Assembly: GCF_007970465.1 (NCBI RefSeq) | Contig: NZ_CP042429.1 | Coordinates: forward strand, 1,860,001-1,924,000 | DNA: 64,000 bases | Reading direction: 5' to 3' | Source: Corynebacterium nuruki S6-4 | GTDB lineage: Bacteria > Actinomycetota > Actinomycetes > Mycobacteriales > Mycobacteriaceae | Shown: positions 1 to 64,000 of the stretch, one piece after another | Layout of the letters: each line of letters begins with the position of its first letter | Numbering within the stretch: position 1 is the first letter of the stretch | Notes under the pieces: generated by a model | What the model was told of the DNA's origin: nothing | The model's input: the letters and a program-made list of their open reading frames with translations, nothing else | Database searches by the model: none | Translations under genes and position numbers: made by a program

Positions 1-480
1 CCCGATGCCGAGAAGATCTGCGCCTCTGCACCCGGACGCGAAGAACCAGGTTCCGTCGGCGACCCACCCGCCTTCGACGCGCCGTGCCTCGACCATCGGG
101 AACATCCCCCCGGCGAAGGCGATGTCCACACCGCGGCTGTAGATGGCTGCCTGGCTCTCTTCCGGCAACGCTGCGAAATAGGTCAGCGCGGATCCGAAGC
201 TGGCCACCCATCCGGTCGCCGGATCGACGGCGGAGATCCGCTCGATCTGCCGCATGAATTCAGCCGGTGGCTGCGGCTCACCGCCGAACCGTGCGGGAGT
301 GGAGGCACGGTAGATCCCGGCCTTCTTCAGCAGGTCGATGAAGTCCCGGGGTACATAGTGCTGATCCGCGAACTCCTGCCGCCGTTCGCGCAGGACGTCC
401 AGCATCTGGTCGAAAGCCGCCTCCCGCTCAGGCCCTGCGGGGCGTGCGGTGGTGGTGAAACTGGTCTCGTCAAGTAACAC
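1..480 (-). CDS. Acyl-CoA-dehydrogenase-fold flavin monooxygenase, partial (3' end outside window)
   Basis: Only the first 160 or so residues are present; the gene runs off the window start. The reading frame is open across the whole stretch and strongly GC3-biased. It shows the N-terminal helical domain of the acyl-CoA dehydrogenase fold with the pattern DPATGWVASFGSA and then VADGTWFFASGCRGADLL. That pattern is typical of two-component flavin-dependent hydroxylases (HsaA/HpaH-like) rather than true acyl-CoA dehydrogenases. The GTG at 480 follows GGAGGG by 4 nt; an in-frame GTG at 510 is an alternative start. It is divergent from the PAS kinase at 660, which may sense its substrate. The substrate cannot be read from this fragment. 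Confidence 0.72.
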   Translation of the reverse strand, partial: MLLDETSFTTTARPAGPEREAAFDQMLDVLRERRQEFADQHYVPRDFIDLLKKAGIYRASTPARFGGEPQPPAEFMRQIERISAVDPATGWVASFGSALTYFAALPEESQAAIYSRGVDIAFAGGMFPMVEARRVEGGWVADGTWFFASGCRGADLLGIG

Positions 481-646
481 TGGCCCTCCGGAATTCTTCG
501 GTCGTCGCACGGTTGTCGTCTCTTCTCGTGCTGCATCTGCGACGCTATGCGGAGCCGCTGTTCCACACCATGGGAGAAACCTAGGTCGGCCGTAAAGGAA
601 TCCTTATTCGCATCAATCTGCACACCCCTACGCACTCGACGACGAC

Positions 647-652
647 TATCAT
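647..652 (+). promoter_or_regulatory. -10 box for a leaderless kinase transcript
   Basis: TATCAT lies 7 nt before the ATG at 660 and no Shine-Dalgarno sequence is visible, so transcription would begin at or near the start codon. No good -35 is seen. Confidence 0.4.
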
Positions 653-659
653 CACCCCC

Positions 660-2195
660 ATGGAATTCTCCATGGAAGATTTTCGACGCCTTCTGGACAG
701 CTCAGCCAACGGATGGCTCATCCACGATGTGAAGTCAAAGAGCATCCTCTGGGCGAACCGGACCGCGTGCGAAAAGTTCCGGTACACCGTTCAGGAGCTG
801 TGCGCTCTCAAAGCCCATCACATGAGTGCGCAGGACCCCGGCTTCAGACGCGCGACGGGCACCGCCTGGCTCCAGGCCGCCGTGGTCTACGGCAGGGACC
901 GACGCCTGTGGAAGTACGCTGACCGGGACGGCACGGAGTTCATGACCGATGCCACCGCCACCCTGGTGAAGCTCCGTTCACCTGAAAGCCGGCCGGGGCC
1001 CGACACCGCAGATGACCTGGCAGATCAGCCGGCGCCTGACGAGGTGATCCTCGTGGAGTTCCGGGTCCTCGACCACACCTCGTCGCTCCCGGATTCCAGC
1101 AGGTGGATGGAGTATTCGCTGGACCGCCTCATGTGGCACACCTCGTCGGGCCTCCTGCTGATGGACAACGACAACAGGGTGGTCGATGTCTCGCCGTTCG
1201 CCGCGAAACTCATGGGTTCCTCCGTCCCCGACATGCTCGACCGGACACTGGACGAGATCGCCGACATCGACAGCCCGCTGGATGATGCAGCCCTTACCGC
1301 GGAAATGGAGAAGGTGGACGGATCAGCGTCCATCCGTATGAAAGTGTCCAGCACATTCGGGGAATTCCGGTGGCTGTTTGGATTCCTGGAGAATGTCATT
1401 GTCGACGGAAACTGTATCCGGGTCCTCACGGTGAGGGATATATCCACCAAAGTGCGGTGGGAGGAAAGAAACGCCTACCAGGAACAGAACCTCCAGTATC
1501 TCAGCCGGAAAAACGCCATGGGCGACATGGCCATGATCCTGGCCCACGACCTGGGTCAGCCCATCGCGGCGGCGACCAACTATCTCGACGGCGTCCGTCG
1601 CCGTCTCGGCAGAGCCACGGAGCAGGCCCCGGGAGTGGTCTACGGCCTTGAACAGGCCACCGTCCAGCTGGACAGGGTGGCAGACATTGTCTCGGCGGTG
1701 AAGAAGTACGTGCGTCGTATCGAAAGTGTGACCACCGTCGTGGACCTCAACGCCACGGTGCGCGAAAGCCTCTACTTCGTGAAACTCCGGGCCGCGGACA
1801 AGGCCGTCACCGTCAGCGAGCAGCTGTCCGAGGAGATGCTCACCGTCGTGGGCGACAGTGTGCTCATCGGACAGGTGATCATCAACATCTGTATCAATGC
1901 CATCGATGAAGCCGCTCTGCCGACCTCCGGAGCACCGCGCATCGAGATCTCCACGGAGCGCACCGGGGACACGGCATCGGTGACTGTCCGCGACTTCGGA
2001 CGGGGAATGACCCCTATTCCCGCCGATATGCTGGCTGCCGGAGCCTTCTCGTCGAAGGACGACGGATCGGGGATCGGACTCGTCATCTCCGAACACATCA
2101 TGCAGCGCCACGGCGGCACCATCATCTTCGATCCGGCGACACCGTGCGGAACTGCGGTCCGTATCAATATCCCTCTGAGTGACCGGACACGGTGA
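660..2195 (+). CDS. PAS-domain sensor histidine kinase, FixL/HPK4-like
   Basis: Cytoplasmic histidine kinase of 511 residues with no obvious membrane segment. A first PAS-like domain occupies about residues 5-125 (SSANGWLIHDVKSKSILWAN) and a second about 155-265 (SGLLLMDNDNRVVDVSP). A HisKA domain follows with the phosphoacceptor near His296 in the motif AHDLGQPIAAATNYL, then a HATPase domain with the N box NICINAIDEA and G boxes DFGRGM and GSGIGLVI. The HDLGQP H-box is of the FixL/DctB (HPK4) kind. No response regulator lies beside it, so it is an orphan here. Its 3' end overlaps the convergent TetR gene by 32 bp. An in-frame ATG at 672 is an alternative start. The signal is unknown; the adjacent divergent monooxygenase suggests sensing of a small aromatic or other catabolic substrate. 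Confidence 0.85.
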   Translation: MEFSMEDFRRLLDSSANGWLIHDVKSKSILWANRTACEKFRYTVQELCALKAHHMSAQDPGFRRATGTAWLQAAVVYGRDRRLWKYADRDGTEFMTDATATLVKLRSPESRPGPDTADDLADQPAPDEVILVEFRVLDHTSSLPDSSRWMEYSLDRLMWHTSSGLLLMDNDNRVVDVSPFAAKLMGSSVPDMLDRTLDEIADIDSPLDDAALTAEMEKVDGSASIRMKVSSTFGEFRWLFGFLENVIVDGNCIRVLTVRDISTKVRWEERNAYQEQNLQYLSRKNAMGDMAMILAHDLGQPIAAATNYLDGVRRRLGRATEQAPGVVYGLEQATVQLDRVADIVSAVKKYVRRIESVTTVVDLNATVRESLYFVKLRAADKAVTVSEQLSEEMLTVVGDSVLIGQVIINICINAIDEAALPTSGAPRIEISTERTGDTASVTVRDFGRGMTPIPADMLAAGAFSSKDDGSGIGLVISEHIMQRHGGTIIFDPATPCGTAVRINIPLSDRTR

Positions 2196-2739
2196 CCTCC
2201 GGGATCATCGCCAGCAGCGACGTGGTCAGCGCCTGACGCTGCACCTGCGTCAACGACCGGTGCACGTAGTCGTGCACCCACAGCCCGTCCGCTGCGATCT
2301 GGACCAGGTAGGCGGCGCGCGCGAGTTCCCCGTCCTCCCCGTCCGCGGTGAGCTCCGCCGCCGACGGCATCCACCGGGCGTCGACCTCGTCCCAGATGCC
2401 GGCGGAGGAGGAGTCGGTGGTGGCGTCGAGCTGCACGAGCAGTTCCGCCCGGGTCGCCGAATGGCTCAGCGTCATGACGATGGCCCGCAGCCGGGTGGCG
2501 GCGTCCACCTCGTCGGCGGCACCACCCGCCGCGGTCTCCAGCTCCTTCTCCCACTCGTCGGCGAGGTACCGGTGGATGCCGAGCACCAGTTCCTGCCGCG
2601 ACGGGAAGTGGTACACCAGGCCGGATTTCGACAGACCGCAGGCGTCCGAGAGTGCTTCGTAGGTCACGGCCTCGATACCGGCGTCCTCGATGAGATCGAC
2701 GGCGGCGGCGAGGATCGTGTCCCGTTTACTGGTCCGCAC
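2164..2739 (-). CDS. TetR-family repressor of the adjacent MFS exporter
   Basis: A 191-residue TetR regulator. The N-terminal helix-turn-helix is clear (VTYEALSDACGLSKSGLVYHF, about residues 25-45) and is followed by a helical ligand-binding domain. The GTG start at 2739 was chosen because the frame upstream is the 3' end of the MFS gene, giving a 14-bp overlap and translational coupling; an ATG at 2814 would overlap far more. It is co-transcribed with the exporter and likely binds the perfect inverted repeat at 4286-4315 upstream of the pair. The ligand is unknown. Confidence 0.85.
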   Translation of the reverse strand: MRTSKRDTILAAAVDLIEDAGIEAVTYEALSDACGLSKSGLVYHFPSRQELVLGIHRYLADEWEKELETAAGGAADEVDAATRLRAIVMTLSHSATRAELLVQLDATTDSSSAGIWDEVDARWMPSAAELTADGEDGELARAAYLVQIAADGLWVHDYVHRSLTQVQRQALTTSLLAMIPEVTVSGHSEGY

Positions 2740-4228
2740 TGACAGCCCCCTTCGGGTTGCCGCGGAAGCACCGGGCGGTGACGACCGCCGCGACCAGCGC
2801 CACCACCAGCGCAATGAGCAGGACCTGCCGGTAGGCCGTGTCGTAGGCGGCGACCGCCTGCGCCCCGAACACCGGGTGGTTCACCCCGTGGTCGACGTCG
2901 TGGGCGACCTCCGCCGGTGCATGCAGTGCGTAGAACATGGGCATCAGGCTCCCGAGGATCGAGACGGACACCAGCGTGCCGAACTCGTAGGAGACCTCCT
3001 CCACCGAGGCCGCCATCCCCGCCTTGGACGCCGGCGCCGAGTCGATGATCGCCGTCGAGGACACGGACATGACCATGCCCGCGCCCGTGCCCAGTGCCAC
3101 GAGGCAGAGGACGAAGACCCACAGCGGGGCATGCAGGAAGGCCCACACCCCGACGGCCACGGCGAGCGCCATGACGAGGAAACCGCCGCTGATGAGCGTC
3201 CGGAACCCGACCTTGTAGAGGAACGCACCGCCGAGGACCGAGGCCGGGATCGCCGGCACGGCGGCACTGGCGACGAGCAGTCCGGCCTCCAGCGGGCTGA
3301 AGCCGCCGGCGGTCTGGAACCGTTGGGTGGTCATCAGTTCGGAACCGGACATGACGAACATGGCCAGGATCGCGGCGAGGGTGCCGCCGGTGAACATGGC
3401 GTTGCGGAAAATCCCGAATTCGAGCAGCGGCTCGCGCCCGACCGACCGGAGGTGGTTCTGGCGTCGGGCGAACAGGACCGCGCCGACGAGTCCGACGACG
3501 ACGGCCGCGACGAGCAGCCAGACCATCCGGTCGGTGTTCGCGAGTTCCTTGATCGTCATCACGCCGCCCACCATGGCGAACATCGCCATCAGCGAGGACG
3601 GCAGGTCCCACTTCCGGCGCGGGTCCGGCGTGTTCGGCGGGGCGATGAGCACCGTCCCGACCAGGGCGATGACGGCGGCGGGCACGTTGATGAGGAAGAC
3701 GGAGTGCCAGCTGAAGTGTTCCAGCAGCAGGCCGCCGAGCACCGGGCCGGACGCCGACCCCACGACCGCGACGGACACCCAGATACCGATGGCGGCGTTA
3801 CGTTCCCGCTCGTCGGGGAAGGTCTGGCGGATCAGCGCCAGGGTGGCGGGCATCATCGTCGCCGCCGCGAAGCCGAGGACCGCACGGGCCGCGATGAGGC
3901 ACTCGGCGTTCGGCGAGGCGGCGGCGAGCAGCGAGCCGATCCCGAAGACGCTCACGCCGACGGTGAACATGAGCCGGTGGCCGATCCGGTCACCGAGGGT
4001 GCCGGTGCCGAGCAGCAGGCCGCACAGCACCAGCGGGTAGGCGTTGATGATCCACAGTCCCTGCAGGTCGGTGGTGCCGAGCTGCTCGCGCAGGGCGGGC
4101 AGGGCGGTGTACAGCACCGAGTTGTCGGCACCGACGAGGAACAGCCCGAGACTGAGGATGACGAGGAAGGTCCAGCGCCGGGTGGCCGAGGTTGACGGGC
4201 GCGGCCGTACCGAGAGAGTAGTGGTCAT
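2726..4228 (-). CDS. MFS drug exporter, DHA2 (EmrB/QacA) type
   Basis: A 500-residue proton-coupled exporter with the length and hydrophobicity pattern of 14-helix DHA2 transporters. Motif C-like glycine and proline residues occur in GSASGPVLGGLLLEHFSWHSVFLIN. The ATG at 4228 follows AGGAGGGG at good spacing; the longer frame to 4318 starts inside the operator and was rejected. It is the first gene of an operon with the TetR repressor downstream. It probably exports hydrophobic cationic or antibiotic-like compounds; the substrate cannot be told from sequence. Confidence 0.87.
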   Translation of the reverse strand: MTTTLSVRPRPSTSATRRWTFLVILSLGLFLVGADNSVLYTALPALREQLGTTDLQGLWIINAYPLVLCGLLLGTGTLGDRIGHRLMFTVGVSVFGIGSLLAAASPNAECLIAARAVLGFAAATMMPATLALIRQTFPDERERNAAIGIWVSVAVVGSASGPVLGGLLLEHFSWHSVFLINVPAAVIALVGTVLIAPPNTPDPRRKWDLPSSLMAMFAMVGGVMTIKELANTDRMVWLLVAAVVVGLVGAVLFARRQNHLRSVGREPLLEFGIFRNAMFTGGTLAAILAMFVMSGSELMTTQRFQTAGGFSPLEAGLLVASAAVPAIPASVLGGAFLYKVGFRTLISGGFLVMALAVAVGVWAFLHAPLWVFVLCLVALGTGAGMVMSVSSTAIIDSAPASKAGMAASVEEVSYEFGTLVSVSILGSLMPMFYALHAPAEVAHDVDHGVNHPVFGAQAVAAYDTAYRQVLLIALVVALVAAVVTARCFRGNPKGAVSADQ

Positions 4229-4285
4229 TGCAGCGCCCCTCCTGTCGGACGCGTATGTGTTCGTGAAGTGTCCCCTGTTACCCCC

Positions 4286-4315
4286 ATAACTGTACTGCAC
4301 GTTCGGTACAGTTAT
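4286..4315. promoter_or_regulatory. TetR operator upstream of the MFS-tetR operon
   Basis: Perfect 10-bp inverted repeat ATAACTGTAC / GTACAGTTAT with a 10-nt spacer, 58 nt upstream of the MFS start codon. The length and symmetry fit a TetR dimer site. Confidence 0.75.
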
Positions 4316-4384
4316 CAAGGTCAGGAGGGGTCTTCCGTGTCACACCGCCGATGCGTCGACGACCGCGGGCGCAGCGGACGCCAC

Positions 4385-4433
4385 CCGCCGGGGCCGGAAT
4401 CACCCGGCGGAAACCCGGTGCCGCTCCTAGAAT
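4385..4433 (+). promoter_or_regulatory. Inverted repeat and -10 box before the allantoin operon
   Basis: Perfect 8-bp arms CCGCCGGG (4385-4392) and CCCGGCGG (4403-4410) are followed by a -10-like TAGAAT at 4428-4433. It lies between the efflux operon and the DUF6986 gene. It could be an operator for purine control or a terminator of upstream transcription. Confidence 0.4.
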
Positions 4434-4466
4434 CATCGGCATCCCGCCACCGACCCAGGAGAACCG

Positions 4467-5825
4467 TTGCCGCCCCACGATCCGGACACCGCCGAGTCCG
4501 CCACCGCACTCGCCGCCGAGCTCACCGCACTCGCCGATGCCCGGCTCACACAGACCGACGACCTGGTCCGCGACCCCTGGGCAACCCCGGTGACCTGGCG
4601 CCAGCCGGTGCACACGGTCTACGTCCCCGCCCACCTCATCACCGGTGACGGCACACCCGGTGCCGACCTTCCGGGGACGTGGGGCCGTGCCGCACTCGCC
4701 GCCCTCGACACATTCGGCACGTCCGGCGTATCCGGCACAGTCGCCGACCTCGCCCGCGAACTCGGCGTCCCCGCGCAGGACGCCGCCACCGTCGCCGACC
4801 GCACCCTGGCCACCCTCCACGACGAACCGGTCGCCGACCTGCGCATCGACTTCGAGGACGGGTTCACCCAGCGGGGCGTCCCACCGGCGGAACGCGACGC
4901 CGACGAGGATGCCCGGGCCCGCGCCGCCGCCGGGATCCTCGCCACCTGGCTGAACCCGGCGGCACCGATCGGCCCGGCGTTCGCCGGTATCCGCTTCCGG
5001 AGTTTCGACCCGGCGGTCCGGGACCGTGGCCTGCGCACCCTCGCGATCGTCCTCACCGGACTGGCGGCCGACGGCGTGCTGCACGACATCCTCGCACACG
5101 ACCGGCGGGCACTGCGCCTGACACTGCCGAAGGTGCAGCACCACAGCCAGGTCGAGGCGTTCGTCGAGGTGCTCGAGGTCCTGGAGCGGCGTCTCGACGT
5201 CCCGGAGATCCCGTTCGAGGTCCAGGTCGAGACCCCCCAGGCGATCCTCGGCCCGGACGGCACAGCGGAGCCCGCCCGGATCCTCGCCGCCGGCGCCGGA
5301 CGGATCCTGTCCCTGCACTACGGCACCTACGACTACTCCGCCTCCCTCGGCATCGACGCGGCCGAACAGTCCATGGCGCACCCCGTCGCCGACCACGCCA
5401 AGGACGTGCTGCAGGTCGCCACGACGGCGGTGGGGGTGGAACTGTCCGACGGCTCGACCAACCGCATCCCGGTCGGCACCCCCGCCGAGATCCTCGACGG
5501 TTGGCGCGTGCACTTCGACCTCGTCACCCGGCACCTGCGCCGCGGCATCCGGCAGGGCTGGGACCTGCACGCCCACCAGCTCGTCACCCGCCACCTGGCG
5601 ACCATCGCCTATTTCCGGGCGAACTGGCGGGTCAGCGCCGAACGGCTGCGCGACTACGTCGCCGGCGACACGAGCCGGTGGCTGGACGAGCCCGCCACCG
5701 CCAGGGCCATGGCCGGTTACCTGCTGCGCGCCCGGGAATGTGGCGCTGTCACCCCCGAGGAACTCGCCGTGACCGGGGTCGACACCGGCGGCCTGCGTAG
5801 GCTCCAGGTCAGCGGACGACTGTAG
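4467..5825 (+). CDS. DUF6986 family protein, CitE/HpcH-like aldolase fold
   Basis: A 452-residue protein of the family often mislabelled phosphoenolpyruvate kinase or aldolase. The sequence resembles the metal-dependent CitE/HpcH TIM-barrel lyases, with acidic motifs DLRIDFEDGF (about residues 125-135) and FEVQVETPQAI (about 250-260), and LHYGTYDYSASLGI after them. The TTG start follows AGGAG by 5 nt; no ATG fits. The stop is 19 nt before allB, so it heads an operon with allantoinase and allantoicase. Members of this family are found next to allantoin genes in other actinobacteria. Inference: it acts on a C2 or ureidoglycolate-type product of the pathway. The reaction is not established. Confidence 0.72.
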   Translation: MPPHDPDTAESATALAAELTALADARLTQTDDLVRDPWATPVTWRQPVHTVYVPAHLITGDGTPGADLPGTWGRAALAALDTFGTSGVSGTVADLARELGVPAQDAATVADRTLATLHDEPVADLRIDFEDGFTQRGVPPAERDADEDARARAAAGILATWLNPAAPIGPAFAGIRFRSFDPAVRDRGLRTLAIVLTGLAADGVLHDILAHDRRALRLTLPKVQHHSQVEAFVEVLEVLERRLDVPEIPFEVQVETPQAILGPDGTAEPARILAAGAGRILSLHYGTYDYSASLGIDAAEQSMAHPVADHAKDVLQVATTAVGVELSDGSTNRIPVGTPAEILDGWRVHFDLVTRHLRRGIRQGWDLHAHQLVTRHLATIAYFRANWRVSAERLRDYVAGDTSRWLDEPATARAMAGYLLRARECGAVTPEELAVTGVDTGGLRRLQVSGRL

Positions 5826-5844
5826 AAGGAGTGTCAACAACCCG

Positions 5845-7425
5845 ATGAACCCCGTCACCACCATCTACCGCGCGGCACACGCGGTCCACCTCCCCGAGGG
5901 CGACACCCGCCCGGTCGAAGGCCCCGTCACCGTCCTCGTCGCCGGGGGCACCATCGTCGACGTCCTCGACGGACGGGACGCCCCCGTCCCCGCCGGCACG
6001 GTCGTCGCGCCGGACGCCGGGGTGGTCGAGGTCCCCGACGACCAGGTCCTCATCCCCGGCCTCGTCGACACCCACGTGCACGTCAACGAACCCGGACGCA
6101 CCGAGTGGGAGGGCTTCGCCTCCGTCACCCGTGCCGCCGCCGCAGGCGGGGTCACCACCCTGCTCGACATGCCGTTGAACTCCGTTCCCTCCACCGTCAC
6201 CACCGACGCCCTCGACCTCAAACAGGACGTCGCCCGCGACAAGGTGAAGATCAACGTCGGCTTCTGGGGTGGTGCCGTCCCGGAGAACCTCGGCACCGGC
6301 CAGCTGAAGGCCCTGTGGGACCGCGGGGTGTTCGGATTCAAGTGCTTCCTGCTCGAATCCGGCGTGGACGAGTTCCGGCCCCTGACCGTCGACCAGCTGC
6401 ACCAGGCGATGACCGAGATCGCCGACTTCGACGGGCTGCTCATCGTCCACGCCGAGGACGGTGACCTCATCGACGAAGCCACCGCGAAGATGGCCGCCGC
6501 CGGCGGGGTCGACGAGACCTTCGACAGTTTCCTCGCCTCCCGCCCGTCGTCGTCGGAGGCGAAGGCCATCGCCACCGTCATCGCCGCCGCGGAACAGACC
6601 GGCTGCCGCACCCACATCCTGCACCTGTCGGACTCCGGCTCGATCGAGCAGATCGCCGCCGCCCGGGAGCGGGGCGTCCGCATCACCGCGGAAACCTGCC
6701 CGCACTACCTCGCCCTGTTCAGCGAGGAGATCCAGAACGGTGCGACCCAGTACAAGTGCTGCCCCCCGGTCCGCACCGCCGGCAACCGCGAACGACTGTG
6801 GAAGGGCCTGGTCGACGGGGTGATCTCCACCGTCGTCTCCGACCACTCCCCCTGCACCGCGGAGCTGAAGAAGTTCGCCGGGGTCGCCGAGGCGCAGGCC
6901 TCGGCAAACGAGGACAACGAACTCACCGCCTTCTCCGCCCTGGCTGCCAAGGGCAACGACCTCGGTGCCGGTGGTGCCGACGGGCGCGGCTCCGGCGGCT
7001 CCTTCGGTGAGGCGTGGGGCGGCATCGGTTCCGTCCAGCTCGGACTGCCCGTCGTCTGGTCGCAGGCACGGTTGCGCGGCCTGTCGCTGGCCGACGTGGT
7101 GACCTGGATGTGCCAGAACCCCGCCGAGTGGGCCGGCCTCACCGACCGCGGGGCCATCACCCCGGGCCGCCGCGCCGACATGGCCCTCATCAGCGCCGAT
7201 GACGCCTTCGTCGTCCTGCCGGCGGAACTCCACCAGCGCAACAAGGTCACCGCCTACGCCCAGCGGGCCCTCGCCGGTGTCGTCACCCGCACCTGGGTCG
7301 GCGGCACACCGGTGTACCTGCGTCCCACCACCCCGCACGTCGCCGCCGACGACATCACCGACGCCGCCGTCTTCCCCGCCCCCGTGCAGCCCTTCACCCT
7401 CCGAGCGTCCACCCTCCACCCGTAA
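5845..7425 (+). CDS. allB: Allantoinase
   Basis: Hydrolyses the hydantoin ring of allantoin to allantoate in the cytoplasm. It is an amidohydrolase-superfamily enzyme. The metal motif THVHV (His77 and His79) follows GLVD, the likely carboxylated lysine is Lys166 in GFKCFLLESG, and further ligands are in HAEDG, HILHLSDSG and SDHSPC. At 526 residues it is longer than the usual 450 or so; the extra length includes a Gly-rich insert (GAGGADGRGSGGSFGEAWGG) and a C-terminal tail. The ATG follows AAGGAG. Tight spacing on both sides puts it in one operon with the DUF6986 gene and allantoicase. Confidence 0.95.
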   Translation: MNPVTTIYRAAHAVHLPEGDTRPVEGPVTVLVAGGTIVDVLDGRDAPVPAGTVVAPDAGVVEVPDDQVLIPGLVDTHVHVNEPGRTEWEGFASVTRAAAAGGVTTLLDMPLNSVPSTVTTDALDLKQDVARDKVKINVGFWGGAVPENLGTGQLKALWDRGVFGFKCFLLESGVDEFRPLTVDQLHQAMTEIADFDGLLIVHAEDGDLIDEATAKMAAAGGVDETFDSFLASRPSSSEAKAIATVIAAAEQTGCRTHILHLSDSGSIEQIAAARERGVRITAETCPHYLALFSEEIQNGATQYKCCPPVRTAGNRERLWKGLVDGVISTVVSDHSPCTAELKKFAGVAEAQASANEDNELTAFSALAAKGNDLGAGGADGRGSGGSFGEAWGGIGSVQLGLPVVWSQARLRGLSLADVVTWMCQNPAEWAGLTDRGAITPGRRADMALISADDAFVVLPAELHQRNKVTAYAQRALAGVVTRTWVGGTPVYLRPTTPHVAADDITDAAVFPAPVQPFTLRASTLHP

Positions 7426-7435
7426 AGGAACCCCC

Positions 7436-8485
7436 ATGACCACTCCGACCGACGCCCCCGATTTCCTCTCCTGGCCGGACCTCGCCAACCGCGCCCTCGC
7501 CGGCTCGGTGGTGTGGGCCAGCGACGAATCCTTCGCCGAGCGCGAGAACCTCATCCGCGCCACCGAACCCGTCTTCGACCCCGCCGAGTTCGGCAACAAG
7601 GGCAAGGTCTACGACGGCTGGGAGACCCGCCGCCGGCGCCACGACGAGATCGGCGGCAACGATTCCGCGATCGTGCGGCTGGGCGTCCCCGGTCAGATCC
7701 GCGGCATCGTCGTCGACACGGCCTGGTTCACCGGGAACTTCCCCCCGCAGATCGCCGTGTACGGCCTGACCTGCGACGACTACCTCACCGGTGAGCAGAT
7801 CGCCGCACTGCCCGACTCCGAGTGGACGACCCTCGTCCCGCCGACGGACGCACAGGGCGACCACCGGCACCACTTCGAGATCTTCCCGGCGGGCCCGGCC
7901 GCCTCCCAGCGGTTCACCCACGTACGGCTCGACATGATCCCCGACGGCGGTGTGGCCCGGCTGCGGGTCCACGGCCGCCCCGTACCGGACCCCCGCTTCC
8001 TCGGCTGCACCCTCGACCTCGCGGCCCTGGAGAACGGTGGCCGGATCACCGGATGCTCGAACATGTTCTACTCCCGGCCCGACCACATCATCTCCCTCGG
8101 CCGCGCCCGCACCATGGGCGAAGGCTGGGAGAACGCCCGCCGCCGCGGCGAAGGCAATGACTCGGTCACCGTGCAGCTCGCCGGCGAGGGCCGGATCCGG
8201 TGGATCGAGCTGGACACCTCCTACTTCGTCTTCAACGCCCCCGGCGACGTGAAACTCACCGGGATCACGGCGTCCGGCGAGGAGATCGAGCTCGTCGCCC
8301 AGACGGCCGTCCTGCCGGACACCCGCCACCGCTTCCTGGTCTCCGACCCGGCCGAAGGTGAGTCCGGGCCGACCCCCGTCGTCGCCGTCCGCGCCGACGT
8401 GTACCCGGACGGCGGCATCTCCCGGCTGCGGGTCTGGGGGGAGCTCACCGACGCCGGACGACAGGACATCGAGTCGCTCTGGTAA
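7436..8485 (+). CDS. alc: Allantoicase
   Basis: Hydrolyses allantoate to ureidoglycolate and urea. The 349-residue protein has the two repeated allantoicase halves: each carries a GWEnxRRR motif (YDGWETRRRRH near residue 62 and GEGWENARRRGE near 230) followed by a G(N)DS segment. The ATG at 7436 is preceded by AAAGGAA, 10 nt after the allB stop; the longer open frame upstream lies inside allB. Because allantoicase rather than allantoate amidohydrolase is used, the pathway releases urea and needs an enzyme for ureidoglycolate. Confidence 0.95.
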   Translation: MTTPTDAPDFLSWPDLANRALAGSVVWASDESFAERENLIRATEPVFDPAEFGNKGKVYDGWETRRRRHDEIGGNDSAIVRLGVPGQIRGIVVDTAWFTGNFPPQIAVYGLTCDDYLTGEQIAALPDSEWTTLVPPTDAQGDHRHHFEIFPAGPAASQRFTHVRLDMIPDGGVARLRVHGRPVPDPRFLGCTLDLAALENGGRITGCSNMFYSRPDHIISLGRARTMGEGWENARRRGEGNDSVTVQLAGEGRIRWIELDTSYFVFNAPGDVKLTGITASGEEIELVAQTAVLPDTRHRFLVSDPAEGESGPTPVVAVRADVYPDGGISRLRVWGELTDAGRQDIESLW

Positions 8486-8529
8486 CCGGCCGGAAACACG
8501 ATTGTCGCCGACGGGAGAAATTCCGCCCA

Positions 8530-8535
8530 TAGAAT
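8530..8535 (+). promoter_or_regulatory. -10 box for the FAD oxidoreductase gene
   Basis: TAGAAT lies 7 nt before the ATG at 8543 and there is no ribosome binding site, pointing to a leaderless transcript. The same TAGAAT hexamer followed shortly by TCGGC also occurs before the DUF6986 gene (4428). Confidence 0.4.
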
Positions 8536-8542
8536 GTCGGCC

Positions 8543-10111
8543 ATGACCGTGCCGACCACCGCGCAGCAGTCCGGATCGCCCGACCCGACGACACCGGACC
8601 GCAACCGTCCCGAACCCCTGCCCGCCGACGTCGCCACCGCAAACCTCGCAGCCCTCGCCGGGCAGGCGCGTGCGGACATGGCCCTCATCGGCCACAACCA
8701 CGACTGGGTGCCCGCCCCCGCCGAGGGCGCGTTCAACGTCCTCGTCCTCGGCGCCGGCCAGGCCGGACTCGGCGCCGCATTCGCCCTGTCCCGCCACCGC
8801 GTCGGCGCCGTGAAGATCCTGGAGGCCGGCCCGCCCCACGAGGTCGGCTGCTGGACCAGGTACGCGCGGATGCACACCCTGCGCAGCCCGAAGAACATGA
8901 AGGGCATCGAGCTCGACATCCCCTCGCTGCACACCGAGCGCTGGTTCGAGGCGAAGTACGGTCGCGCCGCCTGGGAGGCGACCGACCTGGTGCCGCGCGA
9001 GGACTGGAACGAGTACCTCACCTGGTACCGGGACGTCACCGGCGCCGACGTCGACTTCCACACCACCGTCACGGGCGTCACCGTCCCGGACGCCGAGGGC
9101 TACTTCCACGTCACCGCCGTCCGTGGCGACGGGCCGGACGCCGTGCAGGTCACCTACCGGGCCCGCCGGATCATCTTCGCCCTCGGCCTCAAGGGATGCG
9201 GCGGAACCTTCCTGCCCCCGGCCGTGAAAAACCTGCCGGAGAACCTGCGCGCCCACACCGAGGACGACATCGACTTCACGGCGTTGGCCGGAAAGCGCGT
9301 CATCGTGCTCGGCGGCGGTGCCTCCGGGTTCGACAACGCCTCCACCGCCCTGGAGGCCGGCGCGGCGAGTGTGGAGATGCACGTCCGCCGCCGCGAGATC
9401 CCCACCCGGAACTCCCTGCGCTGGATGGAGTTCCCGGGCATGCAGGAGCACTTCTACGATCTCACCGACGAACAGAAGTGGGACTTCGCCCTGTTCAACG
9501 GTGGTCTGCCGCAGCCGCCGACGCAGGCGTCCGTCTGGCGGGCCTTCAGCCACGACAACTTCACCATGCTCACCGACACCCGCTGGGCGTCCGCCGAGGT
9601 GCGGGTCGCCGACGGTGCCGACGGTGCCGACGAAGTCGTCGTCACCGACGACAACGGGGTGGAGCACGTCGGCGACTTCGTCATCTCCGCGACCGGGTAC
9701 GCCGTTGACCTGTCGCTGCGTCCGGAACTGTCCGAGTTCCTGGCCGACATCGCCCTGTGGGCCGACGAGTACGAGCCGGCCGAGGGCCACGGCATGGGTA
9801 AGTGCCCCTATCTCGGTGACGGTTTCCAGTTCCTGGCGAAGGACGCCGCCCCGGACGCGGCGAAGGAGTACATCCCCCGCCTGATCCACCTGTCCACCGG
9901 TGCCCGTGCCTCCCACGGGGTGGCGGGCAACCAGCTCTCCGGCATCTACGCCGGGCTGACCCGGGTGGCGCAGCGGATCGCCACGGACATCACGAAGGAG
10001 AACTGGCCGACGTTCTTCCGGGAGTTCCAGGCGTTCGAACACATCGAGATCGACGAGGTCGGCCCGCACCGCGAAGGCGACGCCTGGTACCCGGACAGCC
10101 CGCGGTACTGA
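8543..10111 (+). CDS. FAD/NAD(P)-binding monooxygenase-like oxidoreductase
   Basis: A 522-residue flavoprotein with two Rossmann motifs: VLGAGQAGLGAA near residue 65 for FAD and VLGGGASGFDNA near 255 for NAD(P)H. The C-terminal ISATGY motif is typical of flavin-containing monooxygenase relatives. Between the motifs is EVGCWTRYARMHTLRSPK, a substrate-domain segment. The N-terminal 55 residues are a poorly conserved, proline-rich leader. It follows allantoicase by 57 nt with its own putative promoter. Its context suggests oxidation of a nitrogenous compound linked to purine use, but no substrate can be assigned. The in-frame ATG at 8534 falls inside the -10 box and was rejected. Confidence 0.78.
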   Translation: MTVPTTAQQSGSPDPTTPDRNRPEPLPADVATANLAALAGQARADMALIGHNHDWVPAPAEGAFNVLVLGAGQAGLGAAFALSRHRVGAVKILEAGPPHEVGCWTRYARMHTLRSPKNMKGIELDIPSLHTERWFEAKYGRAAWEATDLVPREDWNEYLTWYRDVTGADVDFHTTVTGVTVPDAEGYFHVTAVRGDGPDAVQVTYRARRIIFALGLKGCGGTFLPPAVKNLPENLRAHTEDDIDFTALAGKRVIVLGGGASGFDNASTALEAGAASVEMHVRRREIPTRNSLRWMEFPGMQEHFYDLTDEQKWDFALFNGGLPQPPTQASVWRAFSHDNFTMLTDTRWASAEVRVADGADGADEVVVTDDNGVEHVGDFVISATGYAVDLSLRPELSEFLADIALWADEYEPAEGHGMGKCPYLGDGFQFLAKDAAPDAAKEYIPRLIHLSTGARASHGVAGNQLSGIYAGLTRVAQRIATDITKENWPTFFREFQAFEHIEIDEVGPHREGDAWYPDSPRY

Positions 10112-10121
10112 CGTGTCTCCC

Positions 10122-10193
10122 TGTCCGCATCGCGCGACGTGAGGATGGTCGCGAGGGGGTCTGACCATCCTCACGTCGCGCGATGCGCACACC
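10122..10193. repeat. Hairpin repeat family A, copy 1
   Basis: A perfect 24-bp stem (10127-10150 pairs with 10163-10186) around a 12-nt loop GCGAGGGGGTCT; the core is GCATCGCGCGACGTGAGG. The unit, including shared flanks TGTCC and GCACACC, is repeated at 10820-10891 in the same orientation with a single loop mismatch. It begins 11 nt after the FAD oxidoreductase stop. The two copies bracket the RHH/toxin-like pair. Confidence 0.92.
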
Positions 10194-10240
10194 TCGTTCT
10201 CTGCTGCCCCGCACCGGGGGTCTGGCCAAAGCGCATGTTT

Positions 10241-10252
10241 TCGTCATACGAT
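10241..10252 (+). promoter_or_regulatory. Promoter/operator of the toxin-antitoxin-like pair
   Basis: A -10-like TACGAT (10247-10252) lies 6 nt before the ATG at 10259, with no Shine-Dalgarno sequence. It overlaps the small dyad TCGTCATACGA (10241-10251), a position suited to autorepression by the RHH protein. Confidence 0.4.
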
Positions 10253-10258
10253 ATTCCC

Positions 10259-10522
10259 ATGTACGAGAACGAGAAGATCCATGGTCGCCCGGTCACCGAA
10301 GAACAGATCCAGGCCTGGGCGGATGAAGCTGAGGCCGGATACGACGTCGATGCACTGAAGAAGCGAGGTCGTGGTCGTCCCGGGCGGGGAGCGGAGCCGT
10401 CCCAGGTAGTCGCACTGCGGCTCACTCTCGAAGAGATCGCGGCTCTGGACGAGCGGGCCGGACGCGAGGGCAAGACCCGCTCCGAAGTGATCCGGGATGC
10501 CCTGCGCCACTCTGCCGCATGA
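10259..10522 (+). CDS. Ribbon-helix-helix (CopG-type) protein, probable antitoxin
   Basis: An 87-residue protein. The C-terminal half is a ribbon-helix-helix DNA-binding unit: a beta strand VVALRLTLEEIAALDERA followed by the helix KTRSEVIRDALR. The N-terminal half has a conserved opening (IHGRPVTEEQIQAWADEAE) and a basic GRGRPGRG hinge. The next gene starts within its stop codon (ATGA). This two-gene arrangement is typical of type II antitoxin-toxin modules in actinobacteria. The antitoxin role is inferred; binding to its own promoter is likely. Confidence 0.75.
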   Translation: MYENEKIHGRPVTEEQIQAWADEAEAGYDVDALKKRGRGRPGRGAEPSQVVALRLTLEEIAALDERAGREGKTRSEVIRDALRHSAA

Positions 10523-10758
10523 ATGTCCATAAGTCCGCGCTGAAGCACGGTGTCTCCGCCGCGGATTCCATTCAGGCCGCCACATGGCCGTCGTGGGTCG
10601 AGAACCTCGACGATGACAGCCCGTCACGGCAACTACGGCTCGGCTTCGACACCCATGGTCGGATGCTCGAGACCGTGGTCCTCGTCTTCGACAGCGGCAA
10701 TGAGCTGATCATCCACGCGATGAAAGCCAGGCCGCACATGCTCGATCTCCTCCCCTGA
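10519..10758 (+). CDS. Small BrnT-like protein, probable toxin partner
   Basis: A 79-residue protein with the order SALKHGVS, then RQLRLGFDTHGRMLETVVLVF, then ELIIHAMKARP. This is the short beta-rich layout of BrnT/RelE-fold-like partners, where a HAM-x-AR-like C-terminal segment is common. It overlaps the upstream RHH gene by 4 nt (ATGA), so the two are translationally coupled. RNase toxin activity is an inference from family resemblance and context. Confidence 0.66.
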   Translation: MNVHKSALKHGVSAADSIQAATWPSWVENLDDDSPSRQLRLGFDTHGRMLETVVLVFDSGNELIIHAMKARPHMLDLLP

Positions 10759-10819
10759 ACCGTGCCCGTCTGACATCGGTCGGCGTAGTCATCCCTGAGG
10801 CCCGACCCCATCGACATCG

Positions 10820-10891
10820 TGTCCGCATCGCGCGACGTGAGGATGGTCGCGAGGGGGTCCGACCATCCTCACGTCGCGCGATGCGCACACC
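10820..10891. repeat. Hairpin repeat family A, copy 2
   Basis: Direct repeat of 10122-10193: 24-bp perfect stem (10825-10848 with 10861-10884) and loop GCGAGGGGGTCC. Only one loop base differs from copy 1. It lies 61 nt after the toxin-like gene and 42 nt from the end of the convergent aquaporin gene. Confidence 0.92.
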
Positions 10892-10933
10892 GGATCCGGC
10901 GGCGCCCCTCCCTGCGTCCCCACGGTCCTGCTG

Positions 10934-11698
10934 CTACCCCTCGGCGCCGACGCGTGCCTCGGACTCGGCCGGGGTGTCGTCCTCGTCACCGGTGAGGAAG
11001 GCGTAACTGATGCCGGCGATCGCCGCACCGACCAGCGGTGCGAGGATGAACACCCACACCTGGCCGAGGGCGTCCCCGCCGGCGTACCAGGCGACGCCCA
11101 GCGACCGGGCCGGGTTCACCGACGTATTCGACACGGGGATGGAGATCAGGTGGATCAGCGTCAGCGTGAGCCCGATGGCCAGCGGCGCGAACCCGGCGGG
11201 GGCCTTCTTCGACGTCACGCCGAGGATCACCCACAGAAACACGGCGGTGAGCACGACCTCGGCGACGATGACCGCGGTCAGCGAATACCCGTCGGGCGAG
11301 TGCTCCCCGTAGCCGTTTGTGGCGAAGCCGGATCCGGAGGCACTGAACCCGTCCTTGCCGTTCGCGATGATCCAGAGGACGCCACCGGCGACCGCACCGC
11401 CGACGACCTGGGCGATCCAGTAGGGGATGACCGCGGCCCACTCGACCCGCTTCGCGACGGCGCAACCGAGGGTGACGGCCGGGTTGAAGTGTCCGCCGGA
11501 GATGTGGCCGACGGCGTAGGCGCCGGTGACGACAGTGAGGCCGAACGCGAGGGCGACACCGACAAAGCCGATGCCCATGTTGATCGTGCCGTCGGCGACG
11601 ACCTTCGCGGCGAGGACCGCCGAGCCGCAGCCGCCGAAGACGAGCCAGAATGTGCCGAGGAATTCGGCCCAGAGTCGTTTACTCATGGGTATCGCCAT
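10934..11698 (-). CDS. aqpZ: Aquaporin Z-type water channel
   Basis: A 254-residue major intrinsic protein with six membrane helices and both NPA boxes ([11 protein letters not shown] and [10 protein letters not shown], the latter followed by GVAWYAGG). The selectivity-filter context fits the water-specific AqpZ group rather than GlpF. The ATG at 11698 follows AGGAG by 7 nt; the frame open to 11851 has no start signal. It lies between the purine genes and may aid turgor or movement of small neutral solutes such as urea, which is speculative. Confidence 0.9.
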
Positions 11699-11985
11699 GA
11701 TGGTGCTCCTGTGGTGAGAGAAAGGAATGATACATCTGACGATTCGTGATGCTATACGGTTTCCTTCACTCCGATAACTCCCTTTTTTTCTCGCCGGCAC
11801 CGACCGGACCTTCCGAAACACCCCTTTCATATTTCCGGCACCGGACTGCAACGCGTGCCCCGTACCGTGAATCGTGCACAGGCAATCACAACGGCTCAGC
11901 CGGGCTTGGCGAGCGCAGGGCGTCGGGATGACGGAGCGCGGTGCCTCAAGCCGTAGGGGAAACCGTGCAATCCGGAAGGAACATC

Positions 11986-13026
11986 ATGACCCAGACCAGC
12001 GCACCCAACGCCGAACTCGATCTCGAATCCCGCATGGGCGGCATCGGCACCGAGACCACCGACCGCGCCGTCCCCGTCATCGACGTCAACAACTGGGACC
12101 TCACCGACGACCAGTGGGCCGCCAAGGCCGAGGAATTCTGGGACGCCGCCACCACCATCGGCTTCTTCCAGCTGAAGAACTTCGGCATCACCCGCGACGA
12201 GATCGAGGCACAGTTCAGCCAGGCGGAACGGTTCTTCGCCCTGCCGGAGGACATCCTGGCCACCGTGCAGAAGCCGAAGGGGAAGAATGTCGGCTTCGAA
12301 TACCGGACGCAGGTCCGCCCCTCCACCGGCACCCCGGACGAGAAGGAGAGCTACCAGATCACCCGCCCGCTCATGGACGGACTCTGGCTCGACGAGGAGG
12401 CCGTCCCGTCCATCGCCGGTTTCCGGGACGCCTCCCTGGACTTCGAGTCGAAGGCCCACGATGTCGCCATGCGCGTCCTCGAGTTCTTCGCCGTGAAGCT
12501 CGGCTTCGAACGCGACTACTTCACCAAGGTCCACGACCCGGCGTCCCCGGAGCACCAGTGCACGCTGCGGATGATCCACTACATGGCGATGGATGCCGGG
12601 CACAATGTGCCGGACGCCGACGGCCAGCCCATCTGGCGGGCCGGGGCACACACCGACTTCAACCTGCTCACCCTGCTGTTCCAGACCGACGGGCAGTCCG
12701 GCCTGCAGGTCATGCCCGGCGCGGACGCCGGTCAGGACGTCCAGGCGTGGACCCCGGTCCCGGCCTTCACCGACATCCTCACCTGCAATATCGGTGACAT
12801 GCTCATGCGGTGGTCCGATGACCGGCTGAAGTCGAACTTCCACCGGGTGAAGGCCGCCGACACCGGCGTGGACATCCCCGAGCGCTACTCCATGCCCTAC
12901 TTCGCACAGGCCGACCGCAGCGCCGTCATCCAGGGCCCCGAGCACAGGTACGAGCCGATGACCGCGGGCGACTACCTGGACATGCGTATCCGGGCGAACT
13001 TCGGCGCGTCCGAGTCGAAGAAGTAG
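11986..13026 (+). CDS. 2-oxoglutarate/Fe(II) dioxygenase, isopenicillin N synthase family
   Basis: A 346-residue non-haem iron oxygenase. A DIOX_N region is at about residues 25-140 (VPVIDVNNWDL, TTIGFFQLKNFGI). The jelly-roll core carries the iron ligands His222 and Asp224 (GAHTDFNLLTLLFQ) and His286 (SNFHRVK), and the 2-oxoglutarate-binding arginine and serine in ERYSMPYF. The ATG at 11986 follows AAGGA. The 287 nt between it and aqpZ hold the divergent promoters. Next in the same direction is an NCS2 nucleobase permease, so a purine or pyrimidine-like substrate is plausible; the true substrate is unknown. Confidence 0.82.
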   Translation: MTQTSAPNAELDLESRMGGIGTETTDRAVPVIDVNNWDLTDDQWAAKAEEFWDAATTIGFFQLKNFGITRDEIEAQFSQAERFFALPEDILATVQKPKGKNVGFEYRTQVRPSTGTPDEKESYQITRPLMDGLWLDEEAVPSIAGFRDASLDFESKAHDVAMRVLEFFAVKLGFERDYFTKVHDPASPEHQCTLRMIHYMAMDAGHNVPDADGQPIWRAGAHTDFNLLTLLFQTDGQSGLQVMPGADAGQDVQAWTPVPAFTDILTCNIGDMLMRWSDDRLKSNFHRVKAADTGVDIPERYSMPYFAQADRSAVIQGPEHRYEPMTAGDYLDMRIRANFGASESKK

Positions 13027-13073
13027 CCCTCTCCCCTCCCGGCGGGCAGCTGATCCAGCCTGACCCGCAGGTT

Positions 13074-13148
13074 TTTCACACCCTCCCTCCACGGTCGAAA
13101 AGAAAGTGACCAGGTCATTTTTCGGACGCCCCGGCCGGAGGTGTGAAA
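13074..13148. promoter_or_regulatory. Nested inverted repeats upstream of the NCS2 permease
   Basis: Outer arms TTTCACACCCTCC (13074-13086) and GGAGGTGTGAAA (13137-13148) enclose a second, inner dyad with AAAGTGACC and GGTCATTTTTC cores. The AT-rich core stands out from the surrounding GC-rich DNA and ends about 55 nt before the permease start. It could be a two-site operator or a leader hairpin. Confidence 0.45.
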
Positions 13149-13203
13149 TTCCGTCGGCCACCACCCACCCGCTCAAGCATTCCCGAAGCTCAGGAGCATC
13201 CCC

Positions 13204-14670
13204 ATGACCGCCACCCTCCCCCAGGGCACCACCACCGACCGGCAGGACGCCACGACGACCGGCGCCCTCGACAGAACTGACGCAGCTGATGCGTCTGCCC
13301 CCTCCGACGCCTCCTTCTCCACCGACGGATCCGCCGTCGACCGCAACCTCGGTTGGCGCCAGAACCTCGTCTTCGGCGTCCAGCACGTGCTCATGATGTA
13401 CGTCGGCTGCGTGTCCGTGCCGCTCACCATCGGCGCCGCCCTCGGCCTCGACCGGGCGACCGTCGCCATGCTCGTCAACGCCGACCTGCTCGTCGCCGGC
13501 GTGATCACCCTCATCCAGTCCCTCGGCGCCGGCAGACTCGCCGGCGCACGGATGCCCGTCGTCGGCGGCGCGGCGTTCGCCCAGGTCGCCACGATGATCT
13601 CCATCGGGCACACCTACGGACTGCCCGCCATCTGGGGCTGCATGCTCGCCGGCGGGGTGATCGGACTGGCGCTGGCCTGGCCGTTCAGCCGCCTGCTGCG
13701 GTTCTTCCCGCCGCTGGTCACCGGGTCGGTGCTGCTGGTGCTGGGAATCTCGCTGATCGGTGTGCCCGGCGGTCTGATCCTCGGCGAGGAGGGCACCGCC
13801 GGCTACGCCCGCCCGCTGTACATCGGCATCGCCGCGGTCGTGGTCGTCATCGCCTTCGGACTCAGCGCCCTGGCCCGCGGCATGGTCGCCAAGGCGTCCC
13901 TGCTGATCGCCGCGGTCGTCGGCGTCCTGCTGTGCTGGCCCGCCGGCCTGCTGGACTTCTCCGGTGTCGGCGATGAACCCCTCTTCGCCATGGTCACACC
14001 CCTCCACTTCGGCCACCCCGAGTTCCCCGTCGTCGGCGTGATCTCGATGACCGTGGTGATGATGTTCCTGTTCTCCGAGACGATCGCGAGCGTCGGCGCG
14101 CTCTCCGAGATCACCGGCAAGAAACTGTCCCGCGCCGACGTGGCCCGCACCCTGTCCGGGGACGCCCTCTCCGGCGTCCTCGGCGGCATCTTCAACGGCT
14201 TCTACGACACGGTCTTCACCCAGAACGTCGGTGCGATCAAGACCACCCGCGTCCACTCCCGTTTCGTCACCGCCACCTCCGGTGTGATCCTGCTGCTCAT
14301 GGGGCTGATGCCTGTGACCGGTGCGGTGATCGCCGCGCTGCCCGACCCGGTGGTCGGCGGGGTGTCGATCATGCTGTTCACCTCGATCGCCTCGGTGGGT
14401 GTCGCCACGCTGCGTAAGGCGGATCTCGGGGACACGGTGAACTCGCTGATCCTGTCGGCCGCCGTGGCCCTCGGCCTGCTCTCCGAGTTCGCCGACGACA
14501 TCTGGTCGAAGTTCCCGGACTGGGCGCAGACGCTGCTGTCCGACGGCGTGGTGCTCGCCGCACTGTCCGCGTTCTTCCTCAACCTGCTGTTCAACCACAC
14601 CCGGATCGCGGCGAAGGCCCGCGCTTCGCGGCATGAGGAGATGCCGGAGACCGAGTCCATGTTCGCCTGA
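13204..14670 (+). CDS. NCS2 family uracil/xanthine permease
   Basis: A 488-residue membrane symporter of the nucleobase-cation symporter-2 family. After a 45-residue hydrophilic N-terminus it shows FGVQHVLMMYVG in the first helix, the FSETIASVGALSE helix that holds the substrate-binding glutamate, and the family signature QNVGAIKTTRVHSRFV. The ATG follows AGGAGCAT. It pairs with the upstream 2-oxoglutarate oxygenase gene. Uptake of a purine or pyrimidine base is expected; specificity within NCS2 cannot be fixed from sequence alone. Confidence 0.88.
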   Translation: MTATLPQGTTTDRQDATTTGALDRTDAADASAPSDASFSTDGSAVDRNLGWRQNLVFGVQHVLMMYVGCVSVPLTIGAALGLDRATVAMLVNADLLVAGVITLIQSLGAGRLAGARMPVVGGAAFAQVATMISIGHTYGLPAIWGCMLAGGVIGLALAWPFSRLLRFFPPLVTGSVLLVLGISLIGVPGGLILGEEGTAGYARPLYIGIAAVVVVIAFGLSALARGMVAKASLLIAAVVGVLLCWPAGLLDFSGVGDEPLFAMVTPLHFGHPEFPVVGVISMTVVMMFLFSETIASVGALSEITGKKLSRADVARTLSGDALSGVLGGIFNGFYDTVFTQNVGAIKTTRVHSRFVTATSGVILLLMGLMPVTGAVIAALPDPVVGGVSIMLFTSIASVGVATLRKADLGDTVNSLILSAAVALGLLSEFADDIWSKFPDWAQTLLSDGVVLAALSAFFLNLLFNHTRIAAKARASRHEEMPETESMFA

Positions 14671-14714
14671 GGGCGGGGCCGGATCACCGAGGCGGCTCAC
14701 CGAGGCCGCGCCGA

Positions 14715-14788
14715 CCTGTCGGCATCGCGCGACGTGGGGATGGTCAGACCCCTCCGCGACCATCCTCATGTCGCGCGATGCCGACAGG
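14715..14788. repeat. Hairpin repeat family A, copy 3 (solo, inverted)
   Basis: A 31-bp stem (14715-14745 with 14758-14788) with two G.T wobbles, around a 12-nt loop AGACCCCTCCGC. The loop is close to the reverse complement of the loop of copies 1 and 2, so this copy is inverted. It lies 45 nt after the permease stop. Confidence 0.88.
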
Positions 14789-14894
14789 CCCCGTAAAACC
14801 CTGCAAGAGGAACGACCCGAGGAATCATCGATGTTCTACTGACATGCCCCGGAGCGCGGGCGTACGACCGTCGGCCCGTCACAGGATCAACCAT

Positions 14895-16142
14895 TCAGTG
14901 GCTCTGCCGGTACGCGACCGCGTTCTCCTTCCACACGACTGCGGCGTCGTCGAAGTCGGGGATAGAGTCCACATCAGGTCCACCCGCCCGATAGTGCTCA
15001 ATCATGGCAGTGTTGGCCCCCTCACCCGTCCGGGCGCCACGACTGATCATGATGCCCTCATACCTGCTGATCGCACCGTCCAGGGTGCTGCCTGAGCGGA
15101 CAGCCGTGATAATGGCCTGCGCGAGCTCAGCGGCGTCGAGGAGAGCAAGGTTCACGCCGTTGCCGCCGAACGGTGCCATGACATGTGCCGCATCCACCAA
15201 CAGCGTGATCCCCGGCCGGTGCTGCCAGGTCATCGGGGTGGGCAGAGCGAATACCGGCCTGTTCGGCAGAGCACCTTCGCTCTCGGTGATGATCGTGCGC
15301 AGTTCAGGAGAGAAATCCGCGAACCGCTCACCGAGCAGGGCACGTACACCCTCGGTATCAGTGGTCACTGTACCGTTCGCGTCAAGAAGCCGCCCTCTGC
15401 CGTCGGACTGCCCCAGCCCAGCTTCAGCAAGCCAGTCCAGGCTGGTGCGTACGGCGATGTAGCCTCGGATCACGTCCTGACTGTTGCGTTGCAACACCAG
15501 ATTCTTTCCGTCGCCGTTGGCCCACATATGCCCGTCCCCCACCAGCTGAGCGATCAGGGGATGCCGGGTCCGCGCCGCCGTAAACAGCGCCTCGACCATG
15601 GAAACGCCCAGATAACGTGGCTGTTCCGATGTGAGAGCTCTGCGGACCCTGGACCATGCGCCGTCGGCACCGATCACGAGAGCCGCCTGCACGGAGGAAC
15701 CGTCGGTGAAGACTACGGCACTGTCCCGCACCTCCTCCACACGGTGACCCCAGCGAACGGTACCCGGTTCCAGGGAATCGACCAGCATCTGACGCAACTG
15801 AGTCCGGTCGATCTCCGGGGCCGCGTCCTCACCGGTCATCGGGACCTGGTCGCGCAGAACTGTTCCGTCCGGGGCAAGCAGCCGGTGCGCCTGACTCTCG
15901 GGACGGGCCAGCTCGGCGAAACGTGAGGACAGTCCGGCGGCCTCGATGGCGATCTGCCCACTGTCCGCATGGATGTCCAAGGTGCCGCCCTGTTCACGGG
16001 CATCAACAGCAGCGTCGCTGTCGTAGACCTCCACCGGGATCCCCGCCTGCTGCAGGATCCTTGCGGCCATGAGCCCTCCGGGCCCGGCACCCACAATCAC
16101 GATCCGCCGGTTCCGCACTCCCTGGTTGGTCGTGTCAGTCAT
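14895..16142 (-). CDS. FAD-dependent monooxygenase, TetX-like (PHBH fold)
   Basis: A 415-residue group A flavin monooxygenase. The N-terminus has VIVGAGPGGLMAARIL, then GGTLDIHADSGQIAIEAAGL as in TetX-like enzymes. The middle DG motif is GADGAWSRVR and the C-terminal FAD motif is LVDAAHVMAPFGGNGVNLALLDA. It hydroxylates an unknown aromatic or polyketide-like substrate; resistance by drug inactivation is possible but unproven. It is divergent from a TetR gene that is split by an insertion sequence, so its repression is probably lost. Confidence 0.84.
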   Translation of the reverse strand: MTDTTNQGVRNRRIVIVGAGPGGLMAARILQQAGIPVEVYDSDAAVDAREQGGTLDIHADSGQIAIEAAGLSSRFAELARPESQAHRLLAPDGTVLRDQVPMTGEDAAPEIDRTQLRQMLVDSLEPGTVRWGHRVEEVRDSAVVFTDGSSVQAALVIGADGAWSRVRRALTSEQPRYLGVSMVEALFTAARTRHPLIAQLVGDGHMWANGDGKNLVLQRNSQDVIRGYIAVRTSLDWLAEAGLGQSDGRGRLLDANGTVTTDTEGVRALLGERFADFSPELRTIITESEGALPNRPVFALPTPMTWQHRPGITLLVDAAHVMAPFGGNGVNLALLDAAELAQAIITAVRSGSTLDGAISRYEGIMISRGARTGEGANTAMIEHYRAGGPDVDSIPDFDDAAVVWKENAVAYRQSH

Positions 16143-16166
16143 GATGCTCTCCCTTCATGTTCGAAC

Positions 16167-16212
16167 CGGCCGGCCGGTCGGTTGAGGTCCATACTCCCGA
16201 CCGTGCGGTCGG
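16167..16212. promoter_or_regulatory. Putative TetR operators between monooxygenase and tetR
   Basis: CCGACCG-TG-CGGTCGG (16197-16212) is an inverted repeat with 7-bp arms. A second half-site, CCGGTCGGTTG, lies at 16175-16185 and matches the right side of the first (GCGGTCGGTTG). The spacing fits two TetR dimers controlling the divergent monooxygenase. Confidence 0.55.
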
Positions 16213-16697
16213 TTGTCAACTACTGTGTGTCTATGACCTCCACAAAGAAAAACGGCGCGCACATGAGAGAGACCATCCTTCAGACAGCAATCGAGCTGTT
16301 CACCCAGCGCGGGTATGACGCCACGTCGCTGCGGAACATCGCCGAAGCCGTCGGGCTGACGAAGTCCTCGCTGTACCACCACTTCCCACGCAAGGAAGCG
16401 ATCGTCGAAGCAGTCATGGCGGGACAGAAGCAGGAGATCGATGACCTGCTGGACTGGATCGACCAGCAGCCGGACGACGGGGACCTTCTCCTGTCCGCCG
16501 CACTGCACTGGGTCGACACCACCGGTCCCCGACGCCTTGTCGGCATGCGTTTCGCACGCGCGAACCAACCTCTCATGCACAGGCTCCGGCACGAGGGCAA
16601 TGACCGTTCGGAATGGTTCACCCCTGTTCTTGAGCGGGTACTTCCCGGCACTCCGACATCATCCGAGATCCTCCTCGGACGAATGACATTCGACACC

Positions 16698-18157
16698 GGT
16701 TACGTCCTCTAGCGTGGTGTATCTGTAACTGCCGGTGACCGCCCGTCCACGACGACGGCGACCACCGCAGGTACCTTTCGACTCAACTCCTACATATCCT
16801 CGAAAGGGACTCCACGATGGTCACCAGCCCTCATCATATCGACCCGTCAACCTACCTCGACGAACTGCTCACCCAGGCCTCCCCGGACCTGATGCGCCAG
16901 ATGCTGCAGAGCTTCATCAACCAGATCCTGTCCACCCAGGCCGATCAGGTCTGCGGCGCGGACTACGCCACCACCAGCGAGTCCCGCACCAACACCCGCA
17001 ACGGTTACCGTCACCGCGACCTCGACACCCGTGTCGGCACCGTCGACGTCGCCGTTCCCAAGCTCCGCTCCGGGTCGTTCTTCCCCGACTGGCTGCTGGA
17101 ACGACGAAGCCGGGCCGAGCGAGCTTTGAGCACCGTCATCGCGACCTGCTACCTCAAGGGTGTCTCCACCCGAAGAATGAACGACCTGGTCGCCAGCCTG
17201 GGGATCACCAACCTGTCGAAGTCCCAGGTGTCCGAAATGGCCAGGGACCTTGACTCCATGGTTGAGGATTTCCGCCACCGCCCACTCGACACTGGGCCGT
17301 ACCTGTACGTGTCCTGCGATGCGCTGACGATGAAAGTCCGCGAAGGCGGTCGGGTCGTGAAGACGTCGGTGCTGCTGGCGACCGGGGTCAACGCGGAAGG
17401 TTACCGGGAGTTATTGGGCATGCAGGTCGCCACGGCAGAGTCCGTGGCCTCCTGGACCGGCTTCTTCCGCGACCTGAAGGCCCGCGGACTGGACCAGGTG
17501 TTCCTGGTCACCAGTGATGCGCACCTGGGTATCCAGCACGCGATCGGTGAGGTCCTGCCGAACGCGTCGTGGCAGCGCTGCCGGACGCATTTCGCCAAGA
17601 ACCTGTCGTCCATGGTGTCCAAGACCCAGTGGCCGACGTTGTCGGCGATGTTCCAGACGATCTTCCAGCAGCCTGATGCTGCCGCGGTGTGGGACCAGGC
17701 CCGTGAGGTCGTCAGCTTCTGTCAGAGCAAGTTCCCGCATGTCGCCGACTACCTCGAGGAAGCTCTCGACGAGCTGTTGGCGTTCACCAACACGCCGAAG
17801 GCGGTGTGGACCAAGGTCTGGTCCAACAACCCCACCGAGCGGCTGAACCGGGAGATCCGCCGGCGTACCGATGTCGTGGGGATCTTCCCTAACCGCGATG
17901 CGGTGGTCCGTCTGGTCGGGGCAGTGCTCGCAGAGCAGCATGATGACTGGATCCAGCAGAAGCGGTACATGTCGCTGACGAGTCTGGAGCATACCCGGAC
18001 GGTGATAGGCGCCAACGTCATCGACGTCGACGGCGACGACCGGGTGCAGGAGGCAGCATGAGCGGAGCCCGTTATCAGGCCCGTGATGGTCCTTGACCTG
18101 GTGTCACGCGCTTTTGTTTCAGCGGAAGGGAGATACACCACTTCCCCGGACTTGACC
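16698..18157 (+). mobile_element. IS256-family insertion sequence with 8-bp target duplication
   Basis: A 1460-bp element. Its 27-nt imperfect terminal inverted repeats begin GGTTACGTCC (left) and, on the other strand, GGTCAAGTCC (right), and share an inner GTGGTGTATCT; 19 of 27 positions match. It is flanked by the direct repeat TCGACACC (16690-16697 and 18158-18165), the size expected for this family. It encodes one transposase. Confidence 0.9.
16817..18061 (+). CDS. IS256-family (mutator) transposase
   Basis: A full-length 414-residue DDE transposase. Acidic residues lie in YVSCDALTMKV (first Asp), LVTSDAHLGIQHAI (second Asp) and NPTERLNREIRRRTDVVGIFPN (the catalytic Glu region and family signature). 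It also has the usual C/H residues in WQRCRTHFAKN. No frameshift or stop is seen, so it may be active. The ATG at 16817 follows GAAAGGGA. Confidence 0.95.
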   Translation: MVTSPHHIDPSTYLDELLTQASPDLMRQMLQSFINQILSTQADQVCGADYATTSESRTNTRNGYRHRDLDTRVGTVDVAVPKLRSGSFFPDWLLERRSRAERALSTVIATCYLKGVSTRRMNDLVASLGITNLSKSQVSEMARDLDSMVEDFRHRPLDTGPYLYVSCDALTMKVREGGRVVKTSVLLATGVNAEGYRELLGMQVATAESVASWTGFFRDLKARGLDQVFLVTSDAHLGIQHAIGEVLPNASWQRCRTHFAKNLSSMVSKTQWPTLSAMFQTIFQQPDAAAVWDQAREVVSFCQSKFPHVADYLEEALDELLAFTNTPKAVWTKVWSNNPTERLNREIRRRTDVVGIFPNRDAVVRLVGAVLAEQHDDWIQQKRYMSLTSLEHTRTVIGANVIDVDGDDRVQEAA

Positions 18158-18418
18158 TCGACACCATCGGAGCCGCCCTGGCTGCCGCCGACGGCCTGGA
18201 CGTGACCGACCAGGAAATCCTGGACGCGGCGCATGCGTCCACCGTCTGCCTGGCTGCGTGTCTGCGCTCCGGGGGGCGCACTCCAGATCATCAGGGCAAC
18301 CCCGCACCAGCTGACCAGGGCCGTCCCGAGAAAAGTAGACCTCAGCACGTCGACGGAGGAACTGCGACCACCGTCTGAGGACCGTGGCGGCGCCTACGGT
18401 TCCCTGCTCCCGGGGTGT

Positions 18419-20233
18419 CTACCCCTCATCCTCCGGCATCTCCCCGGGCACCACGCCGGACCGGGACAGACGCGGGATGATCTCGTCGAGCTTCTTCTGC
18501 CCCTCGTCACCGGTCCAGCCCTCGGGCTGCAGGATCTTCACCCAGGCCCGCGGGATGTCGGCGATGTAGGTGTGCCCGTGGCCGTCCGGCACACCGGTGG
18601 AGACCGCCATGTCGGCGGAGACCTGCAGGAAGGAGATCAGCGGGATCCACTGCACCGAGTCGAGCACGTCGGCCCCACGGGGCTCGGACAGCCAGTCCGG
18701 TTTCGAGAACAGCAGGTCCGGCGACCACCAGCTGATCGGATCGGAGGCGTGCTGCAGGTACACCGCCCGCGGCGCCTCCCACACGGCGTCCGGCCGGTCC
18801 AGGTCCTCGGCCGTCGCCCCGAAGCGGACGTGCTCGCCACCGTCGTACACCGGCTCGCGCTCCGGTGATCCGGGATCCCGCCGCGCGGTGATGCCCCGCC
18901 ACAGGGAATTGTTGAAGGTCGGCCCGGTGAACAGGGCACCGTCGGTGCGGGCGGTCAACGTCGGCACGGTGCCGAACGCGGACTCGCCGCCGAACGACCC
19001 CAGCGACTCGCCGAACACCACCATCTTCGGACGCCGGTTCTCCGGCAGCTCCCGGATCTTCGCGTCCACCGCCTCGAACAGGTACAGACCGGCCTGGCGG
19101 GCCTGCTCCTGGTCGACGAGGAAGGACAGCCAGCTCGGCAGGTAGGAGTACTGCATCGACACGGTCGCGACATTGCCGTTGTAGAGGTACTCCAGGGAGT
19201 CGACGGTGGCCTGGTTGATCCAGCCGGAGCCGGTGGCCGAGCCGACGGCGATGAGTTCGCGGCCCAGTCCCCCGGCGCGGACGAGTTCGTCGGCGGCGAG
19301 TTCGGCGTTGGCGCGCAGGTCCACGTCGCCGGTGGATCCGGACCCCAGGCCGACGAAGGACCGGATCGGTTCCACCGCACGGCGTCCGTTGACCTCGGCG
19401 AGCTGGTCGGTGGTGGGACCGTGAGAGACGAACTTGCGTCCCTCCCGGCCCAGCGAGTCCCAGGAGACCAGCGAATCCGGGCTGCCGGAACGGTACTCGC
19501 TGGTGGGCTGTTCGGCCCCGTCGGTGGTGTTGTCGTTCGCGCTGGCGAATGAGGCGTTGAGGATCTGCAGCGAGTACTTCGCCACCACACCGTTGGCGAG
19601 GAAGACGGTGATGACGACCATCACGGCGATCGCCGAGACGCGGGCGATCCGGGGCGGAACCACCCGTGTGAAGCCGGCGTAGAGCGTCCGGACGAGTTTG
19701 CCCCAGCCCTGCCCCAGCAGGACGAGCAGGAGGAAGACCGCCACGGCGACCACGACGGTCACCGGGTAGGCCGTCCAGGTGAGATGGCCGACGCCGACGA
19801 GGTCGCGGACCTCGTCCTGCCACAGCCGGAAGCGCCACAGCATCACCCCGGTACCGACGGCGACCACCACGCCGAGGGGGATCCACCACCGTCCGGAGAG
19901 GGTGCGGCCCCGCTTGGATTCGCTGAGGTCCCGGGACAGCATGTAGCGCCACAGCCAGGACAGGAAGACGCCGATCATGTATCCGGACGCCGCAGCGGCA
20001 CCGCTGACCACACCCTGGAACAGCGGGCCGCGGGGCAGCAGGGAGGGCGTCATCGACAGGAACAGCAGCACGGCGGCGACGATGGAGCCGGTGTAGCTCA
20101 GCCGCAGCCGGTAGGTGGTGAGCCGGCCGATCCGGTCCTCCAGAATCCTGGCCGGGGCCGGCGCGGCAGACGGGTCGGAGGAGTCAGACCGGCCGGCCGG
20201 GTCGGATGCCGTGGTCGGCAGCTCGTCACGCAA
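18419..20233 (-). CDS. Membrane alpha/beta-hydrolase, Abhydrolase_9 family
   Basis: A 604-residue protein typical of actinobacteria. After a variable hydrophilic N-terminus, about residues 45-220 contain several hydrophobic helices (the Abhydrolase_9_N part). The remainder is an extracytoplasmic alpha/beta hydrolase with the nucleophile elbow GESLGSFGGE near residue 400. Substrate unknown; envelope lipid or ester hydrolysis is an inference. The TTG start at 20233 overlaps the upstream MBL gene by 8 nt, with GGGAG 7 nt before it, so the two genes are coupled. Confidence 0.82.
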   Translation of the reverse strand: MRDELPTTASDPAGRSDSSDPSAAPAPARILEDRIGRLTTYRLRLSYTGSIVAAVLLFLSMTPSLLPRGPLFQGVVSGAAAASGYMIGVFLSWLWRYMLSRDLSESKRGRTLSGRWWIPLGVVVAVGTGVMLWRFRLWQDEVRDLVGVGHLTWTAYPVTVVVAVAVFLLLVLLGQGWGKLVRTLYAGFTRVVPPRIARVSAIAVMVVITVFLANGVVAKYSLQILNASFASANDNTTDGAEQPTSEYRSGSPDSLVSWDSLGREGRKFVSHGPTTDQLAEVNGRRAVEPIRSFVGLGSGSTGDVDLRANAELAADELVRAGGLGRELIAVGSATGSGWINQATVDSLEYLYNGNVATVSMQYSYLPSWLSFLVDQEQARQAGLYLFEAVDAKIRELPENRRPKMVVFGESLGSFGGESAFGTVPTLTARTDGALFTGPTFNNSLWRGITARRDPGSPEREPVYDGGEHVRFGATAEDLDRPDAVWEAPRAVYLQHASDPISWWSPDLLFSKPDWLSEPRGADVLDSVQWIPLISFLQVSADMAVSTGVPDGHGHTYIADIPRAWVKILQPEGWTGDEGQKKLDEIIPRLSRSGVVPGEMPEDEG

Positions 20234-21347
20234 AGGTCTGCTCCCAGCGGGCCACGGCGTCCCCGGCGGCCTCCCCGCCCGTGCCGAGTACCAGGTCGCG
20301 GTACATCATCGTCTGCCGCAGCCCGGAGACGAGCATCGGCGAGTCCCGCAGTCCGTCCCACCCGGAGGACCAGGTGAGCCGGGATGCGAGACGCCAGACA
20401 CTGATCTCCGGATTCCACTCCAGCACGTGCTGCACTTCCCGGGCGCGGCCCAGGACGTGGTCCGCGGTCTCGCGCCGCCGGGCCGCCAGCCCGGAGAAGA
20501 CATAGCCGTGACCGGGGATGACGAGGAGGTCGTCGAACTCGCCGATCCGGTCCAGCGAGGTGAGGTAGTCCACCACCGGGTTACCCGGGACGTCCACCAA
20601 CCCCAGTCCGATGCCCGGGTGGATCTCCGGCAGGATCATGTCGGCGGCGAGGAAGAGGCCGGCGTCCTCGTCGACGAGGCACAGGTGGCCGGGCGTGTGC
20701 CCGGGCGTGATGACGGCCCGGGCGGTAAGTTCGGCGGGGAGCCCCCGGTCAGCGAGGATGTCGCCGTCCTCGAGCAGCAGGTCCGGGGTACGGCGCGGGA
20801 TGAACGGCGGCAGAGCCGGCACCCGTTCCAGCTTCTCGGCGATGCCGTCGAGGACGCCGCCGGGGGCCCCGAGGAGTTCCGGCAGCGGCGCCCACCGCCG
20901 GTCGCCGGTGCCGTGACGGGCGGCCTCGACCGTGGCCCACTCGGCGGCGCCGGCGGTGAACCGGGCACCCGTCGCCTCCAGCAGGCAGGACGCCGCCGTC
21001 ACATGGTCGGGATGCATGTGGGTGACGATCACGTCGGTGATCTGCTCGAGTCGACGGCCCCGGTCGCGGAGGAAATCGTCGAGCGGCCGCAGGAAGTCCT
21101 TCTCCGTCCGTGGCCCGGTCCAGCCGGGGTCGACGACGGTCACGCCGTCCTCGCCCAGGTGGACCGTCGAGAAGATGGAGGCCATCACGCCGGAGCCGGG
21201 CATCGCCACCGGCCGCACCCAGGTCTCGGTGGCGTGTCCGTGACCTCCTGCGACGCGCACCGGGCCGGGGGTGCGGCTGTTCTGCGCGGCGGTGTACTGC
21301 GGCTTCGCGAAGGGGATCACCTGCGATGCGACCGGGGAACTCGACAT
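20226..21347 (-). CDS. MBL-fold metallo-hydrolase
   Basis: A 373-residue metallo-beta-lactamase-fold hydrolase. The binuclear metal motif THMHPDHV is near residue 110, followed by the further ligands GHTPGH and PGHGY. The C-terminal 100 residues are helical, as in the LACTB2-like or glyoxalase-II-like branch. The ATG at 21347 was chosen over the longer frame because the protein start MSSSPVASQ fits and upstream codon use is poor. Substrate unknown. It is the first gene of a two-gene operon with the membrane hydrolase. Confidence 0.82.
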   Translation of the reverse strand: MSSSPVASQVIPFAKPQYTAAQNSRTPGPVRVAGGHGHATETWVRPVAMPGSGVMASIFSTVHLGEDGVTVVDPGWTGPRTEKDFLRPLDDFLRDRGRRLEQITDVIVTHMHPDHVTAASCLLEATGARFTAGAAEWATVEAARHGTGDRRWAPLPELLGAPGGVLDGIAEKLERVPALPPFIPRRTPDLLLEDGDILADRGLPAELTARAVITPGHTPGHLCLVDEDAGLFLAADMILPEIHPGIGLGLVDVPGNPVVDYLTSLDRIGEFDDLLVIPGHGYVFSGLAARRRETADHVLGRAREVQHVLEWNPEISVWRLASRLTWSSGWDGLRDSPMLVSGLRQTMMYRDLVLGTGGEAAGDAVARWEQTFA

Positions 21348-21415
21348 GGGTTCACCGTACCGGTCGGTCTGCCCCGCCGCCGACGGTGGTCCGGGCCACA
21401 GGTGCGGTCCGGGGA

Positions 21416-21511
21416 TCATTCCCCCGGCAGGTACGGTTCCAGGACCCTGAGGCAGTAGTCCCGGACCTTCTTCTCGTTGACGCGCTCCCGGCCCTTCGGC
21501 CCGAACTGACG
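21416..21511 (-). pseudogene. C-terminal remnant of an unrecognised gene
   Basis: On the minus strand, about 31 codons with almost every third base G or C read FGPKGRERVNEKKVRD...LEPYLPGE and end in TGA. No start is nearby and the coding signal ends near 21511, where a plus-strand remnant begins. This looks like the tail of a deleted gene. I do not recognise the family. Confidence 0.4.
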
Positions 21512-21724
21512 GAGCAGGACGCCCTGCAGGTCACCGCGGCACTGATCCTGCTCACAGCCTCAGCGTGGCCGAGCTGCACCCCCACCGAGGCTGCCGCGGC
21601 CGCCTTCGCCGCCGACCCCGCCCTGGCCCCGCTGCACATGAGCTTCACCGACGTACTCGGTCGGACGCTCACGCTGACCATCACCGGACTGCTGGCCGAA
21701 CGGGGTGTCCTGCCCGGCCGGTGA
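21511..21724 (+). pseudogene. C-terminal remnant of a TetR-type regulator
   Basis: About 70 residues (LTEQDALQVTAALILLTASA ... DVLGRTLTLTITGLLAERG) resemble the C-terminal helices of TetR regulators and end in a stop. No DNA-binding domain or start precedes it. Together with the minus-strand remnant it marks a deletion junction just upstream of the IS5-family element. The intervening 21348-21415 and 21725-21757 hold nothing else recognisable. Confidence 0.5.
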
Positions 21725-21761
21725 CGGCGGCAGGCACCGAGAAGCGGGACGGGCGGTCTAG

Positions 21762-22742
21762 GGCGTGTCTCTTTAAATAGTGGCCGTGTCCCGCCATACT
21801 GGGCTCATGGCCGCCACCGACCGCTACCAGCAACTCACCGATGCCCAGTGGGCCCGCATCGAACCCCTCCTACCCTCCAGTGACGGCAGGAGGGGTCGCC
21901 CGTTCCGGGACTCCCGCCAGATCCTCGAAGGGGTGATCTACCGGTACCGCACCGGGATTCCCTGGCGTGACCTGCCCGAACACTTCGGACCCTGGCAGAC
22001 GGTGTGGAAACGTCACCGCCGTTACACCGTCGACGGGACCTGGGACCGGATCCTGCAGTCACTGCTGGCCGACGCTGACGCCGCCGGCCTGATCAGCTGG
22101 ATCGTCTCGGTCGACGCGACGATCAACCGTGCTCACCAGCACGCGACGAACACGACCCGCCCCGAGCAGCACACGGGGGGCCCAGTCGAATTACAGGAAT
22201 CAGGCCTGTTCTGACCTTGATGAGTGCGAACCTGCAGGCCATGGGGTTGGGCGTTCGCGGGGAGGGTTGAGCACGAAGATCCATCACGCCGTCGACGGGA
22301 AGGGCCGTCCACTGTCGGTGGTGGTCACCGGAGGTCAGCGTAACGACGGCAGTATGTTGCAGGTGGTCATTGACGATATCCGGGTGCCACAGCCGGCAGG
22401 ACGGTCGGGCAGGCCCCGGACCACCCCGGATGCGGTGATGGCGGACCGGGCGTACCCGAGTCGGGCGAATCGGGAGTACCTGCGGGACCGGGGGATCGTC
22501 GCGGTGATCCCGGAGAAGGTCGACCACGTCAACGCCCGCAAACGCAAAGGATCTGCCGGCGGTCGTCCACCCAAGATGGACTGGGAGGCGTACAAGGGCC
22601 GCAATGTGGTGGAGAGGTCGTTCAACCTGCTCAAACAGTGGCGGGGACTGGCGACCCGGTACGACAAGCTGGCGGTGATCTACCGCGGGGCTGCCGTCCT
22701 GGCTGCGATCGTCGCCTGGCTCAAAGCATTAGGAGACACGCC
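21762..22742 (+). mobile_element. IS5-family insertion sequence flanked by CTAG
   Basis: An element of 981 bp with terminal inverted repeats GGCGTGTCTC (left) and GAGACACGCC (right), between CTAG at 21758-21761 and CTAG at 22743-22746. A CTAG or TA duplication is usual for the IS427/IS5-type groups. The right CTAG supplies the stop codon of the PPOX gene that follows on the other strand. Confidence 0.88.
21780..22214 (+). CDS. IS5-family transposase, first reading frame (OrfA)
   Basis: A 144-residue N-terminal half: the DUF4096 domain (LTDAQWARIEPLLPS ... GIPWRDLPEHFGPWQTVWKRH), and the first catalytic Asp region SWIVSVDATINRAHQH. It ends shortly after a run of six G at about 22176. The downstream frame continues the protein, so a frameshift joins the two. 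An ATG at 21807 is an alternative start. Confidence 0.85.
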   Translation: MAVSRHTGLMAATDRYQQLTDAQWARIEPLLPSSDGRRGRPFRDSRQILEGVIYRYRTGIPWRDLPEHFGPWQTVWKRHRRYTVDGTWDRILQSLLADADAAGLISWIVSVDATINRAHQHATNTTRPEQHTGGPVELQESGLF

Positions 22743-22746
22743 CTAG
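22129..22746 (+). CDS. IS5-family transposase, second reading frame (OrfB)
   Basis: C-terminal half of the DDE transposase: GRSRGGLSTKIHHAVDG, the second Asp in DAVMADRAYPS, and the Glu helix GRNVVERSFNLLKQWRGLATRYDK. The frame is +1 relative to OrfA and they meet in the G-run, as in related two-frame IS5 elements. The frame is open before its likely entry point, so the given start is nominal. Confidence 0.85.
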   Translation: MLTSTRRTRPAPSSTRGAQSNYRNQACSDLDECEPAGHGVGRSRGGLSTKIHHAVDGKGRPLSVVVTGGQRNDGSMLQVVIDDIRVPQPAGRSGRPRTTPDAVMADRAYPSRANREYLRDRGIVAVIPEKVDHVNARKRKGSAGGRPPKMDWEAYKGRNVVERSFNLLKQWRGLATRYDKLAVIYRGAAVLAAIVAWLKALGDTP

Positions 22747-23186
22747 AACCGCTCCGGCTCCGCGCCGAGATTGAAGTGGCGGCCGGACACGCCGTCCTCG
22801 TTCGGGGTGATCTCCACGAAGTTGTACTTCAGGGTCGGCAGCCACGGCTTCAGCGGCAGCTCCTCGGCGGCGTTGATCTCGTCGGAGGTGGTGAGGATGC
22901 GGGCCTGACCCTTGACGATGACGGACCAGGCCTCGCCGGTGGCGTCGCCGGTCTGCTCGACATTGTCCGCCTCGAAGAGCACGTCGCCGTTGAGGTTGAG
23001 ACTGAACAGCTTGGTGCCCTCCGCGGTACGGAGGTAGATCTTCCCCTCGGAGACCGTGTAGTTGAGGGGGAAGAGGTCGACATCGTTGGTGCGGTGGACG
23101 ACCAGGCGACCGAAGGTCTTGGTCGCCAGCAGCTCGAGGGACTCGTCGGTGGACAGGACCTGGACAGGTGAGTTGTTGTCAGTCAT
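22743..23186 (-). CDS. Pyridoxamine 5'-phosphate oxidase family flavoprotein
   Basis: A 147-residue split-barrel protein (LATKTFGRLVVHRTNDVDLFPLNYTVSEGKIYLRT). The short length and these motifs fit the PPOX-related F420- or FMN-binding group common in actinobacteria rather than PdxH. The ATG at 23186 has only a weak upstream AGG. Its stop codon TAG comes from the CTAG duplication at the IS5-family element edge, so the element landed exactly at its 3' end. Function unknown; a redox or cofactor-sequestering role is possible. Confidence 0.75.
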   Translation of the reverse strand: MTDNNSPVQVLSTDESLELLATKTFGRLVVHRTNDVDLFPLNYTVSEGKIYLRTAEGTKLFSLNLNGDVLFEADNVEQTGDATGEAWSVIVKGQARILTTSDEINAAEELPLKPWLPTLKYNFVEITPNEDGVSGRHFNLGAEPERF

Positions 23187-23214
23187 GGAGCCTATTGTTC
23201 CACCACACCGGAAC

Positions 23215-24705
23215 TTATGCATCGACCGGGGTTGCTCCGTCCGTCCGCTCCGACCTGCGCCGGAGGTTCCGCTTCACCAGCGGCCACAGCACCACCACCA
23301 CACCGGTGAGGATGAGGCTGGTCCAGACCTGCGTCCGGCTGGACTCCTGCACCACCATGACGATGAAGACGGCGATGACGCCCGCGATGAGCAGGATGTT
23401 GATCCACGGGTACAGCGGCGCCTTCATCTCCAGGGCGCTGACCTCGGCGGCGGTCATCTTCCGGCGCATGTTCCAGTGCGTCGCGGCGATGATGACGTAC
23501 ACGAACAGGGCGACCAGGCCCGAGGAGTTCATGATGAAGTCGAAGATGCCGGTGTCCGGCAGCGCGAAGTTGACGATCGTCGCGGCCACGCCGCCGACCG
23601 TGGAGGCCAGCAGGGCGACCATCGGCACGCCCCGCCGGTTGCGGTAGCGGACGGCCTTCGGGGCGAAGCCCTGGTCACCCATCGCCGAGAGCATGCGGGA
23701 CGCCGAGTACAGCCCGGAGTTCAGCACCGACAGCACGGCGGTGAAGATGACCAGCTGCATGACGGTCGAGGCACCGGGCAGGCCGATGAGTTCGAAGACG
23801 TAGGTGAACGGTGCGGTGGAGACGTCGGTCGGGTCGGGCAGTTCGTCCCACGGCACGATGGCGGCGATGACGGCGACGGAGCCGACGAAGAACAGCAGGA
23901 TGCGCCAGATGACCGTGTTCGTCGCCCGCCGGACGCCCTTGCCCGGGTCCTCGGACTCGGCGGCGGCCATGACGGCGATCTCGGTGCCGAAGTAGGCGAA
24001 GATGACGATGGCCACGCCGGTGAGCGCCTGGCTGAGACCGTTCGGGGCGAAGCCGCCGTGGTTCCAGAGGTTGTCGACGGTGAAGTCGGAGCCGGGCCAC
24101 ACGCCGAAGGCGAAGAGCACGCCGGCGACGAGGAAGACGATGACGGCGATGACCTTGATACCGGCGAGCCAGAACTCGATCTCGCCGAAGTTGCGGACCG
24201 AGACCGCGTTCGAGCCGACGAAGACCGCCAGCAGGATCAGCGACCAGGCCCAGGAGGGCACCGCGCTGAACCAGCCGTGCATCGTCTCGCCGCCGATGAC
24301 CGACTCGTAGGCCAGCACGCCGACCCAGAAGTACCAGTACAGCCAGCCGACGAGGTAGGACGCCCCGTCGCCCAGCCCGTCGCGGGCGTAGTCCATGAAG
24401 GAGCCGACGGCGGGGCGGGACGCCGCCATCTCGCCGAGCATCTTCATCGCCAGGAACACCAGCAGGCCACCGAGCAGGTAGGACAGGATCGCGGCGGGTC
24501 CCACGTCCCGGATGATGTTGCCGGAACCGATGAACAGGCTCGATCCGATGATGCCGCCGAGGGCGATCATGGTGACGTGCCGGTTGCGCAGTTTCGTGGC
24601 CTGCCGGGTGCGGACGTGTTCGCCGCCGGACGCCGTGCCGGACGCTGTGCCGGGTTGTGCACCGGATTGGGCGCCGGGTTGTGTGCCGGGCTCTGGGGAA
24701 GCCAA
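23215..24705 (-). CDS. gabP: GABA permease, APC superfamily
   Basis: A 496-residue amino acid transporter with twelve predicted helices. The amino acid transporter signature appears early (GGIIGSSLFIGSGNIIRDVGP) and the substrate helix FAYFGTEIAVMAAAESEDPGKGVR is typical of the GabP/AnsP group. A low-complexity N-terminus (PGTQPGAQSGAQPG) precedes helix 1. The TTG start at 24705 lies 7 nt after AAGGAG. It is downstream of gabT and gabD on the same strand, which supports GABA as substrate. Confidence 0.85.
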   Translation of the reverse strand: MASPEPGTQPGAQSGAQPGTASGTASGGEHVRTRQATKLRNRHVTMIALGGIIGSSLFIGSGNIIRDVGPAAILSYLLGGLLVFLAMKMLGEMAASRPAVGSFMDYARDGLGDGASYLVGWLYWYFWVGVLAYESVIGGETMHGWFSAVPSWAWSLILLAVFVGSNAVSVRNFGEIEFWLAGIKVIAVIVFLVAGVLFAFGVWPGSDFTVDNLWNHGGFAPNGLSQALTGVAIVIFAYFGTEIAVMAAAESEDPGKGVRRATNTVIWRILLFFVGSVAVIAAIVPWDELPDPTDVSTAPFTYVFELIGLPGASTVMQLVIFTAVLSVLNSGLYSASRMLSAMGDQGFAPKAVRYRNRRGVPMVALLASTVGGVAATIVNFALPDTGIFDFIMNSSGLVALFVYVIIAATHWNMRRKMTAAEVSALEMKAPLYPWINILLIAGVIAVFIVMVVQESSRTQVWTSLILTGVVVVLWPLVKRNLRRRSERTDGATPVDA

Positions 24706-24839
24706 GATGGGGCTCCTTACGTTGTGGTGTGGCGGTCCGTCCGGACGGGCGGACGCTCGGGGTGACGTCGGGAAAGGCCTGCGGCGGGGTCGGGTGGCCC
24801 CGACCCCGCCGAGGGGGAGATCATGTGCTGACGCGCTGG

Positions 24840-26264
24840 TCAGCCCAGGGCGATGTAGCGGGTCTCGAGGTACTCCTCGACGCCCTCCACACCTCCTTCC
24901 CGGCCGAAGCCGGACTGCTTGATCCCGCCGAACGGGGCGGCGGCGTCCGAGATGGCACCGCGGTTGATCCCGACCATGCCGGCGGCCAGGTGCGCGGCGA
25001 GGTACTGCGCGGTCGTCGCATCCGTGGAGAAGCCGTAGCTGGCCAGCCCGAACTCCGTGTCGTTGGCGAGCCGGACGCCCTCGTCGAGGGTGGCGAAGGT
25101 CGAGACCGTCGCGACGGGGCCGAAGATCTCCTCGTGGAGGATCCGGGCGTCCGCCGGCACGTCGGTGAGCACGGTCGCCGGGTAGAAGTTGCCCGGGCCG
25201 GCCGGTACCTCACCACCGGTCGTGACGGTGGCGCCGGCGGCGACGGCGTCGTCGACCAGTGCGGCGATGCGGTCGCGCTGCTTGACGGTGATCACCGGGC
25301 CGAGGGTGGTGCCCTCGTCGAGGCCGTGGCCCATGACCACGGCGTCCATCGCGGCGGTGAGCCGGTCGGTGAACTCGGCGGCGATCGTCTCGTCGACGAG
25401 GAACCGGTTGGCGGCGATGCAGGCTTCCCCGCCGTTGCGCATCTTCGCCTGCATGGCGGCGGCGAGGACGAGGTCGAGGTCGGCGTCCGCGGCGACGACG
25501 AAGGGGGCGTTGCCGCCGAGCTCCATCGAGGTGCGCAGCAGCCGGTCGGCGGACTGGCGGACCAGCAGCCGGCCCACCGGCGAGGAGCCGGTGAAGGTGA
25601 CCTTGCGCAGCCGGTCGTCGGCCATGAGCGTCGCGGAGATCTCCGCGTCGTGGGTGGACGGGAGGATGGAGACCAGGCCGTCGGGGATGCCGGCGTCCTT
25701 GAGCACCTCACCGAGCAGCAGCATGGTCAGCGGGGTCTCCGCGGCGGGCTTGACGATGACCGGGCAGCCGGCGGCGAGCGCCGGGGCGATCTTGCGGGTC
25801 GCCATGGCCAGCGGGAAGTTCCACGGGGTGATGGCGAGCACCGGGCCGACCGGGGCACGGGTGACGAGGATGTGGCCGTTGCCGCCGGGGGCGGTGGTGA
25901 ACCGGCCGGGGATGCGGACGGCTTCACCGGCGAACCAGCGGAAGTAGCTGTTGCCGTAGGTGACCTCGCCGAAGGCCTCGGCCAACGGCTTGCCCATCTC
26001 GCGGGTCATGGTGCGGGCGAACTCGTCGGCACGCTCACCGATGAGCTCGAAGACGCGGGTGAGCAGGTCCGCACGCTGCTGCGGCGCAGTCTGCGCCCAG
26101 GCCTCCCCGGCGGGGACGGCCCGCTCGAGGGCGGTGAGGGCGTCCGCCACGGTCGCGTCGGCGACCGTGTCGATGACCTCACCGGTGGCGGGGTCGGTGA
26201 CCTCGAAGGTGGCGCCGTCCGAGGCGGGCACCTGACTGGTGCCGAGCCAGATCTGCCGGGTCAT
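24840..26264 (-). CDS. gabD: Succinate-semialdehyde dehydrogenase
   Basis: Oxidises succinate semialdehyde to succinate. The 474-residue ALDH has the cofactor loop ITPWNFPLAMATRK, the catalytic Glu in MELGGNAPF, the catalytic Cys in NGGEACIAANRF and the C-terminal PFGGIKQSGFGREGG. The start overlaps the gabT stop by 1 nt, so the two are coupled. The NADP/NAD preference was not assessed. Confidence 0.93.
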   Translation of the reverse strand: MTRQIWLGTSQVPASDGATFEVTDPATGEVIDTVADATVADALTALERAVPAGEAWAQTAPQQRADLLTRVFELIGERADEFARTMTREMGKPLAEAFGEVTYGNSYFRWFAGEAVRIPGRFTTAPGGNGHILVTRAPVGPVLAITPWNFPLAMATRKIAPALAAGCPVIVKPAAETPLTMLLLGEVLKDAGIPDGLVSILPSTHDAEISATLMADDRLRKVTFTGSSPVGRLLVRQSADRLLRTSMELGGNAPFVVAADADLDLVLAAAMQAKMRNGGEACIAANRFLVDETIAAEFTDRLTAAMDAVVMGHGLDEGTTLGPVITVKQRDRIAALVDDAVAAGATVTTGGEVPAGPGNFYPATVLTDVPADARILHEEIFGPVATVSTFATLDEGVRLANDTEFGLASYGFSTDATTAQYLAAHLAAGMVGINRGAISDAAAPFGGIKQSGFGREGGVEGVEEYLETRYIALG

Positions 26265-27631
26265 CAGATGTTCTCCCGGACCGCACCGGCGAGCACGGTG
26301 AGGCCGTCGCGAAGCAGGTCCTCGCCGATGACCAGCGGCGGCAGCAGGCGGATGACGTTGCCGTCGAGACCGCAGGTGAGGATGAGCAGGCCGGCGGCCT
26401 GGCAGGCGGCGGCGATCTTCTTGACGACGGCGCCGTCGGGGCGACCCTCGGCGTCCACGAACTCGAGGGCGAGCATCGCACCGCGGCCGCGGACCTCGGC
26501 GACGCGGGAGCCGGACGCGCCGGCCTCGCCGACGAGCGGCTCGAGGATCTCACGGGCGACGGCCTCGATGCCGCGGGCGCGACCGGCGAGGTCGAGGTCC
26601 TCCATCTGGGACAGGGCGGCGATGGCGGCTGCGCAGGCGACCGGCGAGCCGGCGTAGGTGCCGCCGAGGGAGCCGGGGCCGGGGGCGTCCATGATCTCGG
26701 CGCGACCGGTGACCGCGGACAGCGGCATGCCGCCGGCGATGCCCTTGGCGGTGGTCATCATGTCCGGGACCACGCCCTCGTGGTTGACGGCGAACCAGTC
26801 GCCGGTGCGGCACATGCCGGCCTGGATCTCGTCGGCGATGAAGACGACGTCGTTGGCGCGGCACCACTCGGCGATGGCGGGGAGGAAGCCCTCGGCGGGG
26901 ACGACGAAGCCGCCCTCACCCTGGATCGGCTCGATGACGACGCAGGCGAGGTTCTCGGCTCCGATCTCCTTCTCCATCTGGTAGATGGTCTGCTCGGCGG
27001 CCTCCGGGCCGGTGAGGCCGTCGTGCAGCGGGTAGCTCATCGGGGCGCGGTAGACCTCGGAGGCGAACGGGCCGAAACCGGACTTGTAGGGCACGTTCTT
27101 CGCGGTCATGGCCATGGTCAGGTTGGTGCGGCCGTGGTAGGCGCGGTCCATGACGACGACGGCGTTCTTCTTCGTGTACGACCGGGCGATCTTCACCGCG
27201 TTCTCGACGGCCTCGGCACCGGAGTTGAGCAGCACGGTGCGCTTGTCGAAGTCACCCGGGGTGATCTCGGCGAGCTTCTCGGCGACGGCCGTGTAGGACG
27301 CGTAGGGCGAGGTGGTGAAGTTGGTGTGGGTGAAGTGGCCGACGGCCTCACGGACGGCCGCGACGACCTTCTCGTTGGAGGCGCCGACGCTGGTCACGGC
27401 GATGCCGGAGGCGAAGTCGACGAAGGAGTTGCCGTCGGCGTCGACGAGGACGCCACCGTCGGCGTCCACGACGTAGCCGGCCAGGGCCGGGGCGATGCCG
27501 CGGGGGACGGAGGCGGCGGTGCGGGCGGCGAGGTCGGCGGACACCGGGCCGGGCAGCTGGTCGGTGACGATCTTCCGCTCCTGCGGGAGGCGGTAGGTGA
27601 GTGTCGAGAGGGTTGACGGGGTCGCAGTCAT
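26264..27631 (-). CDS. gabT: 4-aminobutyrate aminotransferase
   Basis: PLP enzyme that transfers the amino group of GABA to 2-oxoglutarate, giving succinate semialdehyde. The 455-residue class III aminotransferase has NSGAEAVENAVKIAR for phosphate binding, IEPIQGEGGFVVP, the cofactor Asp in FIADEIQAGMCRTG and the Schiff-base Lys296 in TTAKGIAGGMPLS. The ATG at 27631 follows AGGAGCAACC; the longer frame to 27685 is rejected. It is the first gene of gabTDP and divergent from the PucR regulator. Confidence 0.93.
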   Translation of the reverse strand: MTATPSTLSTLTYRLPQERKIVTDQLPGPVSADLAARTAASVPRGIAPALAGYVVDADGGVLVDADGNSFVDFASGIAVTSVGASNEKVVAAVREAVGHFTHTNFTTSPYASYTAVAEKLAEITPGDFDKRTVLLNSGAEAVENAVKIARSYTKKNAVVVMDRAYHGRTNLTMAMTAKNVPYKSGFGPFASEVYRAPMSYPLHDGLTGPEAAEQTIYQMEKEIGAENLACVVIEPIQGEGGFVVPAEGFLPAIAEWCRANDVVFIADEIQAGMCRTGDWFAVNHEGVVPDMMTTAKGIAGGMPLSAVTGRAEIMDAPGPGSLGGTYAGSPVACAAAIAALSQMEDLDLAGRARGIEAVAREILEPLVGEAGASGSRVAEVRGRGAMLALEFVDAEGRPDGAVVKKIAAACQAAGLLILTCGLDGNVIRLLPPLVIGEDLLRDGLTVLAGAVRENI

Positions 27632-27728
27632 GGTTGCTCCTGGATGTCGGGTCCTGCTTCTGTCCCTGATTATGGTCACCGTCACAACCCCCCACCATGG
27701 CCGGATCGGCGAAGGTGAACTTTATTTT

Positions 27729-27736
27729 TGTACACT
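27729..27736 (+). promoter_or_regulatory. -10 region of the PucR-family regulator, leaderless
   Basis: TACACT (27731-27736) lies 6 nt before the ATG at 27743 and overlaps the palindrome TGTACA. The AT-rich TTTATTTTTG before it stands out in this GC-rich intergenic space. Confidence 0.45.
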
Positions 27737-27742
27737 TGGGCC

Positions 27743-29269
27743 ATGCCCGAACTGTTGCCGTTGACCTGGTTGCGCGCCCAGGAACATCTCGATCTGCGCG
27801 CCGTCGTCCCCGCCGCCCCGGCAGGTGGCACCGTCGGTTTCTCCGTCATCCAGCCGACCGAACTGCTCGACCCCCGGGAATTCCTCGAACCGCACGCGGT
27901 GGTCCTCACCGTCGGCGTGGCCCTCTCCCGCGAGACCGACCCCTTCCCCGACTACGTCGCACGCCTCGCCGAGGCGCAGGTCACCGCGATCGGCGTGGGC
28001 ACCGGCCTGCTCTACCCCACCGTCCCCACGGCGCTGGCGGACGCCGCCCGGGACCACGGCATCGCCCTGTTCGAGGTACCGCGGCACACCGCGTTCATCT
28101 CCATCCTCAACACCGTCGCCGACGAGCGCGCCCGCCGGGCCCGGCGCGCCCAGGACCAGCTGCTCGCCGTCCAGGAGCAGCTCTCCGCCGCCGCGGTCCG
28201 GGGCGGACTCGAGACCCTGCTCACCGACACGGCGTCCCACCTCGCCGCGGCCGTCGCCGTCACCGACGAGGCCGGACGCCTCGAAGGCCGGTGCGACCGG
28301 ACCGGAACCGACGGCACCGTGCTCAGCGCCGTCGGGACCGCCCGCGGCCTGCCCGGCAGCAGCGCCGGCCAGGACGACGGCCGGTGGTGGATCGTGCAGC
28401 GCATGACCCGGCAGGGTGACCGGCTCCACCTCATCGCCGTCCTCGCCGACCACCCCTTCAGCAGCCACGACCGGGCGGTGCTCAAGCATGCCGCCGGGCT
28501 GGCGGACATCCTGCTGCAGCGGCCCACCTACCTGCGCAGGAGCCGGAACGAGCTGAACACCCTCGCACTGCGGCTGCACCTGGGGCTCGGCAGCGCGGGC
28601 CGGTCGGCCGGGCAGGTCCTCGACCAGGCCGCCGACGGTGACGGCCGGGTGCGGCCCACCGTCGTCGCCGCCGACCGGGTCGCCGACCTGCACCGGGCGG
28701 TGGACGCGGCCGACCGGACGACCGGGGAGAGCGGACGCCACCTGTTCACCACCGACCTGGACACCGCCACCGCCGTCTTCCTCTTCCGCGGCACCCGGAC
28801 GCTCGACGACATCGCCTCGACCTTCGGCACGGCGGCCCGACGGGTCCGGATCGCGGTCGGCGAACCGGTCGGCTGGGCCGATCTGGGCATGGACCGGGTG
28901 CACCGGCTGGAGACCGCGGCGCGGTCGATGGCTCCGGGGACGGTCGCCGGGCCCTACGAGGCGGGCACCGGGTGGCTCGACCGGCCGGCGGTGCGGGAGG
29001 CCCTCGACCAGCGCGCCGCCGAGACCGTGGACCGGTTGCTGGGGGCGGGCGGGACCGGGTCAGCCGGGAGCGAGTCGGACCGGGAGCTGGCGCAGACCCT
29101 CGAGACGTGGCTGCGCTCCGGCGGGAAGACCGCGGCGACGGCGGAGGCCCTGGGGGTGCACCGTCACACGGTGCGCACCCGGCTGGCGCGCATCAGCGAG
29201 ATCTGCGAGGTCGACCTCGACGACCCGGTGGTCCGGGCCGAGCTGCTGCTCGTCGCGGTGACGCGGTGA
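27743..29269 (+). CDS. PucR-family transcriptional regulator of the gab genes
   Basis: A 508-residue regulator. The N-terminal PucR domain covers about residues 1-120 (PLTWLRAQEHLDLRAV, VVLTVGVAL). A GAF-like middle is poorly conserved. The C-terminal PucR helix-turn-helix reads LETWLRSGGKTAATAEALGVHRHTVRTRLARI. Its position, divergent from gabT, suggests it activates gabTDP in response to GABA, as PucR-type GabR proteins do in related corynebacteria. The ATG at 27743 is preferred to a TTG at 27728 because the latter overlaps the -10 box. Confidence 0.86.
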   Translation: MPELLPLTWLRAQEHLDLRAVVPAAPAGGTVGFSVIQPTELLDPREFLEPHAVVLTVGVALSRETDPFPDYVARLAEAQVTAIGVGTGLLYPTVPTALADAARDHGIALFEVPRHTAFISILNTVADERARRARRAQDQLLAVQEQLSAAAVRGGLETLLTDTASHLAAAVAVTDEAGRLEGRCDRTGTDGTVLSAVGTARGLPGSSAGQDDGRWWIVQRMTRQGDRLHLIAVLADHPFSSHDRAVLKHAAGLADILLQRPTYLRRSRNELNTLALRLHLGLGSAGRSAGQVLDQAADGDGRVRPTVVAADRVADLHRAVDAADRTTGESGRHLFTTDLDTATAVFLFRGTRTLDDIASTFGTAARRVRIAVGEPVGWADLGMDRVHRLETAARSMAPGTVAGPYEAGTGWLDRPAVREALDQRAAETVDRLLGAGGTGSAGSESDRELAQTLETWLRSGGKTAATAEALGVHRHTVRTRLARISEICEVDLDDPVVRAELLLVAVTR

Positions 29270-29286
29270 CGCGCATCTGACAGAAG

Positions 29287-29362
29287 GACGGTTGGCGGCC
29301 TGACGAAACGACGGTTAGAAACGAGGCAGGACGACGGTTAAAGGTCTGGCGAAACGACGGTT
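29287..29362. repeat. Four GACGGTT units at exact 23-bp spacing
   Basis: GACGGTT starts at 29287, 29310, 29333 and 29356. Units 2 and 4 are preceded by CGAAAC and unit 3 by GCAGGAC. The rest of each unit is degenerate. The tract fills the gap between the PucR gene and the convergent TetR gene; the rest of that gap (29363-29503) shows nothing. Confidence 0.7.
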
Positions 29363-29503
29363 ACGCATCTCAAGTGCAGCTCATGACGGACGCATACCTA
29401 CAGCGGCACATTGACCGAACTGGACGGCCTGTTCCCGGATGCTCCCACGGTCATGCAAGGCGTCCGCATCAGCGGTGCCTGAGAGCCGCTGGGCGCACCG
29501 CCC

Positions 29504-30241
29504 TCAACCCAGCAGCGAGACCGTCCTCGCGACGAGTGCAGCGAGGCCCCACTCGAACGGTGGGTCAGCGTAGGGGTTCAGGACGTCGTCGGACACTACT
29601 GGTGACGGCGTGTCCGCCCGGGCAGTAAACGCGTCCACCGCAGCGCTGAAGACCGGCGCGTCGGACTCGTCAGGACCTGAACTGAAGATCGTCGCCGGCG
29701 CGTGGGCATCCATCGCTGAGCCGAACAAAAAGGACTCGAACGCGACAATGACCGGCACGATGTGCGGCTGAGGTATCCCCACCGCAACCAGGCCTGCAGC
29801 CACCACCTCATACATCCGTCGGGTCGCCGGGGCACCGGAGACCGGCAGGGTAGCGATGAGCGGGACCAGATCCGGATACCCCGCGAAGACCCTTCGGTAG
29901 GACCGGGCCCAATCCGTCAGCGCCGCAGCGAGGTTGTCCGATGCCACGCCACGGTCAGCAGCGGTCATGCCCGCACTGTCAGCCGCGAGCCGTCCGAGAG
30001 CGGCGGCATCCACCCGGGACATCACGGCGTCCTGGACGAGGAGCAGCAGGTCAGCTTTGCTGGCGATGTGATTGTAGAGCGCAGCGACGGTGACGCCGAG
30101 ACTGTCGGCAAGGGCCTTCATCGTGAGTTTCGGCAGCCCCCGGTCAGTGACGATGGCGAGAGCGGCCTCCGCGATGCGATCGCGGTTGAGGACGGGCGTC
30201 GACGGACGCCCGACCCTCCGCCCGCTTCTGCGCTCAGCCAT
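29504..30241 (-). CDS. TetR-family regulator next to the amine oxidase operon
   Basis: A 245-residue regulator. The basic N-terminus RRSGRRVGRPSTPVL is followed by a TetR helix-turn-helix (LTMKALADSLGVTVAALYNHIASKADLL) and the TetR_C-type helical domain used by TetR(D)-like proteins. The ATG at 30241 lies 5 nt after GAGGAG; a GTG at 30268 is also in frame. It is divergent from the amine oxidase operon with 206 nt between them and probably controls it, with an amine or aldehyde as a likely effector. Confidence 0.82.
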   Translation of the reverse strand: MAERRSGRRVGRPSTPVLNRDRIAEAALAIVTDRGLPKLTMKALADSLGVTVAALYNHIASKADLLLLVQDAVMSRVDAAALGRLAADSAGMTAADRGVASDNLAAALTDWARSYRRVFAGYPDLVPLIATLPVSGAPATRRMYEVVAAGLVAVGIPQPHIVPVIVAFESFLFGSAMDAHAPATIFSSGPDESDAPVFSAAVDAFTARADTPSPVVSDDVLNPYADPPFEWGLAALVARTVSLLG

Positions 30242-30447
30242 CGGTCTCCTCTCGTCAGTTTCACACACAATTTACATTTCGCCGCTTCCCCGAAGAAACG
30301 CAGGTGGCACCCCTGCCCGTCTCCGGTCCAGTGAGAAGCAGGAGACGATGAGCGCAGAGTTTTCCCGGCAAAAGGTGGCGCAAATCACGATCCGGTTGTA
30401 CGGTGCATGGAAATAAGCGTTGCTCATTTTACCAAGGAGGACAATCC

Positions 30448-31950
30448 ATGCACACCGCTGAAGCAGACGTCGTCGTCATCGGCGCAGGTCCGGCTGGTCT
30501 CACCGCTGCCTATACCCTGGCCAAAGCCGGCAAGAAGGTCACCGTCGTTGAGGCCCGCAACCGGGTCGGCGGCCGTACCTGGAACGGGAAGATCCTCGAC
30601 GACAACGGCAGAGAGCACTTCATCGAGATCGGCGGACAGTGGATCTCCCCCGACCAGACCCGACTTACAGCACTGACCGAGGAACTCGGTCTCGAGACCT
30701 TCCCCCGGTTCCGTGAGGGCAACTCCGTCTACGTGTCCCCCGACGGCACGCGCCATACCTACACCGGCGACCGCCTCCCGGTGACCGACCACACCCTGGC
30801 CGAGATGGAGAAGCTCATCAAGCTCATGGACGACCTCGCCGAGAAGATCGGCGCCGAGACCCCCTGGGCCGCGGAGAAGGCCGAGGAACTCGACACCGTC
30901 GCCTTCCGTACCTGGCTCCATCAGCACTCCGACGACCAGGAGGCCATCGACAACGTCTCCATCTACGTCGCCTCCGGCATGCTCACCAAACCGTCCTATG
31001 CCTTCTCCACCCTGCAGGCAGTGCTCATGGCCGCGTCCGCCGGCTCTTTCTCCAACCTCGTCGACGAGGACTTCATCCTCGACCGTCGCGTGGTCGGCGG
31101 CATGATGCACGTCTCCGAAACCCTCGCCGAAAAGGTACGTGACCTGGGCGGCGAGATCATCTTCGAATCCCCGGTGCGCCAGATCGACTGGCACGACGCC
31201 GATCCAACCACCGTCGACGAGATCAACACGGTCGCCGACGTCCGCAACGGGGTCACTGACAACGGCGCCGCCGGGTCCGTCACCGTCCACGCCGACAAGG
31301 TCACCGTCCACGCAAAGAACGCCGTCCTTGCTGTCCCGCCGAACCTCTACAACCGGATCAGCTTCGTCCCGCCCATGCCGCGCGAACAACACGTCGCCCA
31401 CCAGCACATCTCCATGGGTCTGGTCATCAAGGTCCACGCCGTCTACGAGACCCCGTTCTGGCGTGAGGACGGTCTGTCCGGCACCGCCTTCGGCGGCGGT
31501 CGCCTCGTCCAGGAGGTCTACGACAACACCAACTACGGCGCCAACATCACCGACGCCCCTGCGGACACCGAAGATTCCTACGGCACCCTCGTCGGCTTCG
31601 TCTCCGATCTCTATGCCGAGGAGATGTGGGCCCTGCCCGAGGAGGAACGTAAGCAGCGCATCCTCTCCGCCATGGCCGACTACCTCGGTCCGAAGACCAT
31701 GGAACCGATCGCCTTCTACCTCTCCGACATGGCAGCCGAAGAGTGGACCCGCGGCGCCTACGCCACCAGCTACGATCTCGGTGGCCTGCACCGCTGGGGC
31801 CACCTGCAGAACCAGCCGACCGGACCGATCCACTACGCGTGCTCCGATATTGCCGCCGAGGGCTACCAGCATGTCGACGGTGCCGTCCGCCAGGGCGAAG
31901 CCGCCGCGCTGGCGGTGATCGCCGTCCAGAACGGGGAGCAGCAGGCATGA
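30448..31950 (+). CDS. puo: Flavin monoamine oxidase, probably putrescine oxidase
   Basis: A 500-residue FAD amine oxidase. The N-terminal dinucleotide motif is VVVIGAGPAGLTAAYTLAKAGKKV with VVEARNRVGGRTW after it. The substrate domain and the C-terminal FAD contact (GAYATSYDLGGLHRWG ... DGAVRQGEAAA) follow the bacterial putrescine/tyramine oxidase pattern. The cytoplasmic enzyme would turn the primary amine into an aminoaldehyde, ammonia and hydrogen peroxide. The ATG follows AAGGAGG at ideal spacing. It is first in an operon with a USP, an APC permease and an aldehyde dehydrogenase; that, plus a GABA cluster nearby, favours putrescine over tyramine, which is inference. Confidence 0.83.
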   Translation: MHTAEADVVVIGAGPAGLTAAYTLAKAGKKVTVVEARNRVGGRTWNGKILDDNGREHFIEIGGQWISPDQTRLTALTEELGLETFPRFREGNSVYVSPDGTRHTYTGDRLPVTDHTLAEMEKLIKLMDDLAEKIGAETPWAAEKAEELDTVAFRTWLHQHSDDQEAIDNVSIYVASGMLTKPSYAFSTLQAVLMAASAGSFSNLVDEDFILDRRVVGGMMHVSETLAEKVRDLGGEIIFESPVRQIDWHDADPTTVDEINTVADVRNGVTDNGAAGSVTVHADKVTVHAKNAVLAVPPNLYNRISFVPPMPREQHVAHQHISMGLVIKVHAVYETPFWREDGLSGTAFGGGRLVQEVYDNTNYGANITDAPADTEDSYGTLVGFVSDLYAEEMWALPEEERKQRILSAMADYLGPKTMEPIAFYLSDMAAEEWTRGAYATSYDLGGLHRWGHLQNQPTGPIHYACSDIAAEGYQHVDGAVRQGEAAALAVIAVQNGEQQA

Positions 31951-32894
31951 TGACACGCAGCGGGCCCGCCGACCGCCCCCGTCAACCGATCGTCGTCGGT
32001 TACTCCGCCACCGCCACCGGGCAGGACGCTCTCGCCCTGGGTATCGCCCTGGCACGGGAGCAGAATGCCGACCTCCACATCGTCCTGGTCGCCCCGGAAG
32101 ACTCTGGATTCAGCCCGTCCCACGGCTATGACCGCAGTTACGACGGGATCCTGCTCGACCAGATGCAGGACTGGCTCACCGACGCCCTCACCGGGGTCCC
32201 CGACGATGTCCGGGCAACCTGCCACGTCGCCTCGGCGACGAACGCCGCCGAGGGGTTGCTCGCCGCCGCCCGTGCCCTCGGAGCGGGCGTCATCACCATC
32301 GGATCCCGCTCCGGCGGCCTGCTGCGAAGCCACCGGATCGGCTCCATGGCCTCCGCTCTGCTGCACTCCTCCGACATCCCGGTGGCGCTCGCCCCAACCG
32401 GCTACCACCAGCCGGGACCGATCGGCCGGGTCACTACGATGTTCGGCCAACGCCGCGGTGCGACGGACGTTATCGCGGTCGGGCTGGAGACCGCCCGCGA
32501 CCGGGACATCCCTCTGCGGCTCGTCTCCATCGTCATGATCGACGAGCCCGATACCGATGTTCCGTCCGACACCGCCGGTATCAACATGAAAGTCGTCAAC
32601 GAAGTCCACTCCTACGCCACCGCCCGACTGGCGGCCGAGGCAGAGGAGAAGGTCACTGACAGAACCGCGACCGCCGTCGTCGCCACCGGCCGCAGCGTAC
32701 CGGAGGCGCTGCACGACCTGGATTGGCGCGACGACGAGATCGTCCTCGTCGCGTCATCGCGACTCGCCGCCGACGGCCGCTTGTTCCTCGGTAAGACCGC
32801 GACGACCATGCTGCGAGCCACTCCGGTCCCGATGGTCATCGTCCCCGCCGGCTGGAGCCACCCGGGAACCACCGATCCTCGTCAGGAGGACTGA
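31947..32894 (+). CDS. Universal stress protein, tandem UspA domains
   Basis: A 315-residue protein with two UspA-like halves: PIVVGYSATATGQDALALGIALAREQNADLHIVLVAP and, later, ATDVIAVGLETARDRDIPLRLVSIV. ATP-binding-type loops occur as TIGSRSGGLLRSHRIGSMASALLHSSDIPVALAP and VASSRLAADGRLFLGKTATTMLRATPVPMVIVPA. It overlaps the amine oxidase stop by 4 nt (ATGA), so its expression is coupled to amine catabolism. A role in tolerating peroxide or aldehyde, or in regulating the next-door permease, is inferred. Confidence 0.85.
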   Translation: MMTRSGPADRPRQPIVVGYSATATGQDALALGIALAREQNADLHIVLVAPEDSGFSPSHGYDRSYDGILLDQMQDWLTDALTGVPDDVRATCHVASATNAAEGLLAAARALGAGVITIGSRSGGLLRSHRIGSMASALLHSSDIPVALAPTGYHQPGPIGRVTTMFGQRRGATDVIAVGLETARDRDIPLRLVSIVMIDEPDTDVPSDTAGINMKVVNEVHSYATARLAAEAEEKVTDRTATAVVATGRSVPEALHDLDWRDDEIVLVASSRLAADGRLFLGKTATTMLRATPVPMVIVPAGWSHPGTTDPRQED

Positions 32895-32897
32895 TAC

Positions 32898-34573
32898 ATG
32901 ACGGACACCAACACCACTGCAGCCTCCGGCAAGGGCCTCGCCGTCGGGAAGATCGGCGTCCTCGGCGCGGTCGTCGTCGGAATCTCCTGTATCGCCCCCG
33001 CCTACACGCTGACCTCCGGACTCGGCCCCACGATCTCCGAGGTCGGAACTCATGTGCCGGCGATCCTCATCCTCGGTTTCATCCCGATGCTGCTCGTCGC
33101 CTTCGGTTACCGTGAGCTCAACAACCGTGTACCTGATTCCGGAACCTCGTTCACCTGGGCGACCAAGGCCTTCAACCCCTGGATCGGCTGGATGGGCGGC
33201 TGGGGTCTGATCACCGCGACGATCATCGTCCTCTCGAACCTCGCAGCCGTGGCAGTAGACTTCTTCTACCTGCTGCTGTCGCAGATCTTCAACAACCCGG
33301 ACATCGCCGGACTCACCGACAAGCTATGGGTCAACATCCCCACCACCCTCGTCCTCATCGCGGTCGCGGCGTGGATCGCCTACCGGGGCGTGGAAGCGAC
33401 AAAGAACATCCAGTACTGGCTGGTCGGTTTCCAGTTGATCGTGCTCACGGTCTTCGCCGTAGTCGCCATCATGCAGTCGGACAAGGGCACGAGCTTCGAT
33501 CCCACCGACATCGACCTCTCTTGGTTCAATCCGGCCGACCTGGACGGCTTCTCCACCATGGCTGCGGGCGTCTCACTGTCCATCTTCATGTTCTGGGGCT
33601 GGGACGCCACCCTCACCATGAACGAGGAGACCAAGGACCCGAAGCGTACGGCAGGCCGCGCGTCGACCATCGTCGTCATCGTCATCATTGCGATCTATGT
33701 CCTGGTCGCGGTCGGTGTGATCGCCTGGGCCGGCACCGGCACCGAGGGACTCGGCGCCGGAAACCCGGACAACCAGGAATCCATCTTCGCCGCAATGGCG
33801 GATCCGGTACTCGGGAAGTGGGGCATCCTGATGTCCCTGGCGATCCTGAGTTCCTCGTTCGCTTCACTGCAGTCGACGATGATCTCACCGTCGCGCACGA
33901 TGCTGGCGATGGGCTATTACAAGGCACTCCCGGAAGTCTTCTCGCGCATCAGTCCGCGGTTCCGCACCCCGTCCGTCGCGACAGTTGCTTCCGCGGTCGC
34001 CGCCGCCGCGTTCTACACCGTGACCCGGCTACTCAGCGAGAACGCCCTCTGGGACACGATCACCGCACTCGGCCTGATGATCTGTTTCTACTACGGGATC
34101 ACCGCCATCGCCTGTGTCTGGTACTTCCGCCATGAGTTGTTCACCGATGTGCGCAGCGTCCTGTTCAAGTTCGTCTGCCCGCTCATCGGTGGCGTCGTCC
34201 TGCTGGCGATGTTCTGCCAGACCGCCGTCGACTCCCTCGATCCCGCCTACGGGTCCGGGACCTCGGTCGCGGGAGTGGGAATGGTCTTCATCCTCGGCAT
34301 GGGGGTGCTCGCCCTCGGCGTCATCCTGATGATCTGGACGCGCATCAAGAACCCCGAATTCTTCCGGGGCACCATCCTGTCGAAGGTCCATTCCCTGTCC
34401 GACGGCGAATTCGCCGCAGAAGACAACGCGGCAGACCAGCCGGCAGGCGCTCTCTTCGCCGAGCGCATCCTTCCGGCAGTCGACCCTGACGATCCAGACA
34501 TGACACTCTGGACCCTGAACCCCGACACCACCACACAGTCCCCGACCGGGGACTCCATCGTAAAGGAGAAGAG

Positions 34574-34577
<4 letters not shown>
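32898..34577 (+). CDS. APC superfamily amino acid/polyamine permease
   Basis: A 559-residue transporter with about twelve helices. The early helix GAVVVGISCIAPAYTLTSGLGPT and the region FMFWGWDATLTMNEETKDPKRTAGRAS are characteristic of APC transporters. The cytoplasmic C-terminus is about 60 residues long. It begins 3 nt after the USP stop and overlaps the ALDH start by 4 nt. The operon context points to uptake of the amine oxidised by the first gene. Confidence 0.85.
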
Positions 34578-35968
<1,391 letters not shown>

Positions 35969-35972
35969 CGGC

Positions 35973-35996
35973 CCCCCGCCGTCTGTCGGGCGGGGG
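35973..35996. terminator. GC-rich hairpin between convergent genes
   Basis: CCCCCGCC (35973-35980) pairs with GGCGGGGG (35989-35996) around an 8-nt loop, 5 nt after the ALDH stop and before the convergent GDSL gene. There is no T-tract; it may serve both directions. Confidence 0.6.
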
Positions 35997-36025
35997 AACC
36001 TGTCTGCCCCGGCGACAGCCGACCG

Positions 36026-37351
36026 TCAGCAGACTCCGGGATCCTTCCGGATCTGTGCGAGGTCGACGGCGTCCGCCATGGCCCGGTAGCCGGCAGGGTT
36101 CGGGTGCAGGTGGTCCGGGCTGGCGTAGTCCGCCCGCATCACCGACGGATCGTCCGGCGACCGCAGCGCCGCATCGAAGTCGACGTAGCCGTCGGCGATG
36201 TCCTGGCTGCGGATCCAGTCGTTGATCTCGGTGCGCATCCGGTCACTCTGCGGGGCGAGCAGCGTGCCGTCCACCAGGGCGTCCGAGGCCGGGGTGATGG
36301 TGCCGAGCCAGATCTTCTTCCCGCTGTCCCGCGCCTGGCTGACGAGGTTCCGGTAGCCGTCGATCATCGCCTGCGTGGTGACCGTCGGGTTTAGCCCGAG
36401 GTCGTTGATCCCGATGAGGACGATGACCCCGTAGGCGCCGGGGAGGTCCAGCGCGTCCCGGTGGAACCGGTCGACCCCTGCCGCGCCGAGGAACAGTGGC
36501 TCGGCGTTGACGAGCAGCTGGTTGCTGCCGATGCCGGCATTGGCGACCGCAACCGGGGAACCGGCCTCGTCCAGACGGCGCTGCAGCGCGTCCGGGTAGC
36601 GGTGGTCGGAGTCATTGACTGAGGCGTCCGCGGGGATCGGGACGCGACCCGACCCCACGAATCCGTCGGTGATCGAATCACCGAAGGCGACCAGTGTGCC
36701 CGCATCGTCCGGGGCCCCGACCTCGAGTCCCGTGGTGTAGAGCCACGCCCCGGACGCGTCACTGAATGCCCCGCCCGAGGCATCTCCGGTCCTGTCCCCC
36801 GACCCGGGCGGCGCCATGTACGACGTCGCATTGGCGTTCCAGTGCTGGGTCGGTGGCCCCGCGACCCCCGACACGTAGGTGCTGACCAGCAGCGGGTCGA
36901 AGGACCCGAAGCTGAGGTCCACGGGATCGCTGACGATCTCCTCCCCCGGGCCCAGGGTCACGTCACCGGACCCCGAGAACTCCACCGGGACCGGCGTCCC
37001 GTCGGCATCCGGTCCGTCCGCCTGCCTCGCCACCGTGACATGTCCGAAGGTCACGGGTGTGGCACCGTACCGGTTCGACAGTCGGACCTTCAGGGTCGAC
37101 CCGCCCATGTGCGGTGTGATCACCGACCGGAAGCTCTGGTCGGAGACGACGGTGGGGGTCACACCGAAGTTGGCGTCCACCGGTGTCACCGAGTCGGTCG
37201 GGCTTGTCGCCCACGAGGTGATGAAGTGGTTGTCCGGGCAGGAGGTCCCGGCGACTGCCGCCGGCATCCCGGTGCCGACCACCGACACCCCCAACCCCGT
37301 ACTCAGGATGACGGACAGGACTGTCCCGAACGATCTCGGTCGGATTTTCAT
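36026..37351 (-). CDS. Secreted SGNH/GDSL hydrolase
   Basis: A 441-residue protein with a Sec signal peptide: basic start MKIRPR, a hydrophobic core and a likely cut after AVAG near residue 35. A lectin-like N-terminal domain is followed by an SGNH hydrolase domain with the nucleophile block FGDSITDG (near residue 230), NAGIGSN, GINDLG and the catalytic pair DHLHPN. Two cysteines, near the N- and C-termini, could form a disulfide. It acts outside the cell on an ester in lipid or polysaccharide; substrate unknown. It is transcribed alone. Confidence 0.88.
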   Translation of the reverse strand: MKIRPRSFGTVLSVILSTGLGVSVVGTGMPAAVAGTSCPDNHFITSWATSPTDSVTPVDANFGVTPTVVSDQSFRSVITPHMGGSTLKVRLSNRYGATPVTFGHVTVARQADGPDADGTPVPVEFSGSGDVTLGPGEEIVSDPVDLSFGSFDPLLVSTYVSGVAGPPTQHWNANATSYMAPPGSGDRTGDASGGAFSDASGAWLYTTGLEVGAPDDAGTLVAFGDSITDGFVGSGRVPIPADASVNDSDHRYPDALQRRLDEAGSPVAVANAGIGSNQLLVNAEPLFLGAAGVDRFHRDALDLPGAYGVIVLIGINDLGLNPTVTTQAMIDGYRNLVSQARDSGKKIWLGTITPASDALVDGTLLAPQSDRMRTEINDWIRSQDIADGYVDFDAALRSPDDPSVMRADYASPDHLHPNPAGYRAMADAVDLAQIRKDPGVC

Positions 37352-37399
37352 AATGGATCACCTACAAGTTGTGAGGGAGTGATACCTTTTCGCAGGAAT

Positions 37400-37421
37400 G
37401 TACATTGTCAGTGTGATGTAC
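37400..37421. promoter_or_regulatory. Dyad upstream of the GDSL hydrolase gene
   Basis: GTACAT (37400-37405) and ATGTAC (37416-37421) form perfect 6-bp arms with a 10-nt spacer about 50 nt before the GDSL start. The surrounding DNA is relatively AT-rich. It may be an operator; the binding protein is unknown. Confidence 0.35.
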
Positions 37422-37506
37422 GCAACAGTGAGCCGGGTTCCACCTGGTGACAGCACCCCTGACGACGCCGGTGCGCCGCACGGAAAAGTGCTCCTGTCGA
37501 CCATGA

Positions 37507-38781
37507 TCACGATTCGCTCGATCCTGGGCGAGACGGGGAAACCGACGAACTGGCGGTATTCTCCACCGTCCGGAGACTCCGCCCCGGCAGCGTCCGGCCG
37601 AACACCACCAGCGCCGACAGCACCAGCAGGAGGCCCGCCCAGTAGGGGGCCGCATGTCCCACACCGCTGTACAACACCCCGACGATCAACGGTGCCACGA
37701 CACCGACACCGGTCTGCACCCCCTCGACCACACCGGCGAGCCACCCCTGCTCCGATTCGCCGACCTGTGACGACAGCACCCCGGTCAGCGTCGCCGTGAC
37801 CATTCCCTCACCACCGCCGATGCACAGGGTGCCAACCACGATGAGCCACGGCTCATGGGCCAGACCCGCCACCACGGCGACCGCGGCGAACCCTGCCGCC
37901 TGGGCGGTTCCGCCGGCAAGGATGACCCGGCGTTCCCCCAGCCGCGGCAGCAGGAGCGCCAGCAGCCCGCCCTGCACCACGATGTCTAGCACACCGACCC
38001 CCGAGGTCAACAGACCGACCCGCACCGCGTCCCAGTGGACCGCATCCATGGCCACGACGCTGTAGTTGTTGATGAAGAAGCCGAAGGGGACGGCCACGAG
38101 AACCAGCCCGACGAGCGGTCCCCGCAGCCCCGGACGGGCGAACGCCGTACGGAATGACGCCACCGGGTTCACCCGGGCAAGCCGGAGAGCGGTGGTGCGG
38201 CGTCCGGCCGGGAGACTCTCCGGGAGGAGAATCAGGGCGGTGGCGCCGACGGTCGCCGCCACCGCGGCCGTGACCACCACGGGCAGCACCGTGGAATGCA
38301 CCGCGAGCAGTCCGCCGAGCGCGGGACCGACCATGAAACCGGCGCCGCAGACGGCACCGAGCATCCCGTAGCGCCGGGAGCGCTGCGGCGCCGGGGTGAT
38401 GTCGGCGAGGTAGGCGTAGACCGCCGGCATGTCTCCGGCGGTGACCCCCTGGATGACGCGGCCGAGCACCAGCGCCCACAGTCCCCCACCGAAACCGAAG
38501 ATGAGGAACCCGACGGCCGCCCCGAAGGCGCCGAGGATGATGACAGGGCGGCGTCCGTACCGGTCGGACAGGCCGCCGAGGACCGGACTGGCGAGGAAGG
38601 CACAGAGGGCGTTGACCGCTTCGAGCAGGCCGACCCAGACCGCCAGGTCCGCTCCGTCGGGGAGGTGGTCCCGGACGATGAACGGGAGGATCGGGATGAC
38701 CACGGTCATGCCGACCATGTTGAGGGCGGCGACGGTGACCAGCAGTGGCCACGACCACCGGGTGTCGGAGGTTTCTGACAT
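37507..38781 (-). CDS. MFS transporter, TetA-like DHA1 exporter
   Basis: A 424-residue twelve-helix transporter. Motif A reads LGGLSDRYGRRPVI after helix 2 and motif C GAGFMVGPALGGLLA lies in helix 5, both as in DHA1 drug:proton antiporters such as TetA. The ATG at 38781 lies 8 nt after a -10 box, so it is probably leaderless; the frame open to 38817 includes the promoter and is rejected. It is divergent from a TetR gene, the usual arrangement for an efflux pump and its repressor. Confidence 0.87.
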   Translation of the reverse strand: MSETSDTRWSWPLLVTVAALNMVGMTVVIPILPFIVRDHLPDGADLAVWVGLLEAVNALCAFLASPVLGGLSDRYGRRPVIILGAFGAAVGFLIFGFGGGLWALVLGRVIQGVTAGDMPAVYAYLADITPAPQRSRRYGMLGAVCGAGFMVGPALGGLLAVHSTVLPVVVTAAVAATVGATALILLPESLPAGRRTTALRLARVNPVASFRTAFARPGLRGPLVGLVLVAVPFGFFINNYSVVAMDAVHWDAVRVGLLTSGVGVLDIVVQGGLLALLLPRLGERRVILAGGTAQAAGFAAVAVVAGLAHEPWLIVVGTLCIGGGEGMVTATLTGVLSSQVGESEQGWLAGVVEGVQTGVGVVAPLIVGVLYSGVGHAAPYWAGLLLVLSALVVFGRTLPGRSLRTVENTASSSVSPSRPGSSES

Positions 38782-38789
38782 GCCCGGAA

Positions 38790-38817
38790 ACTGTACCCGA
38801 TACACCTTTGTAGTCAA
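38790..38817 (-). promoter_or_regulatory. Promoter of the DHA1 exporter
   Basis: On the minus strand, -35 TTGACT (38812-38817), a 16-nt spacer and -10 TACAGT (38790-38795) sit 8 nt before the start codon. A small TGTA...TACA dyad overlaps the -10, a good place for the divergent TetR protein to bind. Confidence 0.6.
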
Positions 38818-38869
38818 TTCACCTTCTTACCCGGTCCACTCTCTCTGGCTGCCCAGTACCCTGGACGCC

Positions 38870-39469
38870 ATGGCAACATCCACCTCCCCCGGCCGCCGGG
38901 AACGGAAGAAGGCGGCCACCCGGAAAGCCATCGGGGACGCCGCCCTCAAACTCTTCCTCGACCGGGGCTTCGACGCGGTCAGTGTCCGGGAGATCGCGGA
39001 CGCCGCCGACGTCTCCCCCACCACCGTCTTCGCCCACTTCCCGTGCAAGGAGGCGATCGCCCTCGACGAGGACGAGACCCGGCGCGACGAACTCGTCGCC
39101 GTCGTCACCGACCGGGCGGCAGACCAGTCCATCCTCGACGCACTGCACGCCTACCTCCGGGACAACCGTCGGGAGGAACGCATGGACGCCGACTTCCTGG
39201 CCCTTTTGAACTCGTCCCTCGCCCTCAACGACTACGCACAGCGGATGTGGCTGCGCCACGGCGACGCACTCGCCACCGCAATCGCCGACGAACTCGGCAC
39301 CGGAGCGCCGGACGATACCGTGCTCGCCTTCTGCCGGTTCGTCCTGCAGACCCAGATCCTCGCCGCCGAGGTCAGCGAGACACCCGGCGACATGTCCCCC
39401 GCCCTGGTCGACGCCGCATTCGACCTGCTCCGGCCCGGTTGGAAGGAGTACCTGGCGCATCTCAGCTGA
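38870..39469 (+). CDS. TetR-family repressor, divergent from the DHA1 exporter
   Basis: A 199-residue regulator with a basic start (RRERKKAATRKAIGDAA) and the helix-turn-helix VSVREIADAADVSPTTVFAHFPCKEAI. The C-terminal part carries LLRPGW near the end, as in many mycobacterial TetR proteins. TACCCT lies 7 nt before the ATG and there is no Shine-Dalgarno sequence, so it is probably leaderless. It should repress the neighbouring exporter. Confidence 0.85.
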   Translation: MATSTSPGRRERKKAATRKAIGDAALKLFLDRGFDAVSVREIADAADVSPTTVFAHFPCKEAIALDEDETRRDELVAVVTDRAADQSILDALHAYLRDNRREERMDADFLALLNSSLALNDYAQRMWLRHGDALATAIADELGTGAPDDTVLAFCRFVLQTQILAAEVSETPGDMSPALVDAAFDLLRPGWKEYLAHLS

Positions 39470-39612
39470 GCCTGCCCGACCGAGCCCGGCCCACCCGCAG
39501 ACCTGTCACCCCACCGCCACCCCCTCGGACCTCAATCGCCGACGGCGCGACGTTGCGGGACCTATCATTCGTTGGAGTATGAACCTTGTGACCGCTACCA
39601 CACGATGAGGAC

Positions 39613-41283
39613 ATGATGACCGGAAGCACCCCCAGCCCCATGCACGGCCTGATGATGGACCGTCCGCTGCTCATCAGCGAGATCGCCCGCTACGCCGACC
39701 GGCTGCACGGCGACCAGGAGATCGTCTCCTTCACCGTCGACAACCCCCGCCACCGGTACACCTACCGGGAGGCCTTCGCCCGGGCCCGGCAGCTCGCCAA
39801 CGCCCTCGAACGCCGCGGCCTGTCCATGGGCGACCGCATCGGCACCCTGGCCTGGAACGACTACCGCCACTTCGAGCTGTACTACGGCGTCTCCGGGGCC
39901 GGGATGGTGTGCCACACCATCAACCCCCGCCTGTTCGAGGACCAGCTCGTCTTCATCATCAACCACTCCGACGACAAGATCCTGTTCATCGACCCGATGT
40001 TCGTCGGCACCGTCGCCGCGATCCTGCCGCGGCTCGACAACACCCCCGACATCGTCGTCCTCACCGACGACGAGCACCTGGCGGGCGCCCTCGCCGGCTC
40101 CGACCTGAACGCCGTCAGCTACGAGGCCTTCATCGCCGACGAGTCCGACGTGTACGAGTGGCCGCAGTTCGACGAGCACACGGCGTCCTCCCTGTGCTAC
40201 ACCTCCGGCACCACCGGCAACCCGAAGGGCGTGCTGTACAGCCACCGCTCCACCGTGCTGCACAGCTACGGGGTGGCACTGCCCGACGTGTTCAACCTGG
40301 CCGCCACCGACGTCGCCATGCCCGTCGTCCCGATGTTCCACGTCAACGCGTGGGGCGTCCCCTACGCCACCGCGATGGTCGGCACGAAGATCGTCTTCCC
40401 CGGGCCGAAGATGGGCGACCCCGAGGAGCTGCAGAAACTCATCGAGGAGGAGGGGGTCACCACCTCCGCCGCCGTGCCGACGGTCTGGCAGGGCCTGATC
40501 GCCTACCTCGAGAAGAGCGGCAAGCGCATCGACAGCGTCCGCACCCTCATCGGTGGCGGCTCCGCCGTCCCGTTCTCCCTGATGGAAGCCTACGAGCAGC
40601 GCTACAACGTGGACCTCGTCCACGCCTGGGGCATGAGCGAGACCAGCCCGCTGGGCACCATGTACCACCCGACCACCGCCCTGCAGAAGGAGTCCGAGGA
40701 GGTGCAGACCGCGGCGCGGGCCAGCCAGGGTGCCCCGCCGTTCGGTGTGGAACTGCGCATCGTCGACGAGGACGGCACCGTGCTCGCCAACGATGACGAG
40801 GAGGTCGGCGCCCTGCAGATCCGCGGACCGTGGATCGCCTCCGGCTACTTCGGTGGCGGCGGCGAGGACTCGTTCACCGACGACGGCTGGTTCGACACCG
40901 GCGACGTCGCCGCCATCTCCCCGCTGGGCTACATGCGCATCGAGGACCGGGCCAAGGACCTCGTGAAATCCGGCGGCGAATGGATCAGCTCCATCGACCT
41001 GGAGAACACGGCCGTCGCCCACCCGGCCGTGCGGCAGGCCGCCGTCATCGCCATGCCCGACGAGAAGTGGCAGGAGCGTCCGCTGCTCATCGTCGTGCCG
41101 GAGGAGGGCGCGACCATCGACACCGCGGACCTGCTCGGCTTCTTCACCGGCAAGGTGGCCAAGTGGTGGATCCCGGACGCCGTCGCCGTCGTCGACACGA
41201 TCCCGCTGACCGCCACCGGCAAGATCAGCAAGCTGACGCTGCGCAAGCAGCTCAAGGACGGTCAGCTCACGCTGCAGCGCTAG
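39613..41283 (+). CDS. Fatty acyl-CoA ligase (AMP-binding, AlkK-like)
   Basis: A 556-residue adenylate-forming enzyme that activates a carboxylic acid to its CoA thioester. Core motifs are YTSGTTGNPKGVLYSHRS (P-loop, near residue 195), MFHVNAWG, GWGMSE-type HAWGMSETSPLG, GWFDTGDVA and the C-terminal lysine motif PLTATGKISK. The order and length match medium- and long-chain fatty acid ligases of the AlkK/FadD-like group. Two adjacent ATGs exist; GAGG is better spaced from the second (39616). It stands alone between the TetR gene and the riboswitch. Confidence 0.9.
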   Translation: MMTGSTPSPMHGLMMDRPLLISEIARYADRLHGDQEIVSFTVDNPRHRYTYREAFARARQLANALERRGLSMGDRIGTLAWNDYRHFELYYGVSGAGMVCHTINPRLFEDQLVFIINHSDDKILFIDPMFVGTVAAILPRLDNTPDIVVLTDDEHLAGALAGSDLNAVSYEAFIADESDVYEWPQFDEHTASSLCYTSGTTGNPKGVLYSHRSTVLHSYGVALPDVFNLAATDVAMPVVPMFHVNAWGVPYATAMVGTKIVFPGPKMGDPEELQKLIEEEGVTTSAAVPTVWQGLIAYLEKSGKRIDSVRTLIGGGSAVPFSLMEAYEQRYNVDLVHAWGMSETSPLGTMYHPTTALQKESEEVQTAARASQGAPPFGVELRIVDEDGTVLANDDEEVGALQIRGPWIASGYFGGGGEDSFTDDGWFDTGDVAAISPLGYMRIEDRAKDLVKSGGEWISSIDLENTAVAHPAVRQAAVIAMPDEKWQERPLLIVVPEEGATIDTADLLGFFTGKVAKWWIPDAVAVVDTIPLTATGKISKLTLRKQLKDGQLTLQR

Positions 41284-41311
41284 TCACGTCCGTATCCTGC
41301 TACGCTCGCAT

Positions 41312-41398
41312 CCTGACACGGGGTGCCGCCCGATCCGGGCGGCTGAGATCACACCCGTTGAACCTGAACCAGTTCGTACTGGCGGAGGGACTGTCAGG
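41312..41398 (+). ncRNA. TPP (THI-box) riboswitch
   Basis: The conserved THI sequence is present in order: GGGGTGCC, GGCTGAGA, ACCCGTTGAACCTGAACC, AGTTCGTACTGGCGGAGGGA. The P1 helix closes with CCTGACA (41312-41318) and TGTCAGG (41392-41398). A -10-like TACGCT at 41301-41306 would start transcription at the base of P1. Downstream, GTGCAC repeats and a GGCATGT/ACATGCC pair before the SDR start may form the expression platform. Confidence 0.95.
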
Positions 41399-41492
41399 GT
41401 CCGGGCATGTCCGGGCGTACCCGTGCACACCGGTGCACGTCAGCACATGCCGGCCCGAGGGTCCTTACCGCTTGTGACCGAAAGGCATGAGC

Positions 41493-42254
41493 ATGAACCT
41501 CACCGATCAGACCGTCCTCGTCACCGGGGGCGCCCGCGGCCTCGGCCGGGCACTCACCGACGCCTTCCTCCGTGAAGGCGCGACCGTGATCGTCAACTAC
41601 TTCTCCAGCGGGGACGCCGCGGCGTCCCTCATGGCGGACCACCCCGGACGCGTCCTCGCCGTGCGGGCCGACGTCCGGGACCGGGAGCAGGTGGACGCCC
41701 TGTTCACTGCGGTCGCGGACGCCGGTCTCGGCCCGGTCACCACGGTCGTCAACAACGCCCTGGTCGACTTCTCGTTCAACGGGGACGCCCGCCCGAAAGC
41801 CGCCGACATCACCTGGTCCGACTTCCACCGTCAGTTCGAGGGCTCGGTCGCCGGCGCGGTGAACGTCATCCAGGCCGCCCTGCCCGGCTTCCGGGCGGCC
41901 GGCGGTGGACGGGTGGTGAACATCGGCACGAACCTGTTCCAGAACCCGGTCGTCCCCTACCACGACTACACCGCCGCCAAGGCCGCACTCCTGTCTCTGA
42001 CCAGGACCTTCGCCGATGATCTCGGGCCGGAGAACATCACCGTCAACATGATCTCCGGTGGTCTGCTGCGCACCACGGACGCCTCCGCCGCCACGCCGGA
42101 CGCCGTCTTCGACACCATCGCCGCCGGGACGCCCCTGCGCGAGGTCACCACCCCGGAACAGTTCGCGGACACGGCCCTGTTCTTCGCCTCCCCGTGGGCC
42201 CGGGCGGTCACCGGGCAGAATCTCGTCGTCGACGGTGGGCTGGTGAAGAACTGA
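41493..42254 (+). CDS. SDR oxidoreductase under TPP-riboswitch control (OarX-like)
   Basis: A 253-residue classical short-chain dehydrogenase. It has the cofactor motif VTGGARGLGRAL near residue 10, VVNNALVD, and the active-site YHDYTAAKAALL (the Tyr-x-x-x-Lys pair), ending with GQNLVVDGGLVKN. It is annotated elsewhere as 3-oxoacyl-ACP reductase, but control by a TPP riboswitch points to thiamine metabolism; an SDR named oarX was earlier predicted in THI-box regulons. The ATG at 41493 is 6 nt after AAAGG, better than the ATG at 41487. Translation is coupled to the next gene. Confidence 0.85.
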   Translation: MNLTDQTVLVTGGARGLGRALTDAFLREGATVIVNYFSSGDAAASLMADHPGRVLAVRADVRDREQVDALFTAVADAGLGPVTTVVNNALVDFSFNGDARPKAADITWSDFHRQFEGSVAGAVNVIQAALPGFRAAGGGRVVNIGTNLFQNPVVPYHDYTAAKAALLSLTRTFADDLGPENITVNMISGGLLRTTDASAATPDAVFDTIAAGTPLREVTTPEQFADTALFFASPWARAVTGQNLVVDGGLVKN

Positions 42255-43501
42255 TGCACCTCAACCTCTTCGCCTACGGCTGCGGCCACCACTCCGCCGC
42301 CTGGCGCGCCCCGGATTCCGCGTTCGACCGGATCGGGGATGTGACCTGGTGGGAGGACCTGGCGCGGACCGCGGAACGAGGGCACCTCGACGCCTTCTTC
42401 CTCGCCGACGGCCAGTCCCTGAGCCCGGTCCCCGGACCGTCGTGGTTCCTCGAACCGCTCACCACGCTGACCGCCCTGGCGCGGGCGACCGGCCGGATCG
42501 GCCTGGTCAGCACCATCTCCTCGACCTTCTGGGACCCGTTCCACGCCGCCCGGCTCAGTGCGGGCCTCGACCACATCTCCGCCGGCCGCGCCGGCATCAA
42601 CGTGGTGACCTCCATGACGGACGCCGAGGCCCGCAACCACGGGATGGACCGTCTCCCCGACCATGCGGAGCGCTATGCCCGCGCGGCGGAGTTCATCGGT
42701 GCCGTGACCGCACTGTGGGAGTCCTGGCCGACCGGGGCGTCGCCGGAGCAGGCGGTACCGGTGGACCACCACGGCCGGTTCTTCGACGTCGACGGGCCGT
42801 TGAACATCCCCGCTACACCACAGGGTCACCCGGTGCTGTTCCAGGCCGGGGCGTCCGAACCGGGCCGTGACCTGGCCGCCCGGTACGCCGAGGGGGTCTA
42901 CGCCGTGGCGTGGGACCTGGAATCCGCCCGCGACTACCGTCTGGATCTGCGCCGACGCGCCGCCGAGTACGGCCGTGACCCGGATGACCTGGTGATCATG
43001 CCGGGACTGGTGACCTTCGTCGGGGAGACGGAGGAGCAGGCGAGGGCACAGCAGCGGGAGCTCAACGAGCTGCTGCCGGTGCAGGATTCCCTGGATCAGC
43101 TGTCCTTCTTCGTCGGGCAGGACACCTCCGGGTGGGACCTCGATGCACCGGTCCCGGAGCTGCCGCCGCTGGCGGAATTCACCGGCCCGGCCGGACGCTA
43201 CGGCACGGTCCTGCGGATCCTCGCCTCCTCCCCCGGCGGCCGGCCCACCGTCCGTGACCTGCTGGGTTACCTGGCCGCCGGGGGTGGTCACGCCACCTTC
43301 GTCGGTACCCCTGAGCAGATCGCGGACGAGATGGAACGGTGGATCGTCGACGGTGCTGCCGACGGGTTCAACCTCATGCCGCCGACCCTGCCCGGCAGTC
43401 TCGACTCCTTCGTCGACCTGGTCATCCCGGTGCTGCAGGACCGTGGCCTGTTCCGCCGGGAGTACACCACCGGCACGCTGCGGGGGCATCTCACGGCCTA
43501 G
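42254..43501 (+). CDS. LLM-class FMN monooxygenase, NtaA/DszA family
   Basis: A 415-residue bacterial-luciferase-like monooxygenase that uses FMNH2 from a separate reductase. The family appears in MHLNLFAYGCGHHSAAW at the N-terminus, GLVSTISSTFWDPFHAARLSAGLDHISAGRAGINVVTS in the barrel, and PVLFQAGASEPGRDLAARYAEGVY. It overlaps the SDR stop (TGATG), so both are under the TPP riboswitch. A role in salvage or breakdown of a thiamine-related heterocycle is inferred from that control; the usual NtaA-type substrates are chelators and thiophenes. Confidence 0.85.
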   Translation: MHLNLFAYGCGHHSAAWRAPDSAFDRIGDVTWWEDLARTAERGHLDAFFLADGQSLSPVPGPSWFLEPLTTLTALARATGRIGLVSTISSTFWDPFHAARLSAGLDHISAGRAGINVVTSMTDAEARNHGMDRLPDHAERYARAAEFIGAVTALWESWPTGASPEQAVPVDHHGRFFDVDGPLNIPATPQGHPVLFQAGASEPGRDLAARYAEGVYAVAWDLESARDYRLDLRRRAAEYGRDPDDLVIMPGLVTFVGETEEQARAQQRELNELLPVQDSLDQLSFFVGQDTSGWDLDAPVPELPPLAEFTGPAGRYGTVLRILASSPGGRPTVRDLLGYLAAGGGHATFVGTPEQIADEMERWIVDGAADGFNLMPPTLPGSLDSFVDLVIPVLQDRGLFRREYTTGTLRGHLTA

Positions 43502-43513
43502 CCCGCACCGGGG

Positions 43514-43585
43514 ATGTCGGCATCGCGCGACGCCAGGATGGTCGGGGGACCTCGCCACCGACCTCACGTCGCGCGATGCGGACAT
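43514..43585. repeat. Hairpin repeat family A, copy 4 (solo, degenerate)
   Basis: Arms starting ATGTCGGCATCGCGCGACG (left, 43514) and, reading inward on the other strand from 43585, ATGTCCGCATCGCGCGACGT. The inner stem and loop have drifted. It begins 13 nt after the monooxygenase stop. The rest of the gap to 43802 shows no other feature apart from a ribosome binding site. Confidence 0.8.
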
Positions 43586-43802
43586 GCCCCGGGCGTCCAC
43601 CACGGCCGTGCCGGGCTCCGCCGGCGGACGCAGCACCGAAACCCCGCCGAAACACCGGCACCGTAGCCTCTGACCTGTCACGCGGTGCACGACCGCTGCC
43701 GGGCCCGTTGACGGGCACTTCCGGCACAAGAGAGCATTCCTGCACACCGCCGACCGACCGTCGCCCGACGGCCGGTTCCCCGGTCTGACCAGGAGGTCCC
43801 CC

Positions 43803-45206
43803 ATGAGCACCCTGTACACCGACGCCGTCATCATCCCCGTCGACCCCGCCCTGCCCCGCTGGTTCACCGGCTGGCTCGCCGTCGACGACGCCGGCCGCAT
43901 CAGCGGTCTCGGTGAGGGGACACCCCCGACCGGGAGCACGGCGTCCGGAAGTGAACCCGAGGTCGTCGACCTCCACGGCGCGTTCCTCACCCCCGGCTTC
44001 GTCTCCGCGCACAGTCACATCTACACCGGCGGGATGCGCGGCATCGCCCACTCCGAACCGCTGTACACCTGGGTCACACAGAACTCCGCCATGCTCGCCG
44101 AGGCCGACCCGGAGATCATGTACTGGCTCTCCCGCGCCGGCGGCCTCGACCACCTCGCCGCCGGCATCACCAGCGTCTACAACTTCACCCAGTCCCGGGT
44201 GGTGTGCCGGTTCGACTACGCCTCCTCCACCCTGAAGGCGGTGAAGGTCCACGAGCCGGACTTCGTCACCCGCCAGATCGACGGGGTGGCGGACGCCGGC
44301 ATCCGCTCGGTCACCTCCGTCCGCGTCGACGACGAACAGCTCCCCGAGCAGGACGCCGTCGCCGGATTCGACGCCGCCATGTCCCACCTGGCCACGATCG
44401 ACGCCAAGTCGCCGGCACTCAATCTCGGCGGCTCGGTCTACGGGGCGGTGCAGTGGGCGTCCGGCCGGCGCACCGCCGAGCTGGAGAAGGAGCTGATGGA
44501 GAAGTGGCGCATCACCAACCAGGCACACTTCGTGGAGACCGCGGAGCAGATCGACATCCAGCAGGCGAAGTTCGACTGGTACGACGGTGCCGGGGTCCTG
44601 GGCCGGGATTTCGCCTTCGGCCACTTCGTCCACCCGACGGAGAAGATGGTGGACCGGGTGGTCGAGTCCGGCACGTCGGTGGTGTGGCAGGCGATGTCCA
44701 ACGGGCGTCTCGGCTCCGGCATCGCCGACATCACCGGACTGCTCGCCCGGGATGTCACCGTGGGGATGGGGGTGGACGACCAGTCCTGCACCGACGGCTC
44801 CGACCCCTTCGAGAACATGCGGCACGGCCTGTTCACCCAGCGTGCCGTGCATTCGGACGCCGCCGTCCTCGCCGTCGACGACGTCCTGCGGCTGCACACC
44901 CTGGGTTCGGCGTCCTCGGTCGGGGTGGCGGACAGGGTGGGCTCACTGACGGTCGGCAAGTACGCCGACCTGCTCGTCGTCGACCCCCGGGACCCTGCGA
45001 CCGGCCCGGTGTGGGATCCGGTGGCGACCTATGTGCTCGCCTGCCGGCAGCGTCACCTGAAGAAGGTCATCGTCGGCGGGCAGGTGGTGTGGGGTGCCGG
45101 GGCCGTCACGGCCGCCGACGGCGTCCCCGCCGAGGAGGTCAACCGCCTAGCCGACGAGGGGATGGTCCGTTCCGCCGCGGCGTCCGGGTTCACCCCGGCG
45201 CTGTGA
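43803..45206 (+). CDS. Amidohydrolase, ATZ/TRZ (aminohydrolase) type
   Basis: A 467-residue metal-dependent deaminase or hydrolase. The first metal motif is SAHSHIY near residue 75, then a His in AFGHFVHPTE and the Asp block GMGVDDQSCTDGSDPFENMR. The C-terminal VGSLTVGKYADLLVVDP strand is typical of the cytosine deaminase/atrazine chlorohydrolase group. It likely deaminates or dechlorinates an N-heterocycle. The ATG follows AGGAGG. The D-amino-acid oxidase gene lies 28 nt downstream. Confidence 0.83.
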   Translation: MSTLYTDAVIIPVDPALPRWFTGWLAVDDAGRISGLGEGTPPTGSTASGSEPEVVDLHGAFLTPGFVSAHSHIYTGGMRGIAHSEPLYTWVTQNSAMLAEADPEIMYWLSRAGGLDHLAAGITSVYNFTQSRVVCRFDYASSTLKAVKVHEPDFVTRQIDGVADAGIRSVTSVRVDDEQLPEQDAVAGFDAAMSHLATIDAKSPALNLGGSVYGAVQWASGRRTAELEKELMEKWRITNQAHFVETAEQIDIQQAKFDWYDGAGVLGRDFAFGHFVHPTEKMVDRVVESGTSVVWQAMSNGRLGSGIADITGLLARDVTVGMGVDDQSCTDGSDPFENMRHGLFTQRAVHSDAAVLAVDDVLRLHTLGSASSVGVADRVGSLTVGKYADLLVVDPRDPATGPVWDPVATYVLACRQRHLKKVIVGGQVVWGAGAVTAADGVPAEEVNRLADEGMVRSAAASGFTPAL

Positions 45207-45234
45207 CCGCGGGCCACCGCCTACCCTGTAACCC

Positions 45235-46287
45235 ATGAGAATCACCGTCATCGGGGCCGGCGTCATCGGCCTCTCCTGCGCCCACGACCTGGCCGAGGAC
45301 GGCCACGAGGTCACCGTCGTCGCCGACCACGGCCCCGGGGACACCGTCTCCGCGCTCTCGGCCGCCCTCTGGTTCCCGTTCGCCGCCGAGAAATCCCCGA
45401 CGGTCGACCGGATCCTCGAGCGGTCGTTGGCCCGGTTCGCCGAGCTCGCCGGCCAGGCGTCCGACGCGGAGGGTGCCGGCGCCGACCAGGTCACCGACGA
45501 CATCCCGCCGGTCGAGATGCGCACCGGCACCGTCTTCGAGCGGGCCACCCCGCCCGACCGTTCCTGGGTGGATCCGGTCGTCGCCGTGCTCGGGCAGGAC
45601 GCCGTCCGCCCGGTCGACGGCGGTATGGAGACCACACTGCCGATGATCATGATGCCGACGTACCTTGCCTGGCTGATGGACTCCTGCCGCATCGCCGGGG
45701 TGCGGTTCCGGTGGGAGAAGGTGGAGTCGCTCGCCGCTCTGGCGGGCACCGCCGATGCGGTGGTCGTCGCCGGTGGGCTGCGCGGCGGTGAACTGCTCGG
45801 CGGCGATGACGAGGTCACGCCGATCCGTGGGCAGGTCGTCGTGCTCGCCAACGGGTACGAGGCCGACGACGAAGACGGCGCGGATGGCGAGGACGGCGCC
45901 GACCCGGGCGTCGCGCCGCTGACCCGGTGGGCGACCGACAACGACCACCCCGACGGCGAGACCTATGTCCTGCCGCGGGTCGATTCCGTCGTCGTCGGCG
46001 GCACCGCGGACGTCGGGTCGTGGGACGAGGAGCCGTCGGCCGAGACCGCGGAGGCGATCCTGGCCCGGGCGGCGGTGCTGGTGCCGGAGACCGCGACACT
46101 GCCGATCCTCGGCCACGGGGTGGGGCTGCGTCCGGGGCGCACCACGCTGCGGGTGGAGCAGGTCGACCCGACCGACCTGCCGTCGGTCGGGGTCCCGGTC
46201 ATCGCCGCCTACGGGCACGGCGGATCGGGTGTCACCCTGAGCTGGGGTACCGCCGAGCGCGTCGTGGAGCTCGTCGACGGGCTCTGA
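45235..46287 (+). CDS. D-amino-acid oxidase
   Basis: A 350-residue FAD enzyme that oxidises D-amino acids to keto acids, ammonia and peroxide. It has ITVIGAGVIGLSCAHDL at the N-terminus, LSAALWFPF, RGQVVVLAN and the C-terminal GHGVGLRPGRTTLRVE with the substrate-binding Arg, then YGHGGSGVTLSWG. An acidic repeat insert (DDEDGADGEDGAD) near residue 205 is unusual. A -10-like TACCCT is 8 nt before the ATG, suggesting leaderless transcription separate from the amidohydrolase. Confidence 0.9.
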   Translation: MRITVIGAGVIGLSCAHDLAEDGHEVTVVADHGPGDTVSALSAALWFPFAAEKSPTVDRILERSLARFAELAGQASDAEGAGADQVTDDIPPVEMRTGTVFERATPPDRSWVDPVVAVLGQDAVRPVDGGMETTLPMIMMPTYLAWLMDSCRIAGVRFRWEKVESLAALAGTADAVVVAGGLRGGELLGGDDEVTPIRGQVVVLANGYEADDEDGADGEDGADPGVAPLTRWATDNDHPDGETYVLPRVDSVVVGGTADVGSWDEEPSAETAEAILARAAVLVPETATLPILGHGVGLRPGRTTLRVEQVDPTDLPSVGVPVIAAYGHGGSGVTLSWGTAERVVELVDGL

Positions 46288-46350
46288 GCCGCGGAACGGG
46301 CGAGCCGCTCCCCTCCGCGCGTCCGCGCGTCCACGCGTCCGCTCCTCGCC

Positions 46351-46411
46351 AAGTTAGTCCGGGGAGAGGTCACTCCGGAGGCCGGATCGTGACCTCTCCC
46401 CGGACTAACTT
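46351..46411. repeat. Hairpin repeat family B, copy 1
   Basis: A 61-nt element: perfect 23-bp stem (46351-46373 with 46389-46411) beginning AAGTTAGTCCGGGGAGAGG, and a 15-nt loop TCCGGAGGCCGGATC. It is identical at every base, loop included, to 47743-47803 in the same orientation. The pair brackets the DUF559 gene. Confidence 0.95.
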
Positions 46412-46549
46412 CCGGGCGTCCGGGTTATCCACAGGCGCACCCCGCAGCCGGCCGACAGTTGTCCACAGAATCCGCACCCCTCTACCGTTGCGCGCCGTTT
46501 TCCGCTTCACTGGACAGTGCACACCACGGGGGACTACGGAGGAGGGGCC

Positions 46550-47749
46550 GTGGAACACGACGGAACGGGATACGACAGCACACCCGAAGCACCGGATGAG
46601 GGAGGGGACGACCGGCAGGACCAGCGTCGCCGGGCATTCAGGCAGAAGAAGCGCCGACGGCGCGCGTGGCTGTCGCAGGCGGAACGCGACGGCCGTATCC
46701 CCGCCGGTCGCGGGCTCGAACACTCCCGGCGCGTCTATCCGCGTCCGGCCCCGGTCAGACGCACCACGCTCACCGGACAGGGGCTCACGCGGACCCGGAT
46801 CAGCCGGTTGTTCCGGCCGCTCACCAAAGGGGTGGTCGTCGCCGTCGAGCAGGAGGACATGCCGGAGGAGTTCCGCGTGACCCCGGAGGACTGCGACGGC
46901 TTCCATGCCGACATCGTCACCCGGGCGCGGGCCCACTGGCTGCTGAACATGCTGACGGTGATCGGGTACTGGGCCGCGCTCGCCTACCACGGTGTGCCCT
47001 ACTGGTGCGACGGAGCTCCCGTCGTCCTGCTGACATCCGGGTCCCCACGCGGTGAGGCCAGATCCTGGCTGGCCAGGCTGACTCCGACGGTGCCGGTGTT
47101 CCGTCGGTTCCGGTCGGGGACGCCGACGGTGTGCCCGGATCCGGAATTCCCCCGAATGAAGGTGGTCACGGCCCCCGTCGCTGCGGCCCAGTGCCTGAAG
47201 TCACTGCTGCGCGGCACGTTCGGGTGGACGGTGCCCGGAAATGTCCCCGGTCTCACTGTCCGGGAGGTCCGTGCCGTCCAACTGTTGGACGCCGTCTACC
47301 AATGCACCTACCTCACCGCGGCGGCCGTCCGTGAGGGTGCCCGACGACTCGTCGACCGGGAGGTGCTGGACCGGCTGCTGGCGCTGGCGGACACCGGCGC
47401 CCAGTCCCCGCGGGAGACTCTCCTCCGGCTCTACGTGCGGGACGCCCTGCCGCCGGGTTTCCACTGGACATCCCAGGTCACTGTCCGCCTCGACCCGGAC
47501 GGGCGGCCGTGGAAACACCTCATCGCCGACCTGGCCTGCGAGGAGTTGAAGATCGCGCTGTTCTACGACGGTTCGTACCACCGTGCCGAGGAGCGGCGCA
47601 GTATCGACTTCTCCCAGGTGCAGCAGCTCCGGGCCCTCGGGTGGGAGGCGGTGCGGGTCGATGCGGCGCTGATGCGCGATGTGGCGGAGATGATGGAGCA
47701 GGTCACTGCGTCGATCGCTCGTGCGCGCGACGGCGGGTCCGGAAGTTAG
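46550..47749 (+). CDS. DUF559 (Vsr-like PD-(D/E)XK fold) protein with AbiEi-like N-terminal region
   Basis: A 399-residue protein. A highly basic leader (RRRAFRQKKRRRRAW) is followed by a winged-helix/AbiEi-like region of about 200 residues (LTRTRISRLFRPLTKGVVVAV). The C-terminal 100 or so residues match the DUF559 nuclease fold in order: SPRETLLRLYVRD, DLACEELKIALFYDGSYH and LRALGWEAVRVD. The first acidic positions are kept, but the usual Glu of VEYDG is Phe here, so catalysis may be impaired. The GTG at 46550 sits just after GGAGGAGGGG; a GTG at 46517 is also in frame. Hairpin B copies lie on both sides and the downstream one contains its TAG stop. Confidence 0.75.
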   Translation: MEHDGTGYDSTPEAPDEGGDDRQDQRRRAFRQKKRRRRAWLSQAERDGRIPAGRGLEHSRRVYPRPAPVRRTTLTGQGLTRTRISRLFRPLTKGVVVAVEQEDMPEEFRVTPEDCDGFHADIVTRARAHWLLNMLTVIGYWAALAYHGVPYWCDGAPVVLLTSGSPRGEARSWLARLTPTVPVFRRFRSGTPTVCPDPEFPRMKVVTAPVAAAQCLKSLLRGTFGWTVPGNVPGLTVREVRAVQLLDAVYQCTYLTAAAVREGARRLVDREVLDRLLALADTGAQSPRETLLRLYVRDALPPGFHWTSQVTVRLDPDGRPWKHLIADLACEELKIALFYDGSYHRAEERRSIDFSQVQQLRALGWEAVRVDAALMRDVAEMMEQVTASIARARDGGSGS

Positions 47750-47803
47750 TCCGGGGAGAGGTCACTCCGGAGGCCGGATCGTGACCTCTCCCCGGACTAA
47801 CTT
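47743..47803. repeat. Hairpin repeat family B, copy 2
   Basis: Identical 61-nt direct repeat of 46351-46411. Its left arm contains the stop codon of the DUF559 gene (TAG at 47747-47749), so the last codons read into the repeat. It ends 43 nt from the convergent uraH stop. Confidence 0.95.
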
Positions 47804-47845
47804 TGGGGCGCGGTCGGGCGCGGTCGGGCGGGCCGGGCTTTTCGC

Positions 47846-48214
47846 TCAGCTGCCGCGGTAGGTGGAGTAACCGAACGGGTTGAGCAGCAGCGGGATGTGC
47901 AGGTGCCGCGGGGCGTCCGGGTGGTCCGCCGGATCGTCGACGGTGAAGGTCACGTCGACCCACGGGTACAGGGTCTCCCGCCCCTGCGCCGCCAGGTGGT
48001 CGCCGGTGAGGAAGCGTAGCCGGTACGTCCCGGGCTCCGGGTCGGTGACGAAGCGGTAGCGCCCGTCGGCGTCCGTGGTGGCGGATTCGAGCACCTCGGT
48101 CCCGGCGGTCACCTCCGCTCCGGTCTTGTGCACCGTCAGTGCGACCAGTTCGACCTGGAGGCCTTCCGCGGGGCGTCCGGTGGTGGTGTCGAGGCAGTGG
48201 GTGGACAGGCTCAT
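47846..48214 (-). CDS. uraH: 5-hydroxyisourate hydrolase (transthyretin-like)
   Basis: Converts 5-hydroxyisourate to OHCU. At 122 residues it has the normal length. The family motifs are present: LSTHCLDTTTGRPA at the start (catalytic His), DGRYRFVTD in the middle, HLHIPLLLNPFGYSTYRGS at the end, with the signature C-terminal YRGS. It is the last gene of the permease-guaD-uraD-uraH operon, 30 nt after uraD. Confidence 0.95.
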   Translation of the reverse strand: MSLSTHCLDTTTGRPAEGLQVELVALTVHKTGAEVTAGTEVLESATTDADGRYRFVTDPEPGTYRLRFLTGDHLAAQGRETLYPWVDVTFTVDDPADHPDAPRHLHIPLLLNPFGYSTYRGS

Positions 48215-48244
48215 GGTTCTACTCTTCTCTGTTCTTCTCTCCGG

Positions 48245-48760
48245 TTACCCGGTGATCCAGCCGCGCAGGCGCAGCTGGTTGATGGCGTCCAGGTTGGCGA
48301 CGGTGACGGGCCATTCGTCGGCCGGCGCGTTGTCCAGCCGGGCGAGCAGGTCGTCACGGATCTCCCGGGCGGAGCGCCCGGCCGCGCGGACCAGGTAGTT
48401 CCAGCCGAACTGTTCCCGGTAGCGGGGCTGCAGGTCCCGCAGGGCGTCGAGCTCGGCGTCCCCGGTCGCGCCGAGCGCCGCCGCCTGCTCGCTGGCCGAC
48501 CGGGTGCCGGCGGCGACCGTCCCGCCGATCGGGGGGTGGGCGTTGACCGCGTCGCACACGGTCCGCCGACTCTCCCGGTCCTGCGCGGTGAGCAGGGCGG
48601 ACGCCGTGGCGCACAGCTGGTCGACACTGTCGTACGGGCGGGACGCCGCCACCGATTCCGCCAGTGCGGGGCTGCCGAACAGGTCCGCGAGGTCCGTGGT
48701 CAACCGGTCGACGGGGGCGGCGTTGAAGTCCGCGAGAGTGAAGGCCATGGTCCCCATTAT
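48245..48760 (-). CDS. uraD: OHCU decarboxylase
   Basis: Decarboxylates OHCU to S-allantoin. The 171-residue protein has FTLADFNAAPVDRL at the start, the catalytic His in AHPPIGG and the SASEQAA segment conserved in UraD, then YREQFGWNYLVRAAGRS. The start at 48760 overlaps the guanine deaminase stop (TAATG), so translation is coupled; an ATG at 48751 is also possible. Confidence 0.94.
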   Translation of the reverse strand: MMGTMAFTLADFNAAPVDRLTTDLADLFGSPALAESVAASRPYDSVDQLCATASALLTAQDRESRRTVCDAVNAHPPIGGTVAAGTRSASEQAAALGATGDAELDALRDLQPRYREQFGWNYLVRAAGRSAREIRDDLLARLDNAPADEWPVTVANLDAINQLRLRGWITG

Positions 48761-50049
48761 GCGGCCCTGTCGACGGTGTCGCCTGCGACGGCGACGGCAC
48801 TGACCGCCCGGTCGTCGCCGAGGATCATCAGCGCGAACAGGAGCTCCGCGGTGGTGGTGCACTGCTCGGCGCGTTGCTCGAGCACGGGTGAGGAGGCCGG
48901 GTCGAGAACGACGAGATCGGCGTCCTTGCCCACCTCGAGGCTGCCGACCGAGTCCGCCACGCCCAGTGCCTCCGCACCGCCGAGGGTGGACAGCCGCAGC
49001 AGTTCGGCGACGGACAACGGGGAGCCGAGCAGCCGGGAGACCTTGTAGGCCTCCCCCGCGGTGGTCAGCGGTGACAGCGAGGTGCCGGCGCCGACATCGG
49101 AGCCGAGGCCGATGCGCAGGTCGTCACCACCGGCGAAGGCGGTGTCGTGCAGCGGGAACAGTCCGGAGCCGAGGAAACTGTTGGACGTCGGGCAGTGTGC
49201 GAGGGAGGCGTGCGCCTCGGCGAGGCGTCCGGTCTCCCGGTCGGAGAGGTGGACGGCGTGGCCGAAGACCGCACGACGGCGGACGAGTCCGGCGGCATCG
49301 TAGACGTCGGTGTAGTCGGCGGCGTCCGGGAAGAGTTCGGCGACCCACCGGCACTCGCCGAGGTTCTCCGCGAGGTGCGTCTGGATGACGACGTCGGGGT
49401 GGGCGGCGGCGAGTTCGCCGAGGGCACGCAGCTGGGCGTCCGAGGAGGTCGGGGCGAACCGCGGGGAGACCGCGTATTCGAGGCGCCCCACCCCGTGCCA
49501 GCGTTCCAGCAGGTCGAGACTGTCGGCGACGGCACTGTCGGGGGTGTCGAGCAGCTCGTCGGGGGCGTTGCGGTCCATGCAGGTCTTGCCGGTGATGATC
49601 CGGAGGTTGCGGTCGTGGGCGGCGCGGAACAGGGCGTCCGCACTGCCCTTGTGCACGGTGGAGAACACGCAGGCGGTCGTCACACCGTGGGCGATGAGCT
49701 GGTCGGTGAACAGGCGGGCGCGGGTCTGCGCCCATGCCTCGTCGGCGAACCGTGCCTCGGCGGGGAAGGTGTAGCGGTCGAGCCAGTCGAGCAGTTCCTC
49801 ACCGGGTGAGGCGATCATGCCGAGCTGCGGGTAATGGACGTGGCAGTCGACGAAGCCGGGGACGATGAGACGGTCGCCGTGGTCGGCGACAGTGGCGTCC
49901 GGGTAGGCCTTGCGCAGGTCGGACGCCTTCCCCACCGCCTCCACGGTGCCGTCGGAGCGGTCGACGACGACACCCCCGCCGGGCAGGTCGAGGAGGTCGT
50001 CCACCCCGGTGAGCGGGGTGACGACATGGCCGGTGTGCAGGGTGTACAT
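48757..50049 (-). CDS. guaD: Guanine deaminase
   Basis: Deaminates guanine to xanthine. The 430-residue amidohydrolase has the zinc motif VDCHVHYPQ, the substrate Arg/Phe segment RLEYAVSPRFAPTSS, QTHLAEN, FGHAVHLSD and the metal Asp in GSDVGAGTSLS. These match bacterial GuaD more closely than other ATZ/TRZ enzymes. The ATG at 50049 lies 5 nt after GGAG; the frame open to 50238 overlaps the permease 3' end and is rejected. Confidence 0.93.
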   Translation of the reverse strand: MYTLHTGHVVTPLTGVDDLLDLPGGGVVVDRSDGTVEAVGKASDLRKAYPDATVADHGDRLIVPGFVDCHVHYPQLGMIASPGEELLDWLDRYTFPAEARFADEAWAQTRARLFTDQLIAHGVTTACVFSTVHKGSADALFRAAHDRNLRIITGKTCMDRNAPDELLDTPDSAVADSLDLLERWHGVGRLEYAVSPRFAPTSSDAQLRALGELAAAHPDVVIQTHLAENLGECRWVAELFPDAADYTDVYDAAGLVRRRAVFGHAVHLSDRETGRLAEAHASLAHCPTSNSFLGSGLFPLHDTAFAGGDDLRIGLGSDVGAGTSLSPLTTAGEAYKVSRLLGSPLSVAELLRLSTLGGAEALGVADSVGSLEVGKDADLVVLDPASSPVLEQRAEQCTTTAELLFALMILGDDRAVSAVAVAGDTVDRAA

Positions 50050-50098
50050 CACAGCTCCAGTATGGGGGCTCGGCGGGGTCGGGGGTGGACATTCCGGA

Positions 50099-51634
50099 TC
50101 ATCTGCTGCCCTCCGCCGCCCGGATCTCCGCGGCCCGCACCTGCGCGTCACGTGCCTCCGCCACGGCGATGCGGGCCTCCGCCGCCTTGCGCTCGGCCCA
50201 CGCCGCAGCACGTTCGGAGTTGTTGAGGACCACCTCATAGGATTCCGAGTCCCCGGTCGGACCCAGTTTCTCCGACGGCTCCTTCCCCGCCGGTGCCGGG
50301 GCGAGGTGCCCGCCGTCCTGCCGGTTGAGCAGCAGGTTCAGCACGATGACGACGACGGCACCGGCGGAGATGCCGGAATCCAGGATCATGCCGAGTTCAT
50401 CGGGCAGCTTCCCGTACAGTCCGGGCTGCACGCTGGGCAGCATCGCCACGGCAACGGACACGCCGACGATGAGGGCACGGGTCTCATTCCACGCGACCGT
50501 GGACAGCGTCCTGATTCCGGACGCCGTGACCATGCCGAACAGTGCCACTCCCGCACCACCGAGGACGGGGGCCGGGATGCCGGTGACGACCGCACCCATC
50601 TTCGGCAGCAGGCCGAGCAGCACCAGGATCACACCGGCGGCGGTGACGACGTAGCGTGAGGCGATGCGGGACAGGGACACCAGCCCGACGTTCTGGGCGA
50701 AAGCCGTGTAGGGGAACGTGTTGAAGATGCCGCCGAGGACGGTGGACAGGCCGTCGGCACGCAGGCCGTCCGACAGGGTCTTCCCGTCGACGGGTTTCTT
50801 CACGACATCGCCGATCGCGATGATGTCGCCGGTGGTCTCGGTCATGATGACCAGACCGACGAGCACCATCGTCAGGATCGAGGCGATCTCGAACGTGGGG
50901 GCGCCGAACTGGAACGGGGTGGGCACCCCGACCCACTCCGCCGGGCCGACCTGCGACCAGTCGGTCGCGCCGAGGAACTGGCCGACGACGGTGCCGACAA
51001 TGATGCCGCCGAGCACGGCGAGTGACCGGAACGCCGGCGGGGCGAAGCGGTGGATGAGGATCACCACGACCAGGGCGATGATGGCGAGGATGAAGTTCTG
51101 CGTGGTGCCCTGGTCGGACTCGGCCGCGGAACTGTTGAACACCCAGCCGGAGGCGACGGACAGCAGTGACAGGCCGACGACCGTGATGATGGTTCCGGTG
51201 ACCAGGGGCGGGAAGTAGCGGACGATCTTCGCGAACAGTGGGGCGACGAGGATCATCACCACACCGGTGACGATCACCGAGCCGTAGATCGCCGTCACGC
51301 CGTGTTCCGAGCCGATGGAGATCATCGGGGCGACGGCGACGAAACTCACCCCCTGCATGAGCGGCAGTTTCGCGCCGAACCGCCACAGGCCGACGGACTG
51401 GACCACCGAGGCGATGCCGGCGACGAACAGGTCGGCGACGACGAGGTGGTGCAGGTCCCCGGCATTGAACTGGCCGGCCTGGATCAGGGCGCCGCCGACG
51501 ATCAGGGGGACGGCGACCGCCCCCGCGTACATCGCCAGCACGTGCTGGAGACCCAGGATGATCAGCCGGCCCAGTGGTGGTCGCTGATCGACCGGATGCG
51601 GCAGGTCCGGGGTGTCGTGGGAGGAAACGGTCAT
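50099..51634 (-). CDS. NCS2 family xanthine/urate permease
   Basis: A 511-residue nucleobase symporter with LGLQHVLAMYAGAVAVPLIVGGAL in helix 1, the helix-8 motif MTETTGDIIAIG and the family signature QNVGLVSLSRIASRYV. The GDI-type helix 8 and QNVGLVS fit the purine (xanthine/uric acid) branch rather than the uracil branch, and it differs from the permease at 13204. The last 60 residues are a charged, Ala-rich helix (AAAWAERKAAEARIAVAEARDA) that could form a coiled coil, unusual for the family. It heads the operon with guaD, uraD and uraH. Confidence 0.9.
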   Translation of the reverse strand: MTVSSHDTPDLPHPVDQRPPLGRLIILGLQHVLAMYAGAVAVPLIVGGALIQAGQFNAGDLHHLVVADLFVAGIASVVQSVGLWRFGAKLPLMQGVSFVAVAPMISIGSEHGVTAIYGSVIVTGVVMILVAPLFAKIVRYFPPLVTGTIITVVGLSLLSVASGWVFNSSAAESDQGTTQNFILAIIALVVVILIHRFAPPAFRSLAVLGGIIVGTVVGQFLGATDWSQVGPAEWVGVPTPFQFGAPTFEIASILTMVLVGLVIMTETTGDIIAIGDVVKKPVDGKTLSDGLRADGLSTVLGGIFNTFPYTAFAQNVGLVSLSRIASRYVVTAAGVILVLLGLLPKMGAVVTGIPAPVLGGAGVALFGMVTASGIRTLSTVAWNETRALIVGVSVAVAMLPSVQPGLYGKLPDELGMILDSGISAGAVVVIVLNLLLNRQDGGHLAPAPAGKEPSEKLGPTGDSESYEVVLNNSERAAAWAERKAAEARIAVAEARDAQVRAAEIRAAEGSR

Positions 51635-51726
51635 GCCGGACAGTGTTCCTGTCGGGTGTTACAGCGCGGTGACACCTGTGTTGCGGCGTCCGGTAACGGT
51701 CACCAAGTGCGGCGTCCGGCGTCTCC

Positions 51727-51788
51727 GAACTGACCCGGATCGGACAGGATCGTCGGGGAATTCCGGCAGATCCGGGTCAGCTCGCGTC
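51727..51788. repeat. Hairpin repeat family C, copy 1
   Basis: A 62-nt unit with 12-bp perfect arms CTGACCCGGATC (51730-51741) and GATCCGGGTCAG (51769-51780), a 27-nt interior and the tail CTCGCGTC. It is 42 nt before the AbiEi-DUF559 start. It matches 52808-52869 in length and orientation, with 51 of 62 bases identical and the differences almost all in the interior. Confidence 0.9.
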
Positions 51789-51830
51789 ACCGCACGGTAC
51801 GGTGGCCCCACACAACGGGGTGGGGGAACC

Positions 51831-52751
51831 ATGGACGGCAACAGACGCATCTGGACGACGGCGGACCTGCGCGCGGCGGGACTGGACCGGGGAAAGGTGT
51901 CCGCAGCGGTGGAGCAGAAGAAACTCCACGTGATCAGACGGGGACTCTACGTCACGGACGACGACGCGCACCTGATACTCCAGGCGCTGGCCCGGGGATA
52001 CCCGGGCATCACCTTCACCGGACGCACCGCCGCGTTCCTCTACCGGGCGCTCCCGATGACGTGGCCGGCGACGGCGGAACACCCGACCAACCGGCACCGT
52101 GACCACCTCATCGACATCCGCCGACGGGTGGGCCGGCCCACCAGGCAGGTCGGCTGGACGACCGTCGCCGCCCCGGTGCTGGTCGCCCTCGACCTCCCGG
52201 AACCGGACGCCGTGCGCGTCCTGGAGAACGGCTACGCCGGATTCACGGGCTCGCGCCGGCTCGAGGAGGACCTGGCGCAGTTGTCGCGGCGGGAGCGGAC
52301 GCTGCTGGAGCCGGTGCTGCGCACAGTGGTTCTGGGTACGGCGAGCCAGCTGGAGCAGACGGCGGTGACCGCCATCAGGAAGGCGCTGGCGGCGGAGGTG
52401 GACGCGGGGACGGTCACCGTCGAGACGAACAAGCTGTTCCGGGGGTACTGGTTCGACGTGATGATCCGGGAGGCACGCGTCCTCGTCGAGATCGACAGTT
52501 ACGCCTTCCACGGTGAGGGGAAGGCCAGGAAGTCCGCCTTCGTCAGGGACCGGCACAAGGGCAATCAGGTGACCAGGTGGGGATGGTTACTGCTGCGCTA
52601 TCCGGATCATGCGGTGAAGAACCTGCCGGAGTACGTGGGGGCGGAGGTGGCGGACACCGTCCGGTTCACGCTGGCACACGACCGGGGACGCCGCGGGGAC
52701 GAGGCGCTCGACACGGACCGGCCGGTGCAGGAATGGTATCCGGAGGTGTGA
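51831..52751 (+). CDS. AbiEi-like winged-helix plus DUF559 nuclease-fold protein
   Basis: A 306-residue protein. The N-terminal 60 residues are an AbiEi-type winged helix (IWTTADLRAAGLDRGKVSAAVEQKKLHVIRRGLYV). The middle resembles the AbiEi/transcriptional regulator core (ITFTGRTAAFLYRALPM). The C-terminal 100 residues are DUF559: SQLEQTAVTAIRKALAA, then FDVMIREARVLVEIDSYAFH, then RDRHKGNQVTRWGWLLLRY. The acidic positions, including VEIDS, are kept, so it could be an active endonuclease. No AbiEii nucleotidyltransferase toxin gene is adjacent. The ATG follows GGGGGAA. Hairpin C copies bracket the gene. Confidence 0.78.
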   Translation: MDGNRRIWTTADLRAAGLDRGKVSAAVEQKKLHVIRRGLYVTDDDAHLILQALARGYPGITFTGRTAAFLYRALPMTWPATAEHPTNRHRDHLIDIRRRVGRPTRQVGWTTVAAPVLVALDLPEPDAVRVLENGYAGFTGSRRLEEDLAQLSRRERTLLEPVLRTVVLGTASQLEQTAVTAIRKALAAEVDAGTVTVETNKLFRGYWFDVMIREARVLVEIDSYAFHGEGKARKSAFVRDRHKGNQVTRWGWLLLRYPDHAVKNLPEYVGAEVADTVRFTLAHDRGRRGDEALDTDRPVQEWYPEV

Positions 52752-52800
52752 CGGGTCAGGGTGACCCGGGGCGTCCCGGAATGACCCGGGATGTCCCGGG
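52752..52800. terminator. Short hairpins after the AbiEi-DUF559 gene
   Basis: CGGGTCA-GGG-TGACCCG (52752-52768) begins directly after the stop codon, and CCCGGG-ATGT-CCCGGG (52785-52800) follows. Both are built from the TGACCCGG word of hairpin family C, so they may be degenerate C fragments as well as terminators. Confidence 0.5.
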
Positions 52801-52807
52801 TTGTCCC

Positions 52808-52869
52808 GAGCTGACCCGGATCGGGCGGATTCGCCGGACGAAACCGGCAGATCCGGGTCAGCTCGCGTC
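52808..52869. repeat. Hairpin repeat family C, copy 2
   Basis: Perfect 15-bp arms GAGCTGACCCGGATC (52808-52822) and GATCCGGGTCAGCTC (52850-52864) with a 27-nt interior and tail GCGTC. It contains the stop codon (TGA, 52858-52860) of the convergent M20 hydrolase gene. Confidence 0.92.
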
Positions 52870-54045
52870 GGACCCTGCCGAGGACGCAGCCACGGACCCT
52901 GCCACGGACTCAGCCACGTCCACCGCGGTCCAGGCCATCGCCGTGGCCCCGTCGAGCAGTGTCCGCTCTGCCACCGCCCCGACACAGGCGTCCGCGAACT
53001 CGGCCTGGTGGTTGAGCACCGGGAACGAGTCCACCCCGATGTACGGGTGGATCGCCGGCACCGCCCAGGAGACGTTGGCGAAATCGGTGGAGGCGCGGCA
53101 CATCTCCGCCGCCGGGTCGTCGCCTTCGGTGTGCAGGTCCCGGCCGAGGGCGGTGGCGTTGGCACGGTAGAACCCGAGGGCATCCTCGCAGGTCCGCATG
53201 TCGGAGTACGGCTTCGACTCGTCCACGATCTCCACCTCGCACCCGGTGGCCAGCGCGCCGGCGCGGAAGCAGTTCTTCACCTTCTCAGCGGTCTCCGCCA
53301 GTTCGGCCATGTCCCCGGCGCGGACGTACCAGCGTCCACGGGTCTTCCCGGGGATGGCGTTGGGGGCGTCCCCGGCGTGGGTGACGATGCCGTGCACCCG
53401 GACCGAGGCGGGGAGCTGCTGGCGCAGCAGTCCGACGGCCACCTCGGCGACGGTGAAGGCGTCCGCCGCGTTCACGCCCTCGGTCGGGTAGGACCCGGCG
53501 TGGGAGGCGTGGCCGGTGTAGGTGATCTCCCAGTGCTCCACGGCGAACGGCCGGGCGCGGACGACGTCGACGGGGGCGGGGTGGACCATCATGGCGAACC
53601 CGAGACCGTCGAAGGCCCCGCGGTCGAGCATCTCGATCTTGCCGCCGCCGCCTTCCTCGGCCGGGGTGCCGAAGACCTCGACGGTCAGGCCGAGGTCGTC
53701 GGCGCTCTCCGCCAGCGCCACGGCGGCGCCCAGCGACATCGTGGCGATGAGGTTGTGGCCGCAGGCGTGACCGATGTTGGGCAGGGCGTCGTACTCGGCC
53801 ATGAGGGCGAGCCGGAACGGGCCGGAGCCGGCGACGGCGTGGAAGGCGGTCTCGAGTCCGACGTAGTTCTCCTCGACCGCGAAGCCGTGGTCGCGCAGGT
53901 AGGCGGCGCACCGGGCGGCGGAGGCGTGTTCCTGCCAGGCGGTCTCCGGGTGGGCGTGCAGCCACTCCGACAGGTCCACCAGCGACGGCTGCAGTTCGGC
54001 GATCCGCGCCTGCAGGGCGGCCTTGCGGTCATCCACCTCACTCAT
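52858..54045 (-). CDS. M20-family amidohydrolase (aminoacylase-like)
   Basis: A 395-residue metallopeptidase-fold hydrolase of the AbgB/aminobenzoyl-glutamate hydrolase-like group. Motifs include LHAHPETAWQEHASA, the metal ligands in GHACGHN, EE in TPAEEGGGGK and HASHAGSYPTEGVNAAD in the lid domain. It cleaves an amide bond in an N-acyl amino acid or similar compound. It overlaps the DUF1028 gene by 8 nt and is the last gene of an FMO-RidA-DUF1028-M20 operon. The C-terminal Ala/Ser-rich tail runs into hairpin C. Confidence 0.87.
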   Translation of the reverse strand: MSEVDDRKAALQARIAELQPSLVDLSEWLHAHPETAWQEHASAARCAAYLRDHGFAVEENYVGLETAFHAVAGSGPFRLALMAEYDALPNIGHACGHNLIATMSLGAAVALAESADDLGLTVEVFGTPAEEGGGGKIEMLDRGAFDGLGFAMMVHPAPVDVVRARPFAVEHWEITYTGHASHAGSYPTEGVNAADAFTVAEVAVGLLRQQLPASVRVHGIVTHAGDAPNAIPGKTRGRWYVRAGDMAELAETAEKVKNCFRAGALATGCEVEIVDESKPYSDMRTCEDALGFYRANATALGRDLHTEGDDPAAEMCRASTDFANVSWAVPAIHPYIGVDSFPVLNHQAEFADACVGAVAERTLLDGATAMAWTAVDVAESVAGSVAASSAGSDAS

Positions 54046-54718
54046 CGCCGGGCACCCCGTAGGAGGGGGAGGACGCCGGGTCGGTGCCGCGGGCGACATA
54101 GTCGTCCCGCTGCGGCAGCCAGAGTTCCAGCAGGGCGGCGAGGTCGCCGAGCGGGGTCTCCGACCAGTCGACCCGCAGATCGGTCTCCGCCCAGCCGGCG
54201 CCGCGGATGACGGCCAGTCCTGCGGAGTGCACCGGGCCCGCTTCGCCGCCGGCGGCGAGGCCGGCCTGCATCGCGGTGAGCAGCCGGGTCTCCAGGTCCC
54301 CGTCCGCGGCGTCGAAGGCGGCCAGCATCTGCGCCGGGACCCGGTCGTCGGCGAGCATGTTGCCGGCGCAGACGGCGTCCTGCCCGACGGCCGAGGCGTA
54401 GGTGCCGAGGGTGTGCGGTCCGGACCAGGCGACCGGGGCGCCGGTCGGGCCGAGGACGCTGATCTGGCGGTAGTCGAGGGTGGTGTCGGCGGCACGCAGG
54501 GCGTCCAGTGCCCCGTCGGCGGACGCCCCGGAAGCGAGGGCGTCCAGCAGGAATCCGCCGAACCGCGGGTCGGTGATGTTCTGCGAGGCGACGGCGCCGA
54601 CCCCGCCACGCAGGTGCAGGCAGCGGGCGGCGACCGCGGGCGAGGAGGAGCTGACGGCCATGCCGAAGGCCACGGAGCCGTCGGGGGCGACCTCGCGGGC
54701 GACGATGGAGAAGGTCAT
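54038..54718 (-). CDS. DUF1028 family (Ntn-hydrolase-like) protein
   Basis: A 226-residue DUF1028 protein. The N-terminus TFSIVAREVAPDGSVAFGMAVSSSSPAVAARCLH and the block GVGAVASQNITDPRFG are the family hallmarks, related to the Ntn-hydrolase fold. It starts directly beside the RidA stop. Its reaction is unknown; the recurring pairing with M20 hydrolases suggests it acts on the same amide or imide-type substrate. Confidence 0.85.
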   Translation of the reverse strand: MTFSIVAREVAPDGSVAFGMAVSSSSPAVAARCLHLRGGVGAVASQNITDPRFGGFLLDALASGASADGALDALRAADTTLDYRQISVLGPTGAPVAWSGPHTLGTYASAVGQDAVCAGNMLADDRVPAQMLAAFDAADGDLETRLLTAMQAGLAAGGEAGPVHSAGLAVIRGAGWAETDLRVDWSETPLGDLAALLELWLPQRDDYVARGTDPASSPSYGVPGDE

Positions 54719-55123
54719 CTACAGCACCGCCGTCGCGTCGATCTCGACGAGCCATTCCGGGCGGGCCAGGGCGGAGACGACGAGGCCGGTGGAGACCGGG
54801 TGCACGCCCTTGAGCCAGCGGCCCATGACGCGGTAGACGGCTTCGCGGTAGCGGATGTCGACGAGGTAGACGGTGACCTTGACGATGTCCTCGAGGGTGC
54901 CGCCGGCCTCCTCCATGAGCATGGCGATGTTCGCCATCGCCTTCTCCGCCTGGGCCTCGACGTCGCCGACGCCGACGTTCTCGCGGGTGTCGAGGTCCTG
55001 GCCGATCTGGCCGCGGAGGTACACCACCCCGTTCGCGACGACGGCCTGGCAGAGGTCGTTGTCGAGGTTCTGCTCCGGGTAGGTGTCGGCGGTGTTGAAC
55101 GGGCGGATGCGGGTGTGCTTCAT
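54719..55123 (-). CDS. RidA family protein (YjgF/YER057c/UK114)
   Basis: A 134-residue RidA-family protein (DLCQAVVANGVVYLRGQIGQDLDTRENVGVGDVEAQAEKAMANI, then ALARPEWLVEIDATAV with the conserved Arg). True RidA hydrolyses reactive enamines/imines to keto acids and ammonia. Its place behind a flavin monooxygenase suggests it clears an imine made by that enzyme. The ATG at 55123 follows AGGAGACC, and the start overlaps the FMO stop (ATGA). Confidence 0.9.
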   Translation of the reverse strand: MKHTRIRPFNTADTYPEQNLDNDLCQAVVANGVVYLRGQIGQDLDTRENVGVGDVEAQAEKAMANIAMLMEEAGGTLEDIVKVTVYLVDIRYREAVYRVMGRWLKGVHPVSTGLVVSALARPEWLVEIDATAVL

Positions 55124-56520
55124 CGGATGGTCTCCTGTGCGGTGGCGGGGGTGGGGCGGTAGGCGGCGTAGCCGCGCTGGATCTGGATCTCGTCGACGAC
55201 GTACTTCGCGTCGTGCCAGCAGCCCCAGATGAAGCTGGAGCCGCGGCGCGACAGCCACGGCAGGCCGACGAAGTACACCCCGTTGACGGGGCTCACGCCA
55301 CGCTGGTGGGCGGGGCGTCCGGCGGTGTCGAGCACGCCGTCGACCTGCAGCCACGAGTAGTCGACGCCGTAGCCGGTCGCCCAGATGACGGTGGTGATGC
55401 CGGCGGCGGCGAGGTCGAGTTCCAGGGTGGGGTCGGTGACGTCGGCCGGGTCGGGGCCGAGGACCCACGCCTCCGGCTCCTCGGGCAGGTCCAGACCGTT
55501 GGCGGCGATGTAGGCGTCCGCGTCGGCGAAGAGTTCGAGGAGGTTGCGGTCGCCGGCGTGGATGTTGTCGGCGAGGTCCTCCCGGATGCGCAGGACGCCC
55601 CGGTCGTCGCAGGCCTCGGCACGGCCGACCAGGTGGATGCCGTCGGCGGCGAGGTCGCGGAAGTCGACGGTGTAGCCGCCGTCGGCACCGGTGACGGCGA
55701 TGGTGACGTGCTCCGCGCCGACCGGCGGCGCGGCCATGTCCCACTTGCCGAGCACGCCGAGCCACCACACGTTGTCCCGGCCGCGGTACCGGCGCGGCGG
55801 GCGGTCGTGTTCGCCGACGGCGAGGGTGACGTCGCGGCCGGCCCTGTTGAGCTCGACGGCGATCTGGAGTCCGGAGGAGCCGGCGCCGACGACGAGGACG
55901 CCGCCGTCGGCGAGCTGCTCCGGGTTGTCGTAGTCGGCGGAGTGGATCTGGGTGATGCCCCGCCGCTCCGCGACGGTCGCCGGGATGACCGGCGGGATGA
56001 CGGGGGTCTGGAACGGGCCGGTGGCGGCGACGACGTGGTCGGCGATGATCCGGCCCAGGTCACCGGTGGCGGTCTGCCGGGTGGTGACCAGGTAGCCGCC
56101 CTCGCCGGTGCGCGGGGTGACGGAGATGACCTCCACCCCGGTACGCAGCGGGGCGCCGATGAGGGCGGCGTAGTCCTCGAAGTACTGTGCGACGCGGTCG
56201 TGGTGGGCGAACTCGTCCGGGTCGACCGGTGCGGCCCCGGAGGCGGTGGGGGCGTCGAAGGTGAGGCCCGGGAAGCGGTCGTGCCAGGCGGGGCCGTTGG
56301 CGCAGAGGGAATCCCACCGGCCGGTGCGCCACTTCTCGGCGATGCGGTCGCGTTCCAGGACGATGTGGGGAATTCCGGCGGTGGTGAGGTGCTCACTGGT
56401 GGCGATGCCGGACTGGCCGCCGCCGATGACGACGACCTCGGTCTTTTCGGCGCCGGCTGCCGTGTCGAATGCTGTGCCGGATACAGGGCCGGCTGCTGGG
56501 GATGTGTCAGGGGTTGTCAT
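55120..56520 (-). CDS. Flavin-containing monooxygenase-like NAD(P)/FAD oxidoreductase
   Basis: A 466-residue flavoprotein of the CzcO/FMO type: VVVIGGGQSGIATSEHL for FAD near residue 30, WRTGRWDSLCANGPAWH (the FMO-type substrate-side segment), VLVVGAGSSGLQIAVEL for NADPH near 200, and the ATGY motif in IWATGYGVDYSW. The N-terminal 25 residues are low complexity. First gene of the four-gene operon. It probably oxidises an amine or N-acyl compound; the substrate is not known. The ATG at 56520 lacks a clear ribosome binding site. Confidence 0.84.
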   Translation of the reverse strand: MTTPDTSPAAGPVSGTAFDTAAGAEKTEVVVIGGGQSGIATSEHLTTAGIPHIVLERDRIAEKWRTGRWDSLCANGPAWHDRFPGLTFDAPTASGAAPVDPDEFAHHDRVAQYFEDYAALIGAPLRTGVEVISVTPRTGEGGYLVTTRQTATGDLGRIIADHVVAATGPFQTPVIPPVIPATVAERRGITQIHSADYDNPEQLADGGVLVVGAGSSGLQIAVELNRAGRDVTLAVGEHDRPPRRYRGRDNVWWLGVLGKWDMAAPPVGAEHVTIAVTGADGGYTVDFRDLAADGIHLVGRAEACDDRGVLRIREDLADNIHAGDRNLLELFADADAYIAANGLDLPEEPEAWVLGPDPADVTDPTLELDLAAAGITTVIWATGYGVDYSWLQVDGVLDTAGRPAHQRGVSPVNGVYFVGLPWLSRRGSSFIWGCWHDAKYVVDEIQIQRGYAAYRPTPATAQETIR

Positions 56521-56561
56521 GGAATTCAGTGTCTGCAGCACACCGCGACATAGCAACCATG

Positions 56562-56589
56562 ATTTAATGAGATTCTGCATCACTTAAAT
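56562..56589. promoter_or_regulatory. LysR-type operator between FMO operon and lysR
   Basis: ATTTAATGA (56562-56570) and TCACTTAAAT (56580-56589) form an imperfect inverted repeat in a strikingly AT-rich intergenic patch. The T-N11-A style layout suits the LysR regulator encoded divergently. Confidence 0.5.
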
Positions 56590-56642
56590 TGATTTACAAT
56601 TCTGTTACACATCACCTGCAGGTATCGACCGAGGAGCGCACC

Positions 56643-57551
56643 ATGCCGAAATCCCGCGACGCCCTGACCCTCACCCAGCTGCGCTACTTCGCCCGCGTCG
56701 CCGAGCTCGGGTCGATGACCGCAGCCGCCGACGAACTGTTCGTCGCCCAGTCCGCGGTGAGCACCGCCATGCACCAGCTGGAGAAGACCCTCGGCGCCAC
56801 GCTGTTCATCCGGCGCCGCTCCCGGGGTGTGCTGCTCACCGAACAGGGCCACGCCTTCCACACCGCGGCGCTGCGGGTCCTCGACTCGGTCGACGAGGCG
56901 GTGGGCGCCCTCTCCCCCGGCCAGCTCAGCGGATCCCTCACCGCCGGCTGCTTCACCACCCTCGCCCCCTACTGGCTGCCGGAGGTCCTCGAACGGCTGC
57001 AGTCCTCCTCACCCGGACTGACCTGCACCATCCGGGAGGTGACGGGTGACCAGGTGGTCTCCCTGCTGCAGCGCCGCGAGATCGAGGTCGCCCTCACCTA
57101 CGACTTCGACTACGGCCGCGGCATCGATTTCGAGCGCATCATCGAGGCGCCGATCTACGCGGCGGTCGCCGCCGACGACCCGCTGGCGCGGCGGACCTCG
57201 GTGACCCTGGCCGAGCTGGCGTCCCGCCCCCTGGTCCTGCTGGACATGGACAAGTCCACCAACTACTTCCTGTCGCTGTTCCGGGACGCCCATCTGCGGC
57301 CGCTCATCCACCAGCGGTTCGAGTCGATGGAGGTGGTGCGGTCGATGGTGGCCCGCGGCCACGGCTACACGATCCTCAACCAGCGTCCCGCCCACGATCT
57401 CACCAACGACGGACGCCACCTGGTCCGGCTGCCGATCGACGGGGTGCGCTCCCGGCTGCAGACCGGGGTCGCCCACCGGTCGGGTGAACCGCTGTCCCGG
57501 AAGGGGCAGGCTTTTCTCGACGCCTGCCGGGACACTCTGTCACAGGAATGA
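56643..57551 (+). CDS. LysR-family regulator of the FMO-RidA operon
   Basis: A 302-residue regulator. The winged helix is LTLTQLRYFARVAELGSMTAAADELFVAQSAVSTAMHQLEKTLGATLF, followed by a periplasmic-binding-like effector domain (PLVLLDMDKSTNYFLSLF near residue 205). The ATG at 56643 follows GAGGAG; the longer frame upstream covers the promoter. It is divergent from the operon at 56520 and should activate it with the pathway substrate or intermediate. It resembles the LysR protein at 59151, with the same Leu-Asp/Phe-Asp ... YFLSLF effector motif, so the two may be paralogues. Confidence 0.87.
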   Translation: MPKSRDALTLTQLRYFARVAELGSMTAAADELFVAQSAVSTAMHQLEKTLGATLFIRRRSRGVLLTEQGHAFHTAALRVLDSVDEAVGALSPGQLSGSLTAGCFTTLAPYWLPEVLERLQSSSPGLTCTIREVTGDQVVSLLQRREIEVALTYDFDYGRGIDFERIIEAPIYAAVAADDPLARRTSVTLAELASRPLVLLDMDKSTNYFLSLFRDAHLRPLIHQRFESMEVVRSMVARGHGYTILNQRPAHDLTNDGRHLVRLPIDGVRSRLQTGVAHRSGEPLSRKGQAFLDACRDTLSQE

Positions 57552-57698
57552 TGCTTCATTGTTTCCGGAATGTGTCTTCAGATTATGCGAACCCTCATTC
57601 GGATAATTGTGATGGCCAACACAGTCGGCGCAATTTAGCATTAGCCCCCTGAAGCCGGAATTCCCTGACGATTCCGGATTATTCGACAAGGAGGCTCC

Positions 57699-59135
57699 AT
57701 GACCGCCACCACCCCCACCCGGGATCCGCACAGTACGGATCCACATGACGTGGACAGTGCCACGCTGCGCCGGAGTATCGTCGCCGGTTCCGTCGGCGTG
57801 CTGGTGCACTGGTTCGACTGGGCCGTGTACGCCTACCTGGCCACGACCATCTCCGACGTGTTCTTCCCCGACGCCGGCGGCGCCACCGGCCTGCTCGCCG
57901 TCTTCGGCGTCTTCGCCGTCGCGTTCTTCTTCCGCCCGGTCGGCTCGCTGATCTTCGGCCACCTCGGGGACACCCTCGGCCGCAAGAAGACCCTGTCGGT
58001 CGTCATCATCATGATGGCGCTCGGCACCCTGATGCTCGGCCTGACCCCCTCCTACGACTCGATCGGTGTCTGGGCGCCGGTGCTGCTCGTCGTCGGCCGC
58101 ATCATCCAGGGCATCGCCGCCGGCGGCGAGTTCGGCTCCGCCACGGCCTTCCTCGCCGAGTACTCGAGGCCGACGAAGCGCGGTTTCAACTGCTCGTGGA
58201 TCGAGTTCGGTTCCGTCATGGGATTCCTGCTCGCCTCCGGTGTCGTCGCGGTCCTCTTCGCCGTCTTCGACGACCGGACCGTCACCGACTGGGCGTGGCG
58301 GATCCCCTTCCTCATCACCGTCCCGCTCGCCGCCGTCGGCTACTACATCCGTACGACGATCGAGGACACGCCCGACTACCGGGCCCTGGAGGAGGCCGAG
58401 GAGGTCCCGACCGCCCCGATCAAGGAGGTCTTCCAGCACAACAGGAAGCAGTTCTTCCAGACCGTCGGTGTGGAGATCTTCATGAACTGCACGTTCTACG
58501 TGGTGCTCACCTACCTGCTCACCTACCAGGAGGACACGGTCGGCTTCAACGCCGGGACCGCCGCCCGACTTTCAGTGATCGCCTCCCTCACCGCCGCAGT
58601 GATCATCCCGCTGTCCGGTAAGGCCGCCGACCGGTGGGGACGCAAGCCTGTTCTCCTCACCGCCGGCGTCCTGCTGCTGGTGCTGTCCTGGCCGATGTTC
58701 CAGTGGATGAACCAGGGCACCGCCGTCGCCGGTTTCTGCTCGACCTTCGTGCTCTCCGCCGTGCTCGCGCTCATCCTCGGTACCCACACCTCGGCCGTCG
58801 CCGAACTGTTCCCGACCCGGACGCGCCAGTCCGGACTGTCGATGGCCTACAGCATCGCCGGCGCCCTCTTCGCCGGGACGCTGCCCTACGTCAACACCTG
58901 GCTGATCGACTGGACCGGCAACATCATGGTGCCCGCCTTCACCCTCATGATCGTCGCCGTCGTCGGCCTCATCACCGTCTCCTCCATGCCGGAGACGAAG
59001 GGGATCGGCTTCATCGCCGACAAGGAACCGAATGCTGCACCGGACGCTGCACCGGACGCCGCGTCGGCCACTGCACCGGCCACCCGGTCCGACGACGAAC
59101 CCGAACCCGAGCCGCAGGGCGCCGCGACCCGCTGA
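57699..59135 (+). CDS. MFS transporter, MHS (metabolite:H+ symporter) family
   Basis: A 478-residue symporter of the KgtP/ProP/ShiA group. Motifs include VHWFDWAVYAYLATTI in helix 1, FGHLGDTLGRKKTL, GEFGSATAFLAEYSRPTKRG in helix 5 and the C-terminal AELFPTRTRQSGLSMAYS. A variable acidic, Ala/Pro-rich tail (AAPDAAPDAA) ends the protein. The ATG follows AAGGAGG. It lies between two LysR genes and probably imports the substrate of the FMO-RidA operon. The 147 nt before it is AT-rich but has no clear feature beyond the ribosome binding site. Confidence 0.87.
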   Translation: MTATTPTRDPHSTDPHDVDSATLRRSIVAGSVGVLVHWFDWAVYAYLATTISDVFFPDAGGATGLLAVFGVFAVAFFFRPVGSLIFGHLGDTLGRKKTLSVVIIMMALGTLMLGLTPSYDSIGVWAPVLLVVGRIIQGIAAGGEFGSATAFLAEYSRPTKRGFNCSWIEFGSVMGFLLASGVVAVLFAVFDDRTVTDWAWRIPFLITVPLAAVGYYIRTTIEDTPDYRALEEAEEVPTAPIKEVFQHNRKQFFQTVGVEIFMNCTFYVVLTYLLTYQEDTVGFNAGTAARLSVIASLTAAVIIPLSGKAADRWGRKPVLLTAGVLLLVLSWPMFQWMNQGTAVAGFCSTFVLSAVLALILGTHTSAVAELFPTRTRQSGLSMAYSIAGALFAGTLPYVNTWLIDWTGNIMVPAFTLMIVAVVGLITVSSMPETKGIGFIADKEPNAAPDAAPDAASATAPATRSDDEPEPEPQGAATR

Positions 59136-59150
59136 CGGTACCGTGTAACA

Positions 59151-60077
59151 GTGACCATCACCCTCCGCCAGCTGGACTACTTCGTCGCCGTCGCCGATGC
59201 GGGAAGTATCACCGCCGCCGCCCAGCACCTGTACCTCTCCGCCTCCGCGGTCTCCACCACGGTCACGGAGCTGGAGAGCACGCTGGGCGTCCGGCTGTTC
59301 ACCCGGCACGCCCGTGGCCTGTCGCTGACCGGGGAGGGCCGCACCGTCCTCGGCCGGGCCCGGTCCCTGCTGCGCGAGGCGGAGGACCTGGAGCACAACG
59401 CCACTGCGCTGGGCAGTGCGGTCTCCGGCACGCTGACCGTCGGCTGTTATTCGACGATCGCCCCGCTGCTGCTGCCCCGCATCATCGCGGAGTTCTCGGA
59501 GCATTTCCCTGATCTGACGGTGAGATTCGCCGAGGGCTCCCGTAGCGAACTGCTCGAGGGTTTCGCGCTGGGGCGGTTCGACCTGCTGGTGGTGTACGAC
59601 TACCCGTTCAAGGACGACCTCCCCGACCGCGGGACGCTGCTCCCGTTGGGCGCGTTCCCGCCGTATGTGCTGCTGCCGGACTCCCACCGGCTGGCGGGGA
59701 CCGGTCCGGTCGCGCTGCCGGACCTTGCGGAGGACCCGCTGATCCTGTTCGACCTGGAGCCCGCCGACCAGTACTTCCTGTCCCTGTTCGGTGCCGAGGG
59801 GGTGGAGCCCGATGTGCGTTACCGGACCGGGGATTTCGAGGTCATCCGTGGTCTCGTGGCCCGGGGTCTGGGGTATTCACTGCTCACCCAGCGGACGCTG
59901 CAGCCGGTGAGTTACGAGGGGATCTCCTATGTGCCCGCGGAGCTGGCCTGCGACCACGGGCCGCTGAATGTCGTGGCGCTCGCGCCGTCCGCCTCCCGGC
60001 TCACCGAGCGGGCGCAGGCGTTCGTCGGCGCCGCACGCGACATCCTCGCCGACCCGGTCCGCTACCCGAACCGGTGA
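59151..60077 (+). CDS. LysR-family regulator
   Basis: A 308-residue LysR protein with the helix-turn-helix ITLRQLDYFVAVADAGSITAAAQHLYLSASAVSTTVTELESTLGVRLF and an effector domain containing PLILFDLEPADQYFLSLFGAEGV. The GTG start at 59151 follows the MFS stop by 15 nt and a possible -10 (TACCGT) by 6 nt. It may control the MFS gene or the DAO-fold gene at 61586. The shared effector-domain motif with the LysR at 56643 suggests related ligands. Confidence 0.85.
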   Translation: MTITLRQLDYFVAVADAGSITAAAQHLYLSASAVSTTVTELESTLGVRLFTRHARGLSLTGEGRTVLGRARSLLREAEDLEHNATALGSAVSGTLTVGCYSTIAPLLLPRIIAEFSEHFPDLTVRFAEGSRSELLEGFALGRFDLLVVYDYPFKDDLPDRGTLLPLGAFPPYVLLPDSHRLAGTGPVALPDLAEDPLILFDLEPADQYFLSLFGAEGVEPDVRYRTGDFEVIRGLVARGLGYSLLTQRTLQPVSYEGISYVPAELACDHGPLNVVALAPSASRLTERAQAFVGAARDILADPVRYPNR

Positions 60078-60090
60078 CGCGGGGTATCCC

Positions 60091-60120
60091 GAGCTGACCC
60101 GGATCAGCCGGGGTCAGCTG
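60091..60120. repeat. Hairpin repeat family C, short solo copy
   Basis: GAGCTGACCCGG (60091-60102) and CCGGGGTCAGCTG (60108-60120) form a short stem with a one-base bulge. The preceding TCCC and GAGCTGACCCGGATC match copy 2. It supplies the stop codon of the convergent oxidoreductase gene (60114-60116). Confidence 0.75.
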
Positions 60121-61586
60121 TCGAAGCCCATCTTCAGGGCGTCCATCACCTTGAGGAACGGCCCACGGCGTCCCTCATTCTGGTCCGCCTTCACCAGTGC
60201 CTTCGTCATCAGTTGCACGCTGAGCCAGGCGACGGGCTCCGGCGGGAACGGCTTCGGCAGCTTCTTCACCATCGCCAGTTCCGTCAGCTCGGTCCTCTCC
60301 CCCGACAGCAGGTCAAGCATCACCCGGCCGGCGAAGCGGGAGGCGCCCACCCCCAGGCCGGTGAATCCGGCGGTGTAGGCGACCCTGCCGTGGAAGGCGG
60401 TGGTGAAGAAGGGGAAGAACCGGGAGCAGGTGTCGATCGCGCCGCCCCACTTGTTGCTGAACACCACTCCCCCGTCGACGGCTTCCGGCGAGGTGCCGTC
60501 GAGCTGCGGGAACATCGCGTAGAACTGCCCGGCCAACGTCTCGAAGGTCTCCGGACGCTGGTCGTACTTCGGCAGGACCTTCTTGCCGAAGTGGTAGACG
60601 GCGTCCCACCCGCCCCACAGGATGCGGTTGTCGGCGGTGAGCCGGAAGTAGTGGAAGCGGTTGGTGACGTCGTCGAGGCCTTCCCTGCCCGCCCAGCCGA
60701 CGGCGTCCAGCTGGGCGTCGGTGAGCGGCTGGGTCATCAGGGCGTAGTCGTAGACCGGCACGGTGTGCAGGGCGACTTTCTTCAGCAGCGACGGGAAGAC
60801 GTTGGTGGCCAGCGCGACCGCCGGCGCGGTGACGGAGCCGAGGTCGGTCTCCACGGCGACCGCGGTACCGGACTCCACCTCCCGCAGGTCCTTGACCAGC
60901 GAGTGTTCGTGGATCTCCACGCCCTTCTCCAGCAGTACCCGTCGGAGTCCGAGGACCAGTTTCGCGGGGTGGAGCAGGGCGTTGTTGCGTTCGTCGAGCA
61001 GGCCGCCGAGGGCGCCGGCGGCGTGGATGTGGTCGCGGACCTCGTCGGCGTCGAGGTAGTGGTAGCCGTGCGCCGGGTCGTCGGCCTTCTTCAGCTGCTC
61101 GACCTGCCAGTCCTCGAAGGCGAGGGAGATTTCCCCGGTGCGCTCGAAGTCGCAGTCGATGCCGAGGCGGGCGACGGTCTCCTGGATCGCGTCGAGGTTG
61201 GCCAGTCCGAGCTCGTTGAGCCGGGCGGCCTCGTCGGGAAAGTGGTGGATGCCGTTGGCGACCCCGTGGGTGAGGCTGGCGGAGCAGAATCCGCCGTTTC
61301 TGCCGGACGCCGCCCAGCCGGTCTCGGTCCCTTCGAGGAGGACGATGTGGCGGGCGCGCCCGGAGGCGGCGTCCTGCGATTCGTCCTGTGCCTCGTCCTG
61401 TTCGACGGCCTGGAGGGCGGTCCACAGGCCGGTGAAGCCGCCGCCGACGATGACGAGGTCGGCGGTGGTGTGGCCGCGCAGCGGGGGCTGCGGGTCGGGC
61501 AGCTCGACCGAGTCGAGCCAGTACGGGGTGGTGGAGGCGCCGGTCAGGGCGGTGGTGATGTGCGGGTCAGTCTGAATTGTCGGCAT
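60114..61586 (-). CDS. FAD-dependent oxidoreductase, DAO fold (OrdL/PuuB-like)
   Basis: A 490-residue flavoprotein. LVIVGGGFTGLWTALQAVE near residue 45 binds FAD and TGWAASGRNGGFCSASLTHG is the hallmark of the gamma-glutamylputrescine oxidase/OrdL group. TAGFTGLGVGASRFAGRVMLDLL lies near the C-terminus. It likely oxidises a secondary amine or N-modified amine. The start at 61586 has weak upstream signals. A tiny ORF and an MHS transporter lie just upstream on the same strand and could be co-transcribed with it. Confidence 0.86.
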   Translation of the reverse strand: MPTIQTDPHITTALTGASTTPYWLDSVELPDPQPPLRGHTTADLVIVGGGFTGLWTALQAVEQDEAQDESQDAASGRARHIVLLEGTETGWAASGRNGGFCSASLTHGVANGIHHFPDEAARLNELGLANLDAIQETVARLGIDCDFERTGEISLAFEDWQVEQLKKADDPAHGYHYLDADEVRDHIHAAGALGGLLDERNNALLHPAKLVLGLRRVLLEKGVEIHEHSLVKDLREVESGTAVAVETDLGSVTAPAVALATNVFPSLLKKVALHTVPVYDYALMTQPLTDAQLDAVGWAGREGLDDVTNRFHYFRLTADNRILWGGWDAVYHFGKKVLPKYDQRPETFETLAGQFYAMFPQLDGTSPEAVDGGVVFSNKWGGAIDTCSRFFPFFTTAFHGRVAYTAGFTGLGVGASRFAGRVMLDLLSGERTELTELAMVKKLPKPFPPEPVAWLSVQLMTKALVKADQNEGRRGPFLKVMDALKMGFDS

Positions 61587-61633
61587 GAGTATCTCAGGCC
61601 GAGTCTAGGCGCGTCCCCGCGGCGGGGGTGACG

Positions 61634-61720
61634 TCAGGCGGCCCGCAGGTGCCGGACCCGCGTCCGGCGGGTGAGGATGCGTCGGATGATGAAGCCGAGA
61701 TAGCCGAGCTGACTGTTCAT
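61634..61720 (-). CDS. Possible 28-residue small basic/hydrophobic protein
   Basis: ATG at 61720 with a strong GGAGG 5 nt upstream, then 28 codons: a short hydrophobic stretch LGYLGFIIRRIL followed by an Arg-rich end (TRRTRVRHLRAA). It lies between the MHS transporter and the oxidoreductase on the same strand. It could be a small membrane-associated protein or a leader peptide. No family is recognised. Confidence 0.4.
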   Translation of the reverse strand: MNSQLGYLGFIIRRILTRRTRVRHLRAA

Positions 61721-61802
61721 GGTGACCTCCGTGGAGTGTCGGTGGAACGGATTCGTCCGTCGGTTGCCCCCGACCCTACGTCGCACTGTGCGCTGTGTCA
61801 CC

Positions 61803-63203
61803 TCACTGTGGCACGCCCACCGTCTCACGCGGGGCCTCCCCCGCCACGGTCGTCCCCTCGTGCAGCGCCTGGCCCGCCCACCGGGAGGACGCCGTCAACC
61901 GGGCCGCCCACACCGTCGCCGCCACCGAGATGACCGCGGTGACCGCGAGGTACCCGGCGGCCGTCCACGGTTCCCCGCCGCTGGAGTGCATCAGTGCGGT
62001 GAGGATCATCGGGGTGATCCCCGAGGCGTAGATGCCGGAGAACTGGTAGACGACCGACAGTCCGGTGTAGCGCACCTCGGTGGGGAACAGTTCGGCGAAG
62101 AAGGTGCCCTGGGCGGAGTAGAACAGGCCGTGGACGAGGCCGAAGACGACGACCAGGCCGATCACCAGCCATACGACGGACGCCGTGTGGATCAGCGCGA
62201 ACACCGGGATCACGGCCACCCCGTACAGGGCGATACCCACCCCGTAGATGAGCGCGGGACTGTACCGGTCGACGAGGATGCCGGCCAGCGGGATGACGAC
62301 GGCCATCACCCCGGCGGCGACGGCGACGGCGAGGAGTACCTGTACCTGGTCCATCGCCAGGCTGGCGGTGGCGTAGGTGATGACGAACACGCCCCACGTG
62401 TTGAAGGAGCTGCCCTCGCCCCAGCGGGCCAGGCAGCCGGCGAGGGTGTTCTTCCGCAGCTGCGGGTCGGTGAGCAGCAGGCGGACCGGGGCGCGACGGG
62501 TGTTGAGGTGCCGCTGCGCGGCGACGAAGGCGGGGGTCTCGTCGACGGCGAGGCGCACCACCACCCCGACGATGACGAGGATGACCGAGATGCCGAAGGC
62601 GATGCGCCAGCCGTAGGCGAGGAACCGGTCGTCGTCGAAGACGGCCTGCAGCAGGGCGAAGACGGCGGTCCCGAGACCCAGCCCGAGGGCGAGTCCGATC
62701 TGGGGGACGGCGCCGAAGCGCCCTTTCTTCCCGTCGGGGGCGTGTTCGACGGCGAGCAGGACGGCGCCGGCCCATTCGCCGCCGAGGGCGAAGCCCTGCA
62801 CGATGCGAAGCAGCAGGAGCAGCACCGGGGCGAGGACGCCCACCTGGTCGGCGGTGGGCAGTGCACCCATGAGTGTGGTGGCGACGCCCATGAGGGCCAT
62901 GGTGAGCGCGAGGGTGCGGCGGCGTCCGATCCGGTCCCCGATGTGGCCGAAGACCAGCCCGCCGACCGGACGCATCACGAAGCCGACGGCGAAGGTGGCG
63001 AAGCTGAGCATGGTGCCGACGAAGGAACTGGCGTCCGGGAAGAACAGCCTGTTGAACACGACCGCGGCGGCGGTGGAGTACAGGAAGAAGTCGTACCACT
63101 CGACCGTCGTGCCGAGCAGGGACGCCGCGATCACCCGTCCGAGGTGGGGTTGTCCGGGTTGTCCGGGTTGTCCGGGTTGTCCGGCCGGTGTCTGCGCGGT
63201 CAT
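61803..63203 (-). CDS. MFS transporter, MHS family
   Basis: A 466-residue symporter with the ShiA/KgtP-type pattern: LGTTVEWYDFFLYSTAAAVVF in helix 1, FGHIGDRIGRRRTL, GGEWAGAVLLAVEHAPDGKKGRFGA and TYATASLAMDQ. The N-terminus carries a Gln-Pro-Gly repeat (GQPGQPGQPGQP) coded by a perfect 9-bp tandem repeat near 63150-63180, a site prone to length change. The ATG at 63203 follows AAGG. Likely imports an organic acid or amine-derived compound for the adjacent oxidoreductase. Confidence 0.86.
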   Translation of the reverse strand: MTAQTPAGQPGQPGQPGQPHLGRVIAASLLGTTVEWYDFFLYSTAAAVVFNRLFFPDASSFVGTMLSFATFAVGFVMRPVGGLVFGHIGDRIGRRRTLALTMALMGVATTLMGALPTADQVGVLAPVLLLLLRIVQGFALGGEWAGAVLLAVEHAPDGKKGRFGAVPQIGLALGLGLGTAVFALLQAVFDDDRFLAYGWRIAFGISVILVIVGVVVRLAVDETPAFVAAQRHLNTRRAPVRLLLTDPQLRKNTLAGCLARWGEGSSFNTWGVFVITYATASLAMDQVQVLLAVAVAAGVMAVVIPLAGILVDRYSPALIYGVGIALYGVAVIPVFALIHTASVVWLVIGLVVVFGLVHGLFYSAQGTFFAELFPTEVRYTGLSVVYQFSGIYASGITPMILTALMHSSGGEPWTAAGYLAVTAVISVAATVWAARLTASSRWAGQALHEGTTVAGEAPRETVGVPQ

Positions 63204-63306
63204 GGGCACACCTTGCCACCGCGGGCACCGCGGGGGCGTCCGATCGGTTCGCGGTGAGCGGAACCGGGGCGCGTCCGTGACGGGGGTCCGCAGTGGTCTG
63301 TGACGG

Positions 63307-64000
63307 TCAGCCGAGTTCGTGGCGGAGCAGGTCGCGCACGGTGGCGGTGCGGAACGGCTGGCCGGCGCGTTCCAGCACGTCCGGGCGGGTGTGCTGGTCG
63401 GCCAGTGCGAGTTCGTCGGCGCCGAGGGCGCCCAGCAGGATCCGTGGGCCGGCCGCCGGCACGGGGATCCGCAGCGGCACGCGGACGCGCTGCAGGTCGG
63501 CGAGGGTCGCGGCGAACTCCGCTTCAGTGATGTCCTCCGGGGCGACGGCGTTGACCGGTCCGGACAGGGTCGGGTCGACGGCGGCCCGGTGGTAGATGTC
63601 GGTGAGGTCGTCGATGCCGATCCAGGGGAAGTGCTGTGTTCCTGCGCCGAGGCGTCCGCCGCCGGCACGGGAAGACGCCGCCAGCAGGGTGAGCAGCGGC
63701 GATCCACCCGCCAGGACGAGCCCGGTGCGGATGTTCACGACGCGCAGGCCGGCCCGGCGGGCGGGGTCGCAGTCGGCCTCCCAGTCTCTGACAACGTCGG
63801 CGAGGAAACCGTCGCCGCGTGGGGCGTCCTCCCCCACCGGTTCCGGACGCCGCGCCCCGTAGAAGCCGACGGCGGAGGCGCTGACGAAGGTCGTCACGCC
63901 GGAGGTGGCGGCGAGCTCGGCGAGCCGGCGGGTGGGGCCGACCCGTGAGTCGCGGACGGCGGCGCGGTGGGTGTCGGTGAAGCGGCCGAAGATCGGGGCA
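63307..64000 (-). CDS. TIGR01777-type NAD-dependent epimerase (YfcH/SDR39U1), partial
   Basis: The gene enters from beyond the window end; about 230 C-terminal residues are visible. The frame reads FVSASAVGFYG with the SDR-type Tyr, then VRTGLVL-like VNIRTGLVLAGG, HFPWIGIDDLTDIYHRA and GPVNAVAPE, ending with the DUF1731 domain (LGALGADELALADQHTRPDVLERAGQPFR). These are the diagnostic blocks of the family. The N-terminal Rossmann motif is outside the window. Substrate unknown. Confidence 0.88.
   Translation of the reverse strand, partial: APIFGRFTDTHRAAVRDSRVGPTRRLAELAATSGVTTFVSASAVGFYGARRPEPVGEDAPRGDGFLADVVRDWEADCDPARRAGLRVVNIRTGLVLAGGSPLLTLLAASSRAGGGRLGAGTQHFPWIGIDDLTDIYHRAAVDPTLSGPVNAVAPEDITEAEFAATLADLQRVRVPLRIPVPAAGPRILLGALGADELALADQHTRPDVLERAGQPFRTATVRDLLRHELG

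What the first reader, a model, noticed from the sequence alone, without database searches (positions are those of the whole stretch)
10122..52869. Three unrelated hairpin families, each a direct-repeat pair bracketing one small accessory module
Family A (72 nt, one mismatch) flanks a RHH/toxin-like pair, family B (61 nt, identical) flanks a DUF559 gene, and family C (62 nt, 51 matches) flanks an AbiEi-DUF559 gene. The architecture is the same each time: a long palindrome, a 42-140 nt leader, the module, 0-61 nt, then the same palindrome in the same orientation. The arms differ completely between families, so this is not one repeat. It recalls REP sequences around RAYT transposases, but with Vsr-like nuclease-fold or TA proteins. 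Inference: the palindromes are substrates or mobility ends of the enclosed modules, a cassette type I do not know to be described.
Basis: partly seen in the sequence, partly recalled or inferred. Interest (0 to 1): 0.88.

Follow-up and report, generated by a model that had tools for sequence, protein, structure and literature searches.

The report
Nuclease genes bracketed by matching palindromes
In many actinobacteria, genes for a little-studied nuclease family sit between two long matching DNA palindromes that change together from species to species and sometimes have copies elsewhere in the genome, which points to a nuclease-and-palindrome partnership that I did not find described.

Summary
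Family A is not the end sequence of a toxin-antitoxin cassette: it has 26 copies in the 3.17-Mb genome, including eight pairs around unrelated genes, one of them a DUF559 gene. Family C has at least 32 copies; family B only its pair.

The DUF559 link is strong and broad. Matching palindromes flank 10 of 11 DUF559 genes found in this genome (two borderline), 25 of 38 other Corynebacterium loci, 25 of 37 mostly mycobacterial loci, 17 of 29 further loci of the order, and 5 of 7 plasmid-collection loci, including Arthrobacter. Shifted controls: 2 of 309. In 33 of 56 cases the downstream palindrome covers the stop codon.

Syntenic orthologues keep gene and neighbours, yet the two palindromes of a locus match each other better than those of diverged orthologues (51 of 55 pairs): they turn over together.

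Best explanation: a REPtron-like system with an unrelated enzyme. An AbiEi/DUF559 nuclease recognises its own palindromes, keeps them matched and sometimes seeds copies. RAYT/IS200 transposases were not found in six Corynebacterium genomes. Recognition, cutting and copying are inferred. Ten searches of one open-access library found no description.

The parts
10122..10193 (.). family A palindrome, upstream copy (29-nt arms, 1 mismatch)
10259..10522 (+). RHH (CopG-like) protein gene, 87 aa
   Evidence: PF01402 E 4e-8
10519..10758 (+). small BrnT-like (weak) protein gene, 79 aa, overlapping the RHH stop
   Evidence: PF04365 E 0.025, below cut-off
10820..10891 (.). family A palindrome, downstream copy
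14713..14790 (.). family A palindrome, solitary, near a called gene 3' end
43508..43591 (.). family A palindrome, solitary, near a called gene 3' end
46347..46415 (.). family B palindrome, upstream
46517..47749 (+). B-type DUF559 nuclease gene (longest frame; true start may lie further in)
   Evidence: PF04480 21.9 bits over cut-off 20.6; B-type alignment homologous to the AbiEi-DUF559 alignment over 275 columns
47737..47809 (.). family B palindrome, downstream; its 5' arm contains the stop codon of the DUF559 gene
51726..51784 (.). family C palindrome, upstream
51831..52751 (+). AbiEi-DUF559 nuclease gene, 306 aa
   Evidence: AbiEi_4 E 4e-4 and DUF559 E 2e-3 (both below Pfam cut-off); PADLOC AbiEi E 2e-9
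52805..52867 (.). family C palindrome, downstream
60080..60111 (.). possible partial family C copy (32 nt, 88%, E 1e-4)
   Evidence: row G000:C1:1920080-1920111

Best explanation
Each DUF559 nuclease gene (AbiEi-like DNA-binding part plus a Vsr-like nuclease domain) and the two palindromes tightly around it form one functional unit. The gene itself does not move; it is inherited in place. The palindromes are the nuclease's cognate DNA sites. The nuclease nicks or breaks them, and repair from the other bracket copy keeps the two alike while their sequence drifts fast. Some families also seed copies between other genes (A 26 places, C at least 32, the C. variabile counterpart 7), much as TnpA-REP (RAYT) is thought to spread REP sequences. 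Pairs around unrelated genes, such as the RHH/BrnT-like pair in this window, are non-autonomous products of such spread or of local copying.

Shown here: the bracket association, its breadth, the fixed position of syntenic orthologues, the joint turnover, dispersed copies for four of five families searched, and no RAYT-type gene found in six Corynebacterium genomes. Inferred: recognition, cleavage, copying by repair, and that the nuclease rather than something else disperses the palindromes.
For: Bracket association (score 22 or more): 10 of 11 own-genome DUF559 genes; 25 of 38 Corynebacterium-set loci and 25 of 37 loci from mycobacteria and relatives, the latter first run as presumed controls; 18 of 30 order-level loci, or 17 of 29 without the own-genome one; 5 of 7 plasmid-collection loci including three Arthrobacter. 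Controls: shifted positions 1 of 128 and 1 of 181; unrelated upstream/downstream combinations 4 of 300 and 3 of 300. By synteny, 37 of 49 groups have a bracketed member. The downstream palindrome covers the stop codon in 33 of 56.

Joint turnover: 55 syntenic pairs with protein identity under 75% show within-locus similarity 0.53, orthologous sides 0.26, null mean 0.14; both within-values exceed between in 51 of 55. Arms match better than loops, 0.83 vs 0.74, in 43 of 58 pairs. No G-U bias on the gene strand (59 GT vs 65 AC, P 0.65), as expected for DNA rather than RNA structure.

Dispersal. Three copies of a composite repeat carrying C palindromes. Hairpin density (arms of 22 nt or more) 2.5-4.0 per 100 kb in three genomes with B-type genes, 0.5 in G028, 1 in 400 kb over ten other Corynebacterium genomes. 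No PF01797 match in six Corynebacterium genomes.

Nuclease fold: MTES_1575 in 18 and DUF559 in 14 of 20 members; PDB similarity only weak: endonuclease-like protein E 0.006, mobile-intron protein E 0.45 among chance-level hits.
Against: No enzyme activity is shown. Family B has no dispersed copy and the L222 family only two besides its pair, so dispersal is not general. Palindrome similarity does not track protein similarity between non-syntenic loci (Spearman -0.04, P 0.44; Mantel over 15 groups r 0.18, P 0.05). Between 29% and 41% of loci in each collected set lack a detectable pair, and 12 of 49 synteny groups have none. In the own genome two of the ten positives (L161 score 23, L078 score 24) lie at the edge of the null, and one (L061) was found by looking between family-A hairpins. 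Two B orthologues (L165, L166) have the upstream palindrome beyond a neighbouring gene and fail the automatic test. Loci entering the turnover test were mostly chosen for having a matching pair, and the 55 pairs share loci, so they are not independent. Only 5 of 16 C places held were within 60 nt of a called gene 3' end, so a 3'-end preference is seen for A only. The Mycobacterium genome G350 does hold four Y1 transposase matches.
Confidence: 0.58

Rival explanations
1. Mobile cassette: the two palindromes are the transposition ends of the enclosed module and the unit moves as a whole.
For: Units are compact and the palindrome often covers the stop codon (33 of 56). The A and B modules are absent together with both palindromes at the matching sites of G028. 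Family-A pairs around cargo resemble each other more than other copies: 0.86 vs 0.60, partner ranked first in 12 of 16, and all seven non-DUF559 pairs are direct. A repeat of about 340-380 bp carrying a C palindrome near each end is present in at least three copies.
Against: Syntenic DUF559 orthologues keep their neighbours across diverged species while both palindromes change. Orientation is mixed around DUF559 genes. The B protein had no plasmid match. In G003/G030 the bracket also includes a neighbouring gene.
Confidence: 0.12
2. Operators: the AbiEi-like part binds the palindromes to control its own gene, and dispersed copies are a regulon; no cutting or copying takes place.
For: AbiEi antitoxins bind inverted repeats at their promoters (recalled, not looked up). 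AbiEi similarity of the N-terminal part. One palindrome lies just upstream of the gene.
Against: A second, matching palindrome lies at the gene's end. Most dispersed A copies lie near called gene 3' ends (19 of 26). Arms of about 20 nt and lengths of roughly 50-75 nt exceed a usual operator (general knowledge). C palindromes also form part of a composite repeat.
Confidence: 0.17
3. Ordinary terminators or inert REP-like repeats, with pair matching caused only by general gene conversion between neighbours.
For: 19 of 26 A copies lie within 60 nt of a called gene 3' end. Neighbouring repeats are expected to convert each other (general knowledge).
Against: Strong enrichment around one nuclease family over controls. 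No run of T follows the six window stems (read). Density goes with presence of B-type genes in the few genomes sampled.
Confidence: 0.1

Closest known systems
REPtron: TnpA-REP (RAYT) with REP/BIME sequences
   Same: A usually single-copy, non-mobile nuclease gene next to palindromes with cognate copies dispersed through the genome (introduction passage of PMC8266576).
   Different: Enzyme is DUF559/AbiEi, not a Y1 HUH protein; palindromes are roughly 50-75 nt with long arms and no GTAG foot (2 of 112 hairpins); the two-sided bracket turns over jointly.
IS200/IS605 elements
   Same: Gene tightly enclosed by two hairpin ends (general knowledge).
   Different: No Y1 transposase match in six Corynebacterium genomes; syntenic genes stay in place.
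AbiE type IV toxin-antitoxin (AbiEi)
   Same: N-terminal AbiEi similarity.
   Different: A nuclease domain is fused on, and palindromes lie on both sides; whether an AbiEii partner lies nearby was not checked.
Vsr-like homing endonucleases (mobile intron protein 3r3p)
   Same: Weak profile similarity of the nuclease domain (E 0.45); kinship otherwise recalled.
   Different: No intron or disrupted target gene seen; the flanks are palindromes.

Membership tests
RAYT/REPtron | HUH Y1 transposase (PF01797) | tested here: not met
   no match in G000, G003, G030, G028, G024 (an incomplete draft) and G351 (C. variabile); four matches in Mycobacterium G350
RAYT/REPtron | GTAG tetranucleotide at the hairpin foot | tested here: not met
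   2 of 112 hairpins
RAYT/REPtron | dispersed extragenic cognate copies | tested here: inconclusive
   A 26 places, C at least 32, L181 family 7; L222 family 2 besides its pair; B none
RAYT/REPtron | non-mobile, vertically inherited gene | tested here: met
   syntenic orthologues across species
Self-mobile hairpin-ended cassette | same unit at different genomic places | tested here: inconclusive
   none seen among the DUF559 loci compared; family-A pairs do occur around different genes
Self-mobile hairpin-ended cassette | clean empty sites | tested here: inconclusive
   G028 lacks module and both palindromes at A and B, but at 71-87% flank identity no junction can be read
DUF559/MTES_1575 nuclease | profile match | tested here: met
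   B over Pfam cut-off; MTES_1575 in 18 and DUF559 in 14 of 20 A4 members at E 0.01; C itself below cut-off
AbiE toxin-antitoxin | adjacent AbiEii toxin gene | not tested
   neighbours were not scanned for AbiEii
DUF559 nuclease | cleavage of the palindrome | not testable with these tools
   needs protein

The most novel reading that the evidence does not exclude
A widespread actinobacterial system in which a resident nuclease continually rewrites the two palindromes around its own gene, and in some hosts spreads them through the genome, so that each species carries a private palindrome code. This would be an independent invention of the REPtron principle by a Vsr/homing-type nuclease, possibly serving to mark self DNA or to keep the gene from being lost.
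Probability: 0.3. Interest if true: 0.95.

Novelty: new variant of a known kind. Interest (0 to 1): 0.85.

Why it matters
DUF559 is still a family of unknown function in Pfam, and 109 of 200 genomes of this order matched the AbiEi-DUF559 alignment. A cognate palindrome on each side gives a directly testable substrate and would explain part of the long intergenic hairpins in these genomes. If the nuclease drives the turnover, it is a second, unrelated enzyme family doing what TnpA-REP is thought to do, and it offers a clean comparative system (same gene, same place, new palindromes) for how a nuclease and its DNA site co-evolve.

Tried and rejected
Toxin-antitoxin cassette owning family A: rejected, because other A pairs hold unrelated genes. 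RAYT-driven REPs: rejected for the six Corynebacterium genomes searched. RNA-level structure: no G-U excess. Mycobacterial DUF559 loci as negative controls: they turned out positive. Hairpin-protein tracking across non-syntenic loci: not found. Insertion junctions from G003 against G030 (92% identical around the B locus): one palindrome present/absent site was seen, too little to define a target. Empty sites in G028 show neither palindrome, which does not separate insertion from loss. Plasmids and phages: 7 plasmid records and 2 weak phage hits for a mycobacterial member, no plasmid match for B (B was not searched in phages). AlphaFold models could not be made: the machine was busy on all 12 tries.

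A mistake mended: loci returned by the genome search keep the contig's orientation, but treated the 30 loci L244-L273 as if all matches were on the plus strand, and misplaced one region of L326. repeat these with the right strands and places and are the ones cited; what I still cite (the 181 shifted controls, the family-A pairs and columns) does not touch those loci. The earlier order-level count was 14 of 30 and is now 18 of 30.

Literature: ten searches, seen as listings only. Passages seen by term search in PMC2267715, PMC3733652 (one reference-list hit) and PMC8266576; no paper was read whole.
Full report
WHAT IS THERE. The three pairs exist as described. The window lies at 1860001-1924000 of a one-contig 3.17-Mb genome; the genus Corynebacterium is inferred from the named relatives. 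Two further family-A hairpins lie in the window.

FAMILY A IS GENOME-WIDE. One search with the A hairpin gave 52 rows that reduce to 26 places. Eight adjacent pairs lie under 1.6 kb apart, where random placement gives 0.33 (maximum 4 in 5000 draws). They enclose a B-type DUF559 gene (L061), a small MauE/DoxX-like protein (MauE below cut-off), an SDR, an MFS transporter, a HicAB-like pair, an LppP/LprE lipoprotein, a DUF6985 protein and, in the window, the RHH/BrnT-like pair (HicAB and DoxX are my readings from sequence, without Pfam support). Within pairs the similarity is 0.86 against 0.60 for other combinations, and the bracket partner is the best match in 12 of 16 cases. Arms are conserved (0.92 and 0.90 per column), the loop is not (0.59). 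By a rough gene call, 19 of 26 A copies lie within 60 nt of a gene 3' end and two were called inside a gene. So the RHH/BrnT-like module is one cargo among several.

FAMILIES B AND C. B has only its two copies. C has 62 rows, 32 places, some weak, from 40 of 54 candidates scored. Of 16 C places held as loci, 5 lie within 60 nt of a called 3' end. Three regions with two C places each (151114-151459, 922242-922574, 1459986-1460357) are copies of one repeat of about 340-380 bp, 91-93% identical over the aligned part, with a C palindrome near each end and another palindrome between. A fourth close pair (2498840/2499130) was not read.

THE DUF559 LINK. Own genome: 11 DUF559 genes were found; more divergent ones may exist. 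A palindrome on one side with a matching stretch on the other (score 22 or more) is present for 10. L161 (23) and L078 (24) are at the edge of the null; the other eight score 30-64. The miss, L077, has one hairpin. L061 was found by looking between A hairpins, so without it the count is 9 of 10.

Public genomes: the scan with alignment A1 kept 79 named loci out of 309 stretches that encoded a relative. I scored 75: 38 of the 39 Corynebacterium loci (L197, truncated, dropped) and 37 of the 40 others (L215, L219, L225 dropped as short). Scores of 22 or more: 25 of 38 and 25 of 37; unrelated upstream/downstream combinations 4 of 300; shifted positions in the Corynebacterium loci 1 of 128 and in the others 1 of 181. 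In the order-level search 109 of 200 genomes had a match; of the 30 loci returned, the best ones and one per genome, 18 score 22 or more, 17 of 29 without the own-genome locus L244; null 3 of 300. Seven plasmid-collection records matched a mycobacterial member; 5 of 7 have clear pairs, Tsukamurella 2 of 3 and Arthrobacter 3 of 3, Nonomuraea 0 of 1 (gene-specific windows, no control of their own). Many loci are orthologues: 105 loci fall into 49 synteny groups, 37 with at least one positive member.

ANATOMY. Over the 68 positive loci the median arm is 20 nt and the median loop 19 nt; orientation is 37 direct, 20 inverted, 11 ambiguous; arm identity between the two palindromes is 0.83 and loop identity 0.74, arms higher in 43 of 58 pairs (P 1e-5). 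The downstream palindrome covers the stop codon in 33 of 56 measurable cases (all). The B-type and AbiEi-DUF559 alignments are homologous over 275 columns (hhalign probability 99.8), and the B-type set keeps E, D, YDG and H positions with similar ones in the mycobacterial set.

STATIONARY GENE, CHANGING PALINDROMES. Flank comparison shows that orthologous DUF559 genes stay put: L061 corresponds to C. variabile L181, Candidatus C. avicola L177 and Candidatus C. faecigallinarum L182; window B to C. glyciniphilum L165 and CNJ-954 L166; L077 to L174, L179, L180, L185 and L187. For 55 syntenic pairs with proteins under 75% identical, the two palindromes of one locus resemble each other (0.53) more than same-side palindromes of orthologues do (0.26; unrelated mean 0.14, 95th percentile 0.22); both within-values exceed the between-value in 51 of 55. 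Above about 85% protein identity orthologous sides mostly remain alike. The 57 loci were mostly selected for a matching pair (50; seven set by hand) and the pairs share loci, so this is a pattern and not a count of events. In C. variabile the palindrome of the gene orthologous to L061 has its own seven places, while a family-A search of 151 genomes, an even draw from the genus with at most six candidates scored in each, found only weak hits outside this genome, in G024 and G028.

DENSITY. Hairpins with arms of 22 nt or more: 2.5 per 100 kb in the own-genome sample, 3.9 in G003, 4.0 in G030, against 0.5 in G028 and 1 in 400 kb over ten other genomes. With arms of 18 or more: 3.5, 5.0, 4.0, 1.2, and 4 in 400 kb. 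G028 stretches were chosen by place, the ten genomes were mostly lower in GC (0.54-0.70), and their lack of B-type genes is judged only from a DNA search without a substantial match and from the stretches themselves. So this is a correlation in few genomes.

MECHANISM. Mismatches in the stems show no wobble bias (59 G-T, 65 A-C), so selection or copying seems to act on DNA. RAYT-type transposases were not found where tested in Corynebacterium, and the GTAG foot is missing (2 of 112 hairpins). Arms are better matched than loops, as expected if a protein or the stem itself is what matters. The simplest account is that the nuclease acts on its own palindromes and repair keeps them alike; in some genomes copies spread. 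None of these steps has been observed. The order of events is also open: bracket palindromes could be rewritten from each other or from dispersed copies.

KNOWN OR NOT. Fourteen papers in the held library name DUF559 and four MTES_1575; I saw only listings, and by title and abstract start none concerns bracketing palindromes. The combined search DUF559 + palindrom found two unrelated papers. The library lacks most subscription papers, so this is no proof of novelty. The corrected counts did not change my odds.

Noticed in passing
own genome 151114-151459 (L332), 922242-922574 (L323), 1459986-1460357 (L326): A repeat of about 340-380 bp, 91-93% identical in three copies, with a C-type palindrome near each end and a third palindrome inside; looks MITE-like.
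   Followed up: partly
L018 10425-11730: An SDR gene enclosed by an inverted pair of the palindrome family found beside DUF559 gene L077.
   Followed up: partly
L075 2806-3921: AbiEi-DUF559 paralogue interrupted by an in-frame TAG that still has matching palindromes (score 30).
   Followed up: partly
window 29281-29363: Three direct repeats of about 23 nt period (ACGACGGTTA core), iteron-like.
   Followed up: no
L187 5146-6030 compared with L180: A gene-sized insert directly after the downstream palindrome in C. kalidii, absent from a related MAG.
   Followed up: partly
L281 9872-9946 (G003) compared with L284 (G030): A palindrome present in one species and absent in a close one, at a place that is itself a small palindrome.
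   Followed up: partly
L375 18249-18314 and L379 15513-15586: Long hairpins in genomes where no DUF559 gene was found in the fetched stretches.
   Followed up: partly
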